Part shown: piece by piece, positions 1 to 64,000 of the stretch
Layout: the number at the start of each line of letters is the position of its first letter
How positions within the stretch are numbered: the first letter of the stretch is position 1
From: Tetrahymena thermophila SB210
Taxonomy: Eukaryota > Ciliophora > Oligohymenophorea > Hymenostomatida > Tetrahymenidae
Length of the DNA: 64,000 nt
Reading direction: 5' to 3'
Assembly: GCF_000189635.1 (NCBI RefSeq)
Contig: NW_002476570.1
Location: 558,001 to 622,000 of the forward strand
The notes under the pieces: generated by a model
The model's input: only the letters and a program-made list of their open reading frames with translations
Database searches by the model: none
What the model was told of the DNA's origin: nothing
Made by a program: the position numbers and the translations under genes

Positions 1-1599
1 AATCTACAATCTCTTCCTACTCATAAGATGGAATTTTCTCCAAGCTACTCATAAGCTCAAATTAATAGTAATCTTTTTGCAAAACAAAATAATATTTATT
101 TTTCAATTATTTTAAATTATTAAAAGATTAACTTGTAGGTCAATATACAACAAAAAATTAATTGCCCACATAATTAGAATTATTGAAAATTAATAGCAAC
201 TTTTCAAATCATGATGCTATTGTAATAAATACCCTGAATAGTAAACCGAATATAAACACCCCTCAAAAAAAATCAGCAACAAAAAAATAATTTAACTTTT
301 TTTCAGACTCTTTTGAAGCAAATAAAAAAATAATCTCTCCAACTGAAAGACCAAATATAAATTTCTCCTCAGATATTAATTTGATATTTTCTTCAAGATA
401 AAATATGAATTAAATAAACTAACCATCAGAAAAAGTACTAAAATTCAATGAAAAAAATAAGTGAAAATATGAAATGTAATTTCATACTTGTTAGATTCTG
501 TTTAAGATTTATATGTTTTAAAATAGCAAAAAAATTATATTGAATTTATATAGTCAAATCAGTAAGTAGAATTTATGTTTATATTTTAATTTACATTTTA
601 AAGTAAACAGACATTTATTTATTTAGAATAAATTTTTAAAAAGCCAGTTTTTAATAATTATTGAATATTTTTTGACTTTACTAAATTTTTTACTTTGCAA
701 TTTTTATAATTAAATTTTTATTAATTAAAATAAATAAAAATAAACTTGAATGGGAATAAGTTGCTCTAAAGAAAAACAAAATTCTAAAATAATTTAAAGC
801 TTATATTCAAAGATTTATAAAAAGCAAGATAAAACAGACTTGATTCTATATCTTAAGTATATTAAATAAAAAAATAAATAGATATAAAACATTTATTATA
901 TTCTTATATTGCTATAAAGAGCCTTTATAAATGATGAATAATCAAATGCTTTCAAAACTCAAATTAAAAATTTCCAAAACACTGAATTTTTAGATTTGGG
1001 AGTGGAGTAAATAAATATTTCTTTATTTTTGGTTGTAAGTCTGTATTTATTTTTAAATAAGATCTTTTTTAAAAAAAGAACAAGACACATTAGCTTCAAA
1101 AGCTTATAAGTTATAGCAGAATCTTTTCTTCACTTACAGTTTTTAAGAATTGTTAAACTTCACGTTTTGTATCAAAAATTACAACGAAATATATAAATTT
1201 ATATTTTTTTGGAATAATTTAAATAAGGCTGGAATAATTTACTTCTACTGAAAGCGTTCATGTCGCTAGCATATTAGAGAATACTAATTTGAAAAAAATA
1301 GTTATCACTACATAGTAAATCTTCAAATTTAAGATTGTTATTACATTTTATTTTATTTTTGCTAGGGGAAATGTTGATAATGAAAACAACTAGATTAAAA
1401 AGTTTTTTGGTAACATTAGTGGGTTCTAGTGCCTTTTCGCAAGGATTTAGTAATAAACTTGATTAAATATATCCCAAACTGAAAATTAATATTAAAATAG
1501 ATGTGATTCTTTCGATAATTACTCGATTGAACTCTTGTTTGATCCCTTTATCAAGCTGACTGAGCAATAATTGCATTTATAAGTCTTTCATTTAAATTT
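1..1599. other. AT-rich region without a recognisable gene
   Basis: I read both strands with the ciliate code and found no stretch with protein-like composition, no RNA gene and no clear repeat. Homopolymer A and T runs dominate. The last part, from about 1,360, may be the damaged upstream end of the LRR-like sequence that follows. Confidence 0.5.
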
Positions 1600-3110
1600 T
1601 ATAAGTAATTAAATTAGCGATGGTGGTGCTATCTAAATATCTAAAGCTTTAAAAATATAATAATTCTTATAAGATATTACAGTTGATCTATCGTAAATAT
1701 ATAGTTTAACATCCAAAGCTATTAAAAATTATTAAAAAATAACAGGAAAAATTAAATTGATACACTAGGTGCTATTAGTCTCATTTCTTGTGTTAAAGAA
1801 TTAAAATTTTTAAAATTATATGGCTTAGGATTAGAGTAAGTAAACTCTTTTGTAAAAATATTTGTTGATAAAAATTAAAAATAATTTTAGAAAAAACAAA
1901 TTAAAATCTCTCATTGAGCTTAATGAAGATGATGAAAATGATAAAATTCCTACTTAACTCAATAAATTAGAGGTTTTTTCATTAAATTTAAGGTAATTAA
2001 AATTAAATAAATAAGATACTAAATTATTTATTAGATAAACAATATATTATTTTGAAAGTGAGTATACTTTATCTTATTACTAATTTATTAGATTTAATTA
2101 TATGAATGATAATATTCTGGTCCTCTTGGTTAAATATTTAAACATCTATGCATTTACTTAAGAAATTTAGTTAGATTTATCGTAAATAATTTCTTCTGAT
2201 TATATAATTTACTCACATTTCTACAAGATATAATTAAATAGATTTTAAGGGTGTGAATGCTCTTTCATAGTCATTTTAATAATTTAAGAACTTAAAATGT
2301 GCTAAGCTGCTTCTTGGGTAAATAAATACAATTTGTGTAAGATTATATAAATATTTTTTTTAATTAAGGTAAAATTAGATTTAGTAAACAGGTGCTAATA
2401 CTTTGTACACAACCCTCCTAAATAATTCGTTTCTTAAACAAATTGTGCTTAATTTAAAAAGAAATTAAGTTGTTGATTACCTTTAAGTGCAAAATGAACC
2501 TTAGTTAAATAATCTTTAAATATTAGATATTAACATTAGGTATACTTAATTTAAACTTAAAAAAAATAAAAGCTAATAAAATAATTACCAAAAGTGAAAA
2601 TACTCTTGAAAGTGGAGCAGTCAATTTTTTTGAAAGTATTAGTTAATTTAAGAATCTAAAAACATTGAAATTAAGATTAGAGTAATAAAAAAACTATAAA
2701 ATGAAATATTTAGATTTAAAATTATTTAAAATAAAGGCATATTACATAAATTATACCTCTTGATAACTTAAAAAGTACAATTACAAGCTTAAAACTATTA
2801 GAAGCATTTACATTTAGCCATACGTCAGATTTTTATTCACTAAATATAATTTAAAAAATTAATTTTTTATATTATAAATAGAGATCTAAATCAAAATGAT
2901 GTCTTAAAAATAATATAAATATGTAAGGGTATTACTAATTTAAGCACTTTGAGCTTAGCATTTAAGTAAAATAATTATTTATTATTTAAAATATTAATTC
3001 AATCATCTTAAATATGATAGAGCCTCTTTGAATTTCGAGTTGTAGCCAATAGCAAGTGAGCTTAAAAAACTAGATAGAGTTAAATCCCTCAAATTTTAAC
3101 TAAGGTAATT
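1600..3110 (+). pseudogene. Decayed leucine-rich-repeat protein (ciliate LRR type)
   Basis: Several separate stretches translate, with TAA/TAG as Gln, into the ciliate ribonuclease-inhibitor-like LRR pattern. Around 1,600 the reading is LNFISNQISDGGAIQISKAL; around 1,780 it contains GAISLISCVKELKFLKLYGL; around 1,960 it contains NKLEVFSLNLR. Around 2,600 it contains ESGAVNFFESISQFKNLKTL, and around 2,930 GITNLSTLSLAF. These match the repeat in which a short strand with leucines is followed by a GA-x-x-L-S helix. The pieces lie in different frames and are separated by TGA stops and low-complexity sequence. I could not join them with plausible introns, so a pseudogene is the better call. An intron-rich live gene cannot be excluded. 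LRR-kinase-type genes are numerous in ciliates, but I see no kinase motif here. Confidence 0.5.
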
Positions 3111-3457
3111 AACTTATTTTATTTTTTAAATATTTCTTCATGCTATCTATTATCATCAAAAAAAAAAAACAGAGCTAAATAGTAGTGGAGATAGGATTAA
3201 ATTCAAAATGTTTACAAAGTAACAAAAAAACTCAAAAGACTTGTTCTAAAAAACATTAATATTGAATGAATTATTTCATTTTTATGTAAGAAATTATTTT
3301 ATAAAATTTATGTTTATTATTAATAAATATTATTTATTTATGCCTCATAAATTATAAAATTTTTATGCTTTTTGTAAGATTCAAATTGAACAATTTTCAT
3401 TTGAAATATTAGCAAATTCTCAAATAAAATATGCTAAATTAGCAAATCTATAGATGC

Positions 3458-3530
3458 GATTCCTTAGTGTAGTGGTTATCACGTCAGTCTAACACACTGA
3501 AGGTCCCGAGTTCAAACCTCGGAGGAATCA
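3458..3530 (+). tRNA. tRNA-Val (anticodon AAC)
   Basis: The sequence folds as a complete cloverleaf of 73 nt. The 7-bp acceptor stem is GATTCCT with AGGAATC, followed by discriminator A. There is a short D arm with a GTG/CAC stem. The anticodon stem is TCAGT/ACTGA around the 7-nt loop CTAACAC, placing anticodon AAC at 3,491-3,493. The T stem is CCGAG/CTCGG around TTCAAAC, which is the B-box core. The A-box-like segment lies in the D arm. No intron is present and CCA is not encoded, as expected for a nuclear gene. AAC (inosine at the wobble position) reads valine codons. Confidence 0.96.
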
Positions 3531-3537
3531 TTTTTTT
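3531..3537 (+). terminator. RNA polymerase III T-run terminator of tRNA-Val
   Basis: Seven consecutive T residues follow directly after the tRNA discriminator base, the usual Pol III termination signal. Confidence 0.75.
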
Positions 3538-4096
3538 AAAATTCAATCAGAAATGAAATAATAATTCTAATTGTATTATTTTCTTTTACATTTTTTTAAT
3601 ATTTATAAAAATGTTTATTTTTAGTAAAATATTTTTAATTTACCTTTTAAAATTTTTAAAAGCAAATCTGAGTTAAATTTTGTATTAATTATAGTTTTCA
3701 ATCATTTTAAATTTTGATAGGATATAACAAAAATTTGATGTGATTGTTTAGTTTATAGTAAAAATTAAAATTTGATAGAAGTAATTAATTATTAAAAGAA
3801 TTCTAAAGATAGAGCTTTAGACTACTTAAAGATTTAGCATACACAATTAAAACATTTTAGAAGTTACATTATAAAAAAAGCTAGCATGGATAGAGTTTAC
3901 AATAGTTAAGCAATCAAGTAATACACATATTTGATAAACAAAGCCATTATTAACACATTAAAACTAATAGTTAGAGTTATTTGATAGAGGAAAATTATAA
4001 AAATCATACATGTTAATATACGGAGCTTAGAAAAAATGATGTTTACAATTTTAGCAGACAGGTATGATATTTTTTAAATATAATTAAGGTTGGAAT
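3538..4096. other. Intergenic DNA between tRNA-Val and the WD40 gene
   Basis: AT-rich sequence without a convincing gene. A short open stretch from 4,035 (MMFTILADR...) runs in another frame into the first exon of the WD40 gene and ends at a TGA. It may be 5' leader of that gene. No RNA gene or repeat was seen. Confidence 0.45.
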
Positions 4097-6365
4097 ATGA
4101 AATTATATTAAATATAAATAAAGATGATGAAGAAAAATTGTTTATAGAATTTTGATACAGAATCATCTGAAGTTTTAAGAGAAAATATTTGCGAATTGTG
4201 GTAAACAAAATATATTCAAAACGGAATTCCAGAATAAAATTAAAATGTAGCACAATAAAATTGCATTTATGCTATGCAGTTTGATAAATTTGGGGAAAAA
4301 TTAGCTTTTTCAACATGTAGTTTAAATTTCTTTTTAAAACATGTTATGATCATTTTAAATTTTAAAAATGAATAAAAATTTTTTAAATATTAATAGAGGA
4401 TCATTAAATTAAAATATGGGGAGTTTTAAATTAGAAATAGCTTGGAATATTATAAGGTCATAATGAAATAGTTACTTGCATCGTATGTCAATTTAATCAA
4501 TTAATTTAGTCAAATAAGATTTAGCATTTTATATTTATTAGGTTTGGTTCTCAGGATAATAATAAAATGAGTTATTAGCTACCTGCTCACTAGATAAGAC
4601 TATTAAAATATGGAAAGATGATGAATGTATTGATAGGTATTTATTTTAGTAAATGAGAAAAAAAAAATTAAATACATTTTTATATAAAATTAGTTTAGAA
4701 GAACATTAGGATTGGTTAAGATGCCTTTCTATATCCTAAGACAATACAAAAATGCTTTCTGGTTGTGTTGGATCAAATGTTTATTATTGGGATTTAGAAA
4801 AGAAAAAGGTATTATACAGAATAAAGCACAATAGAAATTAAGAAAATATAAATACTATAAATGCTCTAGGATTCAAATCAAGTTCATCAGAATTTTTGGT
4901 TGGAACTAGAGATTCTATCATATAAATTTATGATGTTAGAGATACTAATAAGCCTACTTTGAAAGTGAGCTTTTATTAGAATTTGATATTTTTTATTTTT
5001 TGGATATTTTATACAATAAAAATTATAGCTCTATTTTAAAATATGAGCATTCATTAAAATAATCTAAAAATAATAAAATATTTAATATAAAGTTCTATTC
5101 TCATAACAAGAAACTCAATTCTGCTTGTTTTAGTGAAAATTAATACAATATACTAACTTCAGGTAGAGACAGCTCTCTAAGATTATGGGATATAAGATAT
5201 ATTGTAAATAAAATTTAAACTCTACTGAATATTAATCAATATTTTAAAAGCCTACATTTAATGAATCAGATTTAAATGAAGTTAAAGGGTATGTTTAAGA
5301 ATATACTTAACATCGTTGTGAAGGATATAATATTCCAGCATTATTTATGAACAACGAAGAAAGCATAATTACTGGCTCAGAGGATAATAGAGTAAAAATT
5401 TTTGGATATTAACAGTGATTAAAAAATCTTGAACATCAAGTATTATTTTATTATAAAAAGATTATAATATATAACACTTCAAATGGTGAAATTGAAACTT
5501 AATACTTTGTAAATAATTAAATTGTGCACATTGTTTAACCTAGATCTACTTCATCTAAGTTTGAATTTGCTTATTCTTGCACTTAAGATAGTGATATTTA
5601 TTTTTGTGGACCTTCTTTGAACTCAGAATCTATAAAAGTATAAAATTTAAGTCTATTTATAGTTTATTTTAGTATTATTTTAAAATATTTATTAGAAAGA
5701 AAAAGAAAATCAAAAGAAGAGAAAGGCAAAATCAAAGAAGGGTGATAAAAATGTTAATGTAAATCTAAATTTTTAAGCTAAAAATTATAAAAATAATTTA
5801 TAAAATAGGAATTTTAACAATTAATGTAAGATCATGGCGATTTTATCTTATCTATTTTCCATAAAAATAATTTTACATATTCTTAACCACTTTCTTGGGC
5901 AAGTGTATTAACCATGGCATTAAGAGATGAAGAAAATCAACAATAATCCTTTCAAATAATTAAAAAAATTGTAATTTTTTTTCATTTGTAAGTAATCTCA
6001 ACTTAATTTCAATAAAAGATGAATACATTAATAAAAAATCAAATGTATTTTGAAGAAGAAGAATTCGATACATCCGAAACCGAAGAAGTAATATATTGTT
6101 AAATCTAATTAATTTTAATGTTTATATATTAAATCAGAGTAAAGAAAATGATCAGAGCAGTAAAAATTAGTAGCACTTATATCATTTGATAGAGGCAGAA
6201 TTAAATTGTTCTGATTATGGAAGTTAAAACAACAATTTTTATAAAAGCTGTGAAATATGCATGAAAAATCAATAAAAATTAAAATAAATAAGATAATAAT
6301 TTAAATAAGTATTGTAAAAACCAAGTAATGACTATTTACTTAATATGTATATCAGCAATAGTTGA
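4097..6365 (+). CDS. WD40-repeat protein, 11 exons
   Basis: A beta-propeller scaffold protein of about 528 residues. Exons: 4097-4319, 4397-4482, 4542-4636, 4694-4964, 5093-5203, 5251-5391, 5461-5637, 5696-5741, 5831-5970, 6019-6087 and 6138-6365. They total 1,587 nt, a multiple of three, with all phases agreeing, and the stop is TGA. WD40 blades are clear: KLAFSTCKDHQIKIWG, LLATCSLDKTIKIW, SGCVGSNVYYWDL, FLVGTRDSIIQIYDVR, ILTSGRDSSLRLWDIR and SIITGSEDNRIIIYNTSNG. After the blades come a lysine-rich exon (around 5,700), an acidic EEEEFDTSETEE segment and a Gln-rich tail. The choice of ATG is uncertain; an in-frame ATG pair at 4,124 is an alternative. A DCAF-type substrate receptor for CUL4 ligases is possible but unproven, since WD40 folds serve many complexes. 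Confidence 0.85.
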
Positions 6366-7269
6366 ATAAAAATTAATTTTTAAAATGAGTAACCCAGGCA
6401 TTTAAATCAAAAAAATCTTCTATTTTAATTATTACAAAAATTAATGATTGATATATTTTCAATCAACCAATCAATATTGATTTCCCTCTCTTTATTTAAA
6501 AATATCTTTGAAGAAAAAAGTAAGAATTAATGTATAAAGCTTATTTACATTTAACATATTTAATAATATTTTCATATTATTATGATTATTAATTGATCAT
6601 GAAATAATATTAAATTCAGAAAGCTAGCTATGAATTTATTTGTATTACTAATTTTTTGAAAAAAACTACCTAGTATTTTATCTAAATATTTTAAGGTTAA
6701 AATTTTATTATTTTCTAAAAATAGTAAAAATAAACATGAAATAAATTAATGATGATTGATTACGCATTTAATTAAATTACTTGAATTGGATACTTGTATT
6801 TATTATAATATTTAAGATCTATTTGAAAACAATAATACAAGTTGTAGTTTTATAGGTCATGGTAGAAATTTTAGATTTTTATAATTCAAAAATTCTTCTG
6901 GTTTGCATTATCAATTACAAAATTTTGTGCGGCTAAGAAATAATTTAAAATTTTGATTTGATAGTCTAAACAAATTTAATATATGAAATTTTTTATCTAT
7001 CTTAATTAAGTTACTGAATAAGGTAAGATAAAGTAATGTATCTTTTACCAAAACTAAATAATTGTTTCAGTATGTTTTTGATGCATAAAGTTTACTAATT
7101 TGCCACAAAAACCAGAAAATGATAATAATTTTATTCAAATTCAGAAAATTATTGATTAGAAAATAAATGAAATAGTATCATACATATCAAAATTAGTAGA
7201 TAAATATTAATGTAAGCAAAACAAATATAATTTATTATTTAATACTGTAAGATTAATTTTAATTTCACT
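6366..7269. other. Intergenic DNA between convergent genes
   Basis: The stretch lies between the stops of the WD40 gene (+) and a minus-strand membrane protein gene, so it holds both 3' ends. It is very AT-rich, with no protein-like reading on either strand and no RNA gene seen. Confidence 0.5.
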
Positions 7270-7957
7270 TCAATAAGATACACCTTTATTGACAGGCTTA
7301 GGCTTGCAACCACCACAAGTATATAAGTTTGTGAAAGTCAATATAAATTGGATTAAACTAACTAATGATTACAAGACAGTGAAAGAAATAGGCCATCCTC
7401 TCTTCATATAGAATGTTGTTCCAGTGCAAGTTTACTCATAGGTTCCCATAGCAGCTACAACCATTCCTGTAATATAATCATCACTGGTGTTACCACAGAC
7501 ACGGTCTTCAAAATTTTTCTTTTTGCTATTACCATTGAAGTAAGACCAAAAATCATCAGCATGGTTTTAGAAATCTCTTCCACAAATAGTGAGATCACAA
7601 GCAGATTATGCAATTGAATAACCTAATCCAACTAAAGAAACAACTAAGACTCCAAGGAATAAAAATAGCCAGAATACATTTGCTTCTCTTTCCCAAGCCC
7701 TAGGTGAAATAAAGAGTAAAAGATTTGCACCAAAATAAAAGAAGCTGAAGCAAGCTACAACAATAAAAACTTTTGAACAACCATTATCAGCCATATAAGA
7801 AAATATAACTCCTGATGCAAAAGCAATACCGATACAAAGCACTATAAAGAGTATAGATAATAGGGCTTTTTTGTCACCTTTAACCTAATTAATTAAAAAG
7901 AAATATTTATTAGCATTAGCAATAATGAAAACTTCTATTATTTACCTTTGTGTACAT
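7270..7957 (-). CDS. Four-helix membrane protein, MARVEL-like layout
   Basis: Encodes 208 residues in two exons: 7946-7957, only 12 nt encoding MYTK, and 7270-7884, separated by a 61-bp intron. The stop is TGA. Four hydrophobic helices are visible: about residues 11-35 (ALLSILFIVLCIGIAFASGV), 43-63 (VFIVVACFSFFYFGANLLLF), 75-96 (FWLFLFLGVLVVSLVGLGYS) and about 168-192 (following RGWPISFTVL). The loop between helices 3 and 4 is long and carries four or more cysteines (CDLTIC, RVC, QTC), suggesting extracellular disulphides. The tail ends with CGGC. The protein is paralogous to the gene at 9,115-9,881: same micro-exon start, same FWSYFNG/FYSWFNG and GWPIS motifs. This is a MARVEL or tetraspan-like arrangement; the exact family and function are not recognised. 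Confidence 0.83.
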
Positions 7958-9114
7958 GTTTCCTTTTTTAATATTTTAAAGATTCTATTTTTTTTTATTT
8001 TTTAATTTTAAGATTTATTAAATTTATAGAGATATTCTTAGCTATTTAAATAATGTCTAACGTTAGAATTTCAATCATATTAAACAAATAATCAAATATT
8101 AATTTTAACTGTACGTTTAGCTGACTAATTATTAAATTTATAAAAAATAAAGTCCAGTAAATTTATAATCACAAAATCTCAATATAATAAAAGCTTTTAT
8201 AATGAATTAAGGTGACTTAATAAAATTGTATAGAGCCAGCTACCATTAGAGTTGAAAATTTTATTGTTATTTAAATGGTGCTTAATAGGAAAGGTATTTT
8301 CAATAAAATTCATACTAAAATATTGGTTTCATTTATAAATCACATAAATTAAATTTTTAATCATAGAAAATAGTAAATTTTCAATTTCATTCAAGTATAT
8401 TGTTTGATTGATAATTGTCTGTAAGATAAACAACTTTTTATTCATATAAATATTATTAATCGTATCTTTGGAATTAATAATGAAGTGATTTATAAAATAA
8501 GTTGTAATAATCGAATTTTACAGATTTTTGTGAAAGAAATATAATTAATTAGCTAACTAAATTTTATTAAATTTTTTTTATTATGTAAACCTTCAAACAA
8601 ATGTATATAGATTATTATAGATCCAGTATAAAACTCAAACCGCTTTGTTAATTTATAGAATTCCTTATAAAGATATATTTTTTTATTCATTCAAATAAAA
8701 AACACCAAACAAAATATTTTTATTTTAGAAAAAATTATTATTTAGTAATTATCGCCATTCTTCAAATAAAATTTGTAATAAAAGATTTAGTTTATAAAGG
8801 CAAAAAGATACTAACATAAAATAAGCAAGATCCACCTATAAAAAGTTTATATTCAATATTTTATAATATTAAGTGTAAACTAAAAAAAATGAGAATATGC
8901 AATTTACAAAGTTATAATAAATATATATTTTTACTATTTTGTATAGAATTCAATTTATTTTTTTTTATTATTGGAATTATAAAGAATAAGAATTTTAATC
9001 TAGAATAAATATCTAGCTAGCTTTTTTAGAAAAAAATTTATTTTCTGAATGACTTTGTCTTTAATATTTTATATATCAAAATCATAATAATTAATTGTAT
9101 TTGATTTTGTTTAT
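7958..9114. other. Intergenic DNA between two tandem paralogs
   Basis: This covers the promoter side of the 7,270-7,957 gene and the 3' side of its upstream paralog. It is AT-rich with many T and A runs. No gene, RNA gene or repeat array is supported. Confidence 0.5.
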
Positions 9115-9881
9115 TCAACTTTCTTCGTCATCATCTTCATCATCAGAAAATTAAAAATATGTCTTTTAAAAATCAGACTTTCTTATTACACACCCATCAC
9201 AACTATATATAGCTTTGTATGTGATTAATAGAGTTAAAAAAGTAATCAACATCATTAAAACACTTATTGATATAGGCCATCCGTAATTTATGCTATATTG
9301 ATCCCCATAATTAAATTATGCACTACCTTAATATTACTTCGCTACTCTCAAAATTTCTGATTCAACACTTGTACTATCATAGCAGGATACTTATATTTAA
9401 CTTTTAACAATTGAACCATTAAACCAGCTATAGAACTCTATAATATTTATTATAATCTATGAGTTAAATTGTTAACTTATAAATCATTTATTTACCTGTT
9501 TCATTAAGACCTGCGATACAAATATTATACCCGCAAAACGATTGGGTAACAGAAAATGCCAATGTGACTATAGAATCCAAAAAAACAAATAAATGCAATA
9601 AAAACATAAGCTAAACTGGTATCTGTTTCCAGGTATAAGTCACAGTCAATTAAAGAAAACTTAAAAGAATATATGTATATGAAGCCCCAGCTGCGGCTTA
9701 AAATGCTCTAGAGCAAGAATTAGCACTCATGTATGTAAATAATACAGCAGCACCTGTTCCAATCAAAATATTTATTGCTAACAAAAGTAATATTAATTAT
9801 GCTTAACACCCATTATTTACCTATTAATTTAAATCCTATTTTAACTATCACTTTAAAAAATAATTTTACATTAGAAAGCAT
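9115..9881 (-). CDS. Four-helix membrane protein, paralog of the 7.3-kb gene
   Basis: Encodes 219 residues in three exons: 9870-9881 (12 nt, MLSN), 9496-9820 and 9115-9437. Introns are 49 and 58 bp and the stop is TGA. The exon sum of 660 nt is in frame. It shares with the neighbour the 12-nt first exon and the position of intron 1. It also shares a cysteine after helix 1 (FTYMSANSC against FSYMADNGC), the motif FYSWFNG before the cysteine loop, and YGWPISISVL leading into helix 4. The C-terminus differs: it ends in an acidic tail rich in Asp and Glu (FSDDEDDDEES), likely cytoplasmic. The second intron is absent from the paralog, so it was gained or lost after duplication. Function unknown; a plasma-membrane or vesicle tetraspan is likely. 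Confidence 0.82.
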
Positions 9882-10452
9882 TTTTTCAATAATATTGCTA
9901 TTTATTATATTCCTTTTCTTTCTATTTATTTATCATCAAAAATACTACAAATTTTAAAAATCAATTAAAAATTTAAATTCTTTGCACAATTAATATAGAT
10001 AAACAGTAATAATTATATTTGTTCTAAATACCTTTGTTTCTTTGGATTTGATTAATTAATTTAATCTAAATTTCAAATTATTAATAATACAATTTTTTTA
10101 AAAATTGTCTCTTTCTTAATATTTTCTATACTAATTAATATTATTAATTATTTCATTATTAATGAATATGTCTCAAATTAGATAAAATGTTAAATATTCA
10201 ATTTAAACTAAAATGGAATTTATTTTTTTAATTTAGCTTTTAAAATAAATGTAAGTGCTTTTCTAAGGTATCTTAAAATAGTTTATTATATGTTAAATTG
10301 TGTTAATAAGTTGAAGAAATATGCATGATGATTTATGCTCATTAAGCTTTATCTTACAAATAATTGAAATGTATATATATAAACTATCTCTATGTTTTAT
10401 ATTATTTTTCTAAATTTTAGAAAAATTTAATTGAAATTTTTTAATTTTTAGT
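9882..10452. other. Intergenic DNA upstream of the 9.1-kb gene
   Basis: This is the 3' flank of the katanin-like gene and the presumed promoter region of the tetraspan gene, both on the minus strand. It has high A+T, no protein-like reading and no RNA gene. Confidence 0.5.
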
Positions 10453-12650
<2,198 letters not shown>

Positions 12651-13544
12651 TTAACACCTTTCTTTTTTATATAAGTTTTGAAATATTCTTTTTACAACTA
12701 ATCAAATCTTTTTAATAATTTGCAATTTTAAAAATTTTAAGACCACTTACTTTTTTATTTAAACTAAAATGTTTATTTTATTTAAAATGATGATTTAAAT
12801 ATAAGCTCAACTTTATTTTTTAACAATAAGAATGAAAACATTTTCTTCTAAAAAGAAATTAAATTAAATAAATAAAAGAAAAAATAAATTTTTTATTTAC
12901 ATTTTAATAATACAAAAAAATATTTTATTTGTGATTTATCAATTGCTGGTTTTTAATTATTTCTTTTTTTTTTGTTAGTTGTTTTCTAGCTGTACTCAAA
13001 ATTAATTATTTTATTTACTTAAAATATTTATAACAGCTATTCTCAATAATTATTTCATTTGTAGGAAATATATATTAAAGGAATAATAAATATTTTTTTA
13101 TAAATTAAATGAAAGCAAAAAAAAAATGTTTAATCAAAGATTTAATTTTTTGATAAAGAAATCTAAATTTTTATTTTTTATATATTAGTTTTAAATATGT
13201 ATTTTTTTAATTGATAAAATTATTTTTATTTATGTTTACTAAAACACTTAAAATTATAAATATTTAAAATATAATATCATTTTTTGATTAATTATTAATT
13301 TTCTTTAATTTATGTTGATATTTAAATGAATGACTTTAAATTATTTATGTGAGATAGGAGATAGTGCAAAATTATGAATAATTAATTTTAGTATTTTTAT
13401 AAGTATTAAAAAAAATATCTGTAAATAATATTTGATTACTTATTTATAAAAACAATTAGAATTTTCACTTAACTTCTAAATTTATTTTTCGAATTTATTT
13501 AAACTTATAAACTAGCTTATTTTAAGATTTATTCACAGCTAAAA
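12651..13544. other. Divergent promoter region
   Basis: The stretch separates the starts of the katanin-like gene (-) and the small membrane protein gene (+), so it should carry both promoters. It consists almost wholly of A and T tracts. No conserved motif or gene can be claimed. Confidence 0.45.
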
Positions 13545-14100
13545 ATGATGTCATAGTCTATTTAAAGCTTAATGAAATGTATGAAAATGTATAAACCTCA
13601 TTTAATGTTAAAGTAAATCTAAAATTTTAGTGCTTTAAATGAAAAAGAATTTCAAACAATATACAAATAAGAATCAAACGATGTGAGATCTTATAGTTTG
13701 ATAGGTGCTTCTTTTCTAAGCACTCTTTTGACTGATTAGTTTGTTGTACCTATGGCTTTAAGCGGAATAGGATTCACTGTAATTTATTTTATATATAATT
13801 AAAAATTTATTTAAAAAAAAAATATTTTAGACATTACTTACTTCTAGTTTCTTTGTAAATGAAATATAATTCAATTAGTAAGATTAACAAATGATATTAA
13901 AGCAAAATAGAAGAATGTTGGTTTTTAGACCTAATAAGCAAACTATAAAATTAAACTAGCTAAATGTAATGTATCTTGGTAGTAGCTTTGCAATAATTAA
14001 TATAAATAATGATGATGCAATGAAAACATATTTGCTTCCTCTTTCTAAAGAAGATAATAAATATCTTATTCAACTCTTGTAATAAAGAAAAAATCTTTGA
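13545..14100 (+). CDS. Small two-helix membrane protein, possibly mitochondrial
   Basis: Encodes 167 residues in two exons, 13545-13778 and 13831-14100, with a 52-bp intron. The exon sum of 504 nt is in frame and the stop is TGA. The N-terminal 30 residues are rich in Lys, Met and Gln with few acids (MMSQSIQSLMKCMKMYKPHL), resembling a mitochondrial presequence. One hydrophobic helix runs around residues 57-75 (SLIGASFLSTLLTDQF) and a second crosses the splice junction (VVPMALSGIGFT then TLLTSSFF). The rest is a polar domain with a beta-like ending (RRMLVFRPN...LNVMYLGSSFAIIN). The layout of two close helices followed by a small domain recalls the TMEM70/TMEM186/TMEM223 family of mitochondrial assembly factors. 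That is a weak, layout-based suggestion only. Confidence 0.75.
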
Positions 14101-14454
14101 AATAAAAAGAAAAAATCTAAGATATTTTATTTAAAAGATTTAATAAAAAGCATAGTAGAAATAATATTTTTTTTATTCATATGAATTTAATGTTATATCA
14201 AAAAGAAAATAAATAAACTGATTAAAATTATTATATTTAAATGTTAAAACTATATTTTATAATAAAATATAATAATTAATGTATTTTTATTAACAAAGTA
14301 AGCAAATAAATTTTATATTTTATAAAATTATAATTAACATTAAAATTTTTGCAAAATTTTATTAATAAAATAAAAAATTAAGTCGGATGAATAGGTTTAC
14401 ATATTATTTATTTTATTTAAATTTAATTAAATATTTATTAAGGTTTTATTAATT
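14101..14454. other. Short intergenic DNA between convergent genes
   Basis: Both neighbours end here, so it carries two 3' untranslated regions. Only A and T runs are seen. Confidence 0.5.
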
Positions 14455-15231
14455 TCAAATATGAGAATGATTACTTTATAAATGATTTTAGGTCATTTTC
14501 TCTTTTGTTAATTTAATATTTCTTCCATATATTATAATAAAAAATATATTGATCAAAAATATTACTGCACCTAATATAATAGCTGCTAAAAATAGTTATA
14601 ACTCCTTGCTAATATTATATACTTGCAAGCTAGATAAATCCATGCAAGAAGTATCATTTCTACACATTTTTTAAAGGTAAAGTACTGTTATATTGTATAG
14701 ATAATCTGAATCAAAATTTTAACTACATTTTAATTTAAAATCTAATGGCATATTAACTTATATGAAAATTCCATCATACTTACCAGAATGCTCTATTTTA
14801 TATTCTATTTTTTAATGTAAAATTTATAAAAATAAATATAATTATTTTATTTTACCATTACAGATTGTGTCTTAGTCATGTAATAAATAACATATAATAG
14901 CAAGCAGGAGGTTTACAAACGAAAGTATATATAATAAAAAATTTGCAATCGTAAATTTTTTTGAGTCCTCTCTTAGATTGAAAAATAGGTAAATAGATGC
15001 CATAGTACAGGTAAGCATGATAGAAGAAATAACAATAATCGGAATCTATATAAATACGATGAAATCTACTGAATTAAGCTTAGAAGAAGCATATATAAAG
15101 AGCGCTCCTGATATAGCATAGATAAATGATACTAGATAAAAGAAAATGACAGTTTTTTTATGAGTTCTTTTAAATTCAGTTATATAATTTTTAGGCTGAG
15201 TTATTAGTTGTCTACTTTCCATTTTTATCAA
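14455..15231 (-). CDS. Four-helix membrane protein with a large cysteine loop
   Basis: Encodes 241 residues in two exons, 14856-15231 and 14455-14804, with a 51-bp intron. The exon sum of 726 nt is in frame and the stop is TGA. The start ATG at 15,229 gives MIKMESRQ; a second in-frame Met lies three codons on. Hydrophobic helices: about residues 26-48 (TVIFFYLVSFIYAISGALFI), 57-80 (VDFIVFIQIPIIVISSIML) and 94-117 (FTIANFLLYILSFVNLLLAI). The fourth is near the C-terminus (LFLAAIILGAVIFLINIFFI). The loop between helices 3 and 4 holds several cysteines (TIC, LKC, MC, SC). The layout resembles the two tetraspan genes nearby, but I see no direct sequence match, so relationship is not claimed. Function unknown. 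Confidence 0.8.
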
Positions 15232-15788
15232 TTTTAAATTTTATTTTTTTTATAATAAATTTATCTGTTTTTATGAAAAAGTAATAACTTTTAAAGTAGC
15301 AGTACTTAACATAGATTCAATTTAGAGCTTAAAGTAAGATTAATGGTTCTATCAAATTTATTTTTAATGTATTGTTAGTATATGATCATCTGCCTAATCA
15401 TATGATTAGATTTTCAATAATCAATTATGATAAATTACGATAAAATTTTTCATTTTTCCTATGTTTTCTTTTAATTGATTGATCAGAAATTTGTTTAAAA
15501 AATCTTTTAAATAAAAAAGTTATTTATACTATGGTCTAGAATTAATTTTGATCACAGACTATTTAAAAAAAACCAAATTACAAATTATTTCTTTTTGAAA
15601 ATATTTTATTTAAAAATATTTAATTAATTTGAAATTCAATGAATTGATTTTTAATAAATTCAATATTTTTATACCTTAAAATGATCAAAATTGGGGCTAT
15701 ATTTTGTTTATGGCAAATCATATTTTAGATATAGCAATCTTAATTCAAAGTATCATAGATTTTTTATTATTATCTATTTTTCATTGCA
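15232..15788. other. Intergenic DNA leading into the tandem array
   Basis: No gene is seen. From about 15,680 the sequence starts to resemble the region near 38,800, so the duplicated block probably begins here with indels, before the cleaner match at 15,789. Confidence 0.45.
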
Positions 15789-17214
15789 GAATTGGTGGTA
15801 TATATTTATCTGATCATACACCTATTCATATAAATTTGCTTTTAAGTTTTAATCAGTTTTAATATAAGAAAGTTTCTTGTGATCTTAATATTTATTCTTT
15901 CAGTTTTAAAAGTGTTATATATTTGTATTATTTTAATTGAAAAGAAGGTAATTTTTTATTAAAATTTAATTTATTACATTTCTCAAAAATGGTAATTATT
16001 TAAAATAAAATATAGTTTTAACTTTGTATTGAAATTGTAAATGATGAATTCAAATTATTTATGCTACAAAGGATAAGTGAAAAACTATTATTAATTAATT
16101 TTAATGTCTTCCTATATCATTAAAAAGAAAAATAAAAAAATATTTCTAAAAAATTATTTAATTACTTAATGAAAAAAGCAAATAAAATTTTCACTTAATT
16201 TATTAGTTTTTTGTATAAATTTATTTAAGTTTGCTAATATCTTATTTTTTAAAAGTTACATCATAGCATATCTAGAGTTAAAAAAATTGGAACCTATAGC
16301 AATAGTTAGTAGTTTAGAAAATCACAAATTTAATTTTAATTTTTAACCTAATTTATTTAGATGCTTTTATATTTTAAAGTAATTTAACTTCAATAGTATA
16401 AAAGTAATAATAGAACTGAATATTTTTAGATTTTAATTACAATTATAATATTTAATATTAAGGATGATGCTTATTTGATATGTCCTTCGAGGTGCAGAGT
16501 TTTTTAGTTTTAAATACCAGAAAAAAAATGGATATTAGAAAAAAAACAATTAGAGTGATTAGATTTTTATTGGGAGAATGCTTTAGAAAATTTTTTACCA
16601 TAAAATATAAATTCAATAGTACTAACTAATTTGTTATTTATAAATTAAAACATAAAAGAATGAATGAAACTAAAAGATGTTTAATTTTGATCACCTCAAA
16701 TTAAAGATCACCTAATTTGAACTTTTAATTATACCTTATTTTTGAGAACTTTTGGTATTCGATTTTAAAAGCAAAAACCTATTTTAATTTATTTTTTAAA
16801 ATAATTTGTTTATTTAGATATTTAAGATCTATTTTAAGAAATAGTAAAACAAAGATGATATCATATTATTGAAAAATATTAAAAAAATTATATAATTAAA
16901 TTCATAAATTATGAATGTTAATTCTAATAGCAAACACTATAAATTGGAAGAAAAAAAATATAAATTTATAAATAATAAAACAAATTAAAATTTAATTTAC
17001 TTACTTTATAAAAAAGAAATGATATAAATTGTCAATAAGAAAAATAAATTTTATTATTTCTAAAGATTAATATTAATAACAAACGTATATGTAATCACCT
17101 CTAATTGTTATATTTATGAAAACCTAAATATTTTGTTGCTATTGATAAACAAAATTGAATTTTTATTATTTTTTATACCAAATTATTTATTACAAAAGCA
17201 AAAAAAAAAAATCA
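15789..17214 (+). repeat. Relic-bearing upstream block, copy 1 (before gene A)
   Basis: The block matches 38,984-40,419 closely and in the same orientation, through to the ATG of the following gene. Shared landmarks include a GGTGGTATATAT segment at the left edge and a family-gene relic in the middle. Both copies also share an A-rich leader just before the ATG. The last few hundred bases should contain the promoter of gene A. Confidence 0.85.
16255..16630 (+). pseudogene. Internally deleted relic of a giant surface-protein gene, copy 1
   Basis: The sequence resembles two distant parts of the type 2 giant genes joined together. The first part matches the end of exon 2, intron 2 and the first codons of exon 3 (equivalent to about 31,830-32,010 in gene B). 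The second matches the EphR-like cysteine module at the end of exon 4 (equivalent to about 36,370-36,530). About 4.3 kb of the parent is missing between them. Cysteine codons are largely lost and the reading is disrupted. It has no start, signal peptide or membrane domain, so it is a dead fragment. Confidence 0.72.
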
Positions 17215-20200
17215 ATGATAAGTTAAATTAAAAAGTTCTTAATTTTATAGTGTTTAACTTTTTATATTTTAGTTTTAGAAGTTGATAGCTAAAATTGTTA
17301 AAGTGCAGAGATTTATGATTTTGTAAAACAGCAATGCTAAAAATGTTTTGCTACTTGTGAGACTTGCAACGGGTTGACTTAAAATAATTGCTTGTAGTGT
17401 AAGAATAATTATTTTAGATATTCATTTGATAATAGCTGTTAATAAGAATGTAAAAAGGGAATGTATTTTAACTAAAAAACAAGTACTTGTGACTATTGCA
17501 AAGTATTTGGCTGTGATTTATGCAATTCAAATGAGCAATGTGTTCAATGTAGCTAAAACTTAAATTTTGATAAGTAATAAGGATGCATTTTAAATGAAAA
17601 CATATGTGACTAATAGTAATATTACTCAGTTTCTTCTAAATAATGTTCTTATGATTGCAGCAAAAATGAAATAAAAGATTAAAAAACAAAACTTTGTCTA
17701 CCCATTTAGAATTGTAACTACTTCCAAGAAACTGAAAATATCAATTATTTTTAAAATACTCCATTACTAAGCTTTTTAAATAATGGATACCTAATATAAG
17801 CAGATTAAATTTGTTAATTCTACCTCTATGATTAAAATCTAAATACTATTTATAATAAATTGTTAATTAAAAATCCATAAGTAAAAACAATCACAAACGG
17901 CCCTTAAAATTTTGTTGATGGAAACGTTATAGGGTGCCAAACTATATAACAAACGATTGCTTTTAACATTTTAACAAATTAAATAGAATTTGAATTAAGC
18001 ACTTAATAAAATATATTATATAGCCTATATAAAGTTTTTGTAGAGTACCACTTGTTAGTTTTGCAGTATAATTAAGGAGGATTTATAATTTATGACTACA
18101 TATAATAATAGACTATTTATAGAGAAGAAAACAAATACTACTTAGTATACTTTGAATTGATAAATACTTCCAAATAGATTTTTATCTGCTAGTTCTACTT
18201 AGGTTAATATGTAATTTTAAATATTATTTAATTTATTATTTACATTTATAAATTAATAGGTATATCAAAATGCGAAACTTTATTTAAGACAACAAAATTA
18301 AATGATTGAGTTAGATTAATAATTATTTACCTCATTTAATATCATTAATTTAGAATATATGGTTTTTTTTGCTATAAATTAAAGTTAAAACTAAGGCTAC
18401 TTTTTGTAAATTAACGAAGGAAATTTATCAGTCAATATAATGAATCAAATATAATTAGATAAATATTATTTATTTTTTTAGAATTAAGATTTAAATTTAG
18501 TTTGTGTTTAGGTATTACAATCTATGAGCATTTTTTACACATAAAAAGATAAAGTTGTGATGATAGCAAAAATAACTAATGATCTAGCTTCATAAGCAAA
18601 ACTTGTTACATTCTATTAGCAATCAAATTAGAATTAACCAATTATAATTATAGTAATTCAAATAAGCATTATGATTTTTTAATAATTAAACTATGATTAA
18701 TACAACGAATTTTAACTATCTAAAATGAATTAGCATTAATTATTTTTAGATAAGTTATTAAATTTTCAAACTTTAAGTGTTATTGATAACTAAATAATAT
18801 ATATTTTAAATATTAATAGCTAGATCTTTAAATTTTAATTCTAAATAATAGATGATAAAGTGTAAAAAAATAATATTCTCTCATAAATCAAATAAAATTA
18901 AGAAATATATTTTTATGATGATTAACCATTTTAGACAGATACAGTTAATAGCAGTATACTTTCACTCGTAAATAATAACAAAATCAGTTATGATTTAGTT
19001 AATCAAATATAATTTTACTTATACAATTTGTAATATTTCTATATTAAAAGAAGCTATAAAAGACCTATTTTATAAATAGATATTCCTTAATTTCTTCAAT
19101 TTGATATTTATTTGGGATTTAATCTAGTGCTTTATAATTTCTACATTTCACTAAACTAGTGTTAGATATTAATAAAAGATATTTTCCTTGGATAAATAAT
19201 ATTCAATTTATTTGATTAATGCTTTACTTCTGTATCATCTCTTGATACTTTTTATATTTAATAATAAGGACTTCTCTTTTAGAAATAGCCATTTGGTTTG
19301 TATAATATCAAAAATAATTCTAAAGTAGCTTAATTCTATAAATTTGATGTAGATTAATCAAGACAGATATCATTCTATAATTATAAAAATTAGAAGTTAT
19401 TATTTATTGATTAAAATGGAAATTTTTTTGGATTTGATCTCAATTCTTTTTAATAAGAATCATATTATAGTAGCTAAATTAAAGTAGCTACTGCCTTACT
19501 ATTATCTGATACATTCGTAAACGATAATTTAGGAAAGTAGGTTGTCTCTATAAATGATTCAATATACTTAATTATAAACAATTAGGAAATTTAAGAATTC
19601 TAACTACCCAATTATTAAATAAATAATTCTAGTTCACTCTAAATAGATTATTAAAACAAAGATTTTAGTTACTTAATTTACTCAGGATAAATTATTATTA
19701 TCAAAGGTAACGAAATAAAAATATACAACCAACAATTAGTTTTAACCTAAATAATAACAACTCCATTTGACTAAATTACAAAATCCCCATTTAATATAGA
19801 TAATTTTATATTTTTTGTTAGCTCAAACTTTTTATACCGCTTTGATTTAGTTTCATTACAAACATCTAAGTTACCAATAAATAAGATAATATATTATGAA
19901 GTGAAAATATTTAAAAACTATGAAATAGTTATAATTAGTTAATATATCATTTAATATAAGTTATTTATTTTATTAAATACTGAGGATTTTAAAACTGAAT
20001 CAATTTTTTTATCAAACGCTGATGATTAAATCTATTTTATGATTAGTGATAGAATGATAAAAATGGCAAAAAATATTTTTAATAATCCAATAGTATCTAT
20101 TGATCCAAAATAAAATTATTAAACATTAATTTCTTATTGGCTTGATGAAAATTTGTAGTACAGTTATACATATGACATAAAAAAGAGTTAGATTATAAAA

Positions 20201-23200
20201 ACTAATGTTTTGAAAAGTTAAATTGAAAATGTATTCAATTTTTATGAAACTTTTACTAATATATTTATTGATGCGTAAAATGATATATTTATTTATTTAT
20301 AAGATGATGGATCTCTAAAATTCTTTAATTATTAGCTAGATAGTGGTTAGGTAACTTTGGTACAAAAATTTTCTGTTATCAATAGAATAGAAATATGTTT
20401 TTAATAAAAACAAATAGTTGTTTAGACTTCTAAAAATCAAATTTTTATATACAACGTAATTTAGATTTAATTATTTTATTTTTAATTTTTAAATTTATTT
20501 TAAATTTAAAAGTATTTAGGAAATAATAATGGTATTTTTTTAGATTTAAGTGATATTTCACCACTTATTAACTAATAACAACCTCTAAGGTTTTAACTAT
20601 AATGCAAGAATAATCTTATTTACACTGAGTCACCTGTAGTCAAACTATTTAAATTAATTGATGGGTCTGTTAGTTCTTTTTAATTGGTAAATATTTTAAT
20701 AAATTTTTTAACCTATTTAATTTATTTATTTTTAATCAGTCTAATTACTTATAATATAAAAATAATTTGGGTTCTAGTCCTATCATAGATATATAAAATA
20801 AACTTATAATATACCCTCACAGTTATCTTAGCTAATATTTTTAGAAAGGCAACTAAATAATAGAGTATTAGTTATATAGTTATGTTTCTCCTTTTACTGA
20901 AATGTATTATGATATTTAAAATAATTACTTGATAGTGCTAAATGGAAGTGATAATTCTATTACAGTTGTTGACTATAACTAAGCTTTACAAAAATATAAG
21001 TATAATATTTAATCAAATTTCAAAAAAAATTTAACTTGCTTCATTCCTTAATAAAATATAATAATTCTAATTGACCAAACTCCTTAAGTATATAGTTACT
21101 ATTATCTCAAAAATGTTACAAATATTGTACCAATTTACTTTAATGAAATATCGTAAATTATACCAGACATTAACAATAATTTTATCTATATTTTAACTCA
21201 ATAATCTGTTCATGCCTTTAATTTCCCTTAAATAATCTATTATGAGACTTTATATGATAAGTTCAACTAAAATAATTCAAAGATTGATAAAGCACTACTG
21301 GCTACATAAATAAATACTTTATTTGTAGTTAGGTAAGATTAAGTGATTTTAACATATGATTTAATAGAATGTTTGATATAATAAGAAAAGAGTTTAATAA
21401 ATCAAATCTAAATTCAATTTATCTAGTTTAATAACTTTATTGTTACATACAATTTGTAAACTAGTTCTTTGCTGCTATTTAAAGATAGAGTCTTTCAGGA
21501 TGAGCTCTTGATAGATTTAGCATTTTTTACATTGCAGAAATGTGATTTATTTAAGATTGATGAACAAAGTTTCATTTTCATATCACCATTAAGAATCTTT
21601 AATATTTAAATAAACTTATAAAAAAATATTTTTTTAATTATTAATCAATTAGAAATAAATTAATCATACTCTGATGTCATATTTGATTTTTTCAATAAAA
21701 TCATAATATTTGCTGATTATTAGACAAAATAAGTCTATTTTTATTATATAAATAGTCAGACCTTGGTATTTTTTGACAATTTGTAAAGCAATTTCTAGTA
21801 AATATTAATCCAAAATAATAATATTATATACACTTTTGGAAACTTAATTACTTCTATAAATATAAATACAAGATAAAATAACCAATTAAAACTAGATAAC
21901 ACAAATATTACTTATATGGTGAAGTTAAGTTCTAATTAAACTAAATAATTAGATGATATTTATGAAAATATTAACTAATCAAATTATAATGATAATACAA
22001 ATGAAAGCTTAATTTTTATAGTAAAAAATGAAGAATAAACTATATATATAATTGATGCTTCTTAACTTATTGTGATTAATTTTGCTAAACTAGATTACTA
22101 AATTATTAATGTTGTTGTTGATTGGAAAAGGAGAATTATTTTCTGTGTTTCAAATATATCATTTACTTTTATTTATGATTTTGGTTTAAAATTACTATCT
22201 TAGATTAAGAACCCTTGCCTTGTAAGTGCTAGAATATTTTTCGATGATCAATTAATTATCTCAGTTTGTCCTAATTCAGTTTATTTTTATAATTCGCTCA
22301 CTTTAGTTAAATAAGAATACCAGATTAATACAGGGTTTACTAGTATTGAATATATTAAATCGTTTAACTCATAAAATACATTTATCTTATTAGAATAATA
22401 CTCAATTTACATTGTACAAATTTAATAAAGTAATGTTTAAATTTTGTTTTAGAAAAATAAATAAAGAATCTATATTTAAAGTGCAAGTATAATTTTTGAT
22501 GAAAACAATTAAAAATATTTCTAAATAGAAGGAATATCATGGACCGATATCATATATTATTTAATTCCTTATTAACCTTAAAATATATGTACATATAATT
22601 TAGGTTTGGAAAATCAAAATATGAATTCTTATTAAATTCAAAAAATATAATAAAATGCCAAATTTTCAAATCAAATAGTAGCATAAGTGTAAATTCAATT
22701 ATAAAATAATACCTAAATAACCAAATTTATGGATTTACAATAGTAAGATATTAAAATATAAGTTGTATTTTATACATATAATTACAATACATTAATATGG
22801 AATGATGGAAGTATTGTTGACGATCCGAATATAAGCTAGCTAGTAATTCATGATGCCTTGCTAAATGTTACAGATAAAATTATATTGAACTAAAATAATA
22901 ATATTGAGGAATTACTTTTATACAATGTAGTTTTAATTGGCATATAAAATTAAATTTTTTTAGAAAATATTCAAAAAGTAATATTTTCAAATCTAACCAT
23001 TTAATCATTCACAAGTTAACTTTAAAATTCTTAATAACCTTTGATAATTTTTAAAAACTGCAGTCAAATTATATTCAAAAATATCAACATAAATTATGTT
23101 AACTTAAATAACTAAACATTATTCCAATTTGAAAATATTACAAATTTAACGCTAAATAATGTAAGTGTAACTCATTCTATTTTTAGTTCTCTTCTTAAAA

Positions 23201-26200
23201 TAAACGAATCAATCCAAATCAATTTAAATCAAATAAATTTTAAAAATATAACTAATTATTCTTAAAGTTTAATAACAGCTGTTGTTGTAGAATAAATAAA
23301 TATTAGTACTTTAAGTATTTAACAAACAAATCAAAACTAAATTTTTAGCTTTTTAGGATGTAATAATATTTAATTGAGTCAAATAGTAGTTAAAAAAGTT
23401 CAAGATATTATAATTTTTTTAACATAACCCTATCAAAAAGTATTAATTTATCCTATTAGCAATCTGAAAATTGAATAACTTAACGTTTCTGATTCTTAAA
23501 ATGTTAGTTTTTAAATACAAGCAAATTCATCTTCAATTTTTAATTCACAGTTTAATAATATAAATTAAACAACTACAAATCTAATAAACTCTTAGCTCTC
23601 TAATATCGAAATAGTAGATTGTTATTTTTAGAACATAAAATTAAGTGAAGGTTATTCAAATCTTAAACTAATAAACTTTAATAATCTATTAATATAAAAA
23701 TCAAATTTTTAAGGGCACATAGGAAATTAGATTTATCTTCTAAATTAAAATGAAGGATTTTCAATTTAATTTATTAATTTAAAATTATTAGATAATATAT
23801 CTAATTAGAGTATTATTATTATTAACTTTGCATAAAAGTTAACTATTTAAAGTAGTGAATTTATAAACTAAATATCTAACCAAAATGGAGGTGCATTAAA
23901 TATTTAAAATACTGATTAATTGAATTTTAAAGATTCTAAATTTTAAATAAACTAATCTATTTTAGGAAATGGAGGTTCTTTGTTTCTCTATTAAATTTAA
24001 AATTTATTGATTTCTAACTGTAAATTCCTTGAGAATCAAGCATAAAGTTAATCAGGTGGAGCTGTGTATTTAGATTAAAATTAGTTAAAGACTACTACTT
24101 CCTCAATAATAAACAGCAATTTTTTATAAAATAAGGCTTTTTAAGGATTAGGTGGTGCTATTTTTATAAACAACTGTGATTTAAACTTAAAAAACACAAA
24201 TATATTGAATAATAAAGCAGCTATTGGTGGAGGAATATACTATTAATACATGATACCAGATATTATTTAAAGTAATTAAGTATTATTTAATAATAATACA
24301 GTAAAAGATAATGAATGTATTTTGTATGGTTAAAATATTGGTTCAACACTAAGAAAGATAGAGTTAGATTAAATAAGTAATCCTTAATTTATTGTAGAAA
24401 GAGGTGATTAATAATAAGTTGAGTCCATTATTGTTAGCAATTTTAGGAGCGGTGATTATATGTTCATTGATGATATTTAAATTTTAGATGAAGAAAATAA
24501 ATACTTTAAGTACAATCCCTTACTAAGTTATAGTCAAAGTGTAAATGAAATAATTTAATAAACAACTATGACAATAAATATATAAGCAAAAAGTGAAAAA
24601 ATGAATATATTTGGAGGAAATATTGCCACCTTTTAGAAAGGAAAATTTTCTTTTAATATTAGTCTATCTTATATTCCTAATCAAAGCTCGACTCTTTAAA
24701 TACAGTCTTAGATAATTCCTCCTCTCTATAATTCTAAGGGAATTTTATTTCTTTCTTAAAAGTAATTATCTTTGAATTTCAAAGTCGATTTTAGAAAATG
24801 TATAATTGGAGAAATTCAAAAAGATTTTTTTTCTTCAATTATTTGTGATCAATGTCCTGATGGAAAATATTCTCTTAGTCTAAATGATCAAAGTTGTTAA
24901 ATATGTCCTTCAACTGCAGTATCATGTTAAGGATCTATAATATAAGTAAAGAATGGGTTTTGGAGAAAAAATAATTAAACTGATTAAATTCTATATTGTT
25001 AAAATGCACCAAATAACTGCAAACCTTAAAATATAGAGTCAAAAGTAAGTATTAATTTTTATCATAAATTTAAAAAATTAAAAATAATTTATATCATAAA
25101 TTTAAAATAAAACCAATTAAATTCTTATAAATCATAGAATTTTAATTAAAATTTTTATAATAGTTTGGATGTGCAATTGGATATGTTGGTCCTTTGTGTG
25201 AATAATGTGATTTTTTGGGTGATGTTTGGGGATAAAGATACTCGACTATTTTCTATACATTTAAGTGTTCAAAGTGCTCAGATACTTTAATACTTTCTGG
25301 TATAACATAAGTAATATTTTTAGTGGTGTTAACTTTGTATATATACGCATGCAATAGAAAGATTATTAATTCAGTAGAAAGAGAATTATAAAACTATTAT
25401 CTTAAAATGATGGGTCTTATTTATCTCAATAATTCAGGTAAATATTAGTTAATTTAAAGTTATTTTAATTTTTTTTATATCAGTCTATAAGGCTAATTCT
25501 ACAGTATACTCAAAAATTTTGATTGATCACTTACAAATAATATCTATTTTAAGTAGTATTCCCTTCTAATTTCCTACTTTAATTTAAATTTCTTCAAATG
25601 TTGGAGGAAATCCTTTGCTGATTTAAACAAACATGTTTGATTGCTTTTACCCTAAAAGTATTAATATACCAAAATGGTTTGCTAAAGTAATGTGCTCATT
25701 AAGTCTGCCTTTTATCATTTACTTACTTAATTATCTTATAAATATTTTTTTTAAAGTAGTTTACAAGTAAAATACTCACTCTAGGTATTAGAAAACTACA
25801 ATGATTTTCTTTTATTTCTATTTCTATCCATCGATTTTATTTATTTTAATCAAATCAATAAATTGTATAAATATTGGAAATGAAAAATATGCTTAAATCG
25901 ACACTTTAATAGGATGTAGGAATTTTTCTGATCACTTTATTTATAATTTATTATTTAGCTTTCCAGCAATATTTGTGATATGTATTGCTCTCCCTCTTTT
26001 CTTGATTTATAAAGTGAGAAAAAACATAAATTAGAATCTCAATAAAATACAAAAGAGCTCTTACTAGTTCATTTATGAACCTTATAAGAATTAATACTAC
26101 TACTGGGAATTTATAAGATTATTTTACAAGAGTGCTGTTATGATTTCTTCAATAATTTTACAAGACTCCTTATCTTTGAAAGTAATTTTAATAAATGAAA

Positions 26201-27130
26201 TGAATTTTTACGAAATTATATTTTTAAAATATTAAAATCAGACTTGCATAGTAAATCAAATTCTAGTATTATACAATTACTTCCAAATGAAGGTCAGTCC
26301 ATTTACTAACAAGTTTCATAATCAATTAGAAACATAATCTATACTAATAAGTATTTCTACTCTAAATTTTGGTTTAGTATAGTCTTTGCTGATTGATGAA
26401 TTCTATATTCCAATCATAATATTTTAATTCTTTATTATAATCTTAAACTTCAATTTTATATTTAAGACACTCTTTTTAACTTTTGTAAGACCTATTCCTG
26501 CTATGAGATAAAATAGAAATATAATTTAATAATGTTTATTTAGTCTAAAAACATAATACCCATTATTATTTACCTTTATATAAATAGACTATAAAATAAA
26601 ATTCTCTACTGCTTTGAAAATCAAAAAACTAAAGTCTAAACTAAAAAATTATATTGAAATTGGAAATGAAAGATTAAGTGTCTATTAGACTTAACAAAGA
26701 TTATAGTCTTTGATACCTACCTAACTAAAATCACCAAATAGTTAATTTAGAATATCATTCTTTAGCCAATAAAATGATAATGAAACTATAAATACAGAGT
26801 TTGAAAATTTAAAGCAGGCTAATTAGCCTTTAACTCTACATAATAAATATTAGCTTTCAGCAAAGTTCAAATAATAAGGTATATTTAATGCTTAAATAAT
26901 TATTAAAATATCAATATAATTAAAATAGAATCATCTGTTGGTAGGTAAGATATATTTGATATTTAAAGTCCACAAAAATAGAATCATTTCTAATTCAGAT
27001 TACTAAATCTTAAAGGTAAATAAAAAAATTTATTCAAATACATACTTTATTTTATTAAAATTATTTTATCATAATAGATTAATAAAATGATGAAAGTATA
27101 TTAAAATAAAACGATAAAAGTATTAATTGA
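17215..27130 (+). CDS. Giant surface protein A (type 1): Cys-rich, beta-helix, multipass
   Basis: Encodes 3,139 residues in nine exons: 17215-18210, 18260-20455, 20513-20686, 20740-25044, 25164-25437, 25484-26181, 26242-26878, 26929-27015 and 27078-27130. They sum to 9,420 nt with every phase consistent. The ATG opens a signal peptide (MISQIKKFLILQCLTFYILV). Residues about 30-220 are a furin/GFR-like module of CxxC knots. About 300-1,800 is Asn/Gln/Ile-rich with propeller-like strands. About 1,800-2,310 reads as a right-handed beta-helix with Pmp-type repeats (NGGALNIQN, SGGAVYLDQN, LGGAIFINN, IGGGIYYQ). An EphR-like module follows (CPDGKYS, CQICPS), then an EGF-like knot (FGCAIGYVGPLCEQCD) opening exon 5. 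Roughly eight to ten membrane helices (about 2,610-3,000) carry the signatures CRNFSDHF, KNQYYYWEFIRLFYKS and NQLETQSIL. The tail is Gln-rich. Ciliate genomes encode many such proteins; their function is unknown, and a surface receptor or channel-like sensor is inference. Confidence 0.88.
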
Positions 27131-27356
27131 TCATTTAATTTATTTGTATTAATTTATTAATTATTTATTAAGTAAATATTTTTTTTGGATAATAATATTT
27201 TCATTTAATTACACTTAAATATTAATTTAGCTTACAAAATAAGATGCAAGTTTATTTTTTTAAACTATCTTTTAAATTTCATAGTTATATAAACTTTTTA
27301 GTCTTAATTTAAGATAAGCATAATGAAACATATTAATAAATATAGCTGTTCCTGCG

Positions 27357-27402
27357 TTTGAAATATCACAGATCATGATATCATGATTTGTGATATTTCA
27401 AA
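27357..27402. repeat. 46-bp near-perfect palindrome without spacer
   Basis: Two 23-bp arms meet directly at ATGAT/ATCAT and are reverse complements except at one position: the left arm has CACAG where the right arm implies CACAA. It starts TTTGAAATATCACA and ends TGTGATATTTCAAA. It could form a cruciform. It lies in the segment present only in unit 1. Confidence 0.92.
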
Positions 27403-27605
27403 TAATTTTTACATTACTAATGAACATTTTTTTTTTCTAAATCTTAATTATTTTGTTTATATTTGATTTCTTATATTTTACAAAAATTAATCAAAATACA
27501 GAAACCTTTTTTCAAAAAAATCTATTTAATAATAAGTGCCATCCAAATCACAAAATTTTTAAATGGCATCTTGCTATATATATTTGTATGTTATTTAGAT
27601 ACAAC

Positions 27606-28305
27606 TTATTTTTTTTGAGTCTTTAATTAATAATGTATATTTAAAAAATAAAATTAGAATATGATTTATTTATTATGTTAAAGTAATGATAGAATTTTAT
27701 AATAAAAGATTCTTTTTTAATTAATTTATAAATAGCAATTGAACTATCTTATTTATTTAAATAGAGATTTATATTTTTAGACTTAATAATCAAAAAGTAA
27801 TTAAATCTGCTAAAAATATCATGCTAATATTTAGTGATTATATTGATAATAATTAAAATATACTTGCTTCCTTTTTTAAAAAATTGTAAAGAAACGTCAA
27901 TTAATTAAATCTAATAAATAAAAACAAAATATATATTTGTATGTCAATTATTAAGCTTATTTTTTAAATTTTTGATTAATAATGTATATTTAAAAAATAA
28001 AATCAATAATTATTTATTATTTATTGATTATGTATAAAATTAATGATAGAATTATATAATAAAAGATTCATTTTTAAATAGCAATTATATTATCTCATTT
28101 ATTTAAATAGAGATTTCTTTTTTTAGACTTAATCATCAAAAAGTAGCTGAATCTACAAAAAATATCTTGCTAATTTTTAGTGATTATATAAATAATAATT
28201 AAAATATATTTGCTTCCTTTTTGAAAATAATTGTTAAGAAACTTCATTTAAATTAAATATAATAAATAAAAACAAAATATTTAAAATATTTATATGCTAA
28301 TTAGT
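27606..28305 (+). repeat. Tandem direct repeat, two copies of about 349 bp
   Basis: Copy 1 spans about 27,606-27,955 and copy 2 about 27,956-28,305. Matching landmarks in order: TAATGTATATTTAAAAAATA, AATGATAGAAT, ATTTATTTAAATAGAGATTT, TTTTTAGACTTAAT, CAAAAAGTA, TAGTGATTATAT, TTGCTTCCTTTTT and AATAAAAACAAAATAT. The copies differ by scattered substitutions and short indels, so the duplication is not recent. No coding potential is seen. It could be a decayed non-coding mobile element, but no terminal inverted repeats or target duplications are visible. Confidence 0.82.
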
Positions 28306-28439
28306 CAATTTATTCTTGGATATCTTTCTACTTTAATGTTTATTTAAAAGACAATATCAAAGTAATCATTAATCTATTGTGTTTAAAAATGACTAGATTT
28401 TAATTTTATAAACAAAAATTAATTATAACTTCTAATTTT

Positions 28440-28672
28440 CCTTTATTGAATAGAGATCTTATTTGAATTATAATTAGATCAAAAGTTATTTAAATATAGA
28501 GGGATTTCTTATTGGAAAAACAATTTAATTACATTCTATTTAATATTTATGAGTTTTTTTTTCAATTTTTTATTTGAATTGACTAAGTTAATTTTTGATT
28601 TAAATTTAAAACCTTGTTAACTATCTTTTGATTAAAGTTAATTAAAAAAAAAAGGCAAAAAAAAATTAATAT
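28440..28672 (+). promoter_or_regulatory. Conserved leader of type 2 genes, copy before gene B
   Basis: This upstream segment resembles 50,860-51,069 and 62,050-62,263. Shared elements include AACTTTTGATTATAGTTAATTA-like DNA (here CTATCTTTTGATTAAAGTTA) and an A-run with AAGGCAAAAA directly before the ATG. Conservation in otherwise fast-changing intergenic DNA suggests promoter and 5' leader. No defined factor site can be named. Confidence 0.5.
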
Positions 28673-31600
28673 ATGATGAATTAAAGAAACAAATATTCTT
28701 TCACAAAACTATTAACTTTTTATATTTCTATATAAATGGTTTTTAGCTAAAACTGTCTTAATGTTGGAGAAATATATGATTTTGTATAATAACAATGCTT
28801 AAAATGCGATGATCATTGTAATACATGTAGTGGATTAACTTAAAATGATTGTTTGACTTGCATGAATAACTATTATAGGTAAGGAGTTGATAATTCTTGT
28901 TAAGAAAAATGTGTTTCAGGAACGTATATAAACCAAAAAACAAATACGTGTGAAATTTGCTCAGTTTTAGGTTGTGATTAATGTCTTTAAAATTAAAGAT
29001 GTATTAAATGCACTGAAAATTTGAAATTAGATGAATAATCTGGATGTGTCTTGAATGATAATACATGCAGTTAATAATAGTACTATTCCTTATTTTTAAA
29101 ATAATGCTTTTACTTATGTAGCGAAAATGAAATAAAAGATTAAAATACAGTACTCTGCATCCCTATTTAGAATTGCAACTATTTCCAAGAAATATAAAAA
29201 AATGATTTGTTCTAATCAGTATCAGTAGAAACCTTTATTGATAATGGATTTCTATTAATAGGAGAATCTTTATGTTAGTTCTACCTATACAATTAAAATC
29301 TTGAGACTGTTTATTCAAATTTATTAGTTTAAAATCCATAAGACAAAACAGTTTTTTATGGCTAATAAAATTTTTATGATAGAAATGTAGGAGGATGCTA
29401 AACATAGCAAACATTAATTGGATTTAATTTTTTAACTTATCAAATAGAATTCAATATAAATAATGAATTGAATACTTAATATAGTCTCTTCTAACTAGAT
29501 GCAGAGAATCATATAATTGTTTTACAGAAGAATTAAGGAGGATTTATCTTTTTTGATTATTTAAATAATGAAGAGATTCTCATAGAAACAAATAATTTAT
29601 ATATTTATAACTTTTAGAGTATAAACTCCTAACAAATTTACTTGTATCAGAGCAATAATATTTAATATGTAAATTTTTAATTTAAAATTTAATAGTTGAT
29701 TTATTTATTTTTAATTTAAAGGAAAGTTAAAGTGCAGTGCTTTATTTTAGAAGAGAAAATAAAATAATTAAATTTGATCAATAATATTACAATATAAAGG
29801 TTCTAAACAAATAAGATATGATTTTTTATGCTACTGTTTCTAATAGGTAAGGATATTTTCTTCAATTTGATTAAGTATCACTATCAACTAAAGTAATGTT
29901 ACAAATAAATATTGATAATAATTCTTTAAATTTTTTTGACGAGGACTTATAGCTATTTTATGTGAAAGGAAATTCAAATTCAGTAGTATATTATATCCAA
30001 AAAGATAGTATTCTACCGATCTATAAAATTATAAATGATTTAGGATAGATTACTTCTAAATGTACTTTTTTTTAATAATAAAATACTAACTAACCTTCAA
30101 TAATTGTGGTTTTAAAATCAAATTTAATAGTTTTTGACTAATTAAATTATTAATAATACAAAGAAAGTTCATTTTCAAATCTTATCAAATATATTTTTTA
30201 TTTAGATAAATATTTAGATCCAGTATCATTAATAGCTATGAAAAATTAAATCTTATATGTCTTAAATGATAGTAACTAAATCTTCTATATAGAATTTGAA
30301 ATAAATGATTAGAATGTGGAAACAAAAAAAATACTTACATCAAGTAAATAAAGTTAAGAAATAATATTACATAATGATTCCATAATAAAGTTATAAACGG
30401 GCGATAGTAATACTTGCATTTTAGTTAACTTAAATCAAATATAATTTGATTTAATGACTTATATCACATATTATTTGTACAATTTGTAAAACTTTTAAAT
30501 TAAAAGAAGTTTTATAAGATCTTATTAAGATATTTATTTATCTTAAATTAGTTAACTGAAAATGGATTTAGGAAATAATAAGCACCTCTATACTGTAATC
30601 ATTCAAAATTCCTTATGTTAAATCATAATAAAAGATGTCTTACTTGGATAAATAATATTTAATATTAATGATTAATGTTTTTTTACTTTATCATAAACTA
30701 ATACCTTTTATTTTGAATAGTTAGGATTTCTTTTTTAGAGATAACCTTTCACTTTGTATAATACTATAAAAAATTCTAAAGTGACATAATTCTATCAATT
30801 TGACAACGCCTATGCAAGAACAGTGACTTTCCATACTTTTTAAAATAAAAAAATGCTTTTTGTAGATTAAAATGGATAGTTTTTTGGATTTGACCTTATT
30901 TCTTTGCAGTAAGAATTTTATATAAATAACTAAAATACTCTTGTAAATGACTTACTTTTGTCAAATATTTTTATAAACGGTAAAATGCAATAGCTACCAG
31001 CATCTTTAAATAACTCAATTTATTTAATTATTAATAATTAATTAGTTTAAGAATTCCAATTAGATAATAAGTCAATCAACAATATTAATTAAATTTAATT
31101 AGATTATGTTAATACAGTTTTCTAGTGCATTCTTTATTAAGGATAAATTCTTATCATAATTAACAAAGAAATTCAAGTTTACAACTAATAATTACTACTG
31201 ATAAATAAAATAATTATTCCGTTTGGTTATCAAACAAGTACTAATGTCTTTAATATTGATAGATTTTTATTTTTTATTGGCTCAAGCTTTTTTTACTAAT
31301 TTGATTTAATTTAATTCAAGACAAATTAGTTGCAAATTAATATATCAAATAGTCTTCTAGCAACATTATATGAAAATCAGGAAATATTGATAATTGAATA
31401 ATTCGTTATTCAATATAGGCTATTTATTTTGTTAAATACTTAGATTTTTTAGTTTTAGAGCAATCTATTATCAGATATAAATGACTTAACATATTTTAGA
31501 ATATCAGATTATATTTTAAAAATGACTAAAAATATTTAAAATATTCCAATGTCAACTATAGATTAAAGATAAAGTAATTATGTACTAATTTAAACTTGGT

Positions 31601-34600
31601 TTAGTGAAACTTTATAGTTGAGCTATTATTATGATACAATAAAAAATTAGATAATAAAAATACATGTTTTGAAGAATTAAATACTAAAAGTATTTGATTT
31701 TACTGATTTTTTTACACAAATAAGTGTTGATGCACACCAAGATATATTTATATATTCTTAAGTAGACGGATCTATAAAAATTTTCAACCCTAACTTAACA
31801 AGTGGATAAGTATATTTGGTACAAAAATTTTCAGGAATAAAAAGAATTGAAACTTGTTATTAATAACAATAACTTGTAGTTTAGACAACCACAAATTAAA
31901 TTTTTATTTTTAAGGTAATTTATTTATTTACTTTTTGCTGACCTATTTCTAAAGTAATTTAATATTTATAGTATCAAGGAAATAATGGAACAGGAGTATT
32001 TTTAGATTTAAGTGACATTACACCTTTCATCACAACAAAATATACTCTCTCATTTTAAATTCAATGTCAAAATAATTTAATCTTTACATAGTCTCCTTAT
32101 CTGAAACTATTTAATTTAAATGATGGATCAATTAGCACTTTTTAATTAGTAAATTCATTAAAAATCATAGATCATATTAATGTAATAAAATATTTTTTTA
32201 TATTTAGGCTGATTACTTATCATACAGAAACAATTTAAATTCTAATCCTATAATAGATGTACAAAATTAGATTATAATTTATCCCCATAGCATTTTTAGC
32301 TAATATTATTAGAAAGGTTCTTAATAAATTGAATATTAATTATATAGTTATGTTTCTCCTAACACTCAAATGTACTATGATCTTTAAAATAATTAGTTGA
32401 TTGTACTAATTGGTAGTAATAATTTAATAACAGTTGTGGATTATAACTAAGCTTTGTAAAAGTATTAGTACAATACTCAATCTAATTTTTTTTAAAATTT
32501 GACTTGCTTCATTCCTTAAAATAATTTGATAATTATAATTGACTAAACTCCTTAAATATATACTTACTATTATCTCACAAATATAACAAATATTGTACCA
32601 ATTTATTTATATCAAATTATTTAAATAATACCTGATATTAATAATAATCTCATTTATATTTCAACTCAGCAATTTGTCCATTCATTTACTTATCCTGATA
32701 TGATATATTATGAAGCTTTGTATGATAAATTCAACTAGAACAATTCAAACATTAATATAACATAATTAGTTCCATAGATAAATACTTTATTCGTTGTAAG
32801 GTAAGATAGTGTGATTTTAGTGTATGATCTGATTGAATCTTTAGTTTAAAAAGAAACAAGTTTTATCAATTAAATGTCTGTTTAATATATCTAATTTAAC
32901 AATTTTTTAGTTACTTATAATTTGTAAACCAGTTCTTTATTGCTCTTTAAAGAAAGAATTTTTTAGGATGAAATCTTATTAGATTTGGCATTTTAAACAT
33001 TATAGAAATGTGATATATTTAAGATCGATGAATCAAGCTTTATTTTCATAACATCTTTTAAAATCTATTAAATATAGATAAATCTTTAATAAAATAAGCT
33101 TTAAATTTTAAACTTATTAGAAATAAAATAATATTTTTCTGATATTTTATTAGATTTTAACAATAAAATAATTATATTAGCTAATTAATAGACAAAATAG
33201 ATATCTTTTTATGAAATTATTAATAACAACTTAACTTCAGTTGGTAATTTATAATATAATTACTAACAAATATTGATCTAACAAAATAATATTCTCTACT
33301 ATTTTAATAATTCTATTGTTTCTTTCACTATCTCAGTTTAAAATTTTGGCTAAACTAATATATTAAAATTAGGTACAACTAAAATTTCTTACATGATAAA
33401 GTTAAGCTCTAATAATAATAAATAGTTAGATGAAAGGTTTGAAGAAATTAATTAATCAAATTATTATGATACTTCAGATGAAAGTTTAGTTTTTATAATA
33501 CAAAATGAAGAAAAATCAATCTACATAGTTGATACGACTCAGCTAAATGTAATTAGTTTTGCTTAAATTGAGTATTAAATTGTCAATGTTGTTGTTGATA
33601 GAAACAGAAGAATAATTTTCTGTGTTTCAAATATATCAATTACTTATATCTTTGATTTTACTTTGAAACAATTATCTTAAATTAAAAATCCTTGTCTTTT
33701 AAATGCTAAAATATATTTTGATGATCAATTAATTTACTCAGTTTGTCCTAATTCAGTTTATTTTTATAATTTTCTGACTTTAGCTAAATAAAACTATCAA
33801 ATTAATTCTAGATTTAATAATATTGATTATATAAAGTCTTTTAATTAATAAAACACATTTTTATTAATATAATAAGACTCAGTTTACATTATTCAACTAC
33901 AATAAAATAATAATAACATCAAAATCTTATTTTAAAAGAATAAATAAAAAATTAATATCTAAAGTGCTAGTATAATTTTTGATAATAATAATTAAAAGTA
34001 TTTCTAAATAGAAGGAATATCATGGAGCGATATCATTTATTATTTGATACCATATGAACCTTAAAATAAGTGTACTGCAAATTTAGTATCATCAAATACT
34101 TAAATGATTTCTTAATAAATTTAAATCATCTAATAAAATGCATATTCATCAAACCAAACAGTTTCTTAAGTATTAATTCAATTTTAAAATGATTAAGAAA
34201 TACACAAGATATTTAATTTAAACAAATAAGAAATTTAAATAGAAGCAGTTATTTACACATAAAATTATAATTAATTAGTATGGAATGATGGAAGCATTGT
34301 TGACGACCCTAATATAGGTGAACTAGTTATTCATGATGCATAACTAAATATTACAAATAAGCTAATCTTGAACCAAAATAATAACATTAATTAAATACTT
34401 TTATTTAATTTAAATTTAATTGACATATAAAATTAAGTTGTTTTTGAAAATATTCCAAAAGTGATATTTTCTAACATAACCATTTAATCAATCATAAATT
34501 ATCAATAAAATTCTTAATAGCCATTAATTATTTTTAGAAATTGTAGCGAAGTGATATTAGATAGCATGAATTTATATAATGTTAACATAAATAATTAAAC

Positions 34601-37600
34601 ATTCTTTTAGTTTGAAAATGTAAAAAATTTAAAAATAAAAAATTTAAATGTTAGCAATTCTATTTTCAGCTCTCTGATTTACATTATTGAATCTTAGTAG
34701 ATTTCTTTTAAAAAATTGAGTTTTTAAAATATAACAAATCAATTTGAAAGTATTATTATTGCAACAACTGTATTATTAACAGATATTAGCTATATAAGTA
34801 TCATGCAAACAAATCGAAATTAAATTTTAAGCTTTTATGGATGCTATAATATAACTTTGAGTTAAATTAATGTTAGAGATACATAAGACATAATACTTTT
34901 GTAAACTTAAGATTATACAAAAATGTATATTTATCCTACTAATAATCTTATAATACAATATTTTGATATTTCAAATTCTTAAAATATTGGATTTATCATA
35001 GAGGCTAATTAATTTACAATTTTTAATTCTCATTTTACAAATCTGAATTAGACTGCCACCAATCTTATTAATTCTAAACTTTCTAATATCTAAATATTTG
35101 AATGTAATTTTTAGAGTTTAAATTTGAGCTAAGGGTATTAAATTCTTAGATTAATAAACTTTAACAATCTATTGATTGAATAATCAAAATTTTTAGGAAA
35201 TTTAGGTAATTTGATTTATCTCCTAAACTAAAATGAAGGATTTTCCATAGTATTTAGTAATTTATAATTAAAAGACAATAAATCTCAATAACAAAGCAAT
35301 ATATTAATTAATTTTGCATTAAAATTAATAATCTAAAATAGTAGTTTTATAAATTAAATATCTTAGCTAAACGGAGGTGCTTTTAATATTTAAAATATTG
35401 ACGAATTATATATAACTGAATCAAAATTTTAGATAAATTAATCTATTTTAGGAAATGGAGGTTCTTTGTTTCTCTATCAAATTCAAAATTTATACATCTC
35501 AAACTCTGAATTCTTTGAAAACTAATCATAAAATGAATCGGGAGGAGCAGTATTTATAGATCAAAACTAATTAAAGTCCACAAATTCTTCTATAATAAAT
35601 TGTAATTTTTAACAAAATACTGCAATCTAAGGATTAGGTGGTGCTATTTATATTAATAATTGTGATTTAAATTTAAAAAGTACAAACATTTTAAATAATA
35701 GAGCATCTATAGGTGGAGGAATTTATTATTAGCAATTGATACCACGTATTATTTAGCAAAATTAAATTAAATTTAATAAAAATATAGTGAAAGATAATGG
35801 ATGCATATTGTATGGTTAAAATATAGCTTCAACACTTAGAAAGTTATTGCTAAACATTAATAAAGATCTTAAAACGATTGTTGTAGAAGGATATTTTTCT
35901 TAAAATGAGCCTATCATTGTTAAGAATTTCAGAAGTGGTGAATATTTAGTACTGGATGATATTTAGATAATAGATGAAGAAAATTATAATTTTAAGTATG
36001 ATCCTTTATTAAAATATAGTCAAAGTGCTACAGAAATAATATAATTAACTACTTTGAGTATTAACATGTAAAATAAAAGTGAATAAATGAATATATTTGG
36101 AGGAATTATAGTGAATTATTAGAAAGGAAAATTTTCTTTTAATGTAAGTCTCTCTTACATTCCAAATTAAAGCTCAAATTTTTAGATATAATCTTAAAAA
36201 ATGCCAGCTCTTTATGATTATAAAGGAAATTTATTTTTAGAATAAAAATAGTTATCTCTCAATTTCAAAGTTGATTTTAGATAATGCATAACAGGAGAAG
36301 TGCAAAAATCATTTTTCTCATCTATCATTTGTGATTAATGCCCTGATGGTAAATATTCTTTAAATGTTAATGATTAGGTTTGTTAGATTTGTCCATCCTA
36401 AGCTATAAGGTGTTTTGGTTCATAAATACAAGTTAAAAATGGATATTGGAAAAAAAACAATCAGAGTGATTTGATTTTTTATTGTGAGAATGCTCCAGAA
36501 AATTGTTAACCAGAAAGTTTGGAATCAAAAGTAATAATTTATTTCTTTACAAATAAAAAGATATTTTATGAACATATCAATATTACAATCTTTAAAATTT
36601 GAAAAAGAAGTTAAATTAAAATACTTAAATACAATTTTATTTACAATATTTATTTTATAGCTTGGATGCGCTCAAGGCTACGTTGGTCCTTTGTGTGAAT
36701 AATGTGATTTTTTTGGTAATGTTTGGGGATAAAGATACTCAACTACTTTCAAAAATTTTAATTGTTCCAAATGCTCAGATATGTTAGTATTAGCAGGTTT
36801 CGAATAAGCAATATTCATAATTTTGCTAACTTTGTACATTTACATATGTAATAGAAAGATCATTAACTAAATAGAAAGAGACCTATAAAATTACTATATT
36901 AAAATGATGGGTCTTATTTATCTCAATAATTCTGGTAAAAATATATTAATTTTAAAATTACTTTTCTATTATTATTTTTATTAGTTTATAAGACTAATTC
37001 TACAGTATGTTCAAAGATTCTAATTGATCATTTGCAAATAATATCTATTTTAAGTAGCCTTTCATTCTAATTTCCTACTATAATTTAATTTTCTTCAAAT
37101 GTTGGAGGAAATCCTTTACTAATATAAACAAATATATTTGATTGCTTTTATCCTAGTGAAATTAGAATTCCGAAGTGGTTTGCTAAAGTAATTTGCTCAT
37201 TAAGTCTGCCTTTTATCATTTATTTACTCAATTAAATAATAAACTTTTTATTAAAAGTATTTTACAAGAAAAATACTCATTCGAGGTATTAGAAAACTAC
37301 AATGATTTTCTTTTATTTCTATTTTTATCCATCCATGATATTTATATTAATAAAATCAATAAATTGTATAAATATTGGAAATGAAAAATATGCTTAAATC
37401 GACACTATGATAAGCTGTAGGGATTTTTCTGAACACTTTTTTTATAACTTAATTTTTAGTTTTCCAGTTATAGTTCTGGTATTTGTAGTTATCCCATTTT
37501 TTTTTATTCATAAAGTAAGATAAAATATGAATTAAAAGCTTTCTAAAATACAAAAAAGTTCTTATTAATTTATTTATGAACCTTATAAGAATCAATACTA

Positions 37601-38630
37601 CTACTGGGAATTTGTTAGATTGTTGTATAAGAGTGCTGTTATGATTTCTTCAATATTTTTGTAAGAGTATCTTTCTTTAAAAGTAAATTTAATATTATGT
37701 AACCAAATTTTATTTAATAACTAATTTAAATATAATAAATAAGACTTGCATAGTTAACTAAATATTGATATTGTATAATTACATTCAGATGAGGATTAAT
37801 CCGTTTACTCATTAACTTCATAATTAATTGGAGAATTAATCTATACTAATAAGTATTTCAACTCTGAATTTCTGCTTAGTTTAGTCTTTGATAGCTGACT
37901 AATATTATACTGTGGTTATCCTTTTTTAATTGGTTATAATTATGTTAAATCTATACTTTGTATTGAAACTATTGTTTCTTACATTTGTTAAACCTATTTC
38001 TCCAAATAGGTAAAACAGAAACTTATTTTAAGAGTGCCTTTATAAAATGAAGACTAAATATCCTTAGATTTTTAAATTTGTATAAGTAGATTCTACTATA
38101 AGATTTAAAACTGCTTTGAAAATTAAAAAACTAAGACTTTAAATAAAGAGTGTGTATGAAGCAAGAAATGAAAGATAAAGTACTATTAATACAGGTTAAA
38201 AATAATAATTACAATCTTTGATATTTAATTCACAAAAAATAGCAAATTAATTTAAGGTATAACTTTTTAGCTAATAAACTGACTATGAAACTATAAACAG
38301 TGAATTTGATAATTTAAAGCAATCATAACAACCACTAACTCTTTAGACTAAATATTAGCTTTCAGCAAAACTTAGAAATCAAGGTATTATTAATCATTAA
38401 ATATTTTTTTAATATTTAATAACATTAAAATTAGATTCACCCCTTATTAGATAAGAAACGAGTGATTTTTCTTAAATTTCATTGAGATAAAGCAATTTTT
38501 AGCTTCGATTGATAAATTTTTAAGGTAAATATTAACTTGAATGTTTTATTTTTATAAAATAATATAAATAATAATAGATCAATGCCAGGATGAAGTAGTT
38601 GAAAAATAAAACAATTAAACTCAATTGTGA
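28673..38630 (+). CDS. Giant surface protein B (type 2): Cys-rich, beta-helix, multipass
   Basis: Encodes 3,147 residues in nine exons: 28673-29668, 29722-31914, 31972-32148, 32208-36530, 36661-36934, 36985-37682, 37744-38383, 38435-38524 and 38578-38630. They sum to 9,444 nt, in frame, with TGA stop. The signal peptide region begins MMNQRNKYSFTKLLTFYISI. The first knots are CLKCDDHCNTCSGL and CLTCMNNYYR. The architecture matches gene A: N-terminal Cys-rich module, propeller-like repeats (SPYLKLFNLNDGSISTFQ), beta-helix GGA repeats around 35,360-35,720 and the EphR-like module CDQCPDGKYSLN. Exon 5 opens with the EGF-like knot LGCAQGYVGPLCEQCD, and the multipass domain carries YYYWEFVRLLYKSAV. 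The C-terminal tail is encoded by two tiny exons (90 and 53 nt). Against A the N-terminal and middle domains have diverged most. Its closest relatives here are D and E. Role unknown. Confidence 0.87.
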
Positions 38631-38983
38631 AATAAAAATAATTTTTTTGAATAAATATAAAATGTTATATATGAATTTATAATCAAAATTTTAATCAAAA
38701 AACTACTCAATTTAAATGATAATTAAAACAAAAGTTAAAGTTGAATTTATGATAAAATTTATACAAAATTAATTATTTTTCTATTACTTAAAAAGATTAA
38801 AATGGGGGGAAATTTTTGATTATGGGAAATTATATTTTAGTGAAATTTACTTGGCCGAATTAATAATTTTATTTTATTAAAATTATATTTAACTATCACA
38901 ATCCCTCCATTATTATCCCTCAGTTTTCTATAAAGCTGCTTTAGGTTTTTATTTATTTTTATTATTAATAACTTTAACTTACT
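38631..38983. other. Intergenic DNA after gene B
   Basis: The first 170 bp resemble the 3' flank of gene D (61,025-61,110). From about 38,800 it resembles 15,680-15,788. No gene is present. Confidence 0.5.
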
Positions 38984-40419
38984 GAATCGGTGGTATATAT
39001 TCATCTGATCGCACACCTATTGATATAAATTTTCTTTTAAGTTTTAATCAGTTTTAATAAAAGAAAATTTCTTTTAACCTTAATATTTATTATTTCATAA
39101 ATTAGTTTTAAAAGTATTATAAATTTTTATTATTTTAATGGAAAAGATAATTTTTTATTTATATTGAATATATTCCAGTTCTCAAAAATGGTAAATATTT
39201 AAAATAAAATATAGTTTTAACTTTGTGTAAATATTTTAATTCATGAATTTAAATCATTTATATGACAAAGGATAAGTACAAAACTATTAGTAATTAATTT
39301 TAATGTTTTGCTATATAATTAAAAACAAAATCAAAAAATATTTTTAAATAATTATTTTATTTCTTAATGATAATAAAAATTGGAATTTTCACTTAATTTA
39401 TAAATGTTTGCATGAATTTATTTAAGCTTGGTAATAGCTTATTTTTATAAAAATTATATCATATCATATCTGGAATAAAAAGAATTGGAACTTATATTTA
39501 ATAACAATAGTTAATAGTTGAGAGAATCACAAATTTAATTTTAATTTTTAAGGTAATTTATTTATTTAAATGCTTTTAATATATTTTAAAGTAATTTAAC
39601 TACAATAGAATAAATGAAATAATGGAACTGAATATTTTTAGATTTTAGTTACAATTTTCATGTTAAACCTTTATAAATGTTAATGATGATTCTTATTAGA
39701 TATGTTTTTCGAGGTGTAGAATTTTTTAGTTTTTAAATACCAGTAAAAAATGGAATTAAAAACAATTATTAGATTTTTATTGGGTGAATGCTCTAGAAAA
39801 TTAACTATAAAATTCAGAATCAAAAGTACTAACTTATTTGTTTATTTATCAATTAAAACATTTAAGAATTAATGAAACTAAAAGATGTTAAATTTTGATC
39901 ACCTTAATTTGTACTTTGAATTTTAGCTTATTTTAGAGAACTTTTGATATTTGATTTTAAAAGTAAAAACATATTTTAATTTATTTTTAAAAATAATTTG
40001 TTTATTTAGATATGTAAGATCTTATTTTAAGATATGGTAACACAAAAGTGATATCATATTATTTAAAAAAACATAAAAAAATTATTAAAATATATTAAAT
40101 TCATAAATTATGCAAACAAATTTAAAACTTATTTCAAATTGCAAACTCTTTTAATTAGAAGAAAAAATATATTAATAAAAGAATGAAACAAATTAAAATT
40201 TAATTTTCTTTTTTTTTACAAAAATACATGATCTCATTTGTAAAAAGGAAAAAAAAATTATAATACTTCTAAAGATTAATATTTTAACAAGCTTATATGT
40301 AATGACCTCTAATTTTTATATTTATAAAAACCAAAAATTTTGTTGCTTTTGCTATACAAAGTTGAATTTTTATTATATTTATATTAAATCATTTATTACT
40401 AAAGCAAAAAACAAAATCA
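38984..40419 (+). repeat. Relic-bearing upstream block, copy 2 (before gene C)
   Basis: A direct repeat of 15,789-17,214, including the relic and the leader of the following gene. Small indels and substitutions separate the copies. The similarity runs through the ATG into gene C without a break. Confidence 0.85.
39460..39835 (+). pseudogene. Internally deleted relic of a giant surface-protein gene, copy 2
   Basis: Same junction as the relic at 16,255-16,630: the end of exon 2 with intron 2 and the start of exon 3, joined to the EphR-like region. It has its own extra damage, including loss of about 20 bp in the segment matching GYWKKNNQSD. The shared junction shows that the deletion predates duplication of the 23-kb unit. 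Confidence 0.72.
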
Positions 40420-43400
40420 ATGATAAGTTAAATTAAAAAGTTGTTAATTTTATAGTGTTTAACTTTTTATATTTTAGTATAAGAAGTTTATTGCTAAAAT
40501 TGTTAGAGTGCAGAGATTTATGATTTTGTAAAACAGTAATGCTTAAAATGTTTTGGAACTTGTGAGACTTGTAACGGGTTGACTTAAAATAATTGCTTGT
40601 AGTGTAAGAATAATTATTTAAGATATTCATCTGATAATAGCTGTTAATAAGAATGTAAAAAGGGAATGTATTTTAACTAAAAAACAAGTACTTGTGACTA
40701 TTGCAAAGTATTTGGATGTGATTTATGCAATTCAAATGAGTAATGTGTTCAATGTAGCGAAAATTTAATTGTTGATAAGTAATAAGGATGTATTTTAAAT
40801 GATAATATTTGTGATTAATAATAATATTACTCAGTTTCTTCCAGATAATGTACTTATGATTGCAGTAAAAATGAAATAAAAGATTAAAAAACAAAATTTT
40901 GTGTACCTATTTAGAATTGTAACTACTTCCAAGAAACTGAAAAAATCAATTTCTTTGAAAGAAGTCCTTTAATGAGCATTTTAGATAATAAATACTTCAT
41001 ATTAGCAGATTTTCTTTGTTAATTCTACCTCTATGATTTAAATCTAAATACAATTAATAATAAATTGTTAATTTAAAATGCATAAGTAAAAACTATCAAT
41101 TATGGCCCTTAAAATTTTGTTGATAGAAATGTTGTAGGGTGCCAAACTATATAAAAAACGATCGGTTTTAACTTTTTAACAAATAAAATAGAATTTGAGT
41201 TAAGCACTTAATAAAATATATAATATAGCCTCTTTAAAGTTTATGTAGAGTACCACTTGTTAGTTTTGCAGAATAATTAAGGAGGATTTGTAATTTATGA
41301 CTACATAGAATAATAGATAGTTTATAGTGAAGAAAACAAATACTAGCTGTCATAATTTGAATTGATAAATACTTCTAAATAGATTTTTATCTGTTCGTAC
41401 TTCAAGAATTCATATGTAATTTTAAATTTTATTTTATTTATTAATTATATTTACATTTATAAATTAATAGGTATATCAAAATGCAAATCTTTATTTAAAA
41501 CAACAAAATAAAATGATTGAGTTAGAATTATTATTTGTCTAATTTAGTATTATTAATTTAGAAAATATGGTTTTTTTTGCTATAAATTAGATTGAAAGCT
41601 AAGGTTACTTTTTGTAAATTGACGAAAGAAATTTATCAGTTAATATAATAAATTAAATGTAATTAGATACTATGTATTAATTTTTTTAGAACTAAGATTT
41701 AAATTTAGTTTGTATTTAGGGAAAATAATAAATCAGTGTTTTTTACTTATAAAATGATAAAGTTGTAAATATAGCAAAAATAACTAATGATCTAGCTTCA
41801 TATGCTTAACTTATTACATTCTATTAGCAATAAAATTAGAATTAACCAACAATAGTTATGATCATCTCAAACAACATTATCATTTATTAATAATTAAGCT
41901 ATAATTAATACAACGAATTTTAACTATCTAAAATTAATTAACATTAATTATATTTAGATAAGATATTAGTTTCTCAAACTTTAAGTATTATTGGTAACTA
42001 AATAATATATATTTTAAATAATAATAACTAGATCTTTTCATTTTAATTCTAGATAATTGATGATAAAATTTAAAAAATTAATATTATATCATCAATCAAA
42101 CAAAGCTAAGAAATAAAATTATATGATGATTCTCCATTTTAGGCATATTCAGTTAATAGCAATATACTTACACTTATAAATAATAACCTAATCAGATATG
42201 ATTTATTTAACCAAATATAATTTTACTTATACAATTTATAATATTTCCAAATTAAAAGAAGCAAAATAAGACCTATTTTATAAATAGATAATCCTTTATT
42301 TCATAAATCTCAAATGTATTTGGGATTTAATCTAATGCTTTTTACTTTCTAAATTTCACTAAACTAATGTTAGATATTAATAAAAGATATTTTGCTTGAA
42401 TAAATAATTTTCAATTTATTTGATTAATGCTTTACTTCTGTATCAACTATTGAAACTTTTTATATTTAATAATATGGACTTCTCTTTTAAAAATAGCCAT
42501 TTGGTTTATATGATATCAAAAATAATTCTAAAGTAGCTCAATTCTATAAATTTGATGTAGATTAATCAAGAAATATATCATTCTATAATTATAAAAACTA
42601 GAAGTTACTATTTATTGATAAAAATGGAAATTTTTTTGGATTTGACCTTAATTCTTTTTAAAAAGAATCATATTACAGCAGCTAAATTAAATTAGTTACT
42701 GCCTTACTATAATCTACCATATATAGAGACAGTGATCTAGAAAAGTAGGTTGTCTCTATAAATGATTCAATATACTTAATTATAAACAATTAGTTAATTT
42801 AAGAATTCTAACTACCCACTTATTAAATAAATGACTCTAGTTCACTCTAAATAGATTATTAAAACATAGATTTTAGCTACTTAATTTACTAAGGATAAAT
42901 TATTATTGTCAAAGGTAATGAAATAAAAATATACAACCAACAATTAGTTTTAACCAAAATAATTACAACTCCATTTGACTAAAGTACAAAATACCCATTT
43001 ATTATAGATGATTTTATATTTTTTATGAGCTCAAACTTTTTATACCGCTTTGATTTAGTTTCACTACAAGCATCTAAGTTACCAATAAATAAGATAATAT
43101 ATTATTATGTGAAGATATTTAAAAACTAGGAAATAGTTATAATTAGTTAATATGTCATTTAATATAAGTTATTTATTTTATTAAATACTGAGGATTTTAA
43201 AAATGAATCCACATTTTTATCAAAAGCTGATGATTAAGTCTATTTTATGAAGAGTGATTACCTGATAAAAATGGCAAAAAATATTTTTAATAATCCAATA
43301 GTATCTATTGATCCAAAATAAAATTATTAAACATTAATTTATTATTGGCTTGATGAAAATTTATAGTACAGTTATACCTTTGACATAAACAAGAGTTAGA

Positions 43401-46400
43401 TTGTAAAAACAAATGTTTTGAAGAGTTAAATTGAAAATGCATTCAATTTTTATGAAACTTATACTAATTTATTCGTTGATGCATAAAATGATGTATTTAT
43501 TTATTTATAAAGCGATGGATCTCTAAAACTCTTTAATTCTCAGCTAAATAGTGGTTAGGTAACTTTGGTACAAAAGTTTTCTGATATCAATAGAATAGAA
43601 ATATGTTTTTATTAAAAACAAATAATTGTTTAGACATCTAAAAATCAAATTTTTGTATACAACGTAATTTAGATTTAATTATTTTCTTATCGTTATTTTA
43701 AATATAATTTAAAATATAAAAGTATTTAGGAAACAATAATGGTATTTTTTTAGATTTAAGTGATATTTCACCACTTATTAGCTAAAAACAACCTCTAAGG
43801 TTTTAACTGTAATGCTAGAATAATCTTATTTACACTGAGTCGCCTGTAGTCAAACTATTTAACTTAATAGATGGATCAATTAGTTCTTTTTAATTGGTAT
43901 ATTTTTTAATAAATTTTTTAACCTATTTAATTAATTTTTTTATTATTTAGTCTAATTACTTATAATACAAAAATTATTTGGGTTCTAGTCCTATCATAGA
44001 TATATAAAATAAGCTAATAATATATCCTCACAGTTATCTTAGCTAATATTATTAGAAAGGTAACTAAATAATAGAATAATAATTATATAGTTATGCTTCT
44101 TCTTTTACTGAAATGTATTATGATATTTAAAATAATTTCTTGATAGTGTTAAATGGAAATGATAATACTATTACAGTTGTTGACTATAACTAAGCTTTAC
44201 AAAAATATAAGTACAATATTTAATCAAATTTCAATAAAAAATTAACTTGCTTTATTCCTTAATATAATTTAATAATTGTAATTGACCCAACTCCTTAAGT
44301 ATATAGTTACAATTATCTCAAAAATGTTACAAATATTGTACCAATTTACTTTAATGAAATTTAGTAAATTTTACCAGACATTAACAATAATTTTATCTAC
44401 ATTTTAACCCAATAATCTGTTCATGCCTTTAAATTCCCTTAAATAATCTACTATGAGACTTTGAATGATAATTTCAATGAAAATAACTCAAAAATTGATA
44501 AAGCACTACTATCAACATAAATAAATACTTTATTTGTAGTTAGGTAAGATTAAGTGATCTTAGCTTATGATTTAATAGAATGTTTGATATAATAAGAAAA
44601 GAGCTTAATAAATTAAATCTAAATTCAATTTATCTAGTTTAATAACTATATTGTTACATACAATTTGTAAACTAGTTGTTTGCTTCTATTTAAAGATAGA
44701 CTCTTTCAGGATCAGCTCTTGATAGATTTAGCATTTTTCACATTGCAGAAATGTGATTTATTTAAGATTGATGAACAAAGTTTAATTTTCATAACACCTT
44801 TCAGAATCTTTAATATTTAAATAAACTTTTAGAAAAATATTTTTTAAGTTATTGATCAATTAGAAATAAATTAATCATACTCTGATGCCTTATTTGATTT
44901 TTTCAATAAAATCTTAATATTAACTGATTATTAGACAAAATAAGTCTATTTTTATAATATAAATAGTCAGAGCTTGGTATTTTTTGACAATTTGTAAAGC
45001 AATTTCTAGTAAATATTAATCCAAAATAATAATATTATATACACTTTTGGAAACTTAATTACTTCTATAAATATAAATACAAGATAAAATAACCAATTAA
45101 AACTAGATAACACAAATATTACTTATATGGTGAAGTTAAGTTCTAATTAAACTAAATAATTAGATGATATTTTTGAAAATATTAACTAATCAAATTATAA
45201 TGATAATACAAATGAAAGCTTAATTTTTATAGTAAAAAATGAAGAAAAAACCATATATATAATTGATGCTTCTTAACTTATTGTGATTAATTAGGCTAAA
45301 CTAGATTACAAAATTATTAATGTTGTTGTTGATTGGAAAAGGAGAATTATTTTCTGTGTTTCAAATATATCATTTACTTATATTTATGATTTTGGTTTAA
45401 AATTAATATCTTAGATTAAGAATCCTTGCCTTGTAAGTGCTAAAATATTTTTCGATGATCAATTAATTTACTCAGTTTGTCCAAATTCAGTTTATTTTTA
45501 TAATTAGCTCACTTTAGTTAAATAAGAATATCAGATTAATACAGGGTTTACTAGTATTGAATATATTAAGTCGTTTAACTCATAAAATACATTTATCTTA
45601 TTAGAACAAGACTCAGTTTACATATTACAAGTTTAATAAAGTGGTATCTAAATTTTGTTTTAGAAAAATAAATAAAGAATCTATATTTAAAATGCAAGTA
45701 TAATTTTTGATGAAAACAATTAAAAATATTTCTAAATAGAAGGAATATCATGGACTGATATTATATATTATTTAATTCCTTACTAACCTTAAGATATATG
45801 TACATATAATTTAGGTTTGGAAAATCAAAATATGAGTTCTTATTAAATTCAAAAGATATAATAAAATGCCAAATTTTCAAATCAAATAGTAGCCAAAGTG
45901 TAAATTTAATTATAAAATAATTCCTAAATAAGCAAATTTATGGATTTACAATAGTAAGATATTAAAATATAAGTTGTATTTTATACATAAAATTACAATA
46001 CAATAATCTGGAATGATGGAAGTATTGTTGACGATCCGAATATAAGCGAGCTAGTAATTCATGATGCCTTGCTAAATGTTACAGATAATCTTACATTGAA
46101 CTAAAATAATAATATTGAGGAATTACTTTTATACAATTTAAATATAATTAGCATATAAAATTAAGTTTTTTTAGAAAATATTCAAAAAGTAATATTTTCA
46201 AATCTAACTATTTAATAATTCACAAGTTAACTTTAAAATTCTTAATAACCCTTGATAATTTTTAAAAACTGCAGTGAAGTTATATTTAAAAATATCAACA
46301 TAAATTATGTTAACCTAAATAATTAAACATTATTCCAATTTGAAAATTGTACAAATTTAATGCTAAATAATGTAAATGTAACTCATTCTATTTTTAGTTC

Positions 46401-49400
46401 TCTCATTAAAATAAATGGATCAGGTTAAATCAATTTAAATCAAATAAATCTAAAAAATATAACTAATTATTCTTAAAGTTTAATAATAGCTGTTGTTGTA
46501 GAATAAATAAAAATTAGTACTTTAAGTATTTAACAAACAAATAAAAACTAAATTTTTAGCTTTTTAGGATGTAATATTGTTTAATTGAGCCAAATAGTAG
46601 TTATAAACGTTCAAGATATTATACTTTTTTTAACTTAACCCTATCAAAAAGTATTAATATATCCTATTAGCAATCTTAAAATTGAATTGCTCAACGTTAC
46701 TGATTCTTAAAATGTTAGTTTTTTAATACAAGCAAATTAAACTTAAATTTTTAATTCACATTTTAATAACATAAATTAAACAACTACAAATCTAATAAAC
46801 TCTTAGCTCTCTAATATCGAAATAGTAGAGTGTTATTTTTAGAACATAAATTTAAGTGAAGGGTATTCAAATCTTAAACTAATAAACTTTAATAATCTAT
46901 TAATATAAAAATCAAATTTTTAAGGGCACATAGGAAATTAGATTTATCTACTAAATTAAAATGATGGATTTTCAATATTATTTATTAATTTAAAATTATA
47001 AGACAATATATCGAATTAATAAAGTATTATTATGATTAATTTTGCATAAAAGTTAACTATTTAAAGTAGTGAATTTATAAACTAAATATCTAACCAAAAT
47101 GGAGGCGCATTAAATATTTAAAATACTGATTAGTTGAATATTATAGATTCTAAATTTTAGATAAACTAATCTATTTTAGGAAATGGAGGTTCTTTGTTTC
47201 TCTATTAAATTTAAAATTTATCGATTTCTAACTGTAAATTCCTTGAGAATCAAACATAAAGTTAATCAGGTGGAGCTGTGTATTTAGATTAAAATTAATT
47301 AAAGACTACTACTTCCTCTATAATAAATAGTAACTTCTAAAAAAATAAGGCAATCTAAGGATTAGGAGGTGCTATTTTTATAAACAACTGTGATTTAAAT
47401 TTAAAAAACACAAATATATTGAATAATAAAGCAGCTATAGGTGGAGGAATATACTATTAATACATGATACCAGATATTATTTAACGTAATTTAGTTTTAC
47501 TTAATAATAATACAGTAAAAGATAATTAATGTATTTTGTATGGTTAAAATATTGGTTCAACACTAAGAAAGATAGAGTTATATTAAATAAATAATCCTTA
47601 ATTTATTGTAGAAAGAGGTGATTAATAATAGGTTGAGTCCATTATTGTTAGCAATTTTAGGAGCGGTGATTATATGTTCATTGATGATATTTAAATTTTA
47701 GATGAAGAAAATCAATACTTTAAGTACAATCCCTTACTAAGTTATAGTCAAAGTGTAAATGAAATAATTTAATAAACAACTATGACAATAAATATATAAG
47801 CAAAAAGTGAAAAAATGAATATATTTGGAGGAAATATTGCCACCTTTTAGAAAGGAAAGTTTTCTTTTAATATTAGTCTTTCTTATATTCCTAATCAAAG
47901 CTCGACTCTTTAAATACAGTCTTAGATAATTCCTCCTCTCTATAATTCTAAGGGAATTTTATTTCTTTCTTAAAAGTAATTATCTTTGAATTTCAAAGTC
48001 GATTTTAGAAAATGTATAATTGGAGAAATTCAAAAAGATTTTTTTTCTTCAATTATTTGTGATCAATGTCCTGATGGAAAATATTCTCTTAGCCTAAATG
48101 ATCAAAGTTGTTAAATATGTCCTTCATCTGCAGTATCATGTTAAGGATCTATAATATAAGTAAAGAATGGGTTTTGGAGAAAAAATAACTAAACCAATTA
48201 AATTCTATATTGTTAAAATGCCCCAAATAACTGCCAACCTTAAAATATAGAGTCAAAAGTAAGTATTAAATTTTAATATAAATTAAAAATTTTTAAACTA
48301 ACTTTTAATATTTAAAAAAAAAATCAATTAAATTCTTTAAATCATAGAATTTTAATTAAATTTTTTATAATAGTTTGGATGTGCAGTTGGATATGTTGGT
48401 CCTTTGTGTGAATAATGTGATTTTTTGGGTGATGTTTGGGGATAAAGATACTCTACTATTTTCTATACATTTAAGTGTTCAAAGTGCTCTGATACTTTAA
48501 TACTTTCAGGTATCTCATAAGTAATATTTTTAGTGGTGTTAACTTTGTACATATACGCTTGCAATAGAAAGATTATTAATTCAGTAGAAAGAGAATTATA
48601 AAACTATTATCTGAAAATGATGGGTCTTATTTATCTCAATAATTCTGGTAAATATTAGTTAATTTAAAGCTATTTTAATTTTTTTTATATCAGTCTATAA
48701 GGCTAATTCTACTGTATATTCAAAGATTTTGATTGATCATTTACAAATAATATCTATTTTAAGTAGTATTTCCTTCTAATTTCCTACTTTAATTTAAATT
48801 TCTTCTAATGTTGGAGGAAACCCTTTGGTGATTTAAACAAACATGTTTGATTGCTTTTACCCTAAAAATATTAATATACCAAAGTGGTTTGCTAAAGTAA
48901 TTTGCTCATTAAGTCTGCCTTTTGTCATTTACATTCTTAATTACCTTATAAATATTTTTTAACAAGTAGTTTACAAGTAAAATACTCATTCTAGGTATAA
49001 GAAAACTACAATGATTTTCTTTTATTTCTATTTCTATCCATCCATTTTATTTATCTTAATCAAATCAATAAATTGTATAAATATTGGAGATGAGAAATAT
49101 GCATAAATAGACACTTTAATAGGTTGTAGGAATTTCTCTGATCACTTTATTTATAATTTATTATTTAGCTTTCCAGCAATATTTGTGATGTGTATTGCTC
49201 TCCCTCTTTTCTTGATTTATAAAGTGAGACAAAATATAAATTAAAATCTCAATAAAATACAAAAGAGTTCTTACTAGTTTATTTATGAACCTTATAAGAA
49301 TTAATACTACTACTGGGAATTTATAAGATTATTTTACAAGAGTTCTGTTATGATTTCTTCAATACTTTTATAAGAATCCTTATCCTTGAAAGTAATTAAT

Positions 49401-50341
49401 TTTATTAAATAAAATTAAATTTTACCAAATTATATTTTTAAAATATTAAAATCAGACTTGCATAATAAATCAAATTCTAATATTATACAATTACTTCTAA
49501 ATGAAGGTCAGTCCATTTACTAACAAGTTTCATAATGAATTAGAAACTTAATCTATACTAATAAGTATTTCAACTCTAAATTTTTGTTTAGCATAGTCTT
49601 TGCTGATTGATGAATTCTATACTCCAATCATAATATTTTAATTCTTAATTATAATCTTAAACTTCAATTTTATATTTAAGACACTATTTTTAACTTTTGT
49701 AAGACCTATTCCTGCTATGAAAGAAAATAGAAATATAATTTAATAATGTTTGTATAGTCTAAAAACATAATACCCATCATTATTTACCTTTATATAAATA
49801 GACTATAAAATAAAATTTTCTACAGCTTTGAAAATCAAAAAACTAAAGTCCAAATTAAAAATTTATATTGAAATTGGAAATGAAAAATTTAGCGTCTATT
49901 AGACTTAACAAAAATAATAATAGTCTTCGATACCTACCTAACTAAAATCACCAAATAATTAGTTTAGAATATCATTCTTTAGTTAATAAATTGAAAATGA
50001 AACTATAAATACAGAGTTTGAAAATTTAAAGCAGCCTTATTAGCCTTAAACTCTACAGAATAAATATTAGCTTTAAGCAAAGTTCAAATAATAAGGTATA
50101 TTTAATTTTTAAAGAGTTTTTAAAATATAAATATAATTAAAATAGAATCATCTTTAGGCAGGTAAGATATATTTGATTTTTAGAGTCCACAAAAATAGAA
50201 TCATTTCTAATTCAGATTACTAAATCTTAAAGGTAAATAAAAATTAATTGAAATACTTTATTTTATTAAAATTATTTTATTGTACTAGATCAATAAACTG
50301 ATGAAAGTATATTAAAATAAAATGATAAAAGTATGAATTGA
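40420..50341 (+). CDS. Giant surface protein C (type 1): Cys-rich, beta-helix, multipass
   Basis: Encodes 3,140 residues in nine exons: 40420-41415, 41471-43663, 43723-43896, 43951-48258, 48374-48647, 48694-49391, 49456-50095, 50146-50232 and 50289-50341. The sum is 9,423 nt, in frame. The signal peptide begins MISQIKKLLILQCLTFYI. Domain order is as in gene A, its closest copy: N-terminal CxxC knots (CLKCFGTCETCNGL), propeller-like region, beta-helix repeats around 47,100-47,460, EphR-like and EGF-like modules, multipass domain and Gln-rich tail. Similarity to A is uneven. Long stretches around 45,020-45,350 and 47,620-48,240 are nearly identical to A, while other parts carry many amino-acid changes. 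Exon lengths differ from A by whole codons only, which argues for purifying selection on the reading frame. Confidence 0.87.
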
Positions 50342-50710
50342 TTATTTAATTTGTATTAATTTATAAATTATATATTAAGTAAATATTTTTTTTAAATAAT
50401 AATATTTTCATTTAATTACACTTTAATATTAATTTAGCTTACAAAATAGGATGCAAGTTTATTTTTTTAAACTAACTCTTTAATTTCATTGTTATAAAAG
50501 CTTTTTAGTCTTAATTTAAGATAAGAATAAATAAACATATTTTACCATTTAAATATTTAAAAATAAAATTAAAGTAGAAAATTTAAGATATATTTTAATA
50601 TATTTATCTTCAAGGTAAAAGTTTCTAATAAATAAAAAAGTTAACTAAAAATTTTTTTCTCTTCTTTAAAAATTTTATTTCCCAATATTATTTACTATAT
50701 AAAAAATCAC

Positions 50711-50756
50711 CCAATCCGATCTAGATTAAATCGGAATCGAATCGATATCTGATCGA
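50711..50756. repeat. CG-containing island with short inverted repeats
   Basis: In DNA otherwise nearly free of CG, this segment has a cluster of CGAT/ATCG motifs. TCCGAT at 50,715-50,720 pairs with ATCGGA at 50,730-50,735 around a 9-nt loop. Further ATCGAATCGAT and CTGATCGA words follow. It could form a short hairpin or be a binding site. It is absent from the matching interval between A and B. Confidence 0.6.
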
Positions 50757-50859
50757 AATTTTAGGATTAACTCAGCTCTAATATTTGAATTTAAAAGTAG
50801 AAAACTATTTATTACTTCTATTTTCATTCTTTGACTAGAGATCATATTTAAATTATTAT

Positions 50860-51069
50860 TAGATGATAATTAATTTAAATATATATAGATTTTTTATTTG
50901 ATGGAGGACTATACATTTGAATTTTATATTATTTAAAATTACTGAAAGTTTTTTGCCTTTTATTAACTGAGTTGAGTGAATTTTTGATTGATATTATTAA
51001 ATCTAAAATTCTATTGGTTAACTTTTGATTATAATTAATTAAATTAAAAAAAAGGCAAAAAATTAATAT
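50860..51069 (+). promoter_or_regulatory. Conserved leader of type 2 genes, copy before gene D
   Basis: Closely matches 62,050-62,263 before gene E and more loosely 28,440-28,672 before gene B. Shared words include TTTTATTTGATGGAGGA, TATACATTTGAATTTTAT, TATTAACTGAGTT and ATTAAATCTAAAATTCTATT, then the A-run with AAGGCAAAAA before the ATG. It is likely promoter and 5' leader. Confidence 0.55.
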
Positions 51070-54000
51070 ATGATGAATCAAAGAAGCAAATATTCTTTCA
51101 CAAAACTTTTAACTTTTTATATTTATATATAAATAGTTTTTAGTTAAAACTGTCTTAATGATGGAGAAATCTATGATTTTGTATCATAGAAATGTCTAAA
51201 ATGTGATGATCATTGTAACACATGTAGTGGATTAACTTAAAATGATTGCTTGACTTGCATGAATAACTATTATAGATAGGGAGTTGATAATTCTTGCAAA
51301 GAAAAATGCGGTTTGGGAATGTATATAAACCAAAAAACAAATACATGCGATATTTGCTCAGTGTTGGGTTGTGATTAATGTCTTTAAAATTAAAGGTGCA
51401 TTAAATGCACTGATAATTTGAAATTAGATGAAAAATCTGGATGTCTCTTAAATGATAATACATGCGATTAATAATAATACTATTCATTATTTTAAAAGTA
51501 ATGCTCTTATTAATGCAGCAAAAATGAAATAAAAGATTAAAATACATAATTGTGTGTCCCGATTTAAAATTGCAACTATTTCCAAGAAATGCAAAAAAAG
51601 GATTTTTTCTAATCGATTTCAGTACAGACCTTTATTGATAACGGATTTCTATTAATGGGGGATTCTACATGTTAGTTCTACCTTTACAATTTAAATCTTG
51701 AGACTGTTTATTCAAATTTATTAGTTTAAAATCCACTAGATAAAACAATTGTTTATGGTTCATCAAATTTTTATGACAGAAATGTAGGAGGATGTTAAAC
51801 AAAGCAAAAATTAATTGGATTCAATTTTTTAACTTATAAAATAGAATTCGAAATAAGTAATGAATTTAATATTTTTTATAGTCTTTACTAACTAGATGTA
51901 GAGAATCATCTATTAGTTTTACAGAAGAATTAAGGAGGTTTTACATTTTTTGACTATTTAAATAATGAATAGATTCTCATAGAAACAAGTAATTTATATA
52001 TTTTTTAATATATGAGCATAAATTCTTCTTAGCAAATTTATTTGTATCAGAGCACTAATATTTAAAATGTAAATTTTTAATTTAAAATTTAATAGTTGAT
52101 ACATTTGTTTTTAATTTAAAGGAAATTTAAAGTGCTGTGCTTTATTTTAGAAAAGAAAATAAAATAATTAAATTTGATCAAAAATTTCGCTCTATATATG
52201 TTGCAAACCTCTAAAATATGATTTTTTTTGCTACTGATTCTAAATAATAAGGATATTTTTTTCAATTTGATTAAGCATTGCTATCAACTAAAATAATCTT
52301 AGAAATAAATATTGATTACAGCTCTTAATATTTTTTTGATGAGGACTAAAAGTTATTTTATATTTAAGGACATACTAATTCAATAGTATATTATATTCAA
52401 AAAGATAATGTTCTACCTATCTATAAAATTATTAATGATATTAAATCTATTTCTTTAGCATTTACTTTTTATTAATAATAAAATACTAATTAAACTTCAA
52501 TAATCGTGGCTTTTGCAAATTTAATAGTATTTGACTAATTAAATTATTAATAATACAAAGAAAGTTAATTATCAGCTATTTTAAAGTATAGTTTTGATTT
52601 AAATAAAGATTTTTTATCATCAATGTCTTTAATAGTTATGAAGAATTAGGTCTTTTATATCTTAAATAATAATAATTAAATTTTTTATATTGAATTTGAA
52701 ATAAATGATTAGAATTTGGAAATGAAAAAAATAATTACATCAAATAAACAAAGCTAAGAAATAATTTTATAAAATGATTACATATTTAAGTTATAAAAAA
52801 GTGATAGTAATACTTGCATTTTAGTTGATTTAAATCAATTATAATTTGATTTGGTGACTTATATCACATACTATTTGTATAATTTATAAAACTTTTAAAT
52901 TAAAAGAAGTTTTATAAGATCTTATTAAGATATTTTTTTATCTTAAATTAAGTAGCGTTAAATGTATTTAGGAAATAATAAGCATCTTTATTCTGTATTG
53001 ATTCAAAGTTCCTTGTGTTAAATCATAATAAAAGATATTTTACTTGGATAAATCATTTTTAATATCAATGATAAATGCTTTTCTAATTTATCATAAGTTG
53101 ATACTTTTTACTTTGAATAACCAGGATATCTTTTTTAGAGATAACCTTTCACTTTGTATAATACCATTCTGAATTTTAAAGTGAAAGAATTCTATCAATT
53201 TGACGACACATATGCAATAACGGTGACTTTCTTTACTTTTTAAAATAAAAAATTGCTTTTTATAGATTAAAAAGGATAATTTTTTGGATTTGACCTTATT
53301 AATTTAAAGCAAGAATTTTATATAAATAACGAAAATACACTTGTAAATAGCTTACTTTTTTCAAATAATCTTTTAAATGGCGAAGTTAGATAGTTACCAG
53401 CATCTTTAAATAACTCTATTTATTTAATTATTAATAATTAATTAATTTAGGAATTCCAATTAGATATAAAGTCAATCAACAATAGTAATTAAATTTAATT
53501 AGATTATGTAAATACAGTTTTCTAGTGCATTCTTTATTAAGGATAAATTCTTATTATCATTAATAAAGAAATTCGAGTTTACAATTAATAATTACTACTG
53601 ATTAATAAAATAATTATTCCATTTGATTATCTAACAAAAATTAATGTCTTTAATATTGATAGATTTTTATTTTTTATTGGCTCAAGCTTTTTTTACTAAT
53701 TTGATTTAATTTAGCTCAAGACAAATTAATTGCAAATAATAATATCAAAATCTGCTCCTACAATCTTATATGAAAATTAAGAAATATTAATAATTGGAAA
53801 ATTTGTTATTCAATATAGGCTTTTTATCTTATTAAATACTTAGACTTTTGAGCATACTAATAATCTATTATCAAATATAAATGACTTAACATATTTTAGA
53901 ATATAAGATAATATTTTAAAAATGGCTAAAAATATTTAAAATATTCCAATATCAAATATAGATTAAAGGTAAAATAATTATGTACTAATTAAAACTTGGT

Positions 54001-57000
54001 TTAGTGAAACTTTATAGTTGAGTTATTATTATGATACAATAAAAAAATAGATAATAAAAATGCATGTTTTGAAGAATTAAATACTTAAAGTATTTAATTT
54101 TGCTGATTTTTTTACACAAATAATAGTAGATGCATATTAAGATATCTTTATATATTCTTAAATAGATGGATCTGTAAAAATTTTCAACCCTAACTTAGCA
54201 AACGGATAAGTATATTTGGTATAAAAATTTACTGGAATAAAAAGAATTGAAATATGTTATTAATAACAATAACTTGTTGTTTAGACAACCACAAATTAAA
54301 TTTTTATTTTTAACGTAATTTATTTATTTTTTGCTTACTTATTTTAAAGTAATTTAATTTTTATAGTATCAAGGAAATAATTCAACTGGAATATTTTTAG
54401 ATTTAAGTGACATTACGCCTTTTATCACAACAAAATATACTCTTTCATTTTAAATCCAATGTTAAAATAATTTAATCTTTACTTAGTCTCCTTACCTGAA
54501 ACTATTTAATTTAACTGATGGATCAATTGGCTCTTTTTAATTAGTAAATTCATTAAAAATCATAGATTATATTAATGTAATAAAATATTTTTTTATATTT
54601 AGGCTGATTACTTATCATACAGAAACAACTTAAATTCTAATCCTATAATAGATGTACAGAACTAGCTTATAATTTACCCCCATAGCAAATTTAGCTAATA
54701 CTATTAGAAAGGTTCTTAATAAATAGAATATTAATTATACAGTTATGTTTCTCCGAACACTGAAATGTACTATGATCTTTAAAATAATTAGTTAATTGTA
54801 CTAATTGGTAGTAATAAACTAATAACAGTTGTGGATTATAACTAAGCTTTGCAAAAGTATAATTACAACACTCAATCTAGTTTTTTCAAAAATTTGACTT
54901 GTTTCATTCCTTAAAATAATTTAATAATTTTAATTGATTAAACTCCTTAAATATATACTTACTATTACCTCACAAATATAACAAATATTGTGCAAATCTA
55001 TTAAAGTCAAATTATTTAAATAATACCTGATATTAATAATAATCTCATTTACATTTCAACTCAGTAATTTGTCCATGCCTTTACTTATCCTGATATGATA
55101 TATTATGAAGCTTTGTATGATAAATTCAACTAGAACAATTCAAATATTAATATAACGTAATTAGTTCCATAGATAAATACTTTGCTCGTTGTAAGGTAAG
55201 ATACAGTTATTTTAGTGTACGATCTGATTGAATCTTTAGTTTAAAAAGAAACAAGTTTTATCAACTAAATGTCAGTTTAATATATTTAATTTAATAACTT
55301 TATAGTAACTTATAATTTGTAAACCAGTTCTTTGTTACTCTTTAAAGAAAGAATCTTTTAGGATGAAATCTTATTAGATTTGGCATTTTATTCACTATAG
55401 AAGTGTGATATATTTAAGATCGATGAATCAAGCTTCATTTTCATAACACCTTTTAAAATCTATTAAATTTAGATAAATCTTTAATAAAATAAGCTTTAGA
55501 TTTAAAATTTATATGAAATAAAATAAACTTTTACGGATATCTTATTCGATTTTATGAATAAAACATTTATATTAGTTAATTAATAGGCAAAATAGATAGC
55601 TTTTTATGAAATTAATAATAACAATTTAACATCAGTTACTAATATATAGGATAATTACTAATAAATATTAATCTAATAAAATAATGTTATCTATTCTTTT
55701 AATAATTCTATAGTTTCTAATCCAATCTCAGTTTCAAATTTTAGTTAAAATAATATTTTAAAATTAGGTACAACTAAAATTTCCTACATGATAAAGTTAA
55801 GCTCTGATAATAGTAAATAGATAGATGATAGATTTGAAGAAATTAATTAATCAAATTATTATGACACTTCAGATGAAAGTTTAGTTTTTATAATCCAAAA
55901 TGAAGAAAAAACCATCTACATAATTGATACTACTCATTTTAATGTGATTAGTTTTACCTAAATAGATTATTAAATTGTTAATGTTGTTATTGATAGAAAT
56001 AGAAGGATAATTTTCTGTGTTTCAAATATATCAAAAACTTATATATTTGATTTTAATTTGAAACTACTATCTTAAATTTAGAACCCTTGTCTTATAAATG
56101 CTAAAATATATTTTGATGGCCAATTAATTTACTCAGTTTGTCCTAATTCAGTTTATTTTTATAATTCTCTAACTTTAGCTAAATAAAGCTTTCAAATTAA
56201 TTCTGGATTTAATAGTATTGATTATATAAAGTCTTTTAATTAATAAAATACATTTTTATTAATTTAATAAGACTCAGTTTACATTATTCAATTTTAATAA
56301 AATAATAATAGCTTCAAAATTTTATTTTAGAAGAATAAATAAAAAATTAATATCTAGAGTGCTAGTATAATTTTTGATAATAATAATTAAAAATATTTCC
56401 AAATACAAGGAATATCATGGAGCGATGTCATTTATTATTTGATACCTTATCAACCTTAAAGCGAGTGTACAGCAAATTTATTATCATAAAATTCTTATAT
56501 GATTTCTTAATAAATTTAAAGCATCTAATAAAATGCATATTCATCAAACCAAACTGTATCTTAAGTATAAATTCAATTTTAAAATGATTAAGAAATACAT
56601 AAGATAACGAATTTAATAAATTAAAAAATTCAAATAGAAACAGTTATTTATACATAAAATTACAATTAATTAGTATGGAGTGATGGTAGTATCATTGATG
56701 ACCCTAATATAGGTGAACTAGTTATTCATGATGCATAACTAAATATTACAAATAAGCTAATGTTGAACTAAAATAATAACATTAATTAAATACTATTAAA
56801 AAACATAAATTTAATTGACATATAAAATTAAGTTGTTTTTGAAAATATTCCAAAAGTGATATTTTCAAACATAACCATCAAATCAATCATAAGTTATCAA
56901 TAATATTTTTAATAGCCCTTAGTTACTTTTAAAAATTGTAGTGAAGTGATATTAGATAACATTATTATAAATAATGTTAACATCAATAATTAAACATTCT

Positions 57001-60000
57001 TTTCACTTGAAAATGTTTCAAATTTAATAATCAAAAATTTAAATGTTAGCAATTCTATTTTCAGCTCTCTTTTTTACATTATTGAATCTTAGTAGATTTA
57101 TTTTAAGTAATTGAGTTTTTAAAATATAACAAATTAATTTGAAAGTATTATCATTGCAATAGCTGTATAATAAACAGATATTAGCTATTTACGTATCTTA
57201 CAAACAAATCGAAATTAAGTTTTAAGCTTATAAGGATGCTATGATATAAATTTGAGTAATGTTACTGTTAGAGATGCATAAGACATCATACTTTTATAGA
57301 CTTAAGATTATATAAACACATATATTTATCCTATAAATAATCTTACAATGTCATATTTTGATATTTCAAATTCTTAAAATATAGGATTTATTATTTAGGC
57401 CAATTAATCTACAATTTTTAATTCTCAGTTTACAAATTTGAATTAGACGGCCACCAATCTTATTAATTCTAAACTTTCTAATATTCGAATATTTGAATGT
57501 AACTTTTAGAGTATAAATTTGAGCTAAGGATATTAAATTCTTAGATTGATAAACTTTAACAATCTATTGATTGAATAGTCAAAATTTTTAGGAAATTTAG
57601 GTAACTTGATTTATCTCCTCAATTAAAATGAAGGATTTTTCATAGTATTTAGTAATTTGTAATTAAAAGATAATATATCTGAACAGTAAAGCAATATTTT
57701 AATTAACTTTGCATTAAAATTAATAATCTAAAATAGTAGTTTTATAAATTAAATATCTTGGTTAAACGGAGGTGCATTAAATGTTTAAAACATTGATGAA
57801 TTATATATAACTGAATCAAAATTTTAGATAAATTAATCTGTTTTAGGAAATGGAGGTTCTTTGTTTCTTTATCAAATTCAAAATTTATATATCTCAAACT
57901 CTGATTTCTTTGAAAACTAATCATAAACTGAATCAGGAGGAGCAGTATTTTTAGATTAAAATTAATTAAAGTCAACAAATTCTTCTATAATAAATTGTAA
58001 TTTTTAAAAAAATATTGCAATCTAAGGATTAGGTGGTGCTATTTATATTAATAATTGTGACTTAAATTTAAAAAGAACTAATATTTTAAATAATAGAGCA
58101 TCTATTGGAGGAGGAATTTACTATTAGAAAATGATACCGAGTATTATTTAGTAAAATTTAATTTAATTTAATGACAATACAGTGAAAGATAATGGATGCG
58201 TATTGTATGGCTAAAATATAGGTTCAACACTTAGAAAGTTATTGCTAAACATTAATAAAGATCTTAAAACGATTGTTGTAGAAGGAGATTTTTCTTAAAA
58301 TGAGCCTATGATTGTTAAGAATTTCAGAAGTGGTGATTATTTAGTACTGGATGATATTTAGATAGTAGATGAAGAAAATTATAATTTTAAGTATGATCCT
58401 TTACTTAAATATAGTAAAAGTGCTACAGAAATAATATAACAAACTACTTTGAGTATTAACATGTAAAATAAAAGTGAAAAAATGAATATATTTGGAGGAA
58501 TTATAGTAACTTATTAGAAAGGAAAGTTTTCTTTTAATGTAAGTCTTTCTTATATTCCAAATGAAAGTTCAAAATTTTAGATATTATCTTAAACAATACC
58601 AGCTCTTTATGATTATAAAGGAAATTTATTTTTAGAATAAAAGTAGTTATATCTCAATTTAAAAGTTGATTTTAGATAATGCATAACAGGAGAAGTGCAA
58701 AAATAATTTTTCTCATCTATCATTTGTGATTAATGCCCTGATGGTAAATATTCTTTAAACGTTAATGATCAGGCTTGTTAGATTTGTCCGTCCTAAGCTG
58801 TTGAGTGTTTTGGTTCTTAAATACATGTAAAAAATGGATATTGGAAAAAAAATAATCAGAGTGATTTGATTATTTATTGTGAGAATGCTCCAGAAAATTG
58901 TTAACCACAAAGCTTGAGATCAAAAGTATTTATTTCTTTTTTATAAATTTTTTTAATTTTAGATGAAAATATTATTAACACTCTTTTAAATTTGAAAAAG
59001 AAGTGAAATAAATATATTTAATATAATTTTATTTTAAATATTTATATTATAGTTTGGATGTGCTGAAGGCTATGTTGGTCCTTTGTGTGAATAATGTGAT
59101 TTTTTTGGTAATGTTTGGGGATAAAGATACTCGACTACATTCAAAACATTTAATTGTTCCAAATGCTCAGATATGTTAGTATTAGCAGGTTTCGAATAAG
59201 CAATATTCATAATTTTTCTAACTTTATACATCTACATATGTAATAGAAAGATCATTAACTAAATAGAAAGAGATCTATAAAATTACTATATTAAAATGAT
59301 GGGTCTGATTTATCTCAGCAATTCTGGTAAAAATATATTAAATTTAAAAATATTATATTATTTTTATTTTTATTAGTATATAAGACTAATTCTACAGTAT
59401 GTTCAAAGATTCTAATTGACCATTTGCAAGTAATATCTATTTTAAGTAGCCTTTCATTCTAATTTCCTACTATTATTTAATTTTCATCAAATGTTGGAGG
59501 AAATCCTTTACTTATATAAACTAACATATTTGATTGCTTTTATCCTAGTGAAATTAGAATTCCTAAGTGGTTTGCTAAAGTAATTTGCTCATTAAGTCTG
59601 CCTTTTGTTATTTATTTACTTAATTAAATAATAAACATTTTATTAAAAGTATTTTACAAGAAAAATACTCATTAGAGGTATTAGAAAAGTACGATGATTT
59701 TCTTTTATTTCTATTTTTATCCATCTATGATATTCGTATTAATAAAATCAATAAATTGTATAAATATTGGAAATCAAAAATATGCTTAAATCGACACTTT
59801 GATAAGCTGTAGGGATTTTTCTGAACACTTTTTTTATAACTTAATTTTTAGCTTTCCAGTTATAATTGTGGCATGTGTTGCCATCCCATTTTATTTTATT
59901 CATAAAGTAAGATAAAATATTAATTTAAATCTCTCTAAAATATAAAAGAGTTCTTATTAGTTTATTTATGAACCATATAAGAACTAATACTACTACTGGG

Positions 60001-61024
60001 AATTTGTTAGATTGTTGTATAAGAGTGCTGTTATGATTTCTTCAATATTTTTGTAAGAGTATCTTTCTTTAAAGGTAAATTAAATATTATGTAACCAAAT
60101 TTTATTTAATAACTAATATAAATATAATAAATAAGACTTGCATAGTTAATTAGATATTGATATTGTACAATTACATTTAGATGAGAATTAATCCGTTTAC
60201 TCATTAGCTACATAATCAATTGGAGAATTAGTCTATACTAATAAGTATTTCAACTATGAATTTCTGCTTAGTTTAGTCTTTGATAACTGACTAATATTAT
60301 ACTGTGGTTATTCTTTTTTAATTGGTTATAATTATGTTAAATCTATATTTTATATTGAAACTGGTGTTTTTAACATTTGTTAAGCCTATTTCTCCAAATA
60401 AGTAAAACAGAAACTTATTTTAAGAGTGTCTTTATAAAATGAAGACTAAATATCCTTAGATTTTTAAATTTGTATTAATAGATTCTACTATTAGATTTAA
60501 AACAGCTTTGAAAATTAAAAAATTAAGACTTTAACTAAAGAGTATATATGAAACTAGAATAGAAAGATCAAGTGCTATTAATACAGGTTTAAAATAATCA
60601 TAACAATCTATGATATTTAATTCACGAAAAATAACAAATTAATTTAAGGTATAGCTTTTTAGCTAATAAGCTGATTATGAAACTATAAACAGTGAATTTG
60701 ATAATTTAAAGCAATCACAACAACCACTATCACTTTAGACTAAATATTAGCTTTCTCCAAAACTTAAAAATCAAGGTATTATTATCCATTAAATAATTTT
60801 TTTAATAGTTAATAACATTATAATTAGATTCCACCCTTTATAGATAAGAAACGAGTGATTTTTATTAGAATTCATCGAGATAGAACAATTTTTAGTTTAG
60901 ATTGATAAATTTTTAAGGTAGATATTAACTTAAATGTTTTATTTTTATAATATAAATTTTTATTATAATAGATTAAAACCAAGATGAAGTAGTTGAAAAA
61001 TAAATAAATTAAGCTCAATGGTGA
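51070..61024 (+). CDS. Giant surface protein D (type 2): Cys-rich, beta-helix, multipass
   Basis: Encodes 3,148 residues in nine exons: 51070-52068, 52122-54314, 54367-54543, 54603-58925, 59053-59326, 59377-60074, 60136-60775, 60828-60917 and 60972-61024. The sum is 9,447 nt, in frame, with TGA stop. The protein begins MMNQRSKYSFTKLLTFYIYI, a signal peptide, then CLKCDDHCNTCSGL. Exons 2 to 9 have exactly the lengths of those in gene B; exon 1 is one codon longer, as in gene E. Beta-helix repeats (NGGALN, GGSLFLYQ, SGGAVFLDQN, LGGAIYINN, GGGIYYQ) lie around 57,760-58,130. The EphR-like CDQCPDGKYSLN comes next, and exon 5 opens with FGCAEGYVGPLCEQCD. The multipass domain carries YYYWEFVRLLYKSAV. 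It is presumably a plasma-membrane protein with a huge extracellular part. Function unknown. Confidence 0.87.
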
Positions 61025-62049
61025 AATTAAAATAATTTATATTAATTATTTATAATTTATGAATTTATAATTCAAATTTTAATCAAATAGCTACTAAATG
61101 AAAATTAAAATTAAAAAAAAAGGTAATATCGTGATACTGCTATTTATGTTTTGTAATTATTTTTTTGTTTTGAAATTTAAAAATTAAAGTAAATCTTATG
61201 ATTAATAATACTTTTTTCAAACTTAAAGATATTTTATATTTATTTTAGGTTAATTATTACATCTAGTTATAAAATTTTTATTATTTATTATAATTTATAG
61301 CAATCTTCAAAATAACCAATAATAAATATGAAAATAACCTATTAATAGAAAATTATTCTTTTAAATATTTTATTAAATTATTACGTTTCTAATAATTATA
61401 TTTATTTTTTAAGCTAACTTACTAGGTTTGATTTTAATATGAATTATTTAGTTTTCCTAACTATCATGCAATTAACTAATAAAAATAAGCTAAATTTATT
61501 TTTAATTATAATGGAAATACTTAGATTTGAAAAATTTTGTTAAAAATTTAATTTAAGTTTTTTTGAAAAAATTTTAACGCCCTCTCCCCTACAAATTTTT
61601 TGCAAAAAAAAATGACATGATATAAGAATATATGGTATATATTATTTCAAATTTTACAATTTACCAATATAAAGCTTTCAAAAAACTCAAAAATAAAGCT
61701 GTTTTAAGCTTATTTAACTTTATTTATTATACTATTAAGATATATTACATTTTGCTTTTTGTAAATCAACTAGGCATTTCACTCTATATAGTTAAATTTA
61801 CAAAAAGTATTATATTTATTAATATTTAATGATTAAAAAATAATAAATAAAATATTTTTGCTTCCTTAAAAAAATTTATTTATTGCTTTATAAAAATTAA
61901 TGATTATAAAACAAAAATAAATGCTCAAAATTTGAAAAAAGTTTTCATTATTTTGATTAATTTTCGTAAGCATTTTTAAATCAAATATAAAGAGAATAAT
62001 TAGGATTGAAAAAAAAATATTCATAATGAATATAAAATTCAGTAACAGC
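61025..62049. other. Intergenic region between genes D and E
   Basis: The first 90 bp match the 3' flank of gene B. The remainder is AT-rich and holds no supported gene. A short open stretch at 61,632-61,829 is lysine, isoleucine and tyrosine-rich with no homolog in the other units, and is taken as chance. Confidence 0.5.
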
Positions 62050-62263
62050 TATTAAATTAGATGAAAATTAATTTAAATATAAATAGAATTTTTATTTGAT
62101 GGAGGATTATACATTTGAATTTTATTATATTACAAATTATTGAAAGTTTTTTGTTATTTATTAACTGAGTTAATTTTTGATTGATATTATTAAATCTAAA
62201 ATTCTATTGGCTAACTTTTGATTATAGTTAATTAAATTAAAAAAAAGGCAAAAAAATTTATAT
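62050..62263 (+). promoter_or_regulatory. Conserved leader of type 2 genes, copy before gene E
   Basis: Nearly the same as 50,860-51,069. The match begins abruptly near GATGAAAATTAATTTAAATA and continues into gene E, marking the left edge of the D-to-E duplication in this window. Confidence 0.55.
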
Positions 62264-64000
62264 ATGATAAAACAAAAAAGCAAATATTCTTTCACAAAAC
62301 TTTTAACTTTTTATATTTATATATAAATAGTTTGTAGCTAAAACTGTCTTAATGCTGGAGAAATCTATGATTTTATATCATAAAAATGTTTAAAATGTGA
62401 TGATCATTGTAACACATGTAGTGGATTAACTTAAAATGATTGCTTGACTTGTATGAATAACTATTATAGATAGGGAGTTGATAATTCTTGCTAAGAAAAA
62501 TGCGGTTTGGGAATGTATATAAACCAAAAAACAAATACGTGTGATATTTGCTCAGTTTTAGGTTGTGATTAATGTCTTTAAAATTAAAGATGTATTAAAT
62601 GCACTGAAAGTTTGAAATTAGATTAATAATCTGGATGTCTCTTAAATGATGATACATGCGATTAATAATAATACTATTCATTATTTTTAAAATAATGCTC
62701 TTATTAATGCAACAAAAATGAAATAAAAGATTTAAATACTAAACTGTGTGAACCGATTTAGAATTGCAACTATTTCCAAGAAAGACAAAAAAAGGATTTT
62801 TTCTAATAAATTTCAGTACAGACCTTTATTGATAATGGTTTTCTATTAATAGGGGAGTCGATATGTTAGTTCTACCTTTATAATTAAAATCTTGAGACTA
62901 TTTATTCAAATCTATTAGTCTAAAATCCTTTAGATAAAACAGTTTTTTATGGTTCATCAAATTTTTATGACAGAAATGTAGGAGGATGTTAAACAAAGCA
63001 AAAATTAATTGGATTCAATTTTTTAACTTATCAAATAGAATTCGATATAAGTAATGAATTTAATACTTTTTATAGTCTTTACTAACTAGATGTAGAGAAT
63101 CATATATTAGTTTTACAGAAGAATTAAGGAGGATTTACATTTTTAGACTATTTAAATAATGAATAGATTCTTATAGAAACAAGTAATTTATATATTTATA
63201 AATATATGAGCATAAATTCTTCTTAGCAAATTTATTTGTATGAGAGCTATAATAATGAAAATGTAAATTTTTAATTTAAAATTTTATAGTTGATATTTTT
63301 TGTTTTTAATTTAAAGGAAAGTTAAAGTGCGGTGCTTTATTTTAGAAAAGAAAATAAAATAATTAATTTAGATAAATAATATTACCATATATAGGTTTTA
63401 AACTTCTAAAATATGATTTTTTTTGCTACTGATTCTAAAACATAAGGATATTTTTTCCAATTTGATTAAGCCTCGCTATCCACTAAAATATTGTTAGAAA
63501 TAAATATTGATTATGCCTATTTAAATTTTTTTAATGAGGACTTATAGTTATTTTATATTTCTGGAATTTAAAATTCAATCATATATTATATTTAAAAAGA
63601 TAATATTCTACCGATCTATAAAATTATAAATGACATTAGATCGATCTCTTTTACTCTTACGTTTTATTAATCATAAAATACTAATTAAACTTCAATAATT
63701 GTAGCTTTAACCAATTTAATAGCCATTGACTAATTAAATTATTAAAAATACAAACAAAGTTCATTATCAACTATTATGAAGTATAATTTAGATTTAGATC
63801 AAGATTTATAGTCAATATCTTTAATAATTATGAAGAATTAGGTGTTATATATTTTAAATAATTATAATAATATACTTTTTTATATTTAATTTGAAATAAA
63901 TGATTAGAATTTGGAGATGAAAAAAATTCTTACTTCAAGTAAACAAAGCTAAGAAATAATATTATAAAATGATTCCATAATTTAGTTATAAATAAGCGAT
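62264..64000 (+). CDS. Giant surface protein E (type 2), 5' part, runs off the window
   Basis: The first exon is 62264-63262 (999 nt, same length as in D), the intron is 63263-63316 (54 bp), and exon 2 is open from 63317 to the window end with no in-frame TGA. About 560 residues are visible. The signal peptide region begins MIKQKSKYSFTKLLTFYIYI. CxxC knots follow (CLKCDDHCNTCSGL, CLTCMNNYYR, CDICSVLGCDQC), then the module containing QNCNYFQE and the start of the propeller-like region. It is closer to D than to B. Small differences from D, including codon changes in the cysteine spacer regions, show it is a separate gene and not an assembly echo. Confidence 0.85.

Follow-up and report, generated by a model that had tools for sequence, protein, structure and literature searches.

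The closest described systems to the locus analyzed here are the CRMPs, the mating-recognition proteins and the fungal TRP-like proteins. TtCRMP1 and TtCRMP2 were reported to be required for mucocyst discharge, and CRMPs were proposed to act as contact sensors, with five membrane helices in the Tetrahymena proteins and nine in those of Apicomplexa (PMC9670195). In a second report, CRMPs are described by Cys-rich domains and nine helices, and its figure key names Ephrin-receptor-like, EGF, furin and parallel beta-helix modules (PMC9815656). In the mating-recognition complex, MRC2 was described with eight membrane helices and a pectin-lyase fold, and MTA, MTB and MRC1 with five helices and a GFR domain (PMC10901506). 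MTA and MTB are encoded by a head-to-head gene pair (PMC3608545). Fungal TRP-like proteins were found by the Pfam family TRP (PF06011), and two of the fission yeast, Pkd2 and Trp1322, were reported to be Ca2+-permeable (PMC8618638).

GFR-domain genes are listed among the expanded species-specific genes of Tetrahymena, which are often arranged in tandem and weakly expressed (PMC6564038). The original prediction for the present locus spoke of an undescribed family. This may hold for the family as a whole, on which, like on the array itself, no paper was found in a literature search with subscription journals mostly outside its scope. It does not hold for the parts, since GFR-domain genes are listed in the report just cited and similar designs are known from the CRMPs (PMC9670195, PMC9815656) and from MRC2 (PMC10901506). 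The consulted parts of PMC4501334 and PMC7398496 added nothing about the array family.

Five giant genes on an apparently complete chromosome

The window, i.e., the whole 64-kb stretch of DNA that was analyzed, occupies bases 558001-622000 of contig C10; the genome assembly comprises 101.0 Mb in 445 contigs. A telomerase fragment encoded in this assembly agrees with PDB chains 2r4g and 5c9h, which are Tetrahymena thermophila sequences, in 101 of 102 aligned residues, the exception being the first one, at the edge of the alignment. The DNA is therefore very likely that of T. thermophila. C10 (811,479 bp) carries CCCCAA repeats at its start and GGGGTT repeats at its end and therefore looks like a complete macronuclear chromosome. 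Read in the bacterial code, the window contains no ORF of 150 aa; in ciliate code 6 (TAA and TAG = Gln) many long exons are open.

Gene models were built with a home-made gene-finding HMM and an alignment of the copies A-E. They revealed five head-to-tail genes, all on the + strand, each with seven exons and six introns of about 46-130 bp at matching positions. The starts are located at 17215, 28673, 40420, 51070 and 62264, with start-to-start spacings of 11,458, 11,747, 10,650 and 11,194 bp. Gene A (type 1, 17215..27090, 3163 codons) has its exons at 17215-18210, 18260-20455, 20513-20686, 20740-25044, 25164-25437, 25484-26181 and 26242 to about 27090. Gene B (type 2) is placed at 28673..38433, the end being the point where the model was cut; its frame is open to 3300 codons. 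Gene C (type 1, 40420..50301) has 3162 codons and gene D (type 2, 51070..60858) 3128 codons. A-D lie wholly inside the window. Only the first part of gene E (type 2, 62264..64000) does so; it continues to about 72.0 kb, and its model of 3128 codons is open apart from one stop. For A and B, the gene finder also proposed a short additional intron near the 3' end, which is possible in both genes. At the left edge of the window, the + strand carries the probable 3' end of a further gene, Z (1..464), a divergent family member whose provisional model begins about 10.3 kb upstream of the window.

Each of the five genes is about 9.8 kb long, with a predicted protein of 3,128-3,163 aa, the 3' end of B being provisional. 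The five models and the identities by type confirm the proposed series of at least five giant genes in the order 1-2-1-2-2. The array A-E is real and well assembled. An assembly duplication is an unlikely source of the copies, because telomere repeats stand at both contig ends and the long DNA matches are only 91.3% (A-C) and 89.5% (B-D) identical. The objection that a single unit had been assembled repeatedly thus fails on a chromosome assembled end to end.

History of the copies

Within the types, the amino acid identity is 87.9% for A-C, 85.5% for B-D, 90.5% for D-E and 84.5% for B-E, and between the types it is 61-62%. The corresponding dS values are 0.136 (A-C), 0.131 (D-E), 0.253 (B-D) and 0.246 (B-E) within and 0.93-0.98 between the types. 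They indicate an ancient separation of type 1 from type 2, followed by that of B from the D/E line; A/C and D/E are the most recent pairs and about equally old.

It had been suggested that a two-gene unit of 23.2 kb was duplicated. The distance from A to C is indeed 23,205 bp, but that from B to D is 22,397 bp, and by dS the sister of D is E along most of its length. A simple duplication of A+B is not supported, since it would give B-D the same youth as A-C, whereas B-D is older. The derivation of C+D from A+B in one step is rejected on the dS values and the flanks. A block duplication after which D was converted by E is possible. The flanking DNA gives several partial matches. A stretch of 1.5 kb in the upstream flank of A is 82% identical to the B-C spacer. 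In their 3' flanks, A and C share 345 bp at 90% identity, and B, D and E have 220-280 bp in common, with another 158 bp common to D and E. In their 5' flanks, D and E share 215 bp at 90% identity.

Along most of the gene, the sites that distinguish B, D and E speak for D+E; in codons 2700-3000 B+D is slightly in excess. In the tree of exon 6, the membrane exon, D groups with B (support 88/85). The longest run of agreement between D and E comprises 26 informative sites (codons 960-1055) and that between A and C 80 polymorphic sites (codons 1467-1536), and none of 2000 permutations reached either of them. For B-D and B-E the same test gave p values of 0.0035 and 0.0525; as a test for conversion it ignores uneven selection. 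The copies are mosaics, which we read as the outcome of repeated tandem duplication and conversion.

Selection and condition of the copies

The dN/dS ratio lies between 0.26 and 0.43 in all ten pairs, and positive selection on the whole protein was not seen. Along the gene, the ratio peaks in the head (0.60-0.76 for A-C, codons 200-800) and the tail, and low values are found in the Cys knots and the membrane core. Windows above 1 occur at 1400-1600 in A-C and at 800-1000 in D-E; they result from very low dS in these regions, which fits conversion. Between the types, the head is 48% and the membrane core 76% identical, and core identity reaches 93.9% in A-C, 93.9% in B-D and 90.9% in D-E. The original proposal of the array as a source of surface diversity is supported by the mosaic blocks and the faster-changing head, with no whole-gene dN/dS exceeding the range given above.

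Gene E contains a single in-frame TGA, at codon 570, which lies shortly beyond the right edge of the window. On its branch 111 non-synonymous and 79 synonymous changes and 1 stop were counted, compared with 79, 85 and 0 on the branch of D (Fisher p 0.055 for the non-synonymous share), which is a hint that E may be loosening. Together, the stop and the higher non-synonymous share mean that not every copy need be active. The same two observations could be taken to indicate that the copies are mostly non-functional and that the array is drifting. We consider this highly improbable: the dN/dS values are low in every pair, the frames of A-D, each of at least 3,128 codons, are free of stops, and the splice sites are kept in the copies. 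As far as their sequences tell, A-E are paralogous genes under constraint.

Architecture of the predicted extracellular part

All five predicted proteins follow one plan. A Cys-rich domain at the N-terminus is followed by a variable head, a beta-rich stretch and a beta-helix; then come Eph/EGF-like knots, the multipass core and, last, the tail. The coordinates given in the following are those of gene D on the + strand. The Cys-rich N-terminal domain (51151..51573) contains 21 Cys in residues 28-168; it is labelled GFR/furin-like by its Cys pattern and a weak VSP match, which is below the cut-off. A signal-peptide-like start, judged by hydropathy alone, stands out in A and C only. The variable head is encoded by exon 2 (52122..54314). 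Outside the array, this exon has one weak partial match in the genome, and the head is evidently almost specific to this array.

The first part of exon 4 (54603..56672) is predicted to be beta-rich and possibly to form propellers. Its structure model is of low confidence (mean pLDDT 43), and the 50 Foldseek matches listed for it, mainly to WD40-type propellers, have TM-scores of 0.25 or less, so that the propeller is only a hint. It is followed by a right-handed parallel beta-helix of the pectin-lyase type (56706..58085), the one region in which the structure models are not poor. It matches tailspikes, sugar lyases and an autotransporter; Foldseek alone gave no match at E<=0.001, and a tblastn search of exon 4 of A against phages gave no match. 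The Chlam_PMP repeats at the end of the beta-helix of D are the only Pfam label to pass its cut-off where bit scores were tabulated, the other direct labels being weak.

Eph-receptor-like/EGF-like Cys knots (58680..59166, residues about 2483-2602) span the end of exon 4 and the start of exon 5. At E<=0.1, NCD3G was found in 19 of 20 members and Ephrin_rec_like in 18 of 20, the matches of D being below the curated cut-offs. A PDB sequence search with the Cys region gave weak matches only, to EphB2 (0.015) and the calcium-sensing receptor (0.79 and above). The predicted mix of Cys-rich, beta-helix, EphR/EGF-like and multipass domains was thus recovered, with Cys domains that score mostly below the Pfam cut-offs.

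An ectodomain of this kind could also belong to surface adhesins or coat proteins, the beta-rich part of which would bind prey, matrix or partner cells while the core would be a mere anchor without signalling. The proteins to which the beta-helix is similar fit this idea, as do the 40-49 N-glycosylation sequons per protein and the last exons of A and D, in which Pfam recognised no signalling domain. We nevertheless regard it as unlikely, although it deserves more weight than the other alternatives discussed here. The conservation of the core between the copies, together with the 24 columns that are invariant over 28 family members in the main membrane exon, exceeds what an anchor would seem to need, and the core is related to a channel-like family.

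The membrane core and TRP-like proteins

The multipass core of D (59167..60393, + strand, exons 5-7, residues about 2602-2974) contains about 6-8 hydrophobic segments as judged by hydropathy only, and the tail follows. In the last exon of D, single weak Pfam matches to DUF3902 and AA_permease_2 were noted. A PDB sequence search with the core found no relative. PF06011 (curated cut-off 28.5 bits) has no match in the scanned exons of A and D, the 28 family membrane exons or the spliced core of D. The membrane ORF of gene Z matches it at 5.4e-5, below the curated cut-off.

A genome-wide search with PF06011, in which all 51 candidates were scored, gave 12 matches at E<=0.01. Four of them are over the cut-off, and three of these four cluster on contig C176. 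The C176 ORF reaches 31.2 bits over model positions 156-400 of 426. Two weaker matches, on C338 (23.0 bits) and C262 (22.3 bits), overlap matches of the membrane exon of D. A profile of the 28 membrane exons of the array family finds C338 at 2.4e-29, C262 at 6e-28, Z at 2e-18 and C176 at 5.9e-17, with the database size set to 100,000 and with shuffled and reversed decoys included, none of which was reported. These four loci are also recovered by a profile of the Cys end, C176 at 7.4e-8 compared with 0.23 for the best decoy. The exon-7 profile finds only C338 (1.1e-12), and not C176, C262 or Z.

Via these intermediate genes, the core is supported as a probable distant relative of the PF06011 TRP-like (Flc/Pkd2-like) proteins and may be channel-like. 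As the array proteins have no direct PF06011 match, the channel idea rests on this homology chain. The chain runs among membrane proteins, where composition can mislead.

A large and clustered family

The membrane exon of D (232 aa) has at least 151 matches in the genome at E<=0.01 (150 of 398 candidates scored). The 150 places entered into the cluster analysis are distributed over 71 contigs, and 88 of them lie in 30 clusters of two to five, a cluster being defined as same-strand neighbours within 20 kb. The median spacing of clustered loci is 11.86 kb. We counted 58 neighbour pairs compared with about two expected for 150 genes distributed randomly on the two strands of 101 Mb. The array A-E is therefore one of many.

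Other parts of the protein recur as well. Exon 4 of D has at least 33 matches (32 of 368 candidates scored), and 20 of the 28 outside the array span 1,350 or more of the 1,441 residues within a single exon. In all of the 30 best-scoring loci, the Cys end is followed in order by matches to exons 5, 6 and 7, with exon 5 only partly matched in two of the loci. For the N-terminal Cys exon of D at least 55 matches were found at E<=1e-4 (150 of 198 candidates scored), and 21 of the 28 best ones outside the array have a same-strand membrane exon 8.0-9.5 kb downstream. Sequence comparison clearly shows that the array belongs to a family whose membrane exons number at least 150 and are frequently clustered.

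In a tree of the best 30 membrane exons, the five array genes group together with support of 100/99, and as originally expected the copies are each other's closest relatives in this set. The program flagged long branches for C437 and C9, and since these two meet, the nearest outside relative of the array is unsure.

Proposed function

What the array proteins do is inferred from these similarities. We consider it somewhat probable that A-E are giant surface receptors of a large ciliate superfamily, working as CRMP-like contact or ligand sensors and perhaps gating calcium. The head and stalk would project from the surface of the cell or cilium and bind either a ligand or a second surface, and binding would change the membrane core and lead to Ca2+ entry or to signalling through the tail. 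This mode would be analogous to that proposed for CRMP contact sensors, which trigger the discharge of secretory organelles. Tandem duplication and conversion between neighbours would alter the head, while the stalk and the membrane core would stay conserved.

If this is true, a very large family of a model eukaryote would consist of giant contact or ligand sensors with a membrane part near TRP-like channels. It would link prey and partner sensing in ciliates, signalling by the mating-recognition complex and the coupling of contact to secretion by CRMPs. The array is also a clean place for watching receptor diversification. A wider idea, which we regard as doubtful, is that well over 100 giant Tetrahymena receptors with a TRP/Flc-like core, a beta-helix stalk and an array-specific head, renewed by duplication and conversion, tie contact recognition to ion flow and that such a system was ancestral to the mating-recognition and CRMP exocytosis sensors.

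Comparison with known systems

Giardia variant surface proteins and the Ser antigens of Tetrahymena resemble the array in having Cys-rich surface domains in gene families. The VSP match of the array is, however, weak and below the cut-off, and the Ser proteins differ in being GPI-linked (PMC4136848). To the Pfam TRP family (PF06011) with the fungal Flc/Pkd2/TrpR-like proteins, the likeness lies in the C-terminal half of the model, which is matched by the cores of C176, C338, C262 and gene Z, but not directly by the array proteins. We know of no giant ectodomain of the array kind in these fungal proteins.

MTA, MTB and MRC1 share with the array a GFR/furin-like Cys-rich domain and a multipass end. 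In MTA and MTB the GFR domain is described in the terminal exon, whereas the one GFR-like domain of the array is in exon 1, and their head-to-head pair contrasts with the head-to-tail array. Moreover, this pair is built by DNA rearrangement (PMC3608545, PMC10901506), and the array genes are complete in the macronuclear chromosome. MRC2 is closer. It is likewise a multipass protein with a pectin-lyase fold (PMC10901506), the fold is present in the array, and the helix numbers may be similar, with about 6-8 by hydropathy in the array and eight in MRC2. The array proteins could thus be mating or self-recognition receptors related to MRC2, their diversity being used for cell-cell recognition. We judge this clearly improbable, more so than the adhesin idea. 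The likeness to MRC2 is drawn from its published description, the complex members have 92-212 kDa (MRC2 at most 212 kDa), far below the array proteins of about 3,130 aa, and the gene arrangement differs from that of MTA/MTB as stated above. The long head of the array proteins and their Cys-rich N-terminal domain are, moreover, not mentioned for MRC2 in the consulted part of PMC10901506. A sensor of contact or environment is at least as likely as self-recognition.

With the CRMPs, again compared by published descriptions, the differences concern numbers and one module. Five helices are described for TtCRMP1/2 and nine for the apicomplexan proteins, compared with about 6-8 by hydropathy in the array. 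A Kringle module was not matched in the scanned exons of A and D. Two CRMPs are reported for T. gondii, four for Plasmodium and many for Chromera, compared with the membrane exons of the present family, at least 150 in number. In their overall design the two groups are alike: both are large, with Cys-rich EGF/Ephrin-receptor-like/furin modules (PMC9815656, PMC9670195), which the array shows by Cys pattern and by Pfam matches mostly below the cut-offs, and in both EGF-like domains adjoin a multipass C-terminal core.

Further family members and genomic context of the array

The array of five head-to-tail giant receptor-like genes (A to E) is preceded on the same strand by a divergent sixth member of the family, gene Z, which in a provisional gene model spans about 547.7-558.46 kb of contig C10 (window -10319 to ~464). 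Its protein shares ~25% identity with the array proteins across roughly the C-terminal 750 residues preceding the tail, and its membrane ORF gives a weak match to PF06011 (Pfam TRP, Flc/Pkd2-like). The interval between Z and A holds a WD40-repeat ORF (window 4467-5228, plus strand) and an AAA-ATPase ORF (11140-11919, minus strand). A tRNA-Val (AAC) gene is located at 3458-3530 on the plus strand. Downstream of the array, C2 and copine domains are encoded on the minus strand (fetched stretch L011, 6230-8489).

Within the array, the A-B spacer carries a local tandem of ~450 bp with copies 80% alike (window 27576-28378); none was seen in the C-D spacer. Gene E has an in-frame TGA at codon 570 (window ~64025, in fetched stretch L009), the rest of the frame being open. 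This may indicate a recent pseudogene, a sequence error or a recoded codon.

Near its right end, the array's own chromosome carries another superfamily cluster, comprising four membrane exons (C10:738658-775459, minus strand). On contig C176, three PF06011 matches above the cut-off lie on the minus strand at 438106-467546, spaced by ~13 and ~16 kb. Of these three, the one analysed is related to the array family. The membrane exons at C31:14535 and C31:27784 have end-branch lengths of zero on the membrane-exon tree; they may be very recent duplicates or may reflect conversion.
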